A stretch of DNA of 64,000 nucleotides, from positions 2,232,001 to 2,296,000 of the forward strand of contig NZ_JAPEOX010000002.1 of NCBI RefSeq assembly GCF_026340675.1. The letters are read 5' to 3'. The first letter of the stretch is position 1. Each line of letters opens with the position of its first letter. Shown piece after piece: positions 1 to 64,000 of the stretch. The notes beneath the pieces were generated by a model, which saw only the letters and a program-made list of their open reading frames with translations, was not told the origin of the DNA and made no database searches. This DNA is from Streptomyces sp. NBC_01264. GTDB taxonomy: Bacteria > Actinomycetota > Actinomycetes > Streptomycetales > Streptomycetaceae. The translations under genes were made by a program, and so were the position numbers.

Positions 1-703
1 CCGTACGGGCGGCTCCATCCTGGGCGACAAGACCCGCATGGAGCGCCTCTCCGTGGATCCCGCCGCCTTCGTCCGCCCGTCCCCCTCGGCGGGGACGCTG
101 GGCGGGGTCGCGAAGGCCACCCGGGAATCGATCATCGTGATGGAGGCGGCCGGCTACGACGTGGTCCTCGTCGAAACGGTGGGCGTCGGCCAGTCGGAGA
201 CCACGGTCGCCGGCATGGTCGACTCCTTCCTCCTGCTCTCCCTCGCCCGCACGGGCGACGGCCTCCAGGGCATCAAGAAGGGCGTCCTGGAACTGGCCGA
301 CGTCCTGGCCGTCAACAAGGCGGACGGCCCGCACGAGCGCGACGCGAAGTCCGCGGCACGCGAACTGTCCAGCGCCCTGCGCCTGATGCACCCGGCCGAC
401 GCCGCGTGGACCCCGCCGGTCCTGACGTGCAGCGCCCGGGAATCCACGGGCCTGGAGGAGGTCTGGAACCGCCTGGAACAACACCGCCGGCTCCTGGAGG
501 CAGGCGGCCGCCTGGCGTCGAAGCGCGCGGCCCAGCAGGTGGAGTGGACCTGGTCGATGGTCCGCGACGAACTCCTGGAACGCCTCCGCTCGAACCCGGC
601 GGTACGGAACCTGGCCCCGACCCTGGAATCAGCGGTCCGAGCGGGCACCCTGACCCCGACCCTGGCGGCGGACCGCCTGCTGTCGGCTTTCACGGACTCC
701 TGA
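1..703 (+). CDS. meaB: Methylmalonyl-CoA mutase-associated GTPase MeaB, 3' part
   Basis: The reading frame is already open at base 2 and ends in TGA at 703, so about 234 C-terminal residues are present and the 5' end lies outside the window. MeaB is a G3E-family P-loop GTPase that protects and reloads adenosylcobalamin-dependent methylmalonyl-CoA mutase. Visible family features are the ILGDKTRM segment, the switch stretch [11 protein letters not shown], the NKAD guanine-specificity motif and the C-terminal helical region used for dimerisation. The Walker A loop would be upstream of the window. Nothing suggests damage. Family assignment is firm; the physical partner mutase is not visible here. 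Confidence 0.93.
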
Positions 704-769
704 CCCTCCCCGGCGCCGCTATCCAGCCCCGCCGGGGTTTGCGGCGCGGGGTCTGGGGCGGAGCCAGGG

Positions 770-1780
770 TCAGGCGGGGACCAGCACGGATCCACCGCTG
801 GCCAGTACCCGCCGCAGCACCTGAAGCCGATCCTCCGCGTCCCCCTCGGAGAGCAACGCCGCGAGCACCGCGATCCGCGCCTGCGGAGCCCGCAGCGTCC
901 CCGTCGGCACGGCCCCGGCCGCGACCAGGTCCACCGCACCCCCATGGGTGTAGATCTCCGTCACCGGCCCGGCCGCGACCCGCGTGGTCAACGCCACCAG
1001 CACACCGTCCGCGACGGCCGCCTTCACCGCGTCGACGACCTCGGGCGTCGCGTTCCCCGCGCCGGTCCCGACCAGCACGATCCCCCGTGCCCCCGCCGCC
1101 ACCGCGGCGTTCAGCAGCACCGCGTCGCCACTCACGTGGTGCAGTACGACATCCACCCGCGGCGGCCCCGCCGCAGCCTGCGGCATCGCCGGCAACGGCA
1201 ACGGCTCCGGCCGCACCGGCGTCCGCAGCATGGTGACCTTGCCGAATCCGACCTTCCCCAGCAGTTCCTTCGACGGGTCGGCGAACGCGTCCAGCGCCAC
1301 CGCCTGCGCCTTCACGGTGCCCCGGGCCGCGTGCACCCGCCCCGCGAACGTGATCAGGACGCCGAGCCCGCGCGTCTTGGACGCGGTCAGCAGGGCGTCG
1401 TAGAGGTTCCCCGGGCCGTCCCCGTCCGCCGCCCCCATGGGCCGCTGCGAGCCGGTGAACACCACGGATCGCGCGTCACGATGGTGCAGGTCCAGCAGGA
1501 ACGCCGACTCCTCCAGCGTGTCCGTACCGTGCGTGACCACGATCCCGTCCACACCCGGGTCGGCGAGCACCTCGTGCACGGTCCGCAGCAGGGTCAGCTG
1601 GTGCGCGGTGGTCAGCCGAGGGCTGTTGACGCTGAACAGATCGACGACCTCGACGCTCACGCCCTCCGGCAGCGGAGCGGTGGCCATGACCTCCGCCCCG
1701 TCGGCATCGGCCGCGAAACCGGAACCCTGCCAGCGGCTGGCTATCGTCCCGCCCGTACTGATGACGACGATGCGTCCCAT
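770..1780 (-). CDS. Type I L-asparaginase
   Basis: The protein hydrolyses L-asparagine to aspartate and ammonia, presumably in the cytoplasm because no signal peptide is seen. The first catalytic Thr motif STGGTIA is at the N-terminus and the second motif THGTDTLEE lies near residue 90, followed by FTGSQRP, all typical of the bacterial type I family of about 330 residues. I start at ATG 1780 because AGGAAGGG sits 8 bases upstream; a GTG at 1786 would leave only 2 bases. The gene is divergent from an Lrp/AsnC regulator, which suggests local control by asparagine or a related amino acid (inference). Confidence 0.93.
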   Translation of the reverse strand: MGRIVVISTGGTIASRWQGSGFAADADGAEVMATAPLPEGVSVEVVDLFSVNSPRLTTAHQLTLLRTVHEVLADPGVDGIVVTHGTDTLEESAFLLDLHHRDARSVVFTGSQRPMGAADGDGPGNLYDALLTASKTRGLGVLITFAGRVHAARGTVKAQAVALDAFADPSKELLGKVGFGKVTMLRTPVRPEPLPLPAMPQAAAGPPRVDVVLHHVSGDAVLLNAAVAAGARGIVLVGTGAGNATPEVVDAVKAAVADGVLVALTTRVAAGPVTEIYTHGGAVDLVAAGAVPTGTLRAPQARIAVLAALLSEGDAEDRLQVLRRVLASGGSVLVPA

Positions 1781-1898
1781 GACCACGACCCTTCCTGAAC
1801 ACAGCCCGAAACGGCCCGCACAGATTTTCTATAAACGGCAATGGTAGGCCGATCTACGCGCAATGCGATTGCGATTTCCCCTGCCCCTGTAACAAACC
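1781..1898. promoter_or_regulatory. Divergent promoter region, asparaginase / Lrp-AsnC
   Basis: This 118-bp gap carries the 5' signals of both flanking genes and is the only place for their promoters. It is locally AT-richer than the genes, with an ATTTTCTATAAACGGCAATG stretch near 1825. Lrp/AsnC proteins commonly bind between themselves and a divergent target, so an operator is expected here, but I cannot define it from the sequence. Confidence 0.5.
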
Positions 1899-2366
1899 AT
1901 GAGTGATAATTGCGCGATGGACGCGATCGACAGAGAAATCTTGCGCGAGCTCCAGGCGGACGGCCGGCTCAGCAACCAGGAGCTGGCCCAGCGCGTGGGC
2001 CTCACCCCTTCCCCCTGCATGCGCAGGGTCCGCCAGCTCGAAGAGGAAGGGATCATCCAGGGCTACCGCGCGGTGATCTCCCCCGAGGCCGTGGGCCGCG
2101 GCTTCGAGGTCCTGGTCTCCGTGGAGGTCCGCCGCGACCGCGAGGCGGTGGAAGCCTTCGAAGCCGCCCTCCAGGACATCCCCGACGTCATCGAGGCCTA
2201 CCGCCTCTTCGGCAGCCCCGGCTGCCTCCTGCGCATCGCGGTGGCCGACCTCCGCGCGTACGAACGCCTCTGGATCGAGCAGCTCACGGCCCTCTCGGGC
2301 GTCACGGAGGTCAACTCCCAGATCATCATGAAGCGCATCAAGGAACCGACGGGCCTGCCGGTGTAG
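1899..2366 (+). CDS. Lrp/AsnC family transcriptional regulator
   Basis: A 155-residue regulator of standard family length. The N-terminal winged HTH reads MDAIDREILRELQADGRLS, then QELAQRVGLTPSPCMRRVRQLEEEGII, the classic AsnC-type DNA-binding pattern. The rest is the RAM ligand-binding and oligomerisation domain ending in VNSQIIMKRIKEPTGLPV. ATG 1899 adds six residues before a second in-frame ATG at 1917, which matches the usual family start better, so the first six residues are doubtful. Divergent position suggests it senses an amino acid and controls the asparaginase gene (inference). Confidence 0.9.
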   Translation: MSDNCAMDAIDREILRELQADGRLSNQELAQRVGLTPSPCMRRVRQLEEEGIIQGYRAVISPEAVGRGFEVLVSVEVRRDREAVEAFEAALQDIPDVIEAYRLFGSPGCLLRIAVADLRAYERLWIEQLTALSGVTEVNSQIIMKRIKEPTGLPV

Positions 2367-2375
2367 CCGCCAGTG

Positions 2376-2418
2376 CGACGGCCGGGACGGGGCCCTGGGG
2401 CCCCGTCCCGGCCGTCGC
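2376..2418. terminator. Bidirectional hairpin between convergent genes
   Basis: An 18-base stem (gcgacggccgggacgggg pairing with its exact complement) around a short ccctgg loop lies 10 bases after the regulator stop and 7 bases before the stop of the convergent gene. It is the obvious shared transcription stop. Confidence 0.85.
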
Positions 2419-2424
2419 GTGCGC

Positions 2425-4674
2425 TCAGCCCTCTTCGGGCTCGTCCTGCTTGTAGTCGCCCTCGTGGTTCGCGATCACCTTCAGGATGTGGAGCGAGGTT
2501 TCGCGCAGCTCGGCCCAGTTGTCCTGCATGCCGAACACCGGGGGCAGCGTCACGCCCTCCCCCAGCCTTTCCAGCAGGTCGAGGTGGGTCTTGGCGTCGC
2601 TCAGGAGGTTCTTGAACACGCGGCGCACGTCTGAAATGTCCCGCGGGGGCTCCGGCACCCCGGCCCCGCCTCCCGAACCGCCGGACCCCTGCTCATCGTG
2701 GCCGTCGTCGTCCCCGTCGCCCTCGCCTTCGTCCTCCCCTTCGTCGCCGTCCTCGTCATCGTCGTCGTCTTCCTGGGTTCCGAGGACCAGCGCGGCCCGC
2801 TCCTGGTCGGAAGCGACGACGACGTCCCATTCCAGCAGCAGGACGGGCTCGCCGTCCTCCCGCAGCACACGGTCCTCCGCCTCCAGGTCGACCGCCAGGT
2901 GCTGGTACTCGGCGTCGGATGCGGCGTGCGGATCACCAGGCAGGCCCTGCGCCTGCTTCGTCCCCGAGTTCCGTGGCAGCCGGCCGTCCTCGAAGCGCTG
3001 GGCAGCCAAGGCCAGCGTCCAGAGGCCCAGCGCGTTGTCCGCCTGGGCCAGCCCCTCGATGACCTTGTACACGTCGGCACGGAAGGGAACCTTTCCGGGC
3101 ACCCTGTACAGACCGACCGACGAACCCACGTTCCGGGTGAGGATCTTGTCGGCGATCAGAGCGGTGCCGCCGGCCAGCGCGAGCGTCAGCCGGGCGTTCT
3201 GGTTCCCGCCGAGCGCAGGCTCCACCAGCGTCGTGAAGTCGTCGGTCACTATGGGGGCCCAGCCGTCGGCGAGGACCTCCTTGAAGAGGACACCACCGTT
3301 GGACCACGCGTTGCGGGCTTGCTGCGCGGCGGCCTTCTTGGTGGACCGCCACGGATGGTCGACGATCGGGCCGAGCAGGCTCGCGTACCCCTTGTCCGTC
3401 ATCCGGCGCTCGCCCTTGATCTCCTTGGCACGGTTCCGCAGTTCGTCGGAGATGGCCGGCCGCGTCAGGGTGTGCAGCAGCCGCACGGCACGCCACAGGC
3501 CCGTACCCGGGATCTGCGGGTCCTTGTACACCTCGGAGACCTCCGAGGCCTTCCTCCGTCCGACGGCCAGTTCGTAGACCGGTTCGAGACCGTCCTGTTT
3601 CCGGCTCAGGAGGACGCGCTTGAGGGCCCGGCTGACGACCTCGACGTTCTGCGCGGAGCTGTCCCACGGCTTGAACTCCACGTGTACGGAGGCCAGGATC
3701 GAGCGCAGCGCGTCGTCGAACACCTCCTCGGCGTTGAGCGAGTCCTCCCGGTCGTGGGACCGCACGCCGACCGTGACGTGCGCGGGCACGACGTAGGACT
3801 GCGCGATCCGGATCGCCGCCAGGGGCGGTGCCTCGTCCACGGCCACGGAGGCGATCGCCTTGGTGAACAGCGTCCGCTGGGTCTTGCGCCAGTTCTCCCG
3901 GGCCAGCGCCATCCGCTGGGTCAACGGCTTGACCGGGTCGTTCGCGGACGGCCGCTGCTCGGCCACGAGCACGTCGGCCGCCAGCTTCCCCACGTCCTCG
4001 GGGTCGTGGTCCGACCCCGCGAACACGTTCCACGCGCTGGCCAGCCGGGTGATCCCGTCCCGGGCGATCAGGCCGTAGACCGGGTCGGAGCCGTCCTCGA
4101 ACTCGTAGACCACCGGGTGCACGATCAGCGCGCGGGTGACCCGGCGGGCGAGGATCGACTCGGCGTAGGAGTTCTTGTAGAGGGTGGCCGAGATGGTCTG
4201 CTGTACGTGCTTCCTCAGGTGCGCGGGGCTGTCGTACAGGTACCGGAGGATCGCCTGCGGCTTCCCGTCCTCGGCGACCCCACCGACCCGGGGGTCCTCG
4301 ACCCCGAGCAGTTCCTGGCCGGTGCGCGGCTGGATGGCGGGGAAGATCTCCGACAGCCAGAGCCTGGAGTGCACGGACCGCAGGGTGGCCCCGTCCACGT
4401 GCTCCTCGAGGAGCAGGCCGGCGCGGGCGTCCTGCGACTCGCGCAGTTGCAGGGCCACCGTCTCCGGCGTGACGGCCCCGCGGGCCACGGCGTGCCAGGC
4501 GTCCTCGGGCAGCGAGACCAGGGAGCTGTTCACGCCCGCCTTGACCAGCTTGCTCCTGTCGTCCATGGCGGAGGGCTCGGGGAGCTCGCGGTCGACGGTG
4601 GACACTTCGACCTGCTCTTTGCCCCAGTCGACGATGATCGGCGAGGCCGGAGGGTTGGGTGGGGACGCGGGCAT
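2425..4674 (-). CDS. Hypothetical protein with acidic low-complexity segment
   Basis: A 749-residue protein I do not recognise. RBS AAGAGGAG lies just upstream of ATG 4674. Around residues 175-220 the text RALIVHPVVYEFEDG..PVYGLIARDGITRLASAW looks weakly like the nuclease-fold signature of ParB-type proteins (position of the DG..R..A pattern), but the similarity is not enough to assign function. Near residues 635-660 there is a run of Asp/Glu followed by Gly/Ser and Pro linkers, then a helical C-terminus (FKNLLSDAKTHLDLLERL). No membrane segment or signal peptide is visible. It follows a DUF3800-like gene on the same strand, separated by 135 bp that include a hairpin. Confidence 0.7.
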   Translation of the reverse strand: MPASPPNPPASPIIVDWGKEQVEVSTVDRELPEPSAMDDRSKLVKAGVNSSLVSLPEDAWHAVARGAVTPETVALQLRESQDARAGLLLEEHVDGATLRSVHSRLWLSEIFPAIQPRTGQELLGVEDPRVGGVAEDGKPQAILRYLYDSPAHLRKHVQQTISATLYKNSYAESILARRVTRALIVHPVVYEFEDGSDPVYGLIARDGITRLASAWNVFAGSDHDPEDVGKLAADVLVAEQRPSANDPVKPLTQRMALARENWRKTQRTLFTKAIASVAVDEAPPLAAIRIAQSYVVPAHVTVGVRSHDREDSLNAEEVFDDALRSILASVHVEFKPWDSSAQNVEVVSRALKRVLLSRKQDGLEPVYELAVGRRKASEVSEVYKDPQIPGTGLWRAVRLLHTLTRPAISDELRNRAKEIKGERRMTDKGYASLLGPIVDHPWRSTKKAAAQQARNAWSNGGVLFKEVLADGWAPIVTDDFTTLVEPALGGNQNARLTLALAGGTALIADKILTRNVGSSVGLYRVPGKVPFRADVYKVIEGLAQADNALGLWTLALAAQRFEDGRLPRNSGTKQAQGLPGDPHAASDAEYQHLAVDLEAEDRVLREDGEPVLLLEWDVVVASDQERAALVLGTQEDDDDDEDGDEGEDEGEGDGDDDGHDEQGSGGSGGGAGVPEPPRDISDVRRVFKNLLSDAKTHLDLLERLGEGVTLPPVFGMQDNWAELRETSLHILKVIANHEGDYKQDEPEEG

Positions 4675-4760
4675 GGAGCCACTCCTCTTGTCAGGTCGGT
4701 ATGGGAGACTGGAAACGCGGTTCTGGTCCCGCCTCGTGCGGGCTCCCAGGTCCTGCCCGG

Positions 4761-4787
4761 CTGGGCCCCGGATCCGTCCGGGGCCCA
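4761..4787. terminator. Hairpin between two minus-strand genes
   Basis: Perfect inverted repeat ctgggccccgga / tccggggcccag with a 3-base loop, 23 bases downstream of the DUF3800-like stop. It probably ends that transcript, so the 749-residue gene should have its own promoter in the remaining 85 bp. Confidence 0.65.
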
Positions 4788-4809
4788 GCCCCTTTCGCTG
4801 TCGCGCCGC

Positions 4810-5499
4810 TCAGCGGGCGCGGGGCCCGTCGGCGTCCGGGAACGTCTCGGCGAACCAGTGCCACATGAACCTGCGGGACTCCCGCTTGGCGACGGCCTGG
4901 TAGGCCGCGTACGCCAGGAAGTCAGCGGCCTGCAGCAGGGCGCGGGTGCGGGCGGGCTCGAACACCGGGTCGCCGGTGAGGTACCGGCCCTTGGGGGAGA
5001 GCGTCCGGTGAGCCTCCCGGAGCGCGGCCTCCCTCCCGTCGCCGTCCACGATCAGCCGGCCGTACGTGGCGTCCTCGGCCAGCTCGGCGTTCAGGTCGTG
5101 GGCGAGGGCCGCGAACAGCGCGGGGCGGTCCCGCGCGTAGTCGTTCGTCTCGCGGTAGACGACGCGGACCCGGACGCCGGGAAACAGGGCGATGACACGG
5201 AGCCCCCGGAGGATGACCTCCTGCATGTGCCGCCGGTGGAAGACGGGGCTGCTGCTCCGAGACCAGCGGAACTGACCGCGGGGTCCGGCGAGTTCGACGG
5301 CGTGCAGGGGGACCGAGGCCGGGATCAGGAGGTGGGGGTCCGCTGCGAGTTCCTCGCGGAACTCCCACCAGAGCCGCTCGGCGGCGGGGCGGTGGGGATG
5401 GTCGATCCCTAACGCGGCGAAGTGGATGCTCGTGGAGCCGTCACCGCCGTCGTCGACCTCGTAGTCGCGGTGGGGCGCGGCGCCGTTCTCAGGAGACAC
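4810..5499 (-). CDS. DUF3800-like protein
   Basis: 229 residues, GTG start at 5499. The architecture suggests the DUF3800 family, a predicted RNase H-like fold often found in accessory and phage-related regions: an acidic N-terminal strand segment, a central VIALFPGVRVRVVYRETNDYARDRPALFAAL block, DLNAELAEDATYGRLIVDGDGREAAL and the terminal LLQAADFLAYAAYQAVAKRESRR, where the conserved Asp of the usual LQLADFLAG motif is kept. The canonical YVDESG opening is absent, so assignment is tentative. Function is unknown. It lies upstream of the unknown 749-residue gene on the same strand. Confidence 0.55.
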   Translation of the reverse strand: MSPENGAAPHRDYEVDDGGDGSTSIHFAALGIDHPHRPAAERLWWEFREELAADPHLLIPASVPLHAVELAGPRGQFRWSRSSSPVFHRRHMQEVILRGLRVIALFPGVRVRVVYRETNDYARDRPALFAALAHDLNAELAEDATYGRLIVDGDGREAALREAHRTLSPKGRYLTGDPVFEPARTRALLQAADFLAYAAYQAVAKRESRRFMWHWFAETFPDADGPRAR

Positions 5500-5913
5500 G
5501 GGGAATCAACTCCGCAGGCACACGAAGGCTGGTCCGGACGCCATTGCCGGGGCCTGTCCGCACCGCCTCCGGGGAGGGGTACGGGCGCGGGGTGCGTACT
5601 ACCGCGCGGCGGGCCGGTCGACTCCGCCGGCGCCGGTTGCCGCACGGCCCGGGATCAGACCTCATGGGAGGTACCACCCGGACTAGCCGCCGCCCTCGAA
5701 CCGTCAACCACCGGGTTCTCAGGGCCTCCAGGAACATTCCCGGAGCCACACGTCACAGCAGTGCCTCGCACCACGCTGGAATCAACGATACCGGCGAGAA
5801 TCCCACCGCGGGAAAATAAATCCTTTATTCCTACCCGGAGTTGATGATCGGCACACCCCGCACGCCGGATCGCCACTCCTGCCGCGCGGCGCGCGTTGAC
5901 CCTGCACCGAGTA
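5500..5913. other. Non-coding stretch before the siderophore locus
   Basis: About 410 bp without a convincing gene. The left half is GC-rich. The right half (5745-5850) is AT-richer, including GGGAAAATAAATCCTTTATTCC, and may contain the promoter of the DUF3800-like gene or an old junction. I see no RNA gene or repeat. Confidence 0.5.
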
Positions 5914-5932
5914 TTCGGTTAGGCTTACCTAA
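5914..5932 (+). promoter_or_regulatory. Iron box for amidohydrolase-PPTase operon
   Basis: TTCGGTTAGGCTTACCTAA matches the DmdR1/DtxR consensus TTAGGTTAGGCTCACCTAA at 16-17 of 19 positions, with a perfect TTAGGC..ACCTAA dyad. It is 77 bp upstream of the chosen start at 6010, the expected distance for iron-dependent repression. Confidence 0.88.
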
Positions 5933-6009
5933 GTCGGATGGCTGTCGACGGCGCGCGTCCCGTACCCCGCCGTGGCGGTCCGACCGTTCCTGTGACGGAT
6001 GGACTACCC

Positions 6010-7593
6010 ATGCTGCATACGAGGCTGACGAACGCGAACATCCTCACCATGGACCCGGACCGTCCCTTCGCCCGGGAGCTGGGGATCTGGCGGGGGCGGA
6101 TCGTGGGGCTCGACGAGGACGTCGCCTCGCTCCCCGCCCGGGAGGTCGTGGATCTGCAGGGGGCCACCGTGCTGCCCGGGTTCATCGACAGCCATGTGCA
6201 CCTGGCCTGGACCGGGCTGAAGCAGAGCACCCCGAGCGTCGCCCCGTGCCGGCGGGTCGAGGACGTGCTGGCGGTGGTGGCCGAGGCCGTGGCGCGGTCA
6301 GCGGGCCCGGACGGATCCTGGGTCGATGTCATGGGGTACGACCAGCGGGCCCTCGGGCGGCATCTGACCGCCGCCGAGCTGGACACGGTCAGCCGCGGGC
6401 GCAGGGTGTTCCTGATGCACGACTCGGGGCACGGGTGCGTGGTGAACAGTGCGGTGTTGGGGCTGCTGCCCGCCGGCGTCCCGCACCAGGACGGCTTTCT
6501 GGCCGAGGGGGCCATGACCGCCGCGCGGCGCCTCCGGCTGCCGTACGGGCAGGGCGAGATCGCCGATGCCGTCGAGCGTGCGGCCCGGACCTGCCTCGCC
6601 GAGGGCGTGACGGCCGTCGCGGAGGCGGGCATCGGGGGCGGGCTGCTCGGGCACAGCCCGGTGGAGCTCGGCGCCTACCAGTTGCTGCGGGAGCAGGGGA
6701 GGCTGCCCCTGCGGGTGCAGCTCATGCCCGCCGGCGACGTACTGCGGCCGCGCGAGGCGCACCTCGAGGACGGCATCCCCCGGGCCCTGGACCTGGGCAT
6801 GCGCACCGGGTTCGGCGACGACTGGCTGTCGCTGGGCGCGCTCAAGATCTACACCGACGGCGGGATGATGGCCCGTACGGCCGCGCTCACGGCCCCATAC
6901 GCGGGTACGGACCACACCGGGCAGCTCCAGGACGACCCCGAGCGCCTCACCCGGTTGATCGTCGACGGCCACCTCGGCGGCTGGCAGCTCGCCGTCCACG
7001 CCATCGGGGACCGCGCGGCCGACCTCGCGCTCGGCGCGCTGGAGGAGGCGCAGCGGCTGCGGCCCCGGCCGGACGCGCGGCACCGGATCGAGCACGCCGG
7101 GCTGATCCGCCCCGACCAGCTCCCGCGCTTCGCGCGCCTGGGCGTCAGCGCGGTCGTCCAGCCGGCCTTCCTGCACTCCTTCGGGGACGACTACGCGGAC
7201 GTGATGGGCGAGGAGCGGGCTCCCTGGATGTACCGGGGGCGCGGGTTCCTGGACCACGGGGTGACCCTCGTGGGGAGTTCCGACCGGCCCGTCACCGACG
7301 GGGCCCCGCTCCGGGCGGTCCAGTTCATGGTCGAGCGCGCCTCCGCCTCCGGGCGGCCGGTCGGGCCGGACGAGGCGGTCACCGTCGAGGAGGCGCTGCG
7401 CGCCTACACGGTCGCCGGTGCGTACGCCTGCCGGTGGGACGACAGCGCCGGCAGCCTCACCCCGGGCAAGCGCGCCGATCTGGTGGTCCTGGGTGACGAT
7501 CCGCGGTCCGTCGATCCCTCCCGGATCGCCGGCATCGAGGTCGTGGCGACATTGGTCGACGGAAACGAAGCGACGGACAAAGGAAAGCTGTGA
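6010..7593 (+). CDS. YtcJ-like metal-dependent amidohydrolase
   Basis: A 527-residue member of the amidohydrolase superfamily (amidohydrolase_3/YtcJ group). Metal-site motifs are visible: GFIDSHVHLAW (HxH) near residue 57, the AVHAIGDRAAD strand, the RIEHAG strand and the GSSDRPV Asp motif, then PGKRADLVVLGDDP typical of the C-terminal beta sandwich. The frame is open to 5938, but that ATG almost touches the iron box, so I start at ATG 6010 behind GGATGGA. It is coupled by a GTGA overlap to the next gene. Substrate is unknown. Being iron-regulated with siderophore genes, it could act on an N-acyl or N-formyl intermediate (speculation). Confidence 0.85.
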   Translation: MLHTRLTNANILTMDPDRPFARELGIWRGRIVGLDEDVASLPAREVVDLQGATVLPGFIDSHVHLAWTGLKQSTPSVAPCRRVEDVLAVVAEAVARSAGPDGSWVDVMGYDQRALGRHLTAAELDTVSRGRRVFLMHDSGHGCVVNSAVLGLLPAGVPHQDGFLAEGAMTAARRLRLPYGQGEIADAVERAARTCLAEGVTAVAEAGIGGGLLGHSPVELGAYQLLREQGRLPLRVQLMPAGDVLRPREAHLEDGIPRALDLGMRTGFGDDWLSLGALKIYTDGGMMARTAALTAPYAGTDHTGQLQDDPERLTRLIVDGHLGGWQLAVHAIGDRAADLALGALEEAQRLRPRPDARHRIEHAGLIRPDQLPRFARLGVSAVVQPAFLHSFGDDYADVMGEERAPWMYRGRGFLDHGVTLVGSSDRPVTDGAPLRAVQFMVERASASGRPVGPDEAVTVEEALRAYTVAGAYACRWDDSAGSLTPGKRADLVVLGDDPRSVDPSRIAGIEVVATLVDGNEATDKGKL

Positions 7594-7820
7594 GCAGTCA
7601 GGTGAACGTCCTGGAACGGTTCTCCCCGCTGTGGGAGGTGCCCGAGATGCCGCCGCGCTGGGTGATCTGGCACGCGGGTGCGGGTGACTCCTTCGTCTTC
7701 GACCGGGAGTTCAACATGCCCGTCGACGTGGACGACACGCTCCTCGGGGAGGTCCTGTGCCGGATGCGCGAGGTCGGGGCCCCCGAGGGTGACGACTATC
7801 CCGGCCGCCCGTGCGGATGA
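7590..7820 (+). CDS. Small conserved-looking protein of unknown function (76 aa)
   Basis: GTG 7590 overlaps the amidohydrolase stop (GTGA) and the TGA overlaps the PPTase ATG (ATGA at 7817), so it is translationally coupled on both sides and almost certainly expressed. The sequence has a WEVPEMPPRWVIWHAGAGDSF opening and an acidic VDVDDTLLGEVLCRMREVG helix. It is not MbtH-like (no NPFDD or SLWP motifs) and not a carrier protein (no LGxDS serine). I do not recognise it. Position between an amidohydrolase and a PPTase suggests an accessory or scaffold role, unproven. Confidence 0.75.
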   Translation: MSSQVNVLERFSPLWEVPEMPPRWVIWHAGAGDSFVFDREFNMPVDVDDTLLGEVLCRMREVGAPEGDDYPGRPCG

Positions 7821-8542
7821 CGGCCGCCGCGGCGGACCGGGCGGCGGGCACCGACGCACCGGCGCCGCCCTGGCTCACCTCTCCCGGACCGGGGCTGTGG
7901 GCCGCGCGCGTGAGCCTGTACGCGGATCGGGCGCGGGAGTCGGAGGGGATGCTCGACGACGCCGAGCGGGCCCGGCTCCAGGGGCTCCGGCGCGCGGGCG
8001 ACCGCGACCAGTACCGGGTCGCCCACGTCGTGCTGCGGCAGTTGCTGGGCGAGCGGCTCGGCGTGGATCCGGCGCGGGTGCGCTTCTTCCGCGAGCGGTG
8101 CCCCGGCTGCGGCGGGCCGCACGGCCGCCCGGCGGTGGTCGGCGTACCGCTGCACTTCTCGCTGTCCCACGCGGGGGACGCCGTACTGATGGCCTTCGCG
8201 GACGGCCCGGTCGGCGTCGACGTCGAGCGGCGTCCGGCCCCGGCGGTGGCGGCCCAGGTCGCCTCCGAACTGGCGGAGGTCCTCCATCCGGCCGAGCGCG
8301 CCGAGCTGTCGGCGCTGCCGGCCGGCGAGCGCCCCGCCGCGGTGGCCCGCTGCTGGTCGCGGAAGGAGGCCTACCTCAAGGGAGTCGGGATCGGCCTCGG
8401 CGGGAACCCGGCCCTGACGTACGTGGGGACCGGCGCGGCCCCCTCGGCTCCGCCGGGATGGGCCGTCGCCGATGTGCCCGCTTTCCCCGGATACGTTGCG
8501 GCTCGCGCCGTCCGTACGGGGCAACTTGGCCCCGATGCTTAG
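7817..8542 (+). CDS. Sfp-type 4'-phosphopantetheinyl transferase
   Basis: About 241 residues, the size of Sfp/EntD-type enzymes that move phosphopantetheine from CoA to the serine of carrier domains. Diagnostic motifs are GVDVERR (Mg-binding Asp/Glu) and WSRKEAYLKGVGIGL, with VPLHFSLSHAGDAVL upstream. I start at ATG 7817, which overlaps the preceding stop as ATGA; GTG 7811 in the same frame is possible. Behind an iron box in the siderophore locus, it is the natural activator of the three T domains of the large NRPS. Its stop overlaps the next iron box. Confidence 0.93.
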   Translation: MTAAAADRAAGTDAPAPPWLTSPGPGLWAARVSLYADRARESEGMLDDAERARLQGLRRAGDRDQYRVAHVVLRQLLGERLGVDPARVRFFRERCPGCGGPHGRPAVVGVPLHFSLSHAGDAVLMAFADGPVGVDVERRPAPAVAAQVASELAEVLHPAERAELSALPAGERPAAVARCWSRKEAYLKGVGIGLGGNPALTYVGTGAAPSAPPGWAVADVPAFPGYVAARAVRTGQLGPDA

Positions 8543-8557
8543 GTAAGACTACCTTTA
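8539..8557 (+). promoter_or_regulatory. Iron box before the GNAT acetyltransferase
   Basis: TTAGGTAAGACTACCTTTA agrees with the iron-box consensus at about 13 of 19 positions, with the left half TTAGGT intact and a weaker right half. It starts inside the PPTase stop codon and is 68 bp upstream of TTG 8625. Weaker than the other boxes. Confidence 0.65.
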
Positions 8558-8624
8558 CTTCGATCGTTCCGCCGGGAGGCCCCGCCCCCGCACCCGCACA
8601 CGGCGGAACCGAGGAAGGAACACC

Positions 8625-9176
8625 TTGACCACGGCCACGCTGCACCCTGCCGCCGCGCACGCCACTTCGACGCTCCGCGGCCCCGCCGTCGCACACGCCC
8701 CCGTCCCCGCCCCCGGGTGGCACGAGTTCCCCGAGTTCTCGGTGCGCCCGGCCCGCCGGGACGACGGTCCGGCGCTCGCCGCCCTGTCCCGGCCGTTCGC
8801 CCAGGCCGGGGCGCTCCGCGAACGCCCGCTCTCGCTCTACCTCTCCCGCGCGTGCGACTTCCTCGTCGCGCAGGCGCCCGACGGAACCCTCGAAGGCTGC
8901 CTCGGCCTGCGCGAACACCCCGCCGCCGGCGTGCTGTACAACTTCTGCGTCGCGTCCCACCGGCAGGGCACGGGCATGGGCGCCCGCCTGCTGCACGCGG
9001 CGCTCGCCAGGGCCCGTACCCGCGGCCTGGCCACGCTGTTCACCGCGACGACCGGCAGCGGCCGCCTCTTCCTCGGCCACGGGTTCGGCCCGGCCTCCCC
9101 GAGCCGGGCACCGGCCGACTGGGCACGGTCCCTGGACCCGGCCCGGGGGGCACGGGTCCTGGCCCGCAGCCTGTAG
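8625..9176 (+). CDS. GNAT N-acetyltransferase, likely N-acetylglutamate synthase
   Basis: 183 residues, TTG start behind GAGGAAGG. A single GNAT domain begins near residue 40 (FSVRPARRDDGPALAAL) and contains the acetyl-CoA loop SHRQGTGMGARLLHAALARARTRGL, then TTGSGRLFLGHGF, the pattern of short ArgA-type N-acetylglutamate synthases. It faces argDBJC across a shared terminator and has its own iron box. With argB, argC, argD and argJ it would supply the acetylglutamate that primes ornithine synthesis; ArgJ then recycles the acetyl group. Exact substrate is inferred from context. Confidence 0.75.
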   Translation: MTTATLHPAAAHATSTLRGPAVAHAPVPAPGWHEFPEFSVRPARRDDGPALAALSRPFAQAGALRERPLSLYLSRACDFLVAQAPDGTLEGCLGLREHPAAGVLYNFCVASHRQGTGMGARLLHAALARARTRGLATLFTATTGSGRLFLGHGFGPASPSRAPADWARSLDPARGARVLARSL

Positions 9177-9192
9177 ACCGCCGGACGGCGAA

Positions 9193-9219
9193 GGGGCGGG
9201 CCCCTGAGGGACCCGCCCC
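9193..9219. terminator. Shared hairpin between GNAT gene and argD
   Basis: Stem ggggcggg(c)cc / gg(a)cccgcccc around ctgag, between the two convergent stop codons (9176 and 9245). Works as a stop in both directions. Confidence 0.75.
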
Positions 9220-9244
9220 GACCACGTCGTACCGCCCGCCGCCC

Positions 9245-10456
9245 CTACGAGGCGTCCAGGATCCCCGGCAGCGCCGCCAGCAGGGCGTCGGCCCGGTCCT
9301 GCGGCAGGGTCAGGGCGGGAGCCAGCCGTACGACGTCCGCGCCCGCCGCGTTCACGAGGAACCCGGCGTCCTGCGCGGCCCGCTGCACCCGCGCGGCGGC
9401 CGGCCCGGCGAGGGCGATGCCCAGGAGCAGACCGGCGCCCCGCACTTCGCGGACCAGCGGGTGTTCCAGTGCCTCGATGCCGAGCCGCAGCCGCTCCCCC
9501 ACCCGCTGGGCGTGGATGAGCAGCCCCTCCTTCTCGATGGTCTCCAGGACGGCGAGCCCGGCCGCGCACGCCACCGGGTTGCCGCCGAAGGTGGATCCGT
9601 GCTGACCGGGGGTCAGCAGCTCGGCGGCGGCGCCGAAGGCGACCGTGGCGCCGATCGGCATGCCGCCGCCCAGCCCCTTGGCGAGGGTGATCACGTCCGG
9701 CTCCGCTCCCGGCTCCGCCTGGTGCGCGAACCAGTGGCCGGTGCGGCCGATCCCGGTCTGCACCTCGTCCAGGACGAGCAGGGTGCCCGTGGCGCGGGTG
9801 ATCTCGCGGGCCACCCGCAGGTAGCCCGGGGGCGCCGGGACGACCCCGGCCTCGCCCTGCAGGGGTTCCAGTACGACCGCGGCCGTGTGCTCCGTGACGG
9901 CCGTGCGGAGCGCCTCGGCGTCCCCGTAGGGCACGTGCGTGACCTCCCCGGGCAGCGGCAGGAAGGGCGCGCGCTTGGGCGGCTGGCCCGTGAGGGCCAG
10001 GGCCCCCATGGTGCGCCCGTGGAACCCGCCCCGCGTCCCGACGAGGTGGTGGCGGCCGGTCCGACGGGCGATCTTGAAGGCGGCTTCGACCGCCTCCGCA
10101 CCCGAGTTGGCGAAGAACACCCGGCCCGGCCGCTCCAGCAGGGCGAGCAGCCGTTCCGCCAGCGCGACGGCCGGCTCCGAGACGAACAGGTTCGACACGT
10201 GTCCGAGCCGGGCGACCTGCTCTTGGACGGCCGAGACCAGGGCCGGGTGGGCGTGCCCGAGGGCGTTGACGGCGATCCCGCCGGTGAAGTCCGTGTACGC
10301 GCGGCCGTCCTCGTCCCAGACCGTGCTGCCCTCGCCCCTGACCAGGGCCAGCGCGGGGGTGCCGTAGGTGTCCATCATCACCGCCCGCCAGCGGTCGGAA
10401 AGCGGGGCGGCCGTCGCGCGGTCGGCCGGCGGTGTCGTCGTGCTGTGGGCCGTCAC
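9245..10456 (-). CDS. argD: Acetylornithine aminotransferase
   Basis: 403 residues, class III PLP aminotransferase. Visible are the substrate and cofactor motifs [53 protein letters not shown] and the PLP lysine in [14 protein letters not shown]. It converts N-acetylglutamate semialdehyde to N-acetylornithine using glutamate. GTG 10456 overlaps the argB TGA as GTGA, which fixes the start; the longer open frame upstream is antisense noise. Last gene of the argC-J-B-D unit, so a duplicate set tied to the siderophore locus rather than the usual argCJBDRGH operon. Confidence 0.94.
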
Positions 10457-11411
10457 GCGCCCTCCCCCTTGCCGCCCGGGCCCTGCGGCCCGGGCTCGTC
10501 GTCCGGCACCACCGTGGTGCCGGGTCCGTCCTCGGTGAGGACTCCGCGCAGCAGGGCGTGCGGCGCCCGGCCGTCGATGACCTGCGCCCGGCCGACGCCG
10601 GCCCGTACGGCGCGCAGGCAGCCCTCCATCTTCGGGAGCATGCCGCTCGCCAGCTCCGGCAGCAGGGCGTCCAGCTCTGCGGCCGTCAGGCGGTCGATCA
10701 CCTCGGTGCTGTGCGGCCAGTCCGCGTACAGTCCCTCGACGTCGGTCATCACCACGAGCCGGTCCGCCCCGAGGGCCACGGCCAGGGCCGAGGCCGCGAG
10801 GTCGGCGTTGACGTTGTAGACCTGGCCGTCCTCGCCGCGCGCGACGGGCGAGACCACGGGGATGCGGCCCTGCTCCAGCAGTGCGGCGATCGCGCTGCCG
10901 TCCACGTCCACGATGTCGCCGACCTGGCCGATGTCCACCGGCCGGCCGTCCACCCAGGCAGGGCGCCGTACGGCGGTCATCGTGTGGGCGTCCTCGCCCG
11001 ACAGGCCCACGGCGAACGGCCCGTGGACGTTGATGGCCCCGACCAGTTCGCGCTGGACCTGGCCGGTGAGCACCATGCGCACGACCTCCATCGTCTCCGG
11101 CGTGGTCACCCGCAGCCCGGCCTCGAAGCGGACCTCCAGGCCGAGGCGGTCGAGGAGAGCGCTGATCTGGGGCCCTCCGCCGTGGACGACGACGGGCCGC
11201 AGGCCCGCGTGCCACAGCTCCACGACGTCCTGGGCGAACGTCCGCTGCGTGGAGGGATCCACCATGGCGTTGCCGCCGAACTTGACGACGACCGTCCGGC
11301 CTTGGAGCTGCTCCTGCCAGGGCAGGTCCCGGGGGGCCGGTACCGGTGCGGCGCCCGGCGCCACGGCCCGGACCGCGTCCGGCGTCTTCGTCCGCGTCAT
11401 CCCGACCCCGT

Positions 11412-11415
<4 letters not shown>
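10453..11415 (-). CDS. argB: Acetylglutamate kinase
   Basis: 320 residues of the amino acid kinase fold. KFGGNAM near residue 45 is the ATP phosphate-binding lysine loop, [10 protein letters not shown] the glycine-rich substrate loop, then [31 protein letters not shown]. It phosphorylates N-acetylglutamate. GTG 11415 overlaps the argJ stop as GTGA; ATG 11400 is an alternative start and would remove five residues. Arginine feedback inhibition would be a cost in a dedicated ornithine pathway, but sensitivity cannot be judged by eye. Confidence 0.94.
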
Positions 11416-13991
<2,576 letters not shown>

Positions 13992-14042
13992 GACGATCCC
14001 CTCCCCTGACGCCAAGCGCGCGGCCCTGCGCGGCCCGCGCAG

Positions 14043-14061
14043 TTAGCTTAGCCTAACCTAA
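14043..14061 (-). promoter_or_regulatory. Iron box for the argCJBD operon
   Basis: Reading on the minus strand, TTAGGTTAGGCTAAGCTAA matches the consensus at 17 of 19 positions, with the first 12 bases perfect. It faces the small ORF and argC, and no arg gene lies on the other side, so it must serve the ornithine genes. Confidence 0.9.
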
Positions 14062-14086
14062 TTTTGATTGGGCCCGACACGCATCC

Positions 14087-14124
14087 GCCCCGGACGCGCC
14101 ACGGCGAGGCGGTGCGTCCGGGGC
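14087..14124 (-). terminator. Terminator after mbtH
   Basis: gccccggacgc and gcgtccggggc form an 11-bp stem 78 bases downstream of the mbtH stop, just before the arg iron box. It would insulate the arg operon from mbtH transcription. Confidence 0.65.
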
Positions 14125-14201
14125 AGTGGCGACCGCCGCCGACGGGACCGCGTACACCGGTTCCCCGCAGGGGCGTTCACTCTCCGTCCGGGTGGTCCCG
14201 G

Positions 14202-14414
14202 TCAGGCCTCCACGGCCGCGGCGAGGGACCGGGGGCGCAGGTCGGTCCAGCTCGACTCGATGAACTCCAGGCACGCGTCGCGGGTGGTCTCCGCGAGGGC
14301 GACCGTCCATCCACCGGGAGCCTCGGCGAAGGACGGCCAGAGGGAGTGCTGACCCTCGTCGTTCACCAGGACCAGGAAACGACCGTCGGCATCGTCGAAC
14401 GGGTTGGTGCTCAT
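14202..14414 (-). CDS. cchK: MbtH-like protein
   Basis: 70 residues with the whole family signature: [33 protein letters not shown], including the two conserved tryptophans. MbtH proteins bind NRPS adenylation domains and are needed for their folding and activity. ATG 14414 follows GGAGGA. Divergent from the esterase across a near-perfect iron box. In the coelichelin locus of S. coelicolor the mbtH gene (cchK) sits at the same place. Confidence 0.95.
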
Positions 14415-14543
14415 ACTGGGGTTCCTCCAGGAGCCCGATGGGACCGGCGGGAGGCGTCGGCGTGCGGCGCACGGCGCGCACGGTCCGGCCGCGGGCGCCG
14501 TGCCCGTGGGGAAGGTCGATCGGGAATGAAGAGAGCCCATCAC

Positions 14544-14562
14544 TTAGGTTAGGCTCGCCTAA
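14544..14562. promoter_or_regulatory. Near-perfect iron box, shared by mbtH and esterase
   Basis: TTAGGTTAGGCTCGCCTAA differs from the consensus at one position only. It lies 46 bp from the esterase ATG and 130 bp from the mbtH ATG, between the divergent genes, followed by an AT-rich ATTATAAATT stretch. Confidence 0.95.
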
Positions 14563-14607
14563 TTATAAATTCTAACGTTTCCCCTTCCCCCTCACAAGGA
14601 GGCACCG

Positions 14608-15723
14608 ATGCCAGCGCTCGAACGGACCCTGGCCGAGGAGGGCTCGGAGAGCCCCTTCGCCGCGTTCGGCCTGCCCGGCACGCCCGGCACCGATGAGTTC
14701 TGGGCGGCCGCGGCTCCCGCGTCCGCGCCTTCCGGTGACGGGGGTTGGGTCACCCTGTTCCTGTGGCGCGGCAGCCCGACGGTCATCGATTTCGAGAGCT
14801 GGTCGGATCCGGTGGCGCTGCTCCGCTGGCGCGACACGGACTGCTGGTACGCCGAAGTCCGCATGCCCGCACGGCTCCGGGTGACCTACCGGTTCCTCGC
14901 CGATGACGGATCCTCGTACGCCGATCCGCTCAACCCCCTCCGGGCGGGCGGCGAGCGGTCCGTCCTCGCGACCCCGGACGCCCCGCCCCAGCCCCACTGG
15001 CCGGCCATGGGCGCCGACGACGTACTGCCCCTGCCGCGCACCCGGATCCGCTGGGCGAGCGAACGGCTCGGCGGCAAGCGCACCGTACGGGTCCACCCGG
15101 TGGGCGGCGGCGGCCCGGTGGTCCTGCTGCTCGACGGGGACGACTGGCTGTACCTGCACCCGGCCGTGACCGCCTTCGACGCGGCCTTCGAGGCCGGCGA
15201 CATGCCCCCGGCCACGCTGGTGTTCCTGCCCACCAAGGACCGGCAGGCGGAGTTCGGCTGCCGGCCCGAGCTGTGGGAGGCGGTACGGGACGAACTACTA
15301 CCCCTGGTCGCGGACAGCGGGGTCCCCGCGGACCTCGGCCGGCTGGTGGTCGCCGGGCAGAGCCTCGCCGGTCTGAGCGCGATGTACGCGGCACTCGAGT
15401 TCCCGGAGCTGGTGTCCCGGGTCGCCTGCCAGTCGGGGTCGTTCTGGTGGACCCCCGAGGCCTCCGAACTGCCGGACCCGCTGGGCGGTCCGCGCGGCGG
15501 CGCCATCGCCGCGCGCCTGCGCGAGCACCCCGCCCCGTCCGGGCTGCGGATCGCGTTCGACCTGGGCGAGCACGAGACGCGCATGCGCCCCCACTGCGAG
15601 CTGGTCGAGGCCCTGACGGAACAGGCCGGTGCGACCGTACGGGTCTCCCGGTCGGCCTCGGGCCACGACCGTGCGGGCTGGCGGCAGGCCCTGCTGAGGG
15701 ACGTGGCCTGGGCTTTGGCCTGA
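14608..15723 (+). CDS. cchJ: Fes-like siderophore esterase
   Basis: 371 residues, RBS AAGGAGG. The N-terminal immunoglobulin-like domain (residues about 40-150) and alpha/beta hydrolase domain are those of enterochelin esterase Fes. The nucleophile is in VVAGQSLAGLSAM (Ser near residue 252) and the catalytic His in SGHDRAGWRQAL (near 351). In the coelichelin pathway CchJ has been proposed to take part in NRPS product release or in hydrolysis of the siderophore, since the NRPS has no thioesterase domain. No signal peptide, so cytoplasmic. Followed by a strong terminator facing the ABC gene. Confidence 0.92.
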   Translation: MPALERTLAEEGSESPFAAFGLPGTPGTDEFWAAAAPASAPSGDGGWVTLFLWRGSPTVIDFESWSDPVALLRWRDTDCWYAEVRMPARLRVTYRFLADDGSSYADPLNPLRAGGERSVLATPDAPPQPHWPAMGADDVLPLPRTRIRWASERLGGKRTVRVHPVGGGGPVVLLLDGDDWLYLHPAVTAFDAAFEAGDMPPATLVFLPTKDRQAEFGCRPELWEAVRDELLPLVADSGVPADLGRLVVAGQSLAGLSAMYAALEFPELVSRVACQSGSFWWTPEASELPDPLGGPRGGAIAARLREHPAPSGLRIAFDLGEHETRMRPHCELVEALTEQAGATVRVSRSASGHDRAGWRQALLRDVAWALA

Positions 15724-15751
15724 CCGCCCCCGGACGACACGACAACACGGC

Positions 15752-15798
15752 AAGGGGGCCTGGTAGCCCGGCGATCCGCCGGGCGACCAGGCCCCCTT
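15752..15798. terminator. Bidirectional terminator, esterase / ABC gene
   Basis: Arms aagggggcctggt and accaggccccctt (13 bp, perfect), with an inner cccggcg / cgccggg stem, between the convergent stops at 15723 and 15826. A-tract/T-tract edges suit both directions. Confidence 0.88.
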
Positions 15799-15825
15799 CC
15801 GGCACGATGTCACCGGCTCACGGAC

Positions 15826-17515
15826 TCAGCGCGTGACCGCCGAGCAGTAGGCCGGGTCGCTCGCCAGCAAGTGCCGGTGCGTGCCCTCGGCCGCGACCAC
15901 CCCGTCGTCCAGGACCAGGACCCGGTCGGCGGCGTCCAGCAGGGCCGGGCTGCTGGTGATGACCACGGTGGTGCGGCCCCGCCGCAGCTCCGCGATCCTG
16001 CGCGCGACGAGCTGCTCGGTGACCGCGTCCACCGCCGTGGTCGGGTCGCGCAGCACCAGCACGTCGGAGTCCGCGGCCAGCGCCCGGGCCAGCGAGAGCC
16101 GCTGGCGCTGCCCGCCGGAGAGGTTGGAACCGCGGTCGCGCACCTCGTAGTCGAGTCCCTCGCGGTGCAGGGCGACGACATCGGTCAGCATGGACGCCTC
16201 GACGGCCTCGCCCACCGTCCGGCTGGTGCCCGACGGGTCGATGTTCGTACGGAGGGTTCCCGCGAAGATCTCCCCGTCGTACGGGTTGACCAGCATGAGC
16301 TCGCGGACCGCCTCGACCGACAGGTCCGCGAGGTCCTGCCCGCCGAGCCGCACCACTCCGCCGTACGCGGCCGGCGGCACGTTCACGGCCAGGATCGAGG
16401 CGAGCTCGGCCGCCGCCCGCGGCTGGTACACCGCGATCGCCGTGAACTGGCCCGCCGGGACACGGAACTTCAGGCCCTGCAGGGACTCGTACCGGACGCA
16501 GTCGATCTCCAGGTCCCCGCCGGGTGCCGGGCGGGCCGTCCCCGGGGCCGCCACCGGCGGGGCGGACAGCACCAGGGCCATCCGCTCCGCCGAAGCGCGG
16601 GCCATCATCACGTACTTGGGCATGTCCGAGAACAGCCGGAGCGGCTCCATGATGAACTGCGCCAGGCCCACGGCCATGACGAGCTCACCGATGCTGATCT
16701 GCCCGTCGAAGGCCAGCCAGCCGGCGGTCAGGGTCACCGCGGCGGCGAGGGTCGAGTTCAGGGCCAGCGCGGTGCCCGTGTAGGCGCCGTTCACCTTGGC
16801 GACCGTGATCGCCTGCTCCTTGGCCTCCGTGCTGACCTTCCGGTAGGACCGGAAGGCCGCCTGGTTGCCGCCGAAGCCGTGCAGCGGGCGCAGGCCGGTG
16901 ATCAGGTCGGCGACCTTCGCACCCGCCCGCGCCACCCGGGCCTGCTGCTCCTGGGTGCTGCTGCCGATCCGCTTCGACATCACGCTGAGGGTCGACAGGA
17001 TCAGCGCCGTTCCGATCATGACCAGCAGGCCGAGCCGCAGGTCCGCCAGGCTCAGCGCGACCGCCGCGACCAGCACCGCGACCGAGGAGCTGATCAGCAT
17101 CGGCACGACCTCGACGATGTCGGCAGTCTGGTCGGCGTCCTCGGTGGCGATGGTGAGCACTTCGCCGGACTTGAGGTCCACGTCCCGGGCCACCGGCTGG
17201 AGGCCGCAGGACGCGACCCGCACCCTCCAGCGGTGGGCCTCGGTGGTGTTGGCCTTCTGCAGGATGCGCATCCCGAACCGCCACGACAGCGACACGGTCG
17301 TGATGATCACGGCCAGTGCGGCGATCGAGAGGACGAGCGCCGTCAGGCTCCGCCCGCGCATCGTGTGGTCGACGATCAGGCCGAGCGCGATCGGGAAGGC
17401 CGTCTCGCCGGCCTGGTACAGGCCCATGAGGACGGTGCCCCAGACCATGGCGCCGGCGTTGCGCCGTACCGCGGTCCGGAGGATGTCGGATCCCGCGCGG
17501 CGGGATCCGTGGGGG

Positions 17516-17529
<14 letters not shown>
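15826..17529 (-). CDS. cchI: ABC half-exporter with degenerate ATP site
   Basis: About 567 residues: N-terminal six-helix ABC exporter domain (roughly residues 15-310), then a nucleotide-binding domain. The signature [16 protein letters not shown] is intact. The Walker A position reads [17 protein letters not shown] with no GxxGxGKT, the Walker B Asp-Glu has become LVLRDPT, and the H-loop His is Ser ([16 protein letters not shown]). So it can contribute a signature motif but not bind and hydrolyse ATP at its own Walker site. The partner is the half-exporter at 28562-30349. ATG 17529 overlaps the NRPS stop by 14 bases. Likely siderophore exporter. Confidence 0.9.
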
Positions 17530-28504
<10,975 letters not shown>

Positions 28505-28531
28505 TGAAGACTCAACACCCTTCCAAGGTAC

Positions 28532-28565
28532 TCAGGTCAGCCTAACCTAAATTAGGGTGACCTAA
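28532..28565 (-). promoter_or_regulatory. Double iron box upstream of the NRPS
   Basis: Minus-strand TTAGGTTAGGCTGACCTGA (28532-28550) matches 17 of 19. Directly next to it, 28552-28565 reads TTAGGGTGACCTAA, a second perfect TTAGG-N4-CCTAA dyad. The right one overlaps the stop codon of cchG. Two boxes in tandem may give cooperative or tighter repression of the costly 11-kb gene. Confidence 0.9.
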
Positions 28566-30349
28566 CTAGCGTCTCTCCAGGCCCGCCAGAGTCGCGCGTA
28601 GCGGCCGCCCAGGGCCACCAACTCCTCGTGCGTGCCCTGCTCCACGACGCGTCCCGCATCCAGCACGGCGATCCTGTCGGCGGCCACCGCCTGGGTCAGC
28701 CGGTGCGCCACGAACAGCGTGGTCCGCCCGGCGCAGGCGGCCAGTACGGCCCGCTCCAGCTCGGCGGCGCCCTCACTGCCCGCCTCCGCGGTGGACTCGT
28801 CGAGCACCACCACGGGAGCCCGGCCCAGCACCAGCCGGGCCAGGGCGACCTGGGCGACCTTCGTGCCGTCCAGCCGCGCACCGCCCTCACCGACGTCGGT
28901 GTGCAGGCCCTCGGGCAGCGCCTCGACCCACTCGGCCGCGCCTACGGTGCCCAGCGCGGCCAGCAGTTCGGCGTCGGTCGCCTCCGGCGCGGCCAGTCGC
29001 AGGTCGTCGGCGAGCGGCCCGGAGAACACGTGCGTCTCCTGGGTCAGGATGCTCACCAGCGCCCGCGCCGCGGCCTCGTCCAGATCGGCGAGGTCGGTCG
29101 AGCCGATCCGCACCGATCCGGCCTCCGGGGTCCCGATGCCGGCGATGAGCGCGGCCAGGGTCGTCTTGCCGGCGCCCGTCGCACCCACCAGGGCCAGCGA
29201 GCCGCCCGCCGGGATCGTCAGGCTGACCTCGCTCAGCACCGGCTCCTCGGACCCGGGGTAACGGAACGTCAGCCCCTTCACCGTCACGGGGTACGACTCC
29301 CGGTCCGCCGGCGCGGCGGTCGAGTCCCCGACCAGCCGGTCCTGCGTGGACTCCGCCAGCACCCCGACGAGCCGGGTCAGGCTCGCGCCCGACTTCTGGG
29401 CCTCGTCGAAGGTGAACATGATCGCGCCCAGCGGGGTGAACAGCCGGTGGAACACCAGCGGCGCGGCCGCCACTTCACCGAGGCTCGCGGATCCGGTCTC
29501 CAGCAGGGCGTAGCCCACCACGAGGATCAGGGTGAGCCCGATGAACTCCGCGCGGTTCTCCCGGCCGACGAACCGGCCGAAGAAGTGGAACACCTCGATG
29601 CCGAGGTCCCGTACCCGCCGCGAATCGTCGGAGACCTTCTCGCGGAAGGCCTCCTCCAGGCGGTGCGCCCGGACCGTCTCGATGCCGTTGAGGCCGCTGA
29701 TCAGCGCCTGCGCCCGCTCGGCCTGGGCCACCGCGCGCTTGCGGTAGAGCGGGGCGGAGCGGGGCAGGTACCAGCGCAGGGCCAGCGCGTAGGCCGGCAG
29801 CGCGCAGGCGCCGGCCAGGCCGAGCCGCCAGTCGAGGCCGAACATGCCGATCGTGGCGATGGCCACCAGGATCCCCGCGGAGAACACCGTGGGGATGGCC
29901 GAGCGGATGCCCTTGGACAGCACGGCGACGTCGTCGCCGACCCGGGAGAGCACGTCTCCGCGGCCCACCTGCTCGACCCGGGCGCTGGGCATGCCCAGGA
30001 CGGCCCGTACCGCGCCTTCGCGCAGGTCCGCGAGGAGGTCGGCGCCGAGCCGCCCGATCAGGTAGGCGGACAAGGCGGTGGCCGCCGCGCCGAGCAGCGC
30101 GGCGGCCACCATCCAGGCCCCGATCGTGATCAGGACCGAACGCGGTTCGCCCCCGGTCACCGCGTCGACCACCCGGCCGAGCAGGAGGACCGGGAGCATC
30201 TGGAGAGCCGCCCCGGCGACCGTGCCGAGTACGGCGCCGGACGTCAGCCAGGGCATCGTGCGGCAGTTCGCCGCCACCCATCGGGCCGCTTCACGTCCGG
30301 TCGTCGTACGCAGGGTTGCCGGGGCGACCCGAGTCTCCGTGGTGCTCAC
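28562..30349 (-). CDS. cchG: ABC half-exporter with degenerate signature motif
   Basis: 595 residues: six-helix transmembrane domain (about residues 25-320) plus nucleotide-binding domain. Walker A (LVGATGAGKTT), Walker B (VVVLDEST) and the H-loop (VAHRLTQ) are intact, but the LSGGQ signature reads RLDGTKVAQVALARL. This is the mirror image of the cchI product, so a CchG-CchI heterodimer would own one working ATP site formed by CchG Walker motifs and the CchI signature. GTG 30349 is 2 bases from the stop of the lipoprotein gene; the open frame further upstream has no family sequence. Likely role: export of the apo-siderophore. Confidence 0.92.
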   Translation of the reverse strand: MSTTETRVAPATLRTTTGREAARWVAANCRTMPWLTSGAVLGTVAGAALQMLPVLLLGRVVDAVTGGEPRSVLITIGAWMVAAALLGAAATALSAYLIGRLGADLLADLREGAVRAVLGMPSARVEQVGRGDVLSRVGDDVAVLSKGIRSAIPTVFSAGILVAIATIGMFGLDWRLGLAGACALPAYALALRWYLPRSAPLYRKRAVAQAERAQALISGLNGIETVRAHRLEEAFREKVSDDSRRVRDLGIEVFHFFGRFVGRENRAEFIGLTLILVVGYALLETGSASLGEVAAAPLVFHRLFTPLGAIMFTFDEAQKSGASLTRLVGVLAESTQDRLVGDSTAAPADRESYPVTVKGLTFRYPGSEEPVLSEVSLTIPAGGSLALVGATGAGKTTLAALIAGIGTPEAGSVRIGSTDLADLDEAAARALVSILTQETHVFSGPLADDLRLAAPEATDAELLAALGTVGAAEWVEALPEGLHTDVGEGGARLDGTKVAQVALARLVLGRAPVVVLDESTAEAGSEGAAELERAVLAACAGRTTLFVAHRLTQAVAADRIAVLDAGRVVEQGTHEELVALGGRYARLWRAWRDAS

Positions 30350-30351
30350 AC

Positions 30352-31416
30352 CTAGCCGACCGACTTGACGAGCTCGTCGATGGCGAACGGCAGGGCGGGC
30401 AGGGTGGCCTGGGACATGGCCGCGCCGGCCGCCGGGCCCTCGCTGTCCAGCAGGTAGGACACCTTGTTGGCCTTGGTGACCTTCAGGTTGGCGAAGAGCT
30501 CGGACTTCTTCAGCGCGTCCGTGTCGGCCTTGTCGTTGATGACGAAGACGCGGTCGACGTCGATGAGGTTCATGCGCTCCGGGGAGAGCGGGAAGGAGAA
30601 CTTGCCGTCCGAGATCTTGTCGAGCTCGGTCTGGCCCTTGAAGCCCATGCCGGTCAGGAGCTGGCCGCGCACGTCGGTGGTGGTGAAGGGGTTGACCTGG
30701 TCCTTGTACCAGGACACCGCGACGGCCGTCTGCGTGGCGAACTCGGGGTGCGCCGTCTTGACCGCGGCGAGCTTGTCCTGGATGCCCTGGACCATCGCCT
30801 TGCCCTCGGTCTCCTTGCCGACCGCCTTGGCGATCTGGAGGGCGTTGTCCTGCCACGGAGCGCTGAAGGGCTCCTTCTCGGTCTTGGTGCGGCCGACCGT
30901 CGGGGCGATCTTCGACAGCTTGTCGTAGGCGGCCTGGTCGACCTCGGAGTAGACCGCGATGATCAGGTCGGGGCGCAGGGCCGCGATCTTCTCGAAGTTG
31001 GGGCCGGCGTCACCGTTGTTCATGATGACCTCGGGCTTGGTCTCGCCCCACTTGTCCTTCACCCAGGGCCACTGGGTGTTGATGTCGGGGCTCTGACCGG
31101 CCGGGTTCGGGTACTGGTCGACCATGCCGACCGGCTTGATGCCGAACGCGAGGACGTTCTGGTCGTCGGTGTAGCCGACGGTGACGACCCGCTGGGGGGC
31201 CTTCTTGACCTCGGTGGTGCCGAAGAAGTGCTCGACGGAGACGGGGAACGCACCGTTGGCGGCCGGGGCCTTGGCGGTGTCGTCCTTCTTGTCCTTGCCG
31301 TTGGTGGCCGAGTCGGAACCGCAGCCGGCGAGGACGCCTACACCGAGGGCCGCTGCGGACACGGTCGCCGCCAGCTTCAGCCAGGGCTTGTTACGTGTCG
31401 TTCGGTCGAGGAGCAT
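30352..31416 (-). CDS. cchF: Siderophore-binding lipoprotein
   Basis: 354 residues. A lipoprotein signal peptide with basic start (RTTRNKPWLK), hydrophobic core and lipobox LAGC (Cys near 32), followed by a low-complexity Asp/Lys/Ala linker. The mature part is a class III substrate-binding protein of the FepB/FhuD type (VEHFFGTTEVKKAPQRVVTVGYTDDQNVLAFGIKPVGMVD at its start). It should capture the ferric siderophore outside the membrane and hand it to CchCD. ATG 31416 has AAGGGA upstream and its own iron box at 31487-31505. Confidence 0.94.
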   Translation of the reverse strand: MLLDRTTRNKPWLKLAATVSAAALGVGVLAGCGSDSATNGKDKKDDTAKAPAANGAFPVSVEHFFGTTEVKKAPQRVVTVGYTDDQNVLAFGIKPVGMVDQYPNPAGQSPDINTQWPWVKDKWGETKPEVIMNNGDAGPNFEKIAALRPDLIIAVYSEVDQAAYDKLSKIAPTVGRTKTEKEPFSAPWQDNALQIAKAVGKETEGKAMVQGIQDKLAAVKTAHPEFATQTAVAVSWYKDQVNPFTTTDVRGQLLTGMGFKGQTELDKISDGKFSFPLSPERMNLIDVDRVFVINDKADTDALKKSELFANLKVTKANKVSYLLDSEGPAAGAAMSQATLPALPFAIDELVKSVG

Positions 31417-31486
31417 GCGGAATCCCTTGCTTTCGTGCTGTCCACTGCGGCCCCACTTAGGGCAGGCAAACCGTACCCCGGGGAAG

Positions 31487-31505
31487 TGAGGTAAGCCTAG
31501 CCTAA
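31487..31505 (-). promoter_or_regulatory. Iron box for cchF
   Basis: TGAGGTAAGCCTAGCCTAA on the plus strand; on the minus strand it matches the consensus at 16 of 19. It sits 71 bp upstream of the cchF ATG, between cchF and the end of cchE. Confidence 0.88.
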
Positions 31506-31522
31506 GTGGTAACGCTCTGGTT

Positions 31523-32383
31523 TCAGCTGCCCGCACTCTGGACGGGTTCGCTCCGGACGTGGGTCCGCCCGATCGGCACGACGAGCGGCCGGTCGCCCAC
31601 CGGATCGTCAATCACCATGGCACGCAGGCCGAACGTCTCCTGCAGCAGCTCGGCGGTCAGCACCTCGCGCGGATGCCCCTGGGCCAGCACCGAACCGGCC
31701 TTCATCACGATCAGGTTGTCGCTGTAGCGCGCGGCCAGGTTGAGGTCGTGCAGCACCATGACCACGGTGCATCCCGACTCGTGCAGGTCGTCCACCAGGT
31801 CGAGCACGTCGACGGCGTGCGCCAGGTCGAGATAGGTGGTGGGCTCGTCGAGCAGCAGCAGGTCGGTGCCCTGAGCGAGGGTCATGGATATCCACACGCG
31901 TTGACGCTGCCCGCCGGAGAGGGCGTCGACGGGCCGGTCGGCCAGGTCGGCGACCCCCGTCATCTCCAGCGCGCGCTCCACGACGGAGGCGTCGTCCGAG
32001 GACCACTGGCGCAGCCAGCTCTGGTGCGGATGCCGGCCCCTGGCGACCAGGTCGGCCACGGTCAGACCCTCCGGCGCGACCGGCGCCTGGGGCAGCAGGC
32101 CGAGCTTCTTCGCCACGTCCCTGGTCCGCAGCCGGGCGATGTCCTCACCGTCCAGGACCACGGAGCCGCTGGTCGGCTTGAGCAGCCGCGACAGGGTCCG
32201 CAACAGGGTGGACTTGCCGCACCCGTTGGGGCCGATGATCGTGGTCACCACGCCCGGCGGGATCGACACGTCGAGCGAGTCGATGACGGTCCGGTCGCCG
32301 TACCCGACCGTGACGCCCCTGGCTGCCAACCGCGGCACGCCCTCGACCCGTGACTGGATCCCGGTGATGGACTGAGCGCCCAC
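31523..32383 (-). CDS. cchE: Siderophore ABC importer ATPase
   Basis: 286 residues of the FecE/FepC family. Walker A IGPNGCGKSTLLRTLSRLL, Q-loop LLPQAPVAPEGLT, signature [17 protein letters not shown], Walker B LLLLDEPTTYLDL and H-loop VLHDLNLAARY are all intact. It powers uptake of ferric siderophore through the CchC/CchD permease pair. GTG 32383 follows GGGGGAG. An iron box lies 15 bases upstream of the start, so it can be transcribed separately from cchD. Confidence 0.95.
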   Translation of the reverse strand: MGAQSITGIQSRVEGVPRLAARGVTVGYGDRTVIDSLDVSIPPGVVTTIIGPNGCGKSTLLRTLSRLLKPTSGSVVLDGEDIARLRTRDVAKKLGLLPQAPVAPEGLTVADLVARGRHPHQSWLRQWSSDDASVVERALEMTGVADLADRPVDALSGGQRQRVWISMTLAQGTDLLLLDEPTTYLDLAHAVDVLDLVDDLHESGCTVVMVLHDLNLAARYSDNLIVMKAGSVLAQGHPREVLTAELLQETFGLRAMVIDDPVGDRPLVVPIGRTHVRSEPVQSAGS

Positions 32384-32397
32384 GACTCCCCCTTTAT

Positions 32398-32416
32398 TTA
32401 GGCTTGCCTAACCTTT
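32398..32416 (-). promoter_or_regulatory. Iron box for cchE
   Basis: TTAGGCTTGCCTAACCTTT; the minus strand matches about 14 of 19, with the dyad core TTAGGC-AAGCCTAA. Located between the cchD stop and the cchE start, only 15 bases from the GTG. Confidence 0.8.
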
Positions 32417-32423
32417 CTATCAC

Positions 32424-33515
32424 CTAGCGGCGGTTCGCCCGCACCAGGAGGTAGACGAGGAAGGGGCCGCCGATCGCGGCGGTGACCACGCCGACCGGCA
32501 GGGTGATCGGCAGTGCCGTACGGGCGACCAGGTCCGAACCGATCAGCAGCAGCGCTCCCACCACGGCGGACGCCACCAACGGCGGCGTGGGGGACTTCGT
32601 CAGACGGAGGGCCACCTGCGGCGCCACCATCGCGACGAAGGGGACCGGTCCCGCCGCGCTCACCGCGAAGCCGGCCAGGAGCACCGCGCACAGCAGCAGG
32701 ACGGCCCGTACCAGCCCGTACCGGACGCCGAGACCGGCGGCCACGTCGTCACCGAAGTGCAGCGGCTTGAACTGGAAGGCCACGCACGCCACGACCACCG
32801 CGAGGGCGAGGGTGCCCCAGAGCGCGACCCCCACCTCGTCCCACGACCTGTTGTCCAGGGAGCCCACCAGCCAGGCCTGGGCCCGCGCCACGTCCCTGAT
32901 GTCGGCGGTGACCAGCAGCCAGGTCGTGATCGCCTCCATCACGGCGCTCACGGACAGGCCGATCAGGATGAGCCGGAAGCCGTCGACCCCGCGCCGCCAC
33001 GCCATGAAGTACACGAGCAGCCCCGTGGCGAGGCCTCCGGCGAGCGCCGCTCCGGACAGTCCCACGGAGCTGACGACCGCGGCCGAGGCCCCGCCCGACA
33101 CCGTGACCAGGCACACCGCGACCGCGCTGGCGCCTCCGGTGATCCCGAGGATGTCCGGACTGGCCAGCGGATTGCGGGCGATGGACTGGGTGATCGCCCC
33201 GGACATGCCGAGCGCGACGCCCACGACGAGCCCGGCCAGGGCCCGCGGCATGCGCAGGTCCATGATCACGAACTGGTCGACCTGCTCGCCGCCACCGAAG
33301 AGGGTGGCCACCACCTGCGGCAGGCCGAGGGGGAAGTCCCCCACGGCGATGGACAGGCAGAAGGCCATGAAGGCCGCCGCCGCCAGCAGCAGCGTGACCA
33401 GTACGATCCTGGGCCGCCAGACGAACGACATGCCGCCGAGCCGCACCCCCGGGGCCACCGAGGGCTTCGCCGAAGGCTTCTCCACTGTCGCGCTCGTGTG
33501 CTCCGTCAGGTTCAT
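32424..33515 (-). CDS. cchD: FecCD-type siderophore permease
   Basis: 363 residues, BtuC/FecCD family with about nine to ten predicted membrane helices. Family motifs are LRMPRALAGLVVGVALGMSGAITQSIARNPLASPDILGITGGAS and FVAMVAPQVALRL in the ATPase-coupling region. ATG 33515 overlaps the upstream permease stop as ATGA, so the two permease subunits are coupled. A 35-residue polar N-terminus precedes the first helix. Confidence 0.94.
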   Translation of the reverse strand: MNLTEHTSATVEKPSAKPSVAPGVRLGGMSFVWRPRIVLVTLLLAAAAFMAFCLSIAVGDFPLGLPQVVATLFGGGEQVDQFVIMDLRMPRALAGLVVGVALGMSGAITQSIARNPLASPDILGITGGASAVAVCLVTVSGGASAAVVSSVGLSGAALAGGLATGLLVYFMAWRRGVDGFRLILIGLSVSAVMEAITTWLLVTADIRDVARAQAWLVGSLDNRSWDEVGVALWGTLALAVVVACVAFQFKPLHFGDDVAAGLGVRYGLVRAVLLLCAVLLAGFAVSAAGPVPFVAMVAPQVALRLTKSPTPPLVASAVVGALLLIGSDLVARTALPITLPVGVVTAAIGGPFLVYLLVRANRR

Positions 33516-34606
33516 GCGCTCTTGAACTTTCCCCGCCACACCAGGATCGCGAAGAACGGAGCGCCGAGGAGAGCGACGAGGATGCCCGCGTCCAGCTCTC
33601 CCGGCCGCACCACGACGCGTCCCGCGATGTCGCAGACCAGAAGGACGACCGCGCCGAGCAGCCCCGCATACGGCACCAGCCAGCGGTAATCGGGCCCGGC
33701 CAGGTAGCGGGCCACGTGCGCCACCATCAGCCCGAGGAAGGCGATGGGCCCGCACGCCGCGGTGGCCGCGCCCGCCAGCAGCGTGATGGCGACGATGCCG
33801 ACGGTCCGGATCAGCGTGATGTTCACGCCCAGTCCCCGGGCCACGTCGTCGCCCAGGTTCAGCAGGTTGACGGAGGGCAGGGTGGCCAGCGCCAGCACCA
33901 GCCCGACCACGATGAAGGCGGTCACCGGCCAGATGACGTCGAAGCCGACACCGGCCACCGACCCCGCGTTCCAGAACCGCAGGGCGTTCAGCGCCGCCTT
34001 GTCCGACAGCGCGACCGCCGTCGTCATGGCCATCAGGAACACCGTGACCCCCTGCCCGGCCAGGGCGAGCGTCAGCGGATTGCCCGCGCCCCGGCCGATG
34101 CTGGAGAGCCCGAACACGACGACACCGGCGAGCGCGGCGCCCAGGAAGGCGAACCAGACGTACTGGAAGGGGTCGGTGAACCCGAACAGGGCGATCGCCG
34201 ACACCACGGCGAAGGAGGCGCCGGTGTTCACCCCGAGCAGGCCGGTGTCCGCGATGGGGTTGCGCGTGTACCCCTGGATCAGCGCCCCGCCTACGCCCAG
34301 GGCGATGCCCGCCACGATCGCGAGGACCGTACGGGGCACCCGTACCGTCCGCATGATGAGCCGGGCTTCGGAGAGCTTCTGGTCGGGGTCCGGATCCGCG
34401 AAGAGCCCGTGCCACGCCTCGGCGGGGCTGAGCGCCCGCGCACCGACGGCCAGTGACACCAGCGCCGCGGCCACGAGGACCGCGAGGACGGCGACCAGAC
34501 CCAGGATCCGCCGCCGCCGGACCCGCGCGACGACCCGGGAAGGCGTCGGGCGCTCGACCGCGGACGGGCCGCCGGCAGGGAGGCGAGTACCAGTGGGCAC
34601 GGACAC
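33512..34606 (-). CDS. cchC: FecCD-type siderophore permease
   Basis: 364 residues, the second BtuC/FecCD subunit. LIMRTVRVPRTVLAIVAGIALGVGGALIQGYTRNPIADTGLLGVNTGAS and IAFLGLMVAHVARYL are the family motifs. GTG 34606 follows AAGGAA. There is a strong hairpin between cchB and this gene and I see no iron box in the 98 bp between them, so how it is transcribed is unclear. Together with CchD it forms the membrane channel for the ferric siderophore. Confidence 0.94.
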   Translation of the reverse strand: MSVPTGTRLPAGGPSAVERPTPSRVVARVRRRRILGLVAVLAVLVAAALVSLAVGARALSPAEAWHGLFADPDPDQKLSEARLIMRTVRVPRTVLAIVAGIALGVGGALIQGYTRNPIADTGLLGVNTGASFAVVSAIALFGFTDPFQYVWFAFLGAALAGVVVFGLSSIGRGAGNPLTLALAGQGVTVFLMAMTTAVALSDKAALNALRFWNAGSVAGVGFDVIWPVTAFIVVGLVLALATLPSVNLLNLGDDVARGLGVNITLIRTVGIVAITLLAGAATAACGPIAFLGLMVAHVARYLAGPDYRWLVPYAGLLGAVVLLVCDIAGRVVVRPGELDAGILVALLGAPFFAILVWRGKFKSA

Positions 34607-34643
34607 GGACGTTCCTTATGTATGGGGCAACTGGTTGCACACT

Positions 34644-34686
34644 ACTGCCGTGCCTCCGGCGGGAAACGCCCGGGAGGCACGGCAGT
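34644..34686 (-). terminator. Strong hairpin between cchB and cchC
   Basis: Perfect 14-bp arms actgccgtgcctcc / ggaggcacggcagt around a short GC-rich loop, 19 bases downstream of the cchB stop. It should stop or attenuate cchB transcripts before cchC. Confidence 0.8.
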
Positions 34687-34704
34687 GAGCGGAGCGGGGA
34701 CCGG

Positions 34705-36072
34705 TCAGACGGCCGGCTGGCGGGCTGCGCCGCCCGTTCCCCCGGCGACCGGACGGGCCTGCTCGGGCACGGCCTTGAGGGTCCGGTCGAGGATCGAGTC
34801 GAGTATCTCGCCGACCCTCACCGCGGTGTTGGACAGCAGGGAGGAGGTGATGCCGTGCGTGTGCTCGGTGCCGCCCTGGAGGTAGATGCCACAGCTCACT
34901 TCGAGGTCGGTCGCGACGCGGTAGTCGCGCTCGACCCGGACCCGGCCCTGGTCGTCGCGGTGGCAGCGGTCCGCGACCTCGCCGAGCAGGCCCAGGCCGT
35001 CGGCCTGCTGGTACCCGGTGGCGCACACCACGACGTCGGCGTCGAGCACGCTCTCCTCGCCGGTGACCAGGGACTTGACGGTGGCGCGGACCCCGTCGGC
35101 GCTCTCCTCCACGCCCGTCAGGCGCGAGACGTTCAGGAAGCGCAGCCGCTCGGTGCCGAGGACCTTCTCCTGGTACGACTGCCGGTAGAGGTCGTCGATG
35201 AGGTCGATGTCCACCACGGAGTAGTTGGTGTTGCCGTGGTAGCCCATCAGCCGCTGCTTCACGTCCTCCGGGGCGGTGAAGTACTCGTCCACCGCCTGCG
35301 GGTCGAAGATGCGGTTGGCGAAGCTGCTGTCGTCCGCCGGGCTGTAGCCGTAGCGGGAGAAGACCGCGCAGACCTCGGCCTGCGGGAAACGGCGGTGCAG
35401 GTACGCCACGTTCTCGGCGGCGCTCTGGCCGGCGCCGACCACGACGAAGCGGGTGGGCTCGCTGCCCTCCAGGCCGTCGATCTTCTTCAGCAGGTCGGTG
35501 TTGTGCCAGACGTGGTCGGTCCGCTCGACGCCCTCCGGCATGACCGGGCGCAGTCCGGTGGAGATGACGAGGTTGCGGGCACGGTGGACGACGACCTCGT
35601 CGCCGGAGCGCGCCGTCACGTCGAGGTACTCGACGACGCCGTCGCGCACCACGGGCTCGACGGAGACGACCTGGTGGCCGTACGAGACCATGTCGTCGAC
35701 CTTGGCCGCGGCCCACTCGAGGTAGTCGTGGAACTCGACCCGCAGCGGGAACAGGTTCTTGTGGTTGACGAAGTCGATCAGCCGGCCCTTCTCCTGCAGG
35801 TAGCAGAGGAAGGAGTACTCGCTGGTCGGGTTCCGGAGCGTCACCAGGTCCTTCATGAAGGACACTTGCATCGTCGCGTCGTCGATGAGCATGCCGCGGT
35901 GCCACCCGAAGCGCGGCTGCTGCTCGAAGAAGTGGGCGGTGACCGCCTCTTGCCTTCCGACGCGCACGTTGTGCTCGCTGAGCGCGATCGCCATGGCGAC
36001 GTTCGACGGCCCGAAGCCGATACCAATCAGGTCGTGGATCAGTGGTGCGTCGCCAGGAAGAGCCTGTGACAT
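34705..36072 (-). CDS. cchB: L-ornithine N5-monooxygenase
   Basis: 455 residues, class B flavin N-hydroxylating enzyme (SidA/PvdA family). FAD motif IGIGFGPSNVAMAIALSEH is at the N-terminus, NADPH motif VVVGAGQSAAENVAYL is central (about 215), and VVCATGYQQADGLGLL marks the C-terminal ATGY box. It hydroxylates the delta-amino group of free ornithine, giving the unit that CchA formylates and CchH loads. ATG 36072 follows GGGAG. Divergent from cchA, with two iron boxes between. Confidence 0.96.
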   Translation of the reverse strand: MSQALPGDAPLIHDLIGIGFGPSNVAMAIALSEHNVRVGRQEAVTAHFFEQQPRFGWHRGMLIDDATMQVSFMKDLVTLRNPTSEYSFLCYLQEKGRLIDFVNHKNLFPLRVEFHDYLEWAAAKVDDMVSYGHQVVSVEPVVRDGVVEYLDVTARSGDEVVVHRARNLVISTGLRPVMPEGVERTDHVWHNTDLLKKIDGLEGSEPTRFVVVGAGQSAAENVAYLHRRFPQAEVCAVFSRYGYSPADDSSFANRIFDPQAVDEYFTAPEDVKQRLMGYHGNTNYSVVDIDLIDDLYRQSYQEKVLGTERLRFLNVSRLTGVEESADGVRATVKSLVTGEESVLDADVVVCATGYQQADGLGLLGEVADRCHRDDQGRVRVERDYRVATDLEVSCGIYLQGGTEHTHGITSSLLSNTAVRVGEILDSILDRTLKAVPEQARPVAGGTGGAARQPAV

Positions 36073-36173
36073 GTCACTCCCATTGGTGCGGGACAGCCGC
36101 CTGCCAGGCGTCGTGTCAGGGGTGGGGGAAAGGGGGCGTCCAGGCGCACCGGTGACCGGCAGCCGAGTGGAAC

Positions 36174-36192
36174 TTAGGTAAAGCTAACCTGA
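36174..36192 (-). promoter_or_regulatory. Iron box on the cchB side
   Basis: TTAGGTAAAGCTAACCTGA matches the consensus at 15 of 19. It lies about 100 bp upstream of the cchB start. Confidence 0.85.
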
Positions 36193-36275
36193 TCCAGAAG
36201 CCCTGTCGACCAGACAACCCAGACAAACCACCCCCACTCGGTTCAATCGAGCCCAGAATCGGGGTTGTTGCGCCG

Positions 36276-36294
36276 TTAGGTAAGGCTTGCTTTA
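36276..36294 (+). promoter_or_regulatory. Iron box on the cchA side
   Basis: TTAGGTAAGGCTTGCTTTA matches about 14 of 19, left half strong. It lies 40 bp upstream of the cchA ATG, so each divergent gene has its own box. Confidence 0.82.
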
Positions 36295-36333
36295 CTTACC
36301 TTTGCTCATTCGCTCTTCTGAGGAGGAACCCCG

Positions 36334-37281
36334 ATGCGGGTCGTCATGTTCGGTTATCAGACCTGGGGCCACCGCACCCTGAAGGCGCTCCTGGACTCCG
36401 AGCACGACGTCGTGATGGTTGTGACCCACCCCAAGAGCGAGCACGCCTACGAGAAGATCTGGAGCGACTCGGTCGCCGACCTCGCCGAGGAGCACGGCGT
36501 CCCGGTCGTCATCCGCAACCGCCCCGACGACGAGGAACTGTTCCAGCAGCTCAAGGAAGCCGACCCGGACATCCTCGTCGCGAACAACTGGCGCACCTGG
36601 ATACCGCCGCGCATCTACACGCTCCCCCGCTACGGCACCCTGAACATCCACGACTCGCTCCTCCCGAAGTACGCCGGCTTCTCCCCCCTCATCTGGGCCC
36701 TCATCAACGGCGAGCCCGAGGTCGGCGTGACGGCGCACATGATGGACGAGGTGCTCGACGCCGGCGACATCGTCATGCAGCACGCGATCCCGGTCGGCCC
36801 GACGGACACGACCACGGACCTGTTCCACAAGACGGTCGACTTGATCGCCCCGGTGACGATCGGCGCCCTCGACCTCATCGCCTCCGGCCGGACGGAGTTC
36901 ACGAAGCAGGACCGCACCCAGGCCACCTTCTTCCACAAGCGGGCCGAAGAGGACATCCGCATCGACTGGTCCTGGCCCGCGGAAACCCTGGAGCGCCTGA
37001 TCCGCGCCCAGTCCGCCCCGTACCCGGCCGCCTTCACCTTCCACAGGGGCAAGCGCCTGGAGATCCTCACGGCCGTCGTCTCCGAGGGCCGCTACGGCGG
37101 CACCCCCGGCCGCATCTTCTACCGCGAGGGCGAAGGCGTGGTCATCGTCGCCGGCGCGGACGCCCGCACGGGCCGCAACCACGGCCTGGCCATCACCGCC
37201 GTCCGCACGGAGGACGGCCGCGAACTCCCGGCGTCGGAGTACTTCAAGTCCATGGGCGGCTACCTCACTTCCCGCGCCTGA
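36334..37281 (+). CDS. cchA: N5-hydroxyornithine formyltransferase
   Basis: 315 residues, methionyl-tRNA formyltransferase-like. The formyl-transfer residues are present: Asn and His in LNIHDSLLPKYAGFSPL and Asp in VTAHMMDEVLDAGDI. The C-terminal part (RIDWSWPAETLERLIRAQSAPYPAAF) is that of Fmt/ArnA-type enzymes. It should transfer formyl from 10-formyl-tetrahydrofolate to N5-hydroxyornithine to complete the hydroxamate. RBS GAGGAGG before ATG 36334. Confidence 0.95.
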   Translation: MRVVMFGYQTWGHRTLKALLDSEHDVVMVVTHPKSEHAYEKIWSDSVADLAEEHGVPVVIRNRPDDEELFQQLKEADPDILVANNWRTWIPPRIYTLPRYGTLNIHDSLLPKYAGFSPLIWALINGEPEVGVTAHMMDEVLDAGDIVMQHAIPVGPTDTTTDLFHKTVDLIAPVTIGALDLIASGRTEFTKQDRTQATFFHKRAEEDIRIDWSWPAETLERLIRAQSAPYPAAFTFHRGKRLEILTAVVSEGRYGGTPGRIFYREGEGVVIVAGADARTGRNHGLAITAVRTEDGRELPASEYFKSMGGYLTSRA

Positions 37282-37301
37282 CCTGCCGGTCCCCACCAAC
37301 C

Positions 37302-37335
37302 CCGGCCCGCCCAGGACGGTCCCCGGGCGGGCCGG
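37302..37335 (+). terminator. Terminator after cchA
   Basis: Stem ccggcccgccc / gggcgggccgg, 11 bp, loop 12, starting 21 bases after the cchA stop. Confidence 0.75.
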
Positions 37336-37494
37336 CCGTCACGGCCGCCGGCCCGGACCGGGGTCGCTGGTCGGAGTGCACTTCGCCGCCGCCCCGTGCG
37401 TCAGGCCGGGGCGGGAACCGTTCGCGCCCTAGCGTGGGCCGGAACGATCCCGGCACACCTCCGCCGGGATCCCGGCCCCCGGAGGCACCCCACC

Positions 37495-38046
37495 ATGACC
37501 GCCGAACTCACCGCGCTCACCGGCGACTACGTCCTCGACCCCGCGCACACCCGGATCGGCTTCGTCGCCCGCCACGCCATGGTGACCAAGGTCCGCGGCG
37601 CGTTCCACCAGTTCGAGGGCTCCGCCCACCTGGACGGCGCCGACCCGGCCCGGTCCACCGGCCAGGTGGTGATCAAGGCCGACAGCATCGACACGGGCGT
37701 CGAACAGCGCGACCAGCACCTGCGCACCAACGACTTCCTGAACGTCCCCGACTTCCCCGACATCACCTTCCGCAGCACCTCGGTGGAGCCCCGCTCCGAC
37801 ACCGAGTACCGCGTCATCGGCGACCTGACCATCAAGGACACCACCCGCCCGGTCACCATCGACTTCGAATACTCCGGCAACGCGGTCGACCCCTACGGCA
37901 ACCTGCGCGTCGGCCTCGAGGGATCGGTGGCCATCTCCCGCAAGGAGTTCGGCGTGACCTGGAACGCCGCCCTGGAAGGCGGCGGCGTCCTGGTCGGCGA
38001 CAAGGTCGTCCTGGAATTCGACATCTCGGCGATCAGGCAGGGCTAG
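37495..38046 (+). CDS. YceI-family lipid-binding protein
   Basis: 183 residues, one YceI domain over the whole length: GDYVLDPAHTRIGFVARHAMVTKVRGAF, VIKADSIDTG.EQRDQHLRTNDFL, GDLTIKDTTRPVTIDFEY and SRKEFGVTWNAALEGGGVLVGDKV. The family forms a lipocalin-like barrel that binds isoprenoid-type lipids. No signal peptide, as in many actinobacterial members, so cytoplasmic. ATG 37495 follows GGAGG; the frame is open further upstream without family sequence. Last ordinary chromosomal gene before the island. Confidence 0.92.
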   Translation: MTAELTALTGDYVLDPAHTRIGFVARHAMVTKVRGAFHQFEGSAHLDGADPARSTGQVVIKADSIDTGVEQRDQHLRTNDFLNVPDFPDITFRSTSVEPRSDTEYRVIGDLTIKDTTRPVTIDFEYSGNAVDPYGNLRVGLEGSVAISRKEFGVTWNAALEGGGVLVGDKVVLEFDISAIRQG

Positions 38047-38080
38047 CCGACCCCGCCCCGCCCGTCGACGGCCCTGCGGC

Positions 38081-38151
38081 TCAGGCGCCCTTGGCGACCG
38101 GCTCCAGGATCGCCACGCACTCCACGTGGTGCGTCATCGGAATCGAATCCA
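38081..38151 (-). pseudogene. 3' end of a TrmA/RumA-like RNA methyltransferase
   Basis: The minus strand reads ..DSIPMTHHVECVAILEPVAKGA and TGA at 38081, the usual C-terminus of actinobacterial class I SAM-dependent RNA (uracil-5) methyltransferases. Upstream of about codon -23 the frame runs into unrelated DNA, so this is the chromosomal 3' tail left at an integration point. The 5' part is not in the window. Confidence 0.8.
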
Positions 38152-38190
38152 ACGAAAACAGGTTAAAGATAACCACAGGTCATAGCCCTG
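38081..38190. repeat. Left copy of 110-bp direct repeat (attL-like)
   Basis: Aligns without gaps to 60321-60430; I count 81 of 110 identical bases by hand. It covers the methyltransferase 3' tail and about 40 bp beyond it, including AACCACAGGTCA at 38171. The same motif recurs as AACCTGCAGGTCA at 60311 and AACCGCAGGTCA at 60411. Interpreted as the left attachment site of the 22-kb element. Confidence 0.75.
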
Positions 38191-38212
38191 GAGGCTGGAC
38201 TACACGCCATCA

Positions 38213-38267
38213 GCGACGTGCATTATGGGCGCTGCGTGCGTGAACGTGACGCTGATTTGACGCTCAC
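38213..38267 (+). repeat. Left terminal inverted arm
   Basis: Its reverse complement aligns without gaps to 60244-60298 (41 of 55 identical by hand), sharing GAGCGTCAAATC-n-GCGTCA and a GCCCA-n-AA-n-GCAC block. It lies 22 bp inside the attL-like repeat, exactly mirroring the right end. Probably recombinase-binding sites. Confidence 0.7.
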
Positions 38268-38519
38268 GGTGAGCGTGGGAAGAGGGTGAACGGTATCTCG
38301 TTTCGCCGCAAACCACGGTGAGACCGGCAGCCGCGAGGGACAGCACCGACACCAAAGAGGTAGGTGAAGCCGACGAGCTGCCGGCGAGAGCAGCTCCGAC
38401 CCACGGGGCCAAGGCTGTGGCAAGGTGGGCCGGGGCTCCGAGGAGACCGGAGAGCCGATGAGTATTGCGCGGTGCCCCAGCGGTCGGTGACCGTGATGAC
38501 CTGGAGGAGGGTGAGGTTG

Positions 38520-38699
38520 ATGGCGGCCGGGTTCCTGCGCCGCCTCACAGGCGACTGCGCCGAGGTCCGCTCCGCCGGCTCCGTGCCCGGAGGCCAGATC
38601 AACCTCTCCGCCGTCGCCGCCATGGCCGAGCTGGGCATTGACATCTCCGACCAGACCCCGAAGGTCCTCACCCCTGAGGCCGCCCAAGCCTCCGACAAC
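38520..38699 (+). pseudogene. Arsenate reductase (LMW phosphatase fold) fragment
   Basis: Sixty codons reading MAAGFLRRLTGDCAEVRSAG and then GIDISDQTPKVLTPEAAQASDN match the middle of thioredoxin-coupled arsenate reductases. The catalytic Cys loop that should precede MAAGFL is missing, and the match ends at 38699, next to the stop codon of the convergent helicase gene at 38701. Truncated at both ends, so non-functional. Confidence 0.7.
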
Positions 38700-38700
38700 A

Positions 38701-41400
38701 TCAGGCGTACGAGACGTCCTGCCCTGGATGGGCGGTGCGCCAGGCATCCCAGATCTCCTGCCGAAGTCGGCCGCGAGATGGGACGGCCATGCCTTGGTCG
38801 CGGGCCCAGGCCCGGACCTCCGCAATGGTCGGCGCGGGACGTGTGGGTGTCTGGACGGACGTCGGGGTGCTGGGCAAGGGGACTACTTTCGGTGACCGCG
38901 GCAGTAGCTCGGGGAGGGTGGTGATGAAGCCGCGGCGTTCGAGGATGCGTCGCCGCTTGTGGTGCATGCGCTCGAGCTGGGGCACGTCGGCGTCGAGATA
39001 GTCGTGGGCTTCGACGTCGGACTTCCTCGCCTCACCGTTGCGCATGATGCGGCCGACCTGCTGGATGACGCGGCCCTTGAAAGAGATGGGGCTGGTGAGG
39101 AAGAGGGTGTCCAGCCGAGGCTGGTCGAAGCCTTCGCCGACCAGCTTGTCGATCGCCAATAGCACCAGCGGCCTGGCGGTCGTCTCGGCCAAGGCGGCTC
39201 GGACGCGTGCGCGCTCGGCTGATGGGAGGCCACCGTGGAGCAGCAGTGGCTCGATGTCGTGCGGCTGCAGCGCGGCGGCCAGTTGGTGGAGGTGTTCCAC
39301 GCGGTTGGTCAGGGCGAGGCTGCACCGGCCGCGTGCGGCGGCGTCGGCAATGTCCGCGGCGATCTGGGTGTTGCGGTCGGGGTGGTGGGCGAGTTCGGTG
39401 TAGATCGCCTGGAACGAGGCGCCGTCGGTGCCCGGCTCGTCGGTGGTGAACGTGGTGGGGTGCACGACGAGGTACTTGGTGAAGGTGCTGGTGTCTTCGA
39501 TCTCATGGCGGATGGGGCCGCACTGCATCGTGATCACCGGGTCCATCTGGTCCGCCCGGTACGGGGTTGCTGACAGGCCGACCCAGCGTCCGGCCTTCGC
39601 GGTGCGGATCGCGGCTTCGGCTCCGGGCGCTCCGACGGAGTGGCACTCGTCGACGATCACGAGTCCGTAGCCGTCGAGGAGATCCTCGGGGGCGTCCCGG
39701 TGGGACATGGTCTGCAGCATGATCAGATCGACGGCGTGGGTGCGGCGGTCCTTGCCGCCGCCGAGCGAGCCGACCTGGTGGTCGCCGAGGTCGAGGAAGG
39801 TGGCCATGCGCTGCTGCCACTGGTCCAGGAGCTCGGCACGGTTGACGATCACGGCTGTCGGCGTGTGGTGGCGGGCGATCAGCGCGCAGGCCATCACCGT
39901 TTTGCCCGCCCCGGGAGGAGCTACCAGGACACCGGTGGGGTGCGCGGCCATGGCGTCGACGGCCTTCTGTTGGACGCTGGTCAGCTCGCCGGTGAAGTCG
40001 GCGGCGATCGCGGCGTGCTCGGGCTGGTCGCTGGTGATGGTGAGGGTTCCGCCGGCGGCGGCGACGAGCTGGGTGGCCTCGTCGGCCAGGCCCCGCGGCA
40101 GCTTGAGCCAATCCGGGTCCGTGGCGTCGAAGCTGCAGATGAGGCGTGGCGTGTTCCAGGTGGAGAAGCGCTGGTTCTGCTTGCGGTAGAACTCCGGGTT
40201 GTGGAAGGAAGCTGCGTGTTTGAGCGCGGCAAGCAGTTGCGGAGGCAGCCCGGCCGTGGGGATCGACAGCATCGCGGACAGCCGGGCGGCCACGGCGGCG
40301 GGCGCCTTGCCCAGGGACTTCCGACGGGGTCGCGGTCCCAGCTCTTGGGCCGTCGCGGCGGGGCCGGCCTTGACGGGGCCGAGCTTGTCGACGAGCGCCT
40401 CGACCTCGGTGGGTGAGAGCCGCTCGGTGTGTGAGAGGTGAGCGAACTGGTCCGGGTAGGGCTGCCAGGTGTCGGGATCCACGAAGACGGTGGTGGCCGT
40501 GGCGCGGGAGACACCGTGCAGCGGCAGCGCGATCAGGCTGCCGAACTTGAAGCCGCCCTTGGCCTTGATCGGCTGGAGGTCCTGGGCGGGAAAGAGGCGG
40601 TCGTAGCTGGAAAGCGCCATCTGTCCGCGGGCGTCGATGGCCCGCCGCAGCAGCGCCATGCCCAGGGCACGGGCGGTAGTGGCGGCGACGGGCGCGGAGA
40701 AGAACGTCCAGACGTGGGCGCCCTTGCCGGAGCGGGAGATCTCCAGCAGGGCGGGCACGCCAGCCTGCTGGCACGTGTTGGCGTAGGTGGTGGCGTCCCC
40801 GCGCCAGTCGCTGCCGTCCTTGCCGTCGAAGTCACACGCCAGCAGCCGACAGGTATCATCGGCCAGCAGCGGGTACAGACCCACGTGCAGTTCGCTGCGG
40901 CCCTGACGGGACGGATCAAGGTGACCGTAGACGGTCTCGTCGGTCAATGGCCAGAACACCCGGTCAGCGTCGTCCTTGTTCTTGTTGAACGGGTCGTCCT
41001 CGGCCGGGCTCCACCCGGTACGCCCCGTCTTCGCGCTTACCCACCGCCGGGCATAGACGTCGTCACGGCCAGCGAACAGTGCCCGAAACAACGCGATCTT
41101 CGCTTGGCTGCCGGACGAGGCATCCGCATACGGCAGTCCGTTGGCGCCGACCACCGGCGCAACCGGCAACGGTTCCGCAACCGGCGGCAGAACAGCGGGC
41201 TCAGCGGAGGGAGCGCCGCCAAGGGACGCTCGCAGCCGCCCGTTCTCAGCTTGCAGCAGGGCGAGCTCCTCACGGAGCTCGGCGTTCTCCTCCATGGCGA
41301 CGTCGAGACGGATGCGCAGCTCGGCCGGGTCATGGCAGTCAGACCAGTCCTCCACCCTCCTCATGATCCAGAATCCAGGCATCCCACGCAGCCAGAACAC
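38701..41400 (-). CDS. TOTE-type AEP primase / SF2 helicase with Lsr2-like tail
   Basis: 899 residues. Order: coiled coil (about 25-60); archaeo-eukaryotic primase-like domain (about 95-330) with [11 protein letters not shown] (metal Asp-x-Asp near 190) and [13 protein letters not shown] (near 225); SF2 helicase with Walker [10 protein letters not shown] (near 498), DECH in [14 protein letters not shown] (near 583), SATPYR and QQVGRIMR (near 780); C-terminal [29 protein letters not shown] (about 861-890), which resembles the AT-hook-like DNA-binding domain of Lsr2. The primase-helicase pairing is that described for TOTE conflict systems. ATG 41400 is the longest start; ATG 41364 is equally possible. 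Function in defence or element replication is inferred. Confidence 0.85.
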
Positions 41401-41706
41401 CCAGATTCACCCACCGCTGCTGCCCGCAGGATCGCCCAGTCCGCCATTTGGCCGCCAGCCTTTGGCCAGCTGCAAACTCGCGCGGCGTCAGAGACCACTC
41501 GACTCCGTCGATTCCATGATCCTCAAGGTGTGGCTGCGCTGGCTCTGGGTGAGGTTCGCTGATCGGGCCCAGGCACTGTTCGACGACGAGGATTACACGT
41601 GGATCCAGCGGTGCCGCAGGCCGCAGGCCTGGCGCGAACGGCCCGGTTCATCCGGCTCCAGGGGAGAGCCCCCTTGCTCTCCCTGAGCAGCCCGCGGGCG
41701 CGGCTG
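41401..41706. other. Non-coding gap
   Basis: About 305 bp between the primase-helicase start and the end of the broken ssb. I see no gene, RNA or repeat; it should hold the primase-helicase promoter. Confidence 0.4.
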
Positions 41707-42191
41707 TCAGAAAGGCGTTTCTGGAGCCGGGTCGCTCGGGTCGTTCCCAGCGGGTACGGGGGGTCGGACGGGGCTGGCGGCGGCCCACGGGTCGTCTGGC
41801 GCGGTCTCCCGTGTGGGCGGTACGGGGCGGGTGGTGCGGGTGATGGCAACGGTCGCGAAGGCCATGGACGCCCCGACATCGTCGACGTCCATCACCATGC
41901 GGGAGCGTTTCTCCCCCTCCGGGGTCTCCCACCGGTCGGTCCGGAGGCGCCCCGCCACGACCACCCGGGCCCCTGAAACAGGGACCCGGCGAGGTTCTCC
42001 GCAAGCTGCCGCCAGGCACTGCAGTCCAAAAACGTCGGCTCCCCGTCGCGCCAGGTGCTCGTTTCACGGTCGAAGCTGCGCGGTGTGGAGGCGACGGTGA
42101 ACCTGGCAACGGGGATCCCAGCCTGGGTGAACCGCAGCTCCGGGTCGTCAACAAGGTTCCCAATCACCGTCAGGGGTGTGTCGTTAGGCAT
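41707..42191 (-). pseudogene. ssb: Single-stranded DNA-binding protein, frameshifted
   Basis: From ATG 42191 the frame reads an OB-fold SSB ([53 protein letters not shown]). Near 41965, in the G-run of TTTCAGGGGCCCGGG, the homologous sequence shifts frame and continues as [40 protein letters not shown] to a stop at 41707. One extra G would restore a normal protein. Either a real one-base deletion, a sequencing error or slippage. The tail ends DPAPETPF rather than the acidic DDDIPF. Confidence 0.78.
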
Positions 42192-42296
42192 CTCCACAGC
42201 CTTGCATGGACCTATGACAACCCGTCCACGCGGTCTTCCCGTACCGCCTGGGCCTCTGCCCCCACGCAGAGCGGCCGCGCCGGTATCGTGCCCGGG

Positions 42297-42605
42297 ATGG
42301 GGACATGGAGCTGGGCCCAGCTGGATGGGCTGGTCGAGGAGGCCACCGTCGACGCCTACGGCGAGGACGAGGAAGTGACAGGTCTGTTCACGATGGTCGA
42401 GGAGCATCTGGTCATGCCGTTTGCCACGACGGTTCTGGGCGTGGAGGTGAGTGTCGTCGGTGTCGATCTCACCGCAAGCGGGATCGTGGGGATCTGCACC
42501 CGTGGCAAGCAGCGGCAGGCCGTCGGACTTCTCGATCTGCCCCTGCCCACTCCCGCACCGGACGGCGCGCAATGGATCGAGGCCTACCGCCACTGGGCGG
42601 GCTGA
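42297..42605 (+). CDS. CcbP-like calcium-binding protein
   Basis: 102 residues from ATG 42297. [45 protein letters not shown] resembles the CcbP calcium-binding family (acidic VDAYxExE helix followed by an LxxPF strand), frequent in actinobacteria on genomic islands. Role on the element is unknown. A GTG at 42288 would add three residues. It is followed after 95 bp by the HTH gene on the same strand. Confidence 0.65.
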
Positions 42606-42700
42606 CACCCTCCCAGGGCGTCCCCGGGCACGGTACCAGACGCCGCCGGGGTCCACGGCCCGCAGCGAAGGGGTTCGGGCTGGTCGGGCACAATGGCGCG

Positions 42701-43432
42701 GTGCGCGAAGACGATGACGTAGAGCTGCTGGACCGGGTAAGGGCACTGCGGGCGGCTGGCAGCGGCCCCAAGCAGGTGGCGAAGGCGCTGGGGCTTCGCC
42801 CCGGGCAGGCGGCCGTGATGGTGCGGCGGGCCGCCGCGGCCGACCAGGCGGTGGAACCGGGAGAACGGCCGGTGGTGGGCTGCTGGGTGAGCCCGGGCTG
42901 GAGCGACGGGCTGGACCTGTCGGCCTGCCCTCCGGCCTGGGTGGGACAGGACTCCTCCGCGAGTGAGGAGGCGATCGGGGCGGGGTTCGCGCAGCTGCTG
43001 GTGGCACGCCGGGAGCGGGCAAGCCGGGTGACGGTGACCGGTGCACTGGTGGACGTGTACTGCCTGGGTGTCAAGAGCGTGGTCGAGCCCCACACCATGG
43101 GGGCGGGGTCGCTGGAGGCACACCGACGCTCCTACTACAGCGCGTTCGCAGAGCCCTCCCTTCCGATTGGTATCGATCAGGCGAGGGCCATCGTCTACGG
43201 GGCCGTCGCCTACGCCCGCGAGCTCGGATTCGAGCCGGCCCCCGGCTTCACTCAAGCCGCCGCCGTGCTGGGGGAACCCGTCGGCGCACTCCCGCAGATC
43301 GGCTTCGGGAACCAGGGAATGCCCCTCTATATCAACGGTCCCCGCGACGACGCCCGCACGGTGCTGGCCACCTTGGAGCGCACCCGCGGCACGGGCAACT
43401 ACCACTACATCTTCGCCTCGGGGCCGATGTGA
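42701..43432 (+). CDS. Hypothetical protein with N-terminal HTH
   Basis: About 243 residues. I start at GTG 42701 ([43 protein letters not shown]), whose [20 protein letters not shown] is a helix-turn-helix-like segment; the open frame upstream is out of frame with sense sequence. The body includes [28 protein letters not shown] and [31 protein letters not shown] know similar actinobacterial hypothetical proteins but no function. It overlaps the next gene by GTGA, so the two are coupled. Confidence 0.75.
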
Positions 43433-44751
43433 CCCACCTGCACGACACCGAGACCTCGCAGACCCGCCTCACCGAACACAGCGCCCAGGCCGATCTGCGG
43501 ACCCTGCTGCAACTGTGCGCCGCTGGCCGGGTGAAGTGCAGTGCCACAACGCTGCGCCCGTCCGCCGCGACCGTCGCCCAGGTGGCCGAGGTACTGGACG
43601 CAGGCGACTTCTACGCCGGTGAGCCGATAGCCGCCTTCGCCTGGCCCCTGCTCCTACAGGCCGGCGGCCTGGCCCAACTGGCCGCAGGCAAGCTCGCTCT
43701 GACCAAGCGTGGCCAACAGGCACTCACTCAACCCGCACACAAGGTGCTGGCCGGGCTGTGGCAGCGCTGGCTTTCCAGCACGGTCCTGGACGAGTTCTCC
43801 CGCGTCGAAGCTATCAAAGGCCAGCGCTCCGCGAACGTGCTCAGCGCGCTCAAACCGCGCCGAGGCCACGTCGGCGCCGCGCTGGCTGCCCTGGCCCCCG
43901 ACCAGTGGACCACCGTCGACCAGCTCTTCACTGCCATGCGCAACGCGGGGCACAACCCCTCGGTCGCACGCTCCGAACGTGCCCTGTGGAAGCTTTACCT
44001 GGAAGACCCCGAGTACGGCAGTCTCGGCTACGACGGCCACCACCCCTGGACACTGCTCCAGGGCCGCTACACCATGGCCGTGCTGTTCGAGTACGCCGCA
44101 CCCCTGGGACTGATCGACGTCGAGTACACGGACCCAGCCGGGGCACGCGACGACCACCAGCACAACTGGGGTGGCGACTGGCTGGAGCGGATCAGCCGCT
44201 ACGACGGCCTTCGCGCGATCCGCCTCACCCCTCTCGGCGCCTACGCCACCGGGCAGGCCTCCGCATACCTCCCCGGGCCCGCCCCTGAATCGACCACCGC
44301 CGGGAGCGCCACCGGGCTGAAAATCCTCCCCAACCACGACCTCGTCGCCCTCGACGGCCTCCCCCCTGCCCAAGCCCTACTCCTGGACGCCTTCGCCACC
44401 CGCACCGGCGACCGGACCTGGACCCTGAGCCCCGCCTCCCTCCTGGCAGCCGTACACGCCGGACGCAACCTCTCCGAACTGCGCACCTACCTCAACCACG
44501 CGGACACCGCCCTGCCGGACACCGTCACCACGCTCCTCACGGACGCCGAGCGGCGCGTCGGCCAGGTCCGCGATCTCGGCCCCGTTCACCTGATCGAATG
44601 CGCGGACGCAGCCACCTGCGCGCTGCTGGCCAGCGACAGGCGCATCCGCGCGCTCGCCACCCGCCTCGGCGACCGCCACCTCGGCGTCCATGCCGACAAG
44701 CTCGACCGCTTCCGCAAAGCCACCCTTACCCTCGGGCACCCCATCATCTGA
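43429..44751 (+). CDS. XPB/Ssl2-wing-like (Helicase_C_3) protein without helicase motor
   Basis: 440 residues, GTG 43429 overlapping the upstream stop. The C-terminal third, KILPNHDLVALDGLPPAQALLLDAF..SPASLLAAVHAGRNLSELRTYLNHADTALPDTVTTLL, has the periodicity of the helicase-associated domain found beside XPB/Ssl2-like helicases in actinobacteria. There is no Walker motif anywhere, so it is not itself a helicase. The N-terminal part is helical and unassigned. Coupling to the HTH gene suggests the two proteins act together. Confidence 0.65.
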   Translation: MTHLHDTETSQTRLTEHSAQADLRTLLQLCAAGRVKCSATTLRPSAATVAQVAEVLDAGDFYAGEPIAAFAWPLLLQAGGLAQLAAGKLALTKRGQQALTQPAHKVLAGLWQRWLSSTVLDEFSRVEAIKGQRSANVLSALKPRRGHVGAALAALAPDQWTTVDQLFTAMRNAGHNPSVARSERALWKLYLEDPEYGSLGYDGHHPWTLLQGRYTMAVLFEYAAPLGLIDVEYTDPAGARDDHQHNWGGDWLERISRYDGLRAIRLTPLGAYATGQASAYLPGPAPESTTAGSATGLKILPNHDLVALDGLPPAQALLLDAFATRTGDRTWTLSPASLLAAVHAGRNLSELRTYLNHADTALPDTVTTLLTDAERRVGQVRDLGPVHLIECADAATCALLASDRRIRALATRLGDRHLGVHADKLDRFRKATLTLGHPII

Positions 44752-45367
44752 AAGCCGCTCACATCGGCAGCCGTCCATGGATCCTTGGCCAGGTTCCCCA
44801 AGAGCAAGTGCCGTCCCTGCCCGGCACGCACTCGGTACACCAGCACCGCCGGCGACGCCCCACCGTGGGCTTCCCTCCGCGAGACCCGCGACCTGCGACT
44901 CCATGTCCGCACCGAAGAACAGACCCCCGAATGGAAGGCCCGTCATGCGGTCCGTTCTGGAGTGGAGGGCACGGTGAACCGTTCGCCCACGGACACCGCA
45001 TGTCGCGCTGCCGCTGCCGAGGACAGGGGAAGACCCACATGTGGCACGTTCTGGCGGCCATTGCCGCCAACGCCGAACGCCTCGGCCGGGCTGTGGGCGC
45101 TCACGTTGTTATGAGCGCCGACACGGCTGCCGCCGGCCAAGACATCACCCGCACCCCGCCGCCCGACTGCCTTCCAGAACTACCTCGACCAGCGCGAGAT
45201 GCCCGGCTGGCCCGCGATGACCCAGGAGCAGGCCCAGGCTGCCGAGGCCCGGGCGCAGCTGGAGCAAATGGGGGCCACGGTGACCGAGCAGCCGGTGGCC
45301 CTGCACCTGCAGCGAGAACCCGCCCTGTTCATGACACTCCCCTGCCGGGCCCGCATCTCGGGGGTGG
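44752..45367. other. Decayed coding remnants
   Basis: About 615 bp with no intact gene. Pieces in different plus frames look protein-like: GKTHMWHVLAAIAANAERLG and then VGAHVVMSADTAAAG around 45035-45130, then AFQNYLDQREMPGWPAMTQE further on (45170-45235). They suggest one degraded actinobacterial mobile-element gene broken by at least one frameshift. I cannot name it. Confidence 0.35.
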
Positions 45368-47611
45368 TTATCCGATGGTCAGCCGGTGGTCGAGTGCGGT
45401 GTGGCGGCGGCCGGCGCTGATGGTGCGGACTGCCTGGCCCAGGGCCTTGCGGGATCCGACGAGCACCACGAGTTTTTTGGCTCTGGTGACGGCGGTGTAG
45501 AGGAGGTTGCGCTGGAGCATGTTCCAGGCCGAGGTGGTCACGGGGATGACCACGGCCGGGTACTCGCTTCCTTGCGATCGGTGGATGGTGACGGCGTAGG
45601 CGTGTGCGAGTTCGTCCAGTTCGTCGAAGTCGTAGCTGATCTCTTCGTCCTCGTCTGTCATGACGGTGAGTTTTTGCTCTTCGGTGCTGAGGGCGGTGAC
45701 CAGGCCGACGGTGCCGTTGAAGACGCCGTTCTCTCCTTTCTCGTAGTTGTTGCGGATCTGTGTGACCTTGTCGCCCACCCGGAACGTCCTCCCGCCGAAA
45801 CGGCGTTCTGGCAGCCCTTCCCGGGCCGGTGTGACGGCGGCCTGGAGGAGGGTGTTGAGGTTGCCCGCGCCGGCCGGGCCCCGGTGCATGGGGGCCAGCA
45901 CCTGGATGTCGCGGCGCGGATCAAGGCCGAACTTCCGGGGTATGCGCCGGGCCGCGACGTCGACGGTGAGACTGGCAGCGGTCTCGGTGTCGTCCTCCAC
46001 GAAGAGGAAGAAGTCGGGCAGGCCATCGGTCAGGGGCGGCAGGCCCTGGTTGATCCGGTGGGCGTTGGTCACCACTCCGGACTGCTGGGCCTGCCGGAAG
46101 ATTTTCGTCAGCCGTACCGAGGGGACGGGACTGTCGGCGGCGAGCATGTCGCGCAGTACCTCGCCGGCGCCGACCGAAGGCAGTTGGTCGACGTCCCCGA
46201 CGAACAGCAGGTGGGCGCCGGGAGCTACCGCCTTGGCGAGCTTGTTGGCCAGGATCAAATCCAGCATCGATGCCTCGTCCACGACCACCAGGTCCGCTTC
46301 CAGCGGCCGGTCGCGGTCGTAGGCGGCGTCGCCGCCGGGTCTCAGCTCCAGCAGGCGGTGCACGGTCGAGGCCGGTGCCCCGGTGAGTTCCGACAGACGC
46401 TTGGCCGCCCGGCCTGTCGGAGCGGCGAGGACCACCTTCGCCTTCTTGGCCAGGGCGAGGGTCACGATCGACTTCACCGTGAACGACTTCCCGCACCCGG
46501 GGCCGCCTGTCAGGACCGCGACTTTCTCGGTCAGCGCCAGCTTCACCGCCTCCTGCTGCTCCAGCGCCAGCTCCGCACCCGTCCGCGCAGCAAGCCACGC
46601 GAGCGCTTTCGCCCAGTCGACCGGTTTCGGGCTGCGGCTGCCGAAGGCGGGCATCTTGTCGGCCTCCGTCCGCAGAAGCCTGAGCAGCTGGTTCGCCAGC
46701 GAGACCTCAGCCCGGTGGAAGGGCACCAGGTACACGGCCGTGACCGGTTCGCCATCCGGGCCGGGAACGCTCTCGCGGACCACGCCGTCCTCGGTGACGA
46801 GCTCGGCCAGGCAGTCGATGACCAGCCCGGCATCGACCTGCAGGAGTTTCACGCCGTCGGAGATCAGGCGCTCTTCGGGAAGGAAGCAGTTGCCCTGGTC
46901 ACTGCTCTGCGAGAGCGCGTATTGCAGGCCCGCCTTGACGCGCTCAGGACTGTCGTGCGGGATCCCCACAGCCTGGGCGATCTTGTCAGCGGTCAGAAAG
47001 CCGATGCCCCACACGTCGCTGGCCAGCCGGTAGGGCTCGTTCTTGACCACGCCGATCGAACTGTCGCCGTACTTTTTGAAGATCCGCACGGCCAGTGAGG
47101 TGGAGACGCCGACACCCTGCAGGAAGACCATCACCTCCTTGATGGACTTCTGCTCCTCCCACGCCGCCGTGATCAACGCGGTCCGCTTGGGACCCAGGCC
47201 CGGCACCTCGATCAGCCGCCCCGGCTCCTCCTCAATGACATCGAGGCTCTCGAGACCGAAGTGCTCCACGATCCGCTCGGCGAAACGAGGACCGATCCCC
47301 TTGATCAACCCGGAACCCAGGTAACGCCGGATGCCCTGGATCGTGGCCGGCAGCACCGTGGTGTAGTTCTCCACCGTGAACTGCTTGCCATACTGCGGAT
47401 GCGACCCCCACCGCCCATACAACCGCAACGACTCACCAGGCTGCGCACCGAGCAGCGCCCCGACCACCGTCAGCAGATCGTTCGCACCACGCCCGGTATC
47501 GACCCGAGCCACCGTGTAACCGGTCTCCTCGTTCGCGAAGGTAATGCGCTCCAGCACCCCCTCCACCTCCGCAAGCTGCCGCGGTACCGCCTGCGGTCCA
47601 CTCAAACCCAT
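45368..47611 (-). CDS. recD2: RecD2-type DNA helicase
   Basis: 747 residues from ATG 47611, behind GGGAGGGGAG. N-terminal OB-like segment (EGVLERITFANEETGYTVARV), helix-hairpin-helix pair (LIKGIGPRFAERIVEHFGL and LIEVPGLGPKRTALI), SF1B motor with Walker A LTGGPGCGKSFTVKSIV, Walker B VVVDEASMLD, and the C-terminal SH3/UvrD-like part ending in AYAVTIHRSQGSEYPAVVIPV. This is a 5'-3' helicase active on ssDNA junctions, not part of RecBCD. On the island it may assist replication or recombination of the element. Confidence 0.93.
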   Translation of the reverse strand: MGLSGPQAVPRQLAEVEGVLERITFANEETGYTVARVDTGRGANDLLTVVGALLGAQPGESLRLYGRWGSHPQYGKQFTVENYTTVLPATIQGIRRYLGSGLIKGIGPRFAERIVEHFGLESLDVIEEEPGRLIEVPGLGPKRTALITAAWEEQKSIKEVMVFLQGVGVSTSLAVRIFKKYGDSSIGVVKNEPYRLASDVWGIGFLTADKIAQAVGIPHDSPERVKAGLQYALSQSSDQGNCFLPEERLISDGVKLLQVDAGLVIDCLAELVTEDGVVRESVPGPDGEPVTAVYLVPFHRAEVSLANQLLRLLRTEADKMPAFGSRSPKPVDWAKALAWLAARTGAELALEQQEAVKLALTEKVAVLTGGPGCGKSFTVKSIVTLALAKKAKVVLAAPTGRAAKRLSELTGAPASTVHRLLELRPGGDAAYDRDRPLEADLVVVDEASMLDLILANKLAKAVAPGAHLLFVGDVDQLPSVGAGEVLRDMLAADSPVPSVRLTKIFRQAQQSGVVTNAHRINQGLPPLTDGLPDFFLFVEDDTETAASLTVDVAARRIPRKFGLDPRRDIQVLAPMHRGPAGAGNLNTLLQAAVTPAREGLPERRFGGRTFRVGDKVTQIRNNYEKGENGVFNGTVGLVTALSTEEQKLTVMTDEDEEISYDFDELDELAHAYAVTIHRSQGSEYPAVVIPVTTSAWNMLQRNLLYTAVTRAKKLVVLVGSRKALGQAVRTISAGRRHTALDHRLTIG

Positions 47612-47739
47612 CCTCGTACTCCCCTCCCGTGCCCGCGGCACCCCTGGACCTACGCTACCCACCCCCTCACCCAGCTCTGCCGCAAGGCGTACCCCACACG
47701 TCATCGCCCCGGTGCCGGCCAACACGTGCGGCGCACACT

Positions 47740-48127
47740 GTGCTTGTGCCTTTCCACAGCTGGTACCGGCATATCACCCTCGCCTCGTTCCTGGCCGTCA
47801 GCGACGACCAGGCCGCATGTGAGAACGGTCCACTGACGACCAGCCAGTTCGGCATCCCACGTACCACGGTTGCACACGTGCAGGTAGGGGCCCCGCCAGA
47901 CCCCGCCAACCCCATTGAGCCCATGCTGACCGCCTCGTCGAAGTAGGGCAGTGGCAGGCAGGTGATACGGACATCACGATCATGGTCCACGCGGGCTACG
48001 ACGCTCCGCGCCTGGCCCACCTGCTGGCGGACCCGTCGAGAGGGCCGCACGCCCTCATGGTCACCGCCCCACGAGTAGATCCGGTACGTGGGCGAGCGTC
48101 AGATGAGCGCCACGGCCTGGGTGCCTG
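47740..48127 (+). pseudogene. IS701-like transposase remnants
   Basis: Two fragments in different frames resemble IS701-group transposases: VPFHSWYRHITLASFLAV near 47745-47800 and QWQAGDTDITIMVHAGYDAP to RLAHLLADP near 47950-48040, then a degraded tail to 48127. Frames are broken and no inverted repeats are evident. It marks an old insertion between recD2 and the Wadjet operon; the rest of 47612-48146 holds no gene. Confidence 0.55.
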
Positions 48128-48146
48128 ACCACCGTCTGCCCTGCCA

Positions 48147-49382
48147 TCAGGCCAGGTCGGACAGCAGTGCGTCAAGGACGGTCTCTTCCTCGATGCGGAC
48201 GCCCAGTTCCTCAAGCGCGTCGGGTAGACGCGGATCCCAGGGGGCTTCGGCCGGTCGTCCGGTGAGGGGTGGGCCGCCCCGATGGGGGAGGGCCGCGGCA
48301 CGGTAGTCAGCAGTCGTATAGCGCCAGGGCAGCCATGGGACGCGGCGCAGCAGCGCGGAGGCGATGCGCAAGCCTCCCCAGTCAAAGTCGCCGTGGTAGT
48401 ACAACGTGGTTCCGCCTTGGTGCAGCTGCCGCAAGAGAGTGACGGCGGCTACCGAGGGCTGTCCCTGGAGGCAGATCAACGGGGCGGAGTCGGCGCCGTG
48501 GACATCGGCCGCCGCCGCTATCACGGTCGGGTTCTCGCAGATCCGGATCGATGGGGCGGAGATGCCGGGAGGGTTGCGGATGAGCTGCCGCAGGGTCAGG
48601 ACGTACGGTTCGCCCGCGTCGGCCGCCCAGTCCAGGGCGGGAGTGCCCCGCAAGTTCAGGGTGAGGACGGTCGAGGACAGCTCGTCTCGCAGCAACCCGG
48701 CCGACGCCCAGGCCTCCCGGCGCCATTCGGCGCCCGCGCCATCGGGGAAACCGGTCAGTGCTCGTACTCCTGCCAGGGTGACGGTGGCCAGCGGGGTGTC
48801 GTCGTCGAGAGCGTGGGCAGCGCCCAGGAATCGGGCTGCGAAGGCGGGAAGCGAGACGGGCGGGTCGACGGGGAGGCCGCGCAGGACGGTGGCGACCTGA
48901 CCGAGGAGGGCATGTGCGGCGTCGGGTGTGCCCACGAGACGTCGCAACAGACCATCACCGCGCATACGACCGGTCCACGAGTCGAGAGCCGGGATCTCGT
49001 CCGCGAGGGCGATCAGCGGGAGGTACGCCTCCTCCCAGGCCCTCGCATCGGCTTCCTTCGCTCTGTCGAGTGAAACGACCGGCCCTGTGAGGGCCGTGAC
49101 AGCGGAGGCGAGCCCGTTCGGGCTCACGCCGGAGCGGCGCAGCAAGGCATCCACGTCTTCGAGCCGAACGGTCAGGGATCGGCCGCTGCCCGGAGAGCGG
49201 CCAAGCAGCCGTTCGACTGCTGTCCGCTGCCCCTCGGTCGGGCCGCTGAGGGACACCGGGCCCGTGAGCGGCTGCTCGCGCTCCAGGCGCCGGCGCACCC
49301 GGTCTACCAGCCAGCTCGTACTGGGGTCGCCCAGCAGGCGCCGCAAGCGGGCCCTGTCGGCGGATACGCCATCGGACATCAC
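48147..49382 (-). CDS. jetD: Wadjet type II subunit JetD (TIGR02679-like nuclease)
   Basis: 411 residues, GTG 49382 overlapping the jetC stop as GTGA. The C-terminus has a Toprim-like DUF2399 region with TLYYHGDFDWGGLRIASALL, whose Asp cluster is the metal site, and a PLICLQGQPSVAAVTLL strand. In Wadjet systems JetD cuts circular plasmid DNA after the JetABC SMC complex has extruded it. Fourth gene of the operon. No damage seen. Confidence 0.9.
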   Translation of the reverse strand: MMSDGVSADRARLRRLLGDPSTSWLVDRVRRRLEREQPLTGPVSLSGPTEGQRTAVERLLGRSPGSGRSLTVRLEDVDALLRRSGVSPNGLASAVTALTGPVVSLDRAKEADARAWEEAYLPLIALADEIPALDSWTGRMRGDGLLRRLVGTPDAAHALLGQVATVLRGLPVDPPVSLPAFAARFLGAAHALDDDTPLATVTLAGVRALTGFPDGAGAEWRREAWASAGLLRDELSSTVLTLNLRGTPALDWAADAGEPYVLTLRQLIRNPPGISAPSIRICENPTVIAAAADVHGADSAPLICLQGQPSVAAVTLLRQLHQGGTTLYYHGDFDWGGLRIASALLRRVPWLPWRYTTADYRAAALPHRGGPPLTGRPAEAPWDPRLPDALEELGVRIEEETVLDALLSDLA

Positions 49383-52300
49383 GTCGACAACGGCTCCGAT
49401 CCCGCCACGTCGGCTTGCGCACCCTCGGTCACGTCCGGAGGTCTGACCGGGTCCTCACGGCGCTGCCGCCTCGTGCCGTCCCACTCCCAGCGGGTGACGA
49501 GCACTGCCGCCACCTCGTCGATCCGCGACAGCTGGGCGATGGCGACGCCGGGTACCTGCGGGTAGCAGGCCCACTCGCGTTCGCTGGTCATCACCACGTC
49601 CAGATCGAACGCATGCAGTAGCCCGAGGCACTTGGCGCGCGAGTCGTCGTCCACCCCTGCGAACGCCTCGTCGAGAGTTACCAGGCGCGGGGCGTGTGGA
49701 CTGGCCGCGCTGGCGTAGTGCGAGGAGGCCGCGGCGAACAGCGGCACGGACACCGCCAGAACCCGCTCGCCGCCTGATGCAGGGCCGGTGGCCGGGACCC
49801 AGCGGCCGTGCTGGTGTCGCTCGACCCCGAATTCGTGCCAGGTGCGGTAGTCAAGTGCGACGGTGAGGTGTTCGAGCCAGCTGCCGGAGGTGTCCTCCGT
49901 CTGCTGCCGGGCGATCTGCATCTGCAGGAACTCGCCCACGGCAGTCCGGTCCTCCGCGGTCCAGGCATCGGCGGACTGACGCAACCGCTCGCGCGCCGGG
50001 AGGAGCCCGGACGGGGCTCTGCGGGAGGCCCTCCAGACGAGCCGCAGCTTCATACCCGTGGAGGTTGGCCGGTGCTCCAGCTCGGCGTTCATGTCGCGCA
50101 CCTGCCGTTCGGCGGCCCCGATGAGTTCCTGGAGGGTGCCCGCCACCTCGGTGATCAGGTGGGTTTCGAGGATCTCCCGTTCGTGGGACGACAGGATGCG
50201 GGTGAGTTCGCCGACCTCGATGCCGAGCGCATCGGCCAGTTCCGGTACGGCGCGTTCCCTGCCCTGGTAGACGATGTCGACGACCATGCCGTCCTCGACC
50301 ATCCGGGCGGAGGCGGTGTGTCCGTGCCGGGACAGGGTGTCCTGCAGGGTCTTGAGTTCCTCGCTCAGTCGGCGCTGTACACGTTCCCAGGCAGCGTCCG
50401 AGTCGTCGACCGCGGACAGGCCCGACTCGATCGCTCGGGCGAGCACGATCGCCGGGGTGGCCGCCCAGGGGCCGTCGTCCGCGGCCGGAACGGGGAGCTC
50501 TGGTACGGCAACGGAGATCAGGCCGGTGGCGGTGAACCGCTGGAGCCCCGCGATCGCCTCCGCACGTGCCTCGGACGCGCCCGCAAGTCCCTTCTCCAGC
50601 TGCTCGATGCGTCCCTCCGCCCTGCTCGCCTCCCTGTCTGCCTCGGCATGCTGCTTTCGCGTGAGCCGCTGGTCTGCGGCGCAGACGCTCAGGGCCTCGG
50701 CCGTCTCGGTGAGCCGTCGTTCGAGCTCCGCGACGGCGGCTCCGACGGTGGAGCGCAGTGTGGTGTGACGCTCGTCCGCCGCGGCCGCCTCGCGCCCGGC
50801 CTCCTCGGTGCGCAGCGCGAGTTCGGCGGTCCGCTCCTGTGCCTGCACGGCTTCGGCCCCTTCCTCCTCGGCCTGGCGGGCCGCCTCTCCGCGTTCGCGA
50901 AGGATCGGCCACAGGGCGGCCAGGGCCACGGCGAGGGAACCGTGGGCCCGGCGTACCTCGGCGAGACCGGCCCGGTCGTGGGGCAGCCCGAGTTCAGCGG
51001 CGGTCCCGGTGAGTTCGGTGGCGGCTGCTTCGGCCCGCTCGGCCGCCTCCAGGACGTCTGCGGCCCGCTCCTCACATCGCACGCGGGTCCGGCGCACTCC
51101 ATCGGCGGAAGCGGCCACTTGGGCGTGCGCCCGGGCGAGGGGGCTCTCGTCGGGCACGCGGGACAGCTCGGCGTCGATGGTGCGGCGCCGCGCGGCCACG
51201 TTCTCGGACTGCGCCCCGACTTCACCGGACTCCTGCTGGAGTAGATCGAGTTCACCCCGCAGGACGGCGATACGGGACCTCCGCGCAGCCTCTCGTGCTC
51301 CCTCACCGACGTACTGGGCAGCGGGTTTGGCCCAGCGGCCCGTGAGCGTGCCGACACGGAAGGACCCGTCCGACCCCGTCCAGGTGTCTGCTCCGCCGTC
51401 TCCTCCCGCGCCGATGGCATCGAGCAGCCGTGCCACCGTGGCTTCGCCCACCGTCGCCGCACGGGTGTCGCCGGCGTCCACCGCCGGACGCAGCAGTGCG
51501 CCGAGCGAGGTGCCGGTCACCGGCCCGGTCGTCGGGGAGAGGAGTACGTCGTGACCCTCTGCGGTGAGGGCCGAGCCGTCGGGAAGCACCCACGCGTCCA
51601 GCAGCCCGGAGGCTTCCAGTGCCGCCTCCAGTCCGGCGCGCTCCTGGCCCGTGAGCTCCTCCCGAAAGTCCACCAGCCGCCACAGCGGTGCGCCGGGCAG
51701 TTGGTCACGCAGGCCCGGGGTGCGGGTGTGCGGGGGCTGGGGCCCTCGTCGGCCGCCCGCCTCCAGAGCGGTCAGCTCCTCCCGGACCCGGGCCGTGCGC
51801 GCCGCCAGCGCCACCGCCCGGCGCGCCGCTTCGGCTGCCTGATCGGCCAGCAGCGCCGAGGTCTCGCCATGGGCCCGTACCGCCCGGGTGCGGGCCGGGT
51901 AGGGCCCGTCGAGGTGCCCCGTCCACTCCTGGAGTTCGTCGAGCAGGCCGGTCAGGTCGGGGTAGTCCAGCTCGGTGCAGGCGCGGGCGTGTTCCCGTAC
52001 GTCGTCCAGCAGGGCCTGCCCGGCCCGTACGGCGGTTTCCTCGGTCAAGCCGTGCGCCGCGGTGCTGTGGTCGAGATCGGCGTTCGCCTCGTCGAGGCGG
52101 ATGGATGCCCGGCGCCGGCCCTCGGCGGCGCGCTCGGCCCTCTCCGCGAGGTCCTCCGCGTGGGCGAGCGCGCGCTCGGCCCGTTCCGTCTCCTCCTCGG
52201 TCATCCGTCGCAGTTCGGACTCCGCTGGCCCGTCGTCCCCGGGCAGGTCGATCCGTGCGGCAGCGGCCGCCTCCCGTGCTTGAGCGATTGTGCTCTCGGC

Positions 52301-53509
52301 CAGCCGGCCGGCGGCCTGCAGCCGGTTGTCGGCGGCCTGCAGCCGCCCGCGGGCCCGGGTGTGCAGCGCCGCGGCCTGGTCTCGGTCGTCCCGGGCACGG
52401 TCCAGGGCCTGTTCCGCACGTTCCACCGCCTTGGCCGCTTGCTCCAGCTCGCGGGCGCTGCGCATCTCGGGTCCCTCGCGCAAGGCCGCGTCCTGGGCTC
52501 GCAGGCGGGCCTCGGCCTCCTCCAGGACCGAGATCCGTTCCTCGGCTGCCGCCCTGTCCTCCTGGGCACGTGTCTGTTGTACCTGTGCCTCGGCGAGGTC
52601 CCGCTGCAGGTGCTCGTAGCGGGAGTGCTCGACGCGCGGGAGACGCGCGCGCCGCCGGGTGGCGATGCGTGCGTAGCGCCGGTAGTGGTCCAGGAAGGCG
52701 GTGGCAGCCCGCTCGGCGGCGGAGGCCGCGGCCAATTCCTCCTTCTCCTCGTCCAGGGATCGGAAGGCCTCGGCCACGTCGGCGATGACCGCCTGGTCCA
52801 TGGGTGGCAGCGCCTCCGTGAGGGCCCGGGACAGAGCTGCCTCGTTGGGGCGCTTGGACAGCTGCGGCTGGCGCAGCTGGATGAGCAGATCCACCAGTGC
52901 GCCGTAGCGCTGCTCGCCCAGTCCGAAGAGTGCCTCGTCGACGGCCCTGCGGTAGGTCTTCGCCTGGTCGTAGACCAGGCCGTACCCGGCGACGGCTTCG
53001 GCGAGCCGGTCCCGGGACAGCGCTGTGCCGGTGGCGTCGAGCAGGCTGAGTGACGTCTCGGCTGCGGCAGCGGCCTCCTGGCCGTGGTCGACCCGCTGAC
53101 TGGTGAGTGCGTACCAATGACGTGCGATGCCCCGCCCGCTGACCGCCTTGAGGCCGCAGAGCAGCGTACGGAAGTGCTGCTCGCCGCTCGTCTCGTCCCG
53201 CCTGCCGAACTCGATCCACGTGTAGCCGAGCCGCTCGGAGTGCGGATGCTCCCCGCCGAGGAGGAGGTTCCACTCCATCCGCTTGCCCGGGTCGCCGTCG
53301 GGTTCGACTCGGCGTGAGCTGAGGTCACCGTCGAGCAGGAAGGGCAGGGTCAGGGCGAGCACCTTGGACTTGCCGGTGCCGTTGTTGCCGCGCAGGAGCA
53401 GCCGCCCGTCCCGGAAGTGGAACTCCTCGACGTCGTAGTGGAAGAGGTCGACGAGGCCGATGCGCATCGGCTGCCATCGGGAGCGCAGCGGGGTGGGGAG
53501 GCGGGTCAC
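49379..53509 (-). CDS. jetC: Wadjet type II SMC-like ATPase JetC (TIGR02680)
   Basis: 1376 residues. N-terminal half ATPase with Walker A LLRGNNGTGKSKVLALTLPF, long Glu/Arg/Ala coiled-coil arms (about 230-1180) around a central hinge-like region, then the C-terminal half with signature SGGERVLAVSVPLFAAASS and Walker B LVTLDEAFAGVDDDSRAK. It is the motor that extrudes DNA loops. GTG 53509 overlaps the jetB stop. Size and motif order match TIGR02680. Confidence 0.93.
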   Translation of the reverse strand: MTRLPTPLRSRWQPMRIGLVDLFHYDVEEFHFRDGRLLLRGNNGTGKSKVLALTLPFLLDGDLSSRRVEPDGDPGKRMEWNLLLGGEHPHSERLGYTWIEFGRRDETSGEQHFRTLLCGLKAVSGRGIARHWYALTSQRVDHGQEAAAAAETSLSLLDATGTALSRDRLAEAVAGYGLVYDQAKTYRRAVDEALFGLGEQRYGALVDLLIQLRQPQLSKRPNEAALSRALTEALPPMDQAVIADVAEAFRSLDEEKEELAAASAAERAATAFLDHYRRYARIATRRRARLPRVEHSRYEHLQRDLAEAQVQQTRAQEDRAAAEERISVLEEAEARLRAQDAALREGPEMRSARELEQAAKAVERAEQALDRARDDRDQAAALHTRARGRLQAADNRLQAAGRLAESTIAQAREAAAAARIDLPGDDGPAESELRRMTEEETERAERALAHAEDLAERAERAAEGRRRASIRLDEANADLDHSTAAHGLTEETAVRAGQALLDDVREHARACTELDYPDLTGLLDELQEWTGHLDGPYPARTRAVRAHGETSALLADQAAEAARRAVALAARTARVREELTALEAGGRRGPQPPHTRTPGLRDQLPGAPLWRLVDFREELTGQERAGLEAALEASGLLDAWVLPDGSALTAEGHDVLLSPTTGPVTGTSLGALLRPAVDAGDTRAATVGEATVARLLDAIGAGGDGGADTWTGSDGSFRVGTLTGRWAKPAAQYVGEGAREAARRSRIAVLRGELDLLQQESGEVGAQSENVAARRRTIDAELSRVPDESPLARAHAQVAASADGVRRTRVRCEERAADVLEAAERAEAAATELTGTAAELGLPHDRAGLAEVRRAHGSLAVALAALWPILRERGEAARQAEEEGAEAVQAQERTAELALRTEEAGREAAAADERHTTLRSTVGAAVAELERRLTETAEALSVCAADQRLTRKQHAEADREASRAEGRIEQLEKGLAGASEARAEAIAGLQRFTATGLISVAVPELPVPAADDGPWAATPAIVLARAIESGLSAVDDSDAAWERVQRRLSEELKTLQDTLSRHGHTASARMVEDGMVVDIVYQGRERAVPELADALGIEVGELTRILSSHEREILETHLITEVAGTLQELIGAAERQVRDMNAELEHRPTSTGMKLRLVWRASRRAPSGLLPARERLRQSADAWTAEDRTAVGEFLQMQIARQQTEDTSGSWLEHLTVALDYRTWHEFGVERHQHGRWVPATGPASGGERVLAVSVPLFAAASSHYASAASPHAPRLVTLDEAFAGVDDDSRAKCLGLLHAFDLDVVMTSEREWACYPQVPGVAIAQLSRIDEVAAVLVTRWEWDGTRRQRREDPVRPPDVTEGAQADVAGSEPLST

Positions 53510-54744
53510 GGCGTGCGGGCCTTTCGCTGCGCGGGCATACGTGCGGTACCTGGTTCGAGTACGACGGTCTCGCCGACCGCGTACCGGGCGAGGGCCGGCC
53601 GTGGGGCCACCCCGTGGGCCGTACGGGAGACCAGCCCGAGGGCGGCGAGTCGGGCGACGGCCTGTTCCACGAGTTCGGCCTCCATGCCGGGCTCCCGTGC
53701 GGACTTGGCCCAGAATCCGCCGTGCTCGGCGGCGAGTTCCCGGACCCTGACCGCCAGCTGTTCGCCGGCAACGGGACCGCCGGCCGCGGCCAGGTGCTCG
53801 GCGAGCAGCAAGGTGATGTGGCCGTGGGTGCCCTGTTCGGGCATGCGGACGTCGGTGAGGTCGTCGTCGGGGTCGACCATCGCGATGCCTTCGGCGCGCA
53901 CCTCGGGGACCAGTCCGGTCAGCTCGGTGATGCGGGTGGTGAGGAAGCCCCTCTGGCGGGTGAGGTAGCCGAGCTCGGAGTCGGTCAGCTCGTCGTAGTA
54001 CAACACGGGGTCGTCCAGCAGCCTGCGGGTCAGTGAGCGCCGCATCGCGCGGAAGCGCAGTTCGTCGCTGTCCAGAGCGGTCTCGGCCGCGAGTTGGGCC
54101 AGCCGGTCACCGAGCGCCTGCGTGTGCACGGTGGAGGGGCCGCGGCGCGCGGCGAGCAGCCCGGCCAGCACTCGGCGTTCCACGTCGTACAGGACGTCGC
54201 CGGCTCCGCTGACGTACGCGTCCTCGTCGCCGGCCACGCGCCGCAGCACTCCGAGGCCGAGCAGGAGCCGTACGACAGCGGCGAGGTCGAGGCGCTCGTC
54301 CCGGCGGTCCAGGGTGAACTGGATGCCCGCACGAGCGAGGTGGGGGTCGGCGGCGTCGATCACCACCTGGTCGGCGAGGCGGCCGAGTGCGATCTGCGCC
54401 TCGCCGCGTTCGAGGGCGGCAAGGGCGAGGCAGAGCAGGACGTAGCGGCGCCGTGTGAACGGGGCGGCCGCGCGGCTCGCCTCGCGCGCGGGGTGTGTCG
54501 GGTCGCTGAGAGCTCCCGGTATCTTCCGCAGGCGGGCGGCCTCGGCATCCGTCTGGAGCGACCACCCGGTATTGCGGTCGAACCACTCACGCAGTTCGGA
54601 GGCATGTCGCCGGACGAGACGGAACTCGTCGGCGTACCGGCCGTGGGCCAGCAGCAGAGGCTGCTTGAGCAGGGCACGAGCAGCCTTGCGGAGATCGGCT
54701 GCGTGCTGGCCGTCGAGCACCTCGGCGAGCGGGGTCCCGTTCAT
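53506..54744 (-). CDS. jetB: Wadjet type II subunit JetB (TIGR02678)
   Basis: 412 residues, ATG 54744 overlapping the jetA stop as ATGA. Rich in winged-helix-like segments with no enzymatic motif, as expected for a kite-like subunit of an SMC complex; RRYVLLCLALAALERGEAQIALGRLAD and LLDDPVLYYDELTDSELGYLTRQRGFLTTRITELTGL are typical stretches. Assigned by length, operon position and sequence character. Confidence 0.88.
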   Translation of the reverse strand: MNGTPLAEVLDGQHAADLRKAARALLKQPLLLAHGRYADEFRLVRRHASELREWFDRNTGWSLQTDAEAARLRKIPGALSDPTHPAREASRAAAPFTRRRYVLLCLALAALERGEAQIALGRLADQVVIDAADPHLARAGIQFTLDRRDERLDLAAVVRLLLGLGVLRRVAGDEDAYVSGAGDVLYDVERRVLAGLLAARRGPSTVHTQALGDRLAQLAAETALDSDELRFRAMRRSLTRRLLDDPVLYYDELTDSELGYLTRQRGFLTTRITELTGLVPEVRAEGIAMVDPDDDLTDVRMPEQGTHGHITLLLAEHLAAAGGPVAGEQLAVRVRELAAEHGGFWAKSAREPGMEAELVEQAVARLAALGLVSRTAHGVAPRPALARYAVGETVVLEPGTARMPAQRKARTP

Positions 54745-56303
54745 CGATCGCCGACTCCGTTCGTCAGGTCGATGATCTCGATGAGATGGTCGGGACCCCG
54801 GAAGATGCCTTCGGGTGTCCGGATCTCCGCGGTTCCGCCATCGGCGACAGCGGTGAGTCGGATCTCCATGGAGCCGTCGTTGCTGGTGGCCGCGGTGTGC
54901 CGCATACCGGGCCGCCAGGTGGCCAGCGCGTCGCCTAGGAGTTGGAGGAAGAGCCCGAAGGAGGAGGGATCGAGTTCACCGACCCCGGACAGCCGGGTGA
55001 TCCCGTCCGTGACGAGCCGGGCGCGCGCCGCCGCGGTCTCGGCGGCCTGCTTGGCGGCTATCTCGGCGAGTCCGCGGCGTCGCTCCTCCCGGTCCTCGAC
55101 CTTGCGGGGTTTGCCGCGCCGCTCGTAGCTGCCGGTGCGGCGCAGCTGGGGGCTGATCCGCAGCGGCTCGGCCTCGGCCCACGGGGTGGCCGCGGGCACA
55201 GGCCGTGCCGCACGGGCGGCCAGCGTTTCGGCGTCTACGGTGAGGTGCCGGGCGGGATACAGCCCGAAGGCGGTGCGCCACAGCCGGTGGCGGGCGTCGT
55301 CGTCGGGTGCCTCGGCGAACCAGCGGGCCAGGGTACGGAAGTCGGCGGACCGGTCGGAGCGTCCGGCTCTGCGTTCGTTCAGCGACCGCACGACGGCCAG
55401 GAGCTGGGGAATCGCACCGAGGGCCCTGCCGCGCAGCAGCCTGGCCTGCGACTCGCGTCCGTCCCTGCTGATGAACCATGCCGCGAGGCCGGCCCAGCGC
55501 CCCTCCCACCGTTCATACGCCTCCTTCTCCGCGTGCTCGACCTCTTCCGGCGAGGCATCGGCCGCCTCGCGGACGGCGGCAGCCCGCAGCAGCGGCCCGA
55601 TACTCCCGTCGTCTTCCAGCTCCAGGATCAGCCGCGCGATGCGCCCCCCAAGGGTGATCAGATCCTGGATGAACCGCTCCAGGTACTGGATGAGCCGGTC
55701 TTTGTAGGCGAGGAACACCTCCTCTTCCACATCATGGAGGTCGATGGTTCGCTGCAGGGACCCCATGAAGGCGCGGGCGTTGTCGGCGAGCGCGGCGAAC
55801 CGGCTCGCGAGCGCGTCAAGCGCCAGATGCGTTTTGGCCTGATCCGGCTGTTCTTCAGCTGCCAAGACAAGCAGGGCCCGCAACTGGGTCACGATGTCGT
55901 GCAGGGCGACGGCCTGCAGCGCACCGCGCCGCCCGAGCGCCTCGTCGTAAACGCCCAACGCCTCCTCGGCCGCTTCCCCGGCCCGGGTGAGCTGGTAGAT
56001 GTACCGCTTCCGGTAGAAGTCTTCGACAGCGGTGACCCGGGCAGTGTCGGGATCGGCCCGCAGATTCCCCCAGCCGACGAGGCTGTCCAGTGCCTTGACC
56101 ACGGCTTCCAGCTCGGCGGGCCGCGCGTCGGCCGGCAGCGCGGCGTGCACGTCCTCCGGACGCAGATGGACGGCGAACCGCTCCTTGGCCACGACGAAGG
56201 CCCGCATCACCTGCCGGTAGAGACCTGTGTTCTGCACGGTGAGGTGGGCGAAGGGGTTGTAGCTGTCCGGTCGAGGCTCCGGGGCAGTGGTGGTGACGCT
56301 CAT
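54741..56303 (-). CDS. jetA: Wadjet type II subunit JetA (TIGR02677)
   Basis: About 520 residues from ATG 56303 (MSVTTTAPEPRP); the frame is open to 56492 but the extra sequence is not family-like. NPFAHLTVQNTGLYRQVMRAFVVAKERFAVHLRPEDVHAAL followed by VEDFYRKRYIYQLTRAGEAAE is the TIGR02677 opening. It acts as the kleisin-like subunit bridging the JetC heads. First gene of the four-gene operon; its promoter should lie in 56304-56512. Confidence 0.9.
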   Translation of the reverse strand: MSVTTTAPEPRPDSYNPFAHLTVQNTGLYRQVMRAFVVAKERFAVHLRPEDVHAALPADARPAELEAVVKALDSLVGWGNLRADPDTARVTAVEDFYRKRYIYQLTRAGEAAEEALGVYDEALGRRGALQAVALHDIVTQLRALLVLAAEEQPDQAKTHLALDALASRFAALADNARAFMGSLQRTIDLHDVEEEVFLAYKDRLIQYLERFIQDLITLGGRIARLILELEDDGSIGPLLRAAAVREAADASPEEVEHAEKEAYERWEGRWAGLAAWFISRDGRESQARLLRGRALGAIPQLLAVVRSLNERRAGRSDRSADFRTLARWFAEAPDDDARHRLWRTAFGLYPARHLTVDAETLAARAARPVPAATPWAEAEPLRISPQLRRTGSYERRGKPRKVEDREERRRGLAEIAAKQAAETAAARARLVTDGITRLSGVGELDPSSFGLFLQLLGDALATWRPGMRHTAATSNDGSMEIRLTAVADGGTAEIRTPEGIFRGPDHLIEIIDLTNGVGDR

Positions 56304-56512
56304 CGCGGCCATTGTCCCCCAGCAGACGGAGCGGACGACAGGGACGAAAGCACTTGGCTGATTCGCAACGCGGTGTGTGCCCTCCCGGACCCCCGCCCGG
56401 ACCGTACACGGGACGTCGTCGATGCCCTTGGCCAGCTGCGCGCGGTCGCCATGTGACCGTACGCGCCCACTCGTGCACAGAACCGCGGCCACTTTGTCCC
56501 AGCTGAGCCGCC

Positions 56513-57253
56513 CTACGCGCGTGCCAACACATGGTGAGGAATCTCCTTCAGGCGGCTCGGGCCTCTCCCCTCATATATCCGAAGTGCGGCTCGTGTCGCG
56601 CACGAGTGGACATCACGTAGTACTGGAGTTTCGCAGTTTTCATGATCGGCTGCCGGGTGGCCGGTGACCCTGTGTGAGATCCGCTGAACAGGCCCGCGCA
56701 CGAAGGGGCGTGGCGGGACTACCACTTCCACCGAGTCCCCCTGCAGCGCGAGCAGGCCGATGCCAAAGAATTCCGCGCGCAGCACGGCATCATCCTTGCG
56801 CCGCAATGCGCCCTCCACTACTACCGCGCGAGAACAGAACGGAGTAAATCGCTCGGCCTTCTCCATCGCCGACTCCCAACTTCGGCCGGGCACGAACGCC
56901 ATATCGATGTGGACAGGATGCGCCGCTCGGCGGGTGACCGCCCCGTCCCTCCGGACCACCGCGCCCTTCGGAAGCGACTTCAGCACCCGCCGCTCCCGCT
57001 CACTCAAGGAGTCGGCAGGAACCTGCTCGCCCAGGGGCAGCGACATGAGGAGGTCCAGCACGTCAGGTCTCGTCAGCGGCGGCATCCCATCAGCTGCCCG
57101 CCGCTCCCGCTCGCGCACGTCAGAGCGATAGGCCACAACGGCTTCCGTACCGAAGGCCTCGACGAGCGCCAGCTTCGCCTCCCGGGGCACGAGGTCGCAG
57201 GGAGCCAGCGCACCTGCGACGACATCCATCTGCTCTCGCGCCATGACCGACAT
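56513..57253 (-). CDS. Hypothetical protein upstream of Wadjet operon
   Basis: 246 residues, ATG 57253. No domain recognised. Visible features: RERERRAADGMPPLTRPDVLDLLMSLPLGEQVPADSLSERERRVLKSLPKGAVVRRDGAVTRRAAHPVHID, a possible winged-helix-like half, then a beta-rich C-terminal half (AVVVEGALRRKDDAVLRAEFFGIGLLAL..VEVVVPPRPF). It is 210 bp upstream of jetA on the same strand and could be a regulator or accessory protein, but nothing proves a link. Confidence 0.6.
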   Translation of the reverse strand: MSVMAREQMDVVAGALAPCDLVPREAKLALVEAFGTEAVVAYRSDVRERERRAADGMPPLTRPDVLDLLMSLPLGEQVPADSLSERERRVLKSLPKGAVVRRDGAVTRRAAHPVHIDMAFVPGRSWESAMEKAERFTPFCSRAVVVEGALRRKDDAVLRAEFFGIGLLALQGDSVEVVVPPRPFVRGPVQRISHRVTGHPAADHENCETPVLRDVHSCATRAALRIYEGRGPSRLKEIPHHVLARA

Positions 57254-57588
57254 GAACCAACCCGCTCTCGTCTCGAACCGACACCCTCGTCCGCGGTGCC
57301 TCTGCCCGCTCCTGCTTACACTCAGGCCCCCATCACCGGAAGCACGAGCGGCCCACCGTTCACGCGATCCACTCGCCAGGCCCCTCCTGGCCGCAGCCGA
57401 GCGGGATCACAAGGCCTAACCAGCCTTCCCCTGACCAAGACACCGGAACGCCTCTGTACGGAAAGCCAGGCTAGTACGGGCACTCGCTCTGCCCATGGCC
57501 GCCTCCTCGGATGATCGGGAAACGGGCAGCACACGCCACAGGCCGATCAGCAAGCGTCCACGGCGGCCACCAGCGAGCGACTGCGAGC
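57254..57588. other. Non-coding gap
   Basis: About 335 bp up to the IS left end. No gene, RNA or repeat recognised; it should contain the promoter of the 246-residue gene. Confidence 0.4.
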
Positions 57589-58471
57589 CTAAGGGCTGTC
57601 CCGTAAATGATCTTTGGGTCGGCCTGGACGTGGCTGTTCGCTGTGCGGCCCGTCCGCCTATCCGGCGAGGGCGAGGTTGTGCATGCGGGCGATGCCGAGC
57701 ATGGCGTGGTGGACGCCGTCGCCTTTGAGGCGGCAGTCGCGGAGGATCTTCCAGGTCTTCATGCGGGCGAAGACGTGCTCGACGCGGGCGCGGACCTGCT
57801 TGTGGGACTTGTTGTGTGCCTGCTTCCAGTCGGGCAGTTCTTCGCCTTTGCGTCGGCGGTGTGGCATGACGAGTCCGGTGCCCGGGTAGCCGCCGTCGGC
57901 GATCGTGAGGGTCTTGCCGACGGCGGCTTTGGCTCCGGATTCCTCCCAGGCCTTGCAGTCGTTGCGGTTCCCGGCGAGCGGCCGGCCGACCACGACGACC
58001 AGTCGGGTGTCGGCGTCAATGACGACCTGGTGGTTCGTGGAGTACCGGTAGTCTTCGACTGCGCGGCGATCGCGTGGTCTCGGGTGGGCACCAGGGTGCC
58101 GTCCACGATCAGCACGGTGTCCTTGGCGAACCGCTTGCGGGGCTGGAGCGCGAGCATCGGCCCGAGATGGTCGATGATGCGGTCCGCTGCGGACTTCGAG
58201 ACCCCGAAGAGCGGGGCGAGCTGGCGCATCGTCAAGTTCGTGCGCCAGTACGCAGCGACCAGCAGGGCCCGGTCCTCCAGCGGAAGGCTCCACGGCCGGC
58301 CCTTGCGGACCCCATCAGCCCCCTCGCGCCGCAGCACCGTCACGAGCTTCCCGAAGCAGCGCGGGCTCAGCCCGGTGAACGGGGCTATCCAAGACGGCTC
58401 CGACGCCGTGATCACACCAGCCACGCCAAGATCATCTCACCCGCGGCCAGCAGTTACGGGACAACCCTTAG
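57589..58471 (-). mobile_element. IS5-family insertion sequence (883 bp)
   Basis: Terminal inverted repeats: left CTAAGGGCTGTCCCGTAA at 57589, right (reverse complement) CTAAGGGTTGTCCCGTAA ending at 58471, one mismatch in 18. Length and DDE_Tnp_4-type transposase fit small Streptomyces IS5-family elements. Target duplication is not clear: 2-3 bases at most. Confidence 0.85.
57658..58424 (-). pseudogene. IS5-family transposase, frameshifted
   Basis: The first frame runs from GTG 58424 (MAGVITASEPSWIAPFTGL) through the first catalytic Asp (VLIVDGTLVPTRDHAIAAQS). Near 58050 the coherent sequence moves to another frame: YRYSTNHQVVIDADTRLVVVVG, the second Asp in IADGGYPGTG and the Glu in RARVEHVFARMK, ending at 57658. 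The junction CAGTCGAAGACTACCGG appears to lack one base compared with an expected SKNYRYS. Either an inactivating deletion or programmed frameshifting. Confidence 0.8.
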
Positions 58472-58606
58472 CCACCGCAAGCGGCCATGCCTACATCTGT
58501 CCGAGTCTTCGCCGCCGTCAGCCCACCCCTCAGTCTCTTCCGACCGCGCCAGGCGGAGCGCGGCTGAGAGCATGTCCGTGAGGTATTCGTGCGGTGGGGA
58601 GTTCAA

Positions 58607-60055
58607 GTGCCACAACAGGTCAACGAACGGCAGCAACAGGTACTGCAATGGGTCGGCCGAGGCTGCCCTGACGGCGTATGGGAAGGAACTGGATACAAAC
58701 TCAGCTGCCAGGCCCTACACAGCCGTGGACTTGTCAGAGTCTCCAAGCGGCAAGGCAAGTGGTCCGTCGTGCTCACCGAGGCCGGCCAGCAGTATCTGGA
58801 GCACGGGTCTCAACCGCTGGAACAGCCTCGTGGCGAGAACACCGCTCCCCCGCCACGGGCGAAAATCCAGTCATCCGACATGGCCAAGATCGAGAATTCC
58901 GGCACCAAGGCAGCCCTGCCCCTGCCGGTGCAGCGGACCAGGCCACTTCCGCGCAAGAAGGCCAAGACCGTTACAGAGCAGCTCCTGGAAGAGCTCGCGG
59001 AGGCCGGCGGCCGTATCGTCAAACGCGAAGCCAGTGGTCGGGAGACCGAGAAATGGCCAATCCGCGTTGCCGCGGCACGCCGGTCCGGAAAGATCCCCGC
59101 GACGAAGGAACTGCACGCAGGCTGGTGCAACGACGGATATGAAATCCGGCTCGTCGACACCCCCGCCTGGCGCTTTGCCGTGCTGCCGCCCGTCCCCGTA
59201 CCGGCACGGCTCACTACGCCGCATCCGGTGGTCAAAGCGCTGCAGGCGCACCCCCAGCCCATGGCCCTGACCAAAGCTGTACAGGGCAGAGCCTTCCGCC
59301 TCATCCACGCATTGCTCACCGCAACGCAGAAGCTGGGGTACGCCAGCGCATTCGGCACGGCCGACAGTGCCCCCGCACCACACCGCCGGCGAAACGGCCC
59401 GCCCCACTTCACCATCACGGCCCAAGGTCAGCGATGCGATTTCCTCATCCTGCAGGAACAGGACCGCACCGAACACATCCCCACGAAGAAGGAACTCTCG
59501 GACGCCGAGAAGCACTCCTGGGTCAGGATTCCCCGGTACGACACCTCCCCCGCCGAACGTCTACGAATCTGTGTCGGCGGCGGGCTGCGACACAGGGCTG
59601 GCGAGTGGGCCGATATGGCCGCCTGCCCGCTTGAGGACCAGCTCGCCGAGATCGTGCAGGAAGTGGGGCTTCGGGGCGAGGCCGCCGAGCGCAAACGACT
59701 GGCCGATCTGGAGGCAGCGCGGGAAAAGCGGCTGCAGTGGGAGGCCGCAATGCGACGGGCAAAGATCGACTTCGCCGAGGCGGCCCGAGTCCAGCATCTC
59801 GAAGCGCAGGAACGGGCATGGCGCCGCGCAACGGGTCTGGCCGAGTACATCGGCGCCCTCCGTATCCACGCACAGACCTTGGCGACCGGTCCGGAGAGAG
59901 ACGGAGCCGAGGCATGGATCGCCTGGGCTGCCGATCATGTGGAGCGCCTAAACCCGCTCAACGGGACGCTCCGCCTACCCGAGATTCCTGAACCGCGCGC
60001 CAGCGACCTACAGCCGTTCCTGCACGGGTGGAACCCCTACGGTCCCGGCTACTAG
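58607..60055 (+). CDS. Hypothetical coiled-coil protein near the right end
   Basis: About 482 residues from GTG 58607, 6 bases after GGGGAG; GTG 58589 is possible. The N-terminus resembles a winged helix (ALHSRGLVRVSKRQGKWSVVLTEAGQQYLEHG). The middle contains HIPTKKELSDAEKHSWVRIPRYD, then a long charged helix (ERKRLADLEAAREKRLQWEAAMRRAKIDFAEAARVQHLEAQERAW) and a conserved-looking tail PEPRASDLQPFLHGWNPYGPGY. I have seen this kind of protein as a widespread actinobacterial hypothetical family; no function is known to me. It is the last gene before the right arm. Confidence 0.7.
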   Translation: MPQQVNERQQQVLQWVGRGCPDGVWEGTGYKLSCQALHSRGLVRVSKRQGKWSVVLTEAGQQYLEHGSQPLEQPRGENTAPPPRAKIQSSDMAKIENSGTKAALPLPVQRTRPLPRKKAKTVTEQLLEELAEAGGRIVKREASGRETEKWPIRVAAARRSGKIPATKELHAGWCNDGYEIRLVDTPAWRFAVLPPVPVPARLTTPHPVVKALQAHPQPMALTKAVQGRAFRLIHALLTATQKLGYASAFGTADSAPAPHRRRNGPPHFTITAQGQRCDFLILQEQDRTEHIPTKKELSDAEKHSWVRIPRYDTSPAERLRICVGGGLRHRAGEWADMAACPLEDQLAEIVQEVGLRGEAAERKRLADLEAAREKRLQWEAAMRRAKIDFAEAARVQHLEAQERAWRRATGLAEYIGALRIHAQTLATGPERDGAEAWIAWAADHVERLNPLNGTLRLPEIPEPRASDLQPFLHGWNPYGPGY

Positions 60056-60186
60056 GCCCCGCCGATTGTCACAGAGCGTATTCATGGAGAGAAGGCAGAG
60101 CGCGGGCCTCACACCGACCGGCTCTGTTGCCCACTACCGAAAAGGGTGCCGCCCAGAGCAGGATCGCGATCTGCTCCGAGGAGTCG

Positions 60187-60221
60187 CCGTCGATGCCTGA
60201 CGACTCGTCAGGCATCGACGG
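60187..60221. repeat. 35-bp perfect palindrome near the right end
   Basis: Arms ccgtcgatgcctgacga and tcgtcaggcatcgacgg (17 bp each, no mismatch) around a single C. Too short a loop for an ordinary terminator at full length, though a shorter stem is possible. Only 22 bp from the right inverted arm. Confidence 0.85.
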
Positions 60222-60243
60222 CGGCGTGCGTCAAACGTGCGTC

Positions 60244-60298
60244 ACGAGCGTCAAATCTGCGTCAAGATATCGCCCGTAACGCCCACAACGCACATAGC
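60244..60298 (-). repeat. Right terminal inverted arm
   Basis: Counterpart of 38213-38267 in opposite orientation (41 of 55 identical). Just outside it are further GCGTCAAA-type repeats (gtgcgtcaaacgtgcgtcacg, 60226-60246), suggesting an array of recombinase sites. Confidence 0.7.
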
Positions 60299-60320
60299 GC
60301 ACATCGGCCTAACCTGCAGG

Positions 60321-60397
60321 TCAGAGGCCCTTTCCAACGGGCTCAAGGATCGCGACACACTCGACATGCTGGGTCATCGAAATAAGGTCTATCAAAA
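60321..60397 (-). pseudogene. Second methyltransferase 3' tail
   Basis: The minus strand reads DLISMTQHVECVAILEPVGKGL and TGA at 60321, a diverged copy of the tail at 38081. No 5' gene part is joined to it on the right, so it is a captured attachment-site copy rather than a gene. Confidence 0.75.
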
Positions 60398-60430
60398 ACA
60401 TGTGAAAGGAAACCGCAGGTCAGCGGCCTG
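60321..60430. repeat. Right copy of 110-bp direct repeat (attR / next attL)
   Basis: Gap-free match to 38081-38190 in the same orientation. AACCTGCAGGTCA precedes it at 60311 and AACCGCAGGTCA lies inside at 60411. Downstream, cagagtgggcgct at 60471 also resembles cattatgggcgct at 38221, so this copy looks like the left end of another related element. Confidence 0.75.
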
Positions 60431-60890
60431 CATGGCGCAAATTGGACAGGCTGCCGGTATGCGTTACGTGCAGAGTGGGCGCTATGTGCAGCGCGCTGAC
60501 GCTCCTTGCCTGCCTCTGACCGGGCGAAAAGGGCCCCGGCACGGGCCGTCCACTGACGCCCGCGCCTTGCGCCACTCAGCACCAAGCCACCCGGGAAGCC
60601 GGTCAGGCGCGGAGGGACACCCCGGGCTCCACGAGAGGTCCGGAGAACCATGCCGACCTGGCTGAGGGTCCTGCGCCCGCCCTCAGTACTCCCGCCGAGA
60701 CAGCGCAGCAAGGGCCAGGGGCTTATCCTCCAGCACTTCCAAGGAGCCGATACCCCCTGGTCCGGCCCAGGTCAGATGCCTGGAACGCGGAGGCGAGCCT
60801 GCCACGCGCCCTGCCTCGGCGGGCTCCCGGGAGCGCCGCCATCGCAGGTATGCGTCCCGCGGGGCCCCGGTTTCGGGCATGCTGGTGAGC
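60431..60890. other. Left end of a second element, non-coding
   Basis: About 460 bp with no convincing gene. 60471-60505 resembles the left inverted arm of the first element. The remainder is featureless to me. Confidence 0.4.
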
Positions 60891-61217
60891 ATGAGCAGCA
60901 GGTACGCACAGCTCCGGCCGTACACCCTGCCGGACTCGCTCGGGGAGCTGAGCGGGCCGGAGGACGGCCTCGTGGTCCTGCCCCGGCACCTGGACTGGGG
61001 CCCGCATTACGAATACGACCTGTCCGACGACGCCGACGTGCTATTGATGTACGAGCGGGTGATCCGTGAGGCGCAGACGCCGGGGGACCTGCACGCACAC
61101 CTCGACATCGCTGTACTGCGTACCCACTGGCGGGCGCTATTCCTGCCCAGCCCGGCGAGAGCCGCCTGGGAGGCTCGCTTCCCTGAGCTCGCCAGCACGT
61201 CGGCGGCGGCCGCGTAG
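60891..61217 (+). CDS. Small partner of AbiEii-like gene
   Basis: About 108 residues, ATG 60891 (MSSRYAQLRPYTLPDSLGEL); GTG 60885 and ATG 60879 are also in frame. GLVVLPRHLDWGPHYEYDLSDDADVLLMYERVIREAQ is typical of a small actinobacterial protein found immediately upstream of AbiEii-type nucleotidyltransferases. Its TAG overlaps the GTG of the next gene by one base. By analogy with AbiE systems it could be an antitoxin, but it lacks the AbiEi winged helix. Confidence 0.7.
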   Translation: MSSRYAQLRPYTLPDSLGELSGPEDGLVVLPRHLDWGPHYEYDLSDDADVLLMYERVIREAQTPGDLHAHLDIAVLRTHWRALFLPSPARAAWEARFPELASTSAAAA

Positions 61218-61993
61218 TGGAGGATCTGCATCACCGGCTGATCCGTATCGGCCTGGACGCACTCGCCGAGGATTTCGGCTACCGGCTGGCCGGCGGGTAC
61301 GCCGTCCAGGCCCATCGACTGGTCAGCCGCGTCAGCGACGACGTCGACCTGTTCACCCCGATCGGGCGGGCCGAAGGCGAGCTGCCGCAGGCGATCGCCC
61401 GCCTCGTCGAGGCGTACCAGGCGGCCGGGTACGTGGTCCAGGTGACCCAGCAGGCGCAGGTATACGCCCGTCTGCACGTCACCGACCCCGCCTCCGGCGC
61501 CCAGTCCAAGGTCGAACTGGTAGGCGACCTTCTACACCATCCGCCCGTCGAGTCGGACCTCGGCCCGGTCCTCCACCTCGACGACCTGGCCGCCGCCAAG
61601 ACCGGCGCCCTTTTCGGCCGGGCCGAGGTCCGGGACGCCATCGACGTCAAGGCACTCCTCGACGCCGGGTACACCCGCGCCCGGCTTCTCGACCTCGCCG
61701 CGCAGAACGAAGCCGAGCCCAACCTCGACGAGTACGTCTCAGCCCTCGCCCGTGTCGGGAACCACACCGACAGGCAGTTCGCCGCCTACGGCCTCGACTC
61801 CAAGGCTGCGCATGCCATCCGCGAGGAATTCACCGACTGGCACCGCGAACTCATCCGCCTCATGCATGCCGAAGCCAGCAGCACCAACCCGGCCCAGGCC
61901 GAGTCGCCAGTGGAACAGCCGGGGAAATCGATCAGCGGCCCGCTGCCTCCCTCACCGCCTCCCCCAGGCCCGGGGTCCGGCAGGCTGCGCTAG
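61217..61993 (+). CDS. AbiEii/AbiGii-type nucleotidyltransferase
   Basis: 258 residues, GTG 61217. The nucleotidyltransferase site is LAGGYAVQAHRLVSRVSDDVDLFT (GG then D-x-D), followed by KVELVGDL and VLHLDDLAAAKTGALFGRAEVRDAIDVKAL, the DUF1814/AbiEii pattern. Members are toxins of type IV-like abortive infection systems or MenA-like tRNA-modifying enzymes. The last 40 residues are Pro-rich. Coupled to the small upstream gene. Confidence 0.85.
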   Translation: MEDLHHRLIRIGLDALAEDFGYRLAGGYAVQAHRLVSRVSDDVDLFTPIGRAEGELPQAIARLVEAYQAAGYVVQVTQQAQVYARLHVTDPASGAQSKVELVGDLLHHPPVESDLGPVLHLDDLAAAKTGALFGRAEVRDAIDVKALLDAGYTRARLLDLAAQNEAEPNLDEYVSALARVGNHTDRQFAAYGLDSKAAHAIREEFTDWHRELIRLMHAEASSTNPAQAESPVEQPGKSISGPLPPSPPPPGPGSGRLR

Positions 61994-62311
61994 GTGTTCT
62001 GCCCACGGAGGTCAGGAGGTGTGACCGACGGCGGCTGGGCGCGTTGCGACGGCTACCGCAGTTCGGCGCCGCATCCCGTACGCGAATCGGTCAATCATCA
62101 GATCCCCTCCCACGCGCCCCGCCCGGGGCGTCCTCTTCCCTCTGTTGTCCGTGCGGTACGCGCAGACGGCACCGTGGTGATCACCGGCACGAGGGGAACC
62201 TAGCGAGCTAACGAGACACCGTCAGAACCCTTGCCCCAAAAGGCTGTTCGACTGGCTCGATCTCGCGAGGCCCTGCGCGACTTGTGAGATCCAGCCCCGC
62301 AGAATGGCGCG
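61994..62311. other. Gap between convergent genes
   Basis: About 318 bp between the AbiEii-like gene and the convergent GAF-ANTAR gene. No gene or clear strong hairpin seen. Confidence 0.4.
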
Positions 62312-63061
62312 TCAGGCCTGGGGCCGGGATCGGTCCGGGTGGGGGATCTGGGTGGTCTCGAAGGTGCCGTCGGCGATCTGGCGTGCCAGTTGCGCGAGCT
62401 GGTGGTGATGGGCGCGTGCGTAGGAGCGGAACGCGGCGAATGCCTCGTCGACAGTGACCTGCCAGCGTTCCGCCAGGATGCCCTTGACCTGTTCCAGCAC
62501 GATGCGGCTGGTCAGGGCGTGCTGGAGTTGGACGCGCTCGACCTCGCTGTGGGCGACGGTGCGCTGCTGCAGGATGGCGATGGTCGCCACGTCCGCCAGT
62601 GCTTGGGCGAGGGCGATGTCCTGGGCGCTGAGCGGGTCGGGGTCGGTCTGGAACAGGCCCATCACTCCGATGACCCGGCCGCGCAGCCGGAGCGGGATCG
62701 CGTTGGCGGTTACGAACCCGGTTTCGGCGGCGCGTGGGGCGAACTGTGGCCAGCCCGAGGTGATCTGGGGGTCGCTCAAGTTGATGTTGGTGCGTGGCTC
62801 GCCGCTCTTGTAGCAGTCCACGCAGGGGCCCTGGTCGTGCTGGGTGGCGAAGAGTTCCAGCAGTCGGGTGTGTTCGTCGGAGGCTGCCATGGTCTGCAGG
62901 ACCTCATGCTGGTCGGCCAGCATGATGCCGACGGCGGCCACGTCCAGCAGTTCCATGCAGCGCACGGAGAGCTGCTGGAGGAAGTCGATGAGGTCGAAGT
63001 CGTCGATCAGGGAGTCTGCGACTTCCACGAAGACCTGGGTCACGTGTTGTTCTCGGGTCAC
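62312..63061 (-). CDS. GAF-ANTAR regulator
   Basis: 249 residues from GTG 63061 (VTREQHVTQVF), with AAGGAC upstream. GAF domain about 10-165 (LLDVAAVGIMLADQHEVLQTMAASDEHTRLLELF; QGPCVDCYKSGEP with two Cys; GFVTANAIPLRLRGRVIGVMGLF). C-terminal ANTAR domain LQHALTSRIVLEQVKGILAERWQVTVDEAFAAFRSYAR. ANTAR proteins bind paired RNA hairpins and act as antiterminators. Five bases downstream of the second GAF gene, so one operon. Confidence 0.9.
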   Translation of the reverse strand: MTREQHVTQVFVEVADSLIDDFDLIDFLQQLSVRCMELLDVAAVGIMLADQHEVLQTMAASDEHTRLLELFATQHDQGPCVDCYKSGEPRTNINLSDPQITSGWPQFAPRAAETGFVTANAIPLRLRGRVIGVMGLFQTDPDPLSAQDIALAQALADVATIAILQQRTVAHSEVERVQLQHALTSRIVLEQVKGILAERWQVTVDEAFAAFRSYARAHHHQLAQLARQIADGTFETTQIPHPDRSRPQA

Positions 63062-63066
63062 GGTGA

Positions 63067-63804
63067 TCAGTCCTTGTCTACGGCGGTCGGGGGCGTGCCG
63101 TTGCCAGTGCCGTTGTGGTCCAGGCGAAGCCGCCGATCCACCACGTCCTTGGAGATGTCGGTGATGGAACGTCCGCTGCTGTAAGCGTGCGCGCGCAGTC
63201 GTAGGAGAGCTTGGGGCAGGGGCAGGGAGAGTTGGACGCTGAGCATGCCGGTCGCCTGGTGGACCACCGCGTGCTGCAAGGCGTGCGGAGAGTCCACCGG
63301 CGCGTGGGTGCCCAGAGGTGGTTCGCCGCTGCCCAGGCAGCGGGCGGCCAGCGCGGCGGCCAGCGTGAGCGCATCGTCGGTCTGCTGGCCGGTCAGTGGA
63401 CCCGGCGTTCGGCGCACTGCTGTCAGGACGCCGACGCGGATCGCGCCGATGCCCATCGGGAAGCAGAACACCGCGCGGGCGTCCAGGTCGGGGGCCTCCA
63501 TGGACAGTGCCGGCCAGCGGGCGTGTCGGACCCGGGCCAGGTCTGGTACCCACACCATCGCGCCGGTACGGACCGCCTCTGGTCCCGGCCCCTCGCCGAG
63601 GGTCAGTTGCAGGTCCTCGAATCGGCGCGTGGTGAGGTCCGAGCACCACATGAGCTCGGTCAGGTTGGCTGCGGTGGCCAGGGAGACCGCGAGACCGTCC
63701 ACGCCCAGGGCCTGGGCGCCGGCCAGGGTGGCGTCGTCGACGCCCTGGGACCGGTCGTCGAGTTGCAGCGTGCGCAGGACCGAGGCCATGCGGTCACTGA
63801 TCAT
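63067..63804 (-). CDS. GAF-domain regulator, probable ANTAR-like tail
   Basis: 245 residues, ATG 63804. GAF-like body (LTLGEGPGPEAVRTGAMVWVPDL, ARAVFCFPMGIGAIRVGVLTAVR) and a C-terminal helical segment ALQHAVVHQATGMLSVQLSLPLPQALLRLRAHAYSSGRSITDISKDVV that has the ANTAR pattern. Tandem with the next GAF-ANTAR gene, suggesting the two proteins form a sensor pair. The signal is unknown. Confidence 0.82.
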   Translation of the reverse strand: MISDRMASVLRTLQLDDRSQGVDDATLAGAQALGVDGLAVSLATAANLTELMWCSDLTTRRFEDLQLTLGEGPGPEAVRTGAMVWVPDLARVRHARWPALSMEAPDLDARAVFCFPMGIGAIRVGVLTAVRRTPGPLTGQQTDDALTLAAALAARCLGSGEPPLGTHAPVDSPHALQHAVVHQATGMLSVQLSLPLPQALLRLRAHAYSSGRSITDISKDVVDRRLRLDHNGTGNGTPPTAVDKD

Positions 63805-63862
63805 CTGCCATCACCGCTCGCCCTGCGACAGAGCCGGGCGGGCCCGCTGTGGCCGGTCCTGG

Positions 63863-64000
63863 TCATGAGGCCAGCAGCCTGGGGTACACCACAGCCGGGA
63901 CCCATGCGCCGACTTCGGGCGCGCGGGGTAGCCGGTGGAGGAGGAAACCGGTGCCGGTCAGGGCCAAGAGCCGGATCAGCATCGGGCGCGGGTGATGCAG
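63863..64000 (-). CDS. C-terminus of a possible STAS-domain protein
   Basis: 46 codons enter from the right window edge and end at TGA 63863: ..RPMLIRLLALTGTGFLLHRLPRAPEVGAWVPAVVYPRLLAS. The LLALTGTGFLLHRL segment resembles the end of anti-sigma factor antagonists. Partial, so tentative. Confidence 0.4.
   Translation of the reverse strand: MHHPRPMLIRLLALTGTGFLLHRLPRAPEVGAWVPAVVYPRLLAS

Follow-up and report, generated by a model that had tools for sequence, protein, structure and literature searches.

Tandem accretion of elements at the 3' end of a gene is already known, from PAISt at bacA, from CIMEs and from SCC. In PAISt of Streptomyces turgidiscabies, copies of the bacA 3' end lie at the borders and an internal third copy yields two modules; the island excises in modules via the bacA-copy sites, and the tyrosine recombinase gene intSt is present in one module only (PMC4057263, in its available text). 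The Streptomyces phage site given in the accessible part of PMC12924846 is a radical SAM gene. Among the papers listed in our search of the mostly open-access literature, bioRxiv preprints excluded, no report of elements at the rumA 3' end in Streptomyces appeared.

We analysed a window of 64,000 nucleotides from Streptomyces sp. NBC_01264 (contig NZ_JAPEOX010000002.1, positions 2,232,001 to 2,296,000), in which a first-pass annotation had described an island bounded by direct repeats of the tail of a TrmA/RumA-like gene, with a second related element apparently stacked behind it. On re-measurement, the repeats at the borders of this island (element A, ~22.2 kb; 38081-38190 and 60321-60430) are identical at 81 of 110 positions without gaps. 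The second-best place for the left 110-mer in the whole window, on either strand, scores 52, and none of 300 random window 110-mers reaches 81 (best other match, mean 56.5, maximum 80). The inverted 55-bp arms of A also stood up to measurement: they agree at 41 of 55 positions and lie 20 bp inward of each border, a distance given earlier as 22 bp. None of 500 random pairs of 250-bp stretches reaches 41 in an inverted match (mean 30.1, maximum 36). Coordinates of the features are collected in Table 1.

Past the window, a third copy of the repeat is found at extended coordinate 77069, 16.7 kb to the right of the junction, where an intact ORF of 444 aa (C-terminus ..MTHHVECVAILEPVAKSS) has it as its 3' end. 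The product is the rRNA methyltransferase RumA/RlmD (TIGR00479 rumA, 203.6 bits versus a cut-off of 183.55); the remainder of the methyltransferase gene, which had been expected further right, is there as a whole rumA directly after a second element, B (~16.7 kb, 60321 to extended coordinate 77069). A and B thus form a stack at a single attachment site, and they show what marks site-specific integrative elements, namely repeats of a gene's 3' end at both borders and an intact target gene. Over ~60 bp the left copy is 90% and the junction copy 78% identical to the intact rumA tail. The left copy is also ~89-90% identical to the unoccupied rumA tails of two other genomes (G012 and G019). This is suggestive of the outermost left copy being an old host rumA tail, an idea read by eye, the identity being ~90% whether the comparison is with unoccupied tails or with the rumA tail present now.

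In a blastn search of the own genome (E <= 1e-3), the left repeat matched, besides itself, the rumA copy, a relic on contig C1 (93% over 58 bp) and one weak site (79%, E 1e-3); the search is of limited sensitivity, having missed the junction copy. A conserved right-end motif (<=2 mismatches) occurs three times in this genome, at the ends of A and B and in the C1 relic. Given so few blastn matches and only three motif copies, the repeats are not genome-wide, an occurrence that the first-pass annotation had counted against its own reading. A tRNA target was rejected: the single ARAGORN call in the window, a doubtful one at 23975, lies outside the element.

Table 1. Features of element A, its flank and the left part of element B (window coordinates)
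Feature	Coordinates	Strand	Evidence
YceI-like gene, flank just outside left border of A	37396..38046	+	PF04264 E 1.7e-49
Left attachment site of A, 60-bp copy of rumA 3' tail	38081..38140		90% to intact rumA tail over 60 bp
Left inverted arm of A	38210..38264		41/55 versus reverse complement of 60247-60301
AEP-TOTE primase-helicase with Lsr2-type DNA-binding end, 899 aa	38701..41400	-	PF22548 E 3.2e-70, ResIII, Lsr2_DNA-bd
ORF with SSB domain near C-terminal end, start approximate	41892..43046	-	PF00436 E 2.9e-14, residues 292-359
440-aa protein with Helicase_C_3 domain	43429..44751	+	PF13625 E 1.1e-10
RecD2-type helicase	45368..47725	-	PF14490, PF23139, AAA_19/AAA_30
JetD, Wadjet type II	48147..49382	-	PADLOC JetD2 E 4.5e-143; TIGR02679 above cut-off
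JetC, SMC-like ATPase, Wadjet type II	49379..53509	-	PADLOC JetC2 E 0; TIGR02680 above cut-off
JetB, Wadjet type II	53506..54744	-	PADLOC JetB2 E 5e-149; TIGR02678 above cut-off
JetA, Wadjet type II	54741..56492	-	PADLOC JetA2 E 1e-208; TIGR02677 above cut-off
P0002, 488 aa, no known family, adjoins right end of A	58589..60055	+	N-terminal MarR-like winged helix predicted
Right inverted arm of A	60247..60301		Genus-wide right-end motif inside at 60259-60287; motif also at right end of B and in C1 relic
Junction site, right attachment site of A and left of B	60321..60430		81/110 to 38081-38190; followed by type I left arm
Left inverted arm of B	60461..60525		Inverted local score 35 versus 200 shuffles (mean 18.5, maximum 31)
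AbiE-like pair near left end of B	60879..61993	+	60879-61217, partner without Pfam match; 61217-61993, AbiEii, PF08843 E 1.9e-11

Judged by its predicted genes, A is a defence cargo island with anti-plasmid and anti-phage functions (Wadjet type II, AEP-TOTE primase-helicase, RecD2). The Wadjet type II operon is complete, with JetA, JetB, JetC and JetD side by side, and an AEP-TOTE primase domain occurs together with a helicase, as in TOTE conflict systems. No transfer genes were found among the ORFs of A and B run against Pfam. The identity of A as a Wadjet type II island, the lack of a detected recombinase in A and B and the place of the inverted arms in one of two end classes all go beyond the first-pass annotation.

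The proposal that a family of integrative elements uses the methyltransferase 3' end is borne out across the genus. Of the 199 Streptomyces genomes scanned, 82 carry the right-end motif, the present genome among them (reversed-pattern control, 0), and the 30 motif loci that were read continue into full-length rumA (22 loci) or into a rumA tail of 35-71 bp (8 loci). Cargo at the site changes from genome to genome and includes Wadjet, BREX/Pgl, type I RM with an IetS-like gene, pPIWI-RE and polyketide genes (gene calls in relatives come from a simple GC-by-codon-position script, which may miss small genes). Among 21 genomes picked by a motif at rumA, no left tail was found in 10 (17.7-40 kb read), hence many islands are decayed or larger. 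Comparison with relatives lacking the island, suggested as a check, showed the site empty in one and differently occupied in another: G012 (RumA 96% identical) has no right-end motif, and the sister genome G098 (rumA DNA 95% identical) is collinear with window positions 29718-37348 at 94-95%, then has 12 kb without similarity, beyond which the att tail and left arm reappear (102 bp, 82%), here with two different elements, 52 and 28.5 kb long. On these points the first-pass interpretation largely holds. The left flank was also considered as an ancestral neighbour of rumA and rejected, since blastn of 17 left or unoccupied rumA flanks gave only short similarities adjacent to the att tail, in the pairs G004-G029 and G004-G182 only. 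The formyltransferase stretch is next to rumA in G000; in G098 it is found 12 kb from the left tail, and in G012 it is ~5 Mb away from rumA. Across Streptomyces, cargo repeatedly enters at the rumA 3' end, and the 29-bp motif offers a direct route to new defence and biosynthetic clusters.

The elements have their attachment core and right arm in common and fall into two classes by their ends. Class I ends (A, B and 10 others) have mirror-image arms and no detected recombinase; in class II the arms run in the same direction, usually accompanied by a tyrosine integrase and an Xis-like HTH_17 gene, which adjoin each other in G007. The inverted arm score exceeds the direct one in all 11 class I elements compared and exceeds all 200 shuffles in 10 of them (in the exception, G090-2, it lies within its shuffles), and the direct score, taken without shuffles, exceeds the inverted one in 7/7 class II elements; classes were assigned by the left-end motif, which makes this arm comparison partly circular but not the link to the integrase. 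A twelfth class I element, G147, stands outside the arm and gene-sharing comparisons. PF00589 has no match inside the 12 class I elements with both ends, and A and B have no match to PF00589, PF07508 or PF00239; over the class I genomes, the serine recombinase search covered PF07508 in four of nine and PF00239 in eight of nine. The class II integrase is present in six of seven elements, four of the seven having been selected for carrying it, and in a sample chosen only by a motif at rumA it is found in 2/3 class II versus 0/4 class I relatives. It has no match in the own genome at E <= 1e-40, and the 26 of 199 genomes that match it (apparently the same draw as for the motif count) do not include the other eight class I genomes; so in none of the nine was a class I element seen with a helper alongside. 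A prophage or phage satellite was rejected: P0002 has no match at E <= 1e-5 in 50,697 phage records, and the 1555 phage-record matches of the class II integrase are all below 60% identity. A plasmid origin was likewise rejected: among 72,556 plasmid records P0002 has nine matches, none reaching 60% identity, and the integrase has 313, one of them in the 60-80% band.

Overall, we think it rather probable that A and B are stacked rumA site-specific elements of a class that is moved by a class II-type tyrosine integrase. Imperfect repeats by themselves could also arise by segmental duplication of the rumA 3' end or as an assembly artefact; however, the duplicated rumA part ends at the same place in many genomes, with conserved arms and differing cargo, which makes this origin scarcely credible. 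Class I elements may hold an unrecognised recombinase, and P0002 is a candidate: its relatives form the most widespread gene family common to both classes (14/18 elements; the next, the AbiE pair, 4) and adjoin arms at 28/80 loci. We nevertheless consider it very improbable that P0002, or some other unrecognised protein of class I, represents a new type of recombinase. Its predicted model, made up of winged-helix, beta and long-helix parts, has no PDB match in Foldseek at E <= 0.001; a tyrosine or serine recombinase fold is absent among the matches listed, and one listing spans the N-terminal winged helix only. Moreover, five class II elements hold both a P0002 relative and a tyrosine integrase, which fits an accessory role, and two of 11 class I elements (G004 and G090-1) have no P0002 relative. 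As an exclusive hallmark of the elements P0002 was rejected, 52 of the 80 loci being without the motif. At three motif-less loci (L176, L177 and L185), rumA is adjacent nonetheless.

Alternatively, A and B could be decayed integrative elements (CIMEs) that lost a class II-type integrase by deletion after integration, an outcome covered by the CIME concept as set out in the available text of PMC5704250 and PMC7563491. Both elements keep att sites without detected recombination genes, as CIMEs do. The P0002 relative of B is truncated and reversed, several class I P0002 genes have stops or frame breaks, and one class II element, G035, has no integrase. The left ends differ from those of class II, yet B has class II AbiE genes, with relatives near the left ends of G007, G128 and G132. 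Deletion products should, however, retain class II left ends, which the inverted arms of class I argue against. P0002 relatives also recur in 9/11 class I elements, eight of them closer to P0002 than to the class II relative (that of B is equidistant), and the right-end motif is nearly exact between species despite rumA DNA that is mostly 80-86% identical. We therefore regard decay as unlikely, and return to movement by a class II-type integrase. Each element would bring its own copy of the last ~60 bp of rumA, and integration would push the older 3' end outward while the gene at the inner edge stays intact. Class I elements would then be integrated and excised at the shared sites by an integrase of the class II type, supplied in trans or, once elements have accreted, in cis, possibly with a P0002-family protein as DNA-binding accessory. 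What the sequences show is the stacked structure, the whole rumA gene, the shared ends and the lack of a detected recombinase; the action of this integrase on class I ends, class I mobility and the role of P0002 are inferred. More tentatively, class I might be a stable integrase-less lineage whose near-palindromic att site, formed by two inverted shared right arms, rides on the class II integrase, with the P0002 family as a common accessory. If true, Streptomyces would spread defence and biosynthetic cargo by a genus-wide hitch-hiker system at rumA. The existence of two end classes makes the movement of integrase-less islands testable with small att plasmids.

Among known systems, actinomycete ICEs are likewise integrative and mostly encode tyrosine integrases, but the vast majority of the tyrosine-type ones use tRNA genes (PMC3218068, in its accessible part), whereas A and B target rumA and have no integrase match. 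Streptococcal IMEs and ICEs share rumA as a target; they have serine integrases, with IMEs at an internal rumA site, whereas A and B sit at the 3' end and leave the gene whole (PMC5704250 and PMC7563491, in their available text). SCCmec and the Enterococcus cassette chromosome resemble our elements in that variable cargo sits in the 3' region of rlmH, which also encodes an RNA methyltransferase, and in having direct and imperfect inverted repeats, but they encode the large serine recombinases CcrAB (PMC6222049, as far as its available text goes); A and B have no such recombinase match, their class II relatives encode a tyrosine integrase, and the target is RumA/RlmD. Hitcher genetic elements (CALINs and MITEs, for example) have no recombinase of their own and rely on one encoded elsewhere, as we propose for class I, although islands that lack an integrase and attach at a protein gene do not feature in the available text of PMC11389934. 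PAISt is a Streptomyces island with copies of a protein gene's 3' end, one of them internal, as in the array of A and B; it differs in its site (bacA, with an 8-bp palindrome), module size (105 and 569 kb) and virulence cargo (PMC4057263, in part), whereas the array at rumA has no integrase found in it and carries defence and metabolism genes. CIMEs and ICE-CIME accretions are similar as att-bounded cargo without recombination genes, in tandem at the 3' ends of conserved genes; in the accessible text of PMC5704250 and PMC7563491 they are decayed ICEs or IMEs, while class I has its own left-end design and a recurring right-end gene.

The rumA (RumA/RlmD rRNA methyltransferase) 3' end carries two stacked elements, A and B, in the 10.67-Mb genome of Streptomyces sp. 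NBC_01264, each bordered by a copy of the rumA tail (att). A search of this genome with the left border repeat gave a third strong match past the window end; the junction copy at 60321 was missing from the results, so the search does not pick up all copies. The match forms the 3' terminus of an undisrupted 444-aa gene that exceeds the TIGR00479 (rumA/RlmD) cut-off. From left to right, the order is chromosome with the YceI gene, att, A (22.2 kb), att, B (16.7 kb), and the att that forms the end of intact rumA. The first-pass annotation had proposed a second element behind A and expected the methyltransferase gene further right; B fills the interval between the junction and rumA copies, and the intact gene lies beyond it. 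This arrangement fits serial integration, each element supplying a new rumA 3' end, while the age order of the att copies (which one is oldest) is suggestive only.

The two att copies bordering A are gap-free direct repeats with 81/110 identities, as claimed earlier, and exceed all of 300 random 110-mers from the window (best other match 56.5 on average and at most 80). Recomputation also returned the earlier 41/55 for the inverted 55-bp arms of A versus a maximum of 36 for 500 random pairs of 250-bp stretches.

Coordinates of the features described (window positions unless a contig or stretch is named; C1 and C2, contigs; G000, own genome; L numbers, stretches read)
Feature	Location	Strand
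Window	C2:2232001-2296000	+
Left border repeat of A (with att)	38081-38190	
Junction att	60321-60430	
rumA att	C2:2309069-2309128 (extended coordinate 77069)	-
Left arm of A	38210-38264	
Right arm of A	60247-60301	
Right-end motif in A	60259-60287	
P0002 gene	58589-60055	+
Permease-monooxygenase-formyltransferase genes	32424-37281	
Long overlapping ORFs	16865-28504	both
Solo right end	L006:8638-8760 (G000:C1:1150638-1150760)	
Class II element far from rumA	L131 (G031:C1:828001-848000)	
Shorter PF00589 protein of G007	L074:5563-6261	
P0002 relative outside rumA	L201:7413-7583	

The proposal of an element family at the methyltransferase 3' end was borne out across the genus. Allowing ≤2 mismatches, 82 of 199 Streptomyces genomes, the own one among them, have the 29-bp right-end motif; none has its reversed pattern. 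Full-length rumA lies behind 22 of the 30 motif loci read, and a rumA tail of 35–71 bp, as at a tandem junction, behind 8. Among 21 relatives picked by the motif adjoining rumA (10 + 11, two draws), 11 showed a left tail copy in the stretch read (that of G031 weak), and in the other 10 none was found there. The own genome also holds a solo right end, consisting of the motif and 58 bp of rumA tail (93%) with no rumA behind. It adjoins putative transposase ORFs (judged by eye), with a partial tyrosine-integrase frame ~2.5 kb away, and we regard it as a relic or a secondary insertion.

The rumA-site elements combine serial att sites, an intact rumA and conserved ends with changing cargo. A encodes all four Wadjet type II components (JetA2, JetB2, JetC2, JetD2; TIGR02677-02680 all over cut-off), an AEP-TOTE primase-helicase, a RecD2 helicase and an SSB-domain ORF. 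P0002, a 488-aa protein not assigned to a family, ends 204 bp ahead of the right-end motif; relatives occur in 38/199 genomes (E ≤ 1e–20), and a truncated, reversed one in B. One group of its relatives outside rumA (L199-L248) has a common downstream sequence in many species. B encodes AbiEii-type and GAF-ANTAR proteins, an MpaB/Lcp-type oxygenase, a chalcone/stilbene-synthase-type (type III polyketide) synthase, two oxidoreductases and an iron-containing redox enzyme (Haem_oxygenas_2). Elsewhere the cargo comprises PglX, BrxC, PglZ, BrxD and BrxHI (G011, with relatives of this cluster in G035), type I RM with an IetS-like gene (G004), pPIWI-RE genes (G029) or polyketide synthases (G182). The sister genome G098 matches the chromosomal flank at 94–95% over 7.6 kb, and its rumA site holds two elements other than A and B. 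The FecCD-type permease, L-lysine/L-ornithine monooxygenase and formyltransferase genes adjoining A, which suggest a siderophore cluster, are collinear in G098; in G012 the formyltransferase stretch lies ~5 Mb from rumA. The very long overlapping ORFs (3188 and 3662 aa) probably reflect a modular synthase on one strand.

Left ends among the elements compared are of two types. Class I, with both ends seen, has 12 members (G000A, G000B, G004, G011, G029, G076, G090-1, G090-2, G098-1, G098-2, G182, G147) and class II seven (G007, G033, G035, G104, G128, G132 and a second place in G031). In the arm comparison, 11 class I elements score 28–66 inverted and 21–30 direct, and the seven class II elements 18–27 and 36–50. 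The inverted score lies above all 200 shuffles in 10/11 class I elements; that of G090-2 (28) falls within them (maximum 30). At the second G031 place, an integrase-bearing element ~1 Mb from rumA, blastn found no rumA match in the stretch read; it is possibly a second attachment site. The relaxase-domain protein encoded in G033 hints at conjugative mobilisation.

A tyrosine integrase is present in class II and none was detected in class I. A ~362-aa integrase with a small gene beside it is found in 6/7 class II elements, of which G104, G128, G132 and the second G031 place had been fetched for integrase matches, and a second, shorter protein (PF00589, ~209–232 aa) lies beyond it in 5/7; the G007 trio is a PF00589 integrase, HTH_17 (PF12728) and a second PF00589 protein. 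PF00589 was detected in 0/12 class I elements (E ≤ 1e–3), PF00239 in none of the elements from the 8 of 9 class I genomes searched, and PF07508 in none of those from the 4 of 9 searched. G076, G090, G098 and G182 were fetched for P0002 matches and the remaining elements picked by the motif at rumA; in this motif-picked sample, PF00589 lies inside 0/4 class I and 2/3 class II elements. Four motif-picked elements remained unclassed (G023, G031, G108, G211), and G108 holds a different tyrosine integrase.

In the favoured reading, class II-type integrases would act on class I ends. The class II integrase (E ≤ 1e–40), found in 26/199 genomes, was not found in the own genome, nor are the other eight class I genomes among those 26, and both results count against such action. 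The main rival explanation takes class I elements as decayed, that is, as CIMEs, att-bounded blocks without recombination genes.

A survey covering defence systems of actinobacteria (PMC10482375) reports that Wadjet is enriched; the portion available mentions no site at rumA, and the survey's main text lacks the word methyltransferase. As far as the accessible parts of these reports go, the general principle is already covered by PAISt at bacA (PMC4057263), CIMEs (PMC5704250, PMC7563491), SCC-like cassettes at rlmH (PMC6222049), AICEs (PMC3218068) and hitcher elements (PMC11389934).
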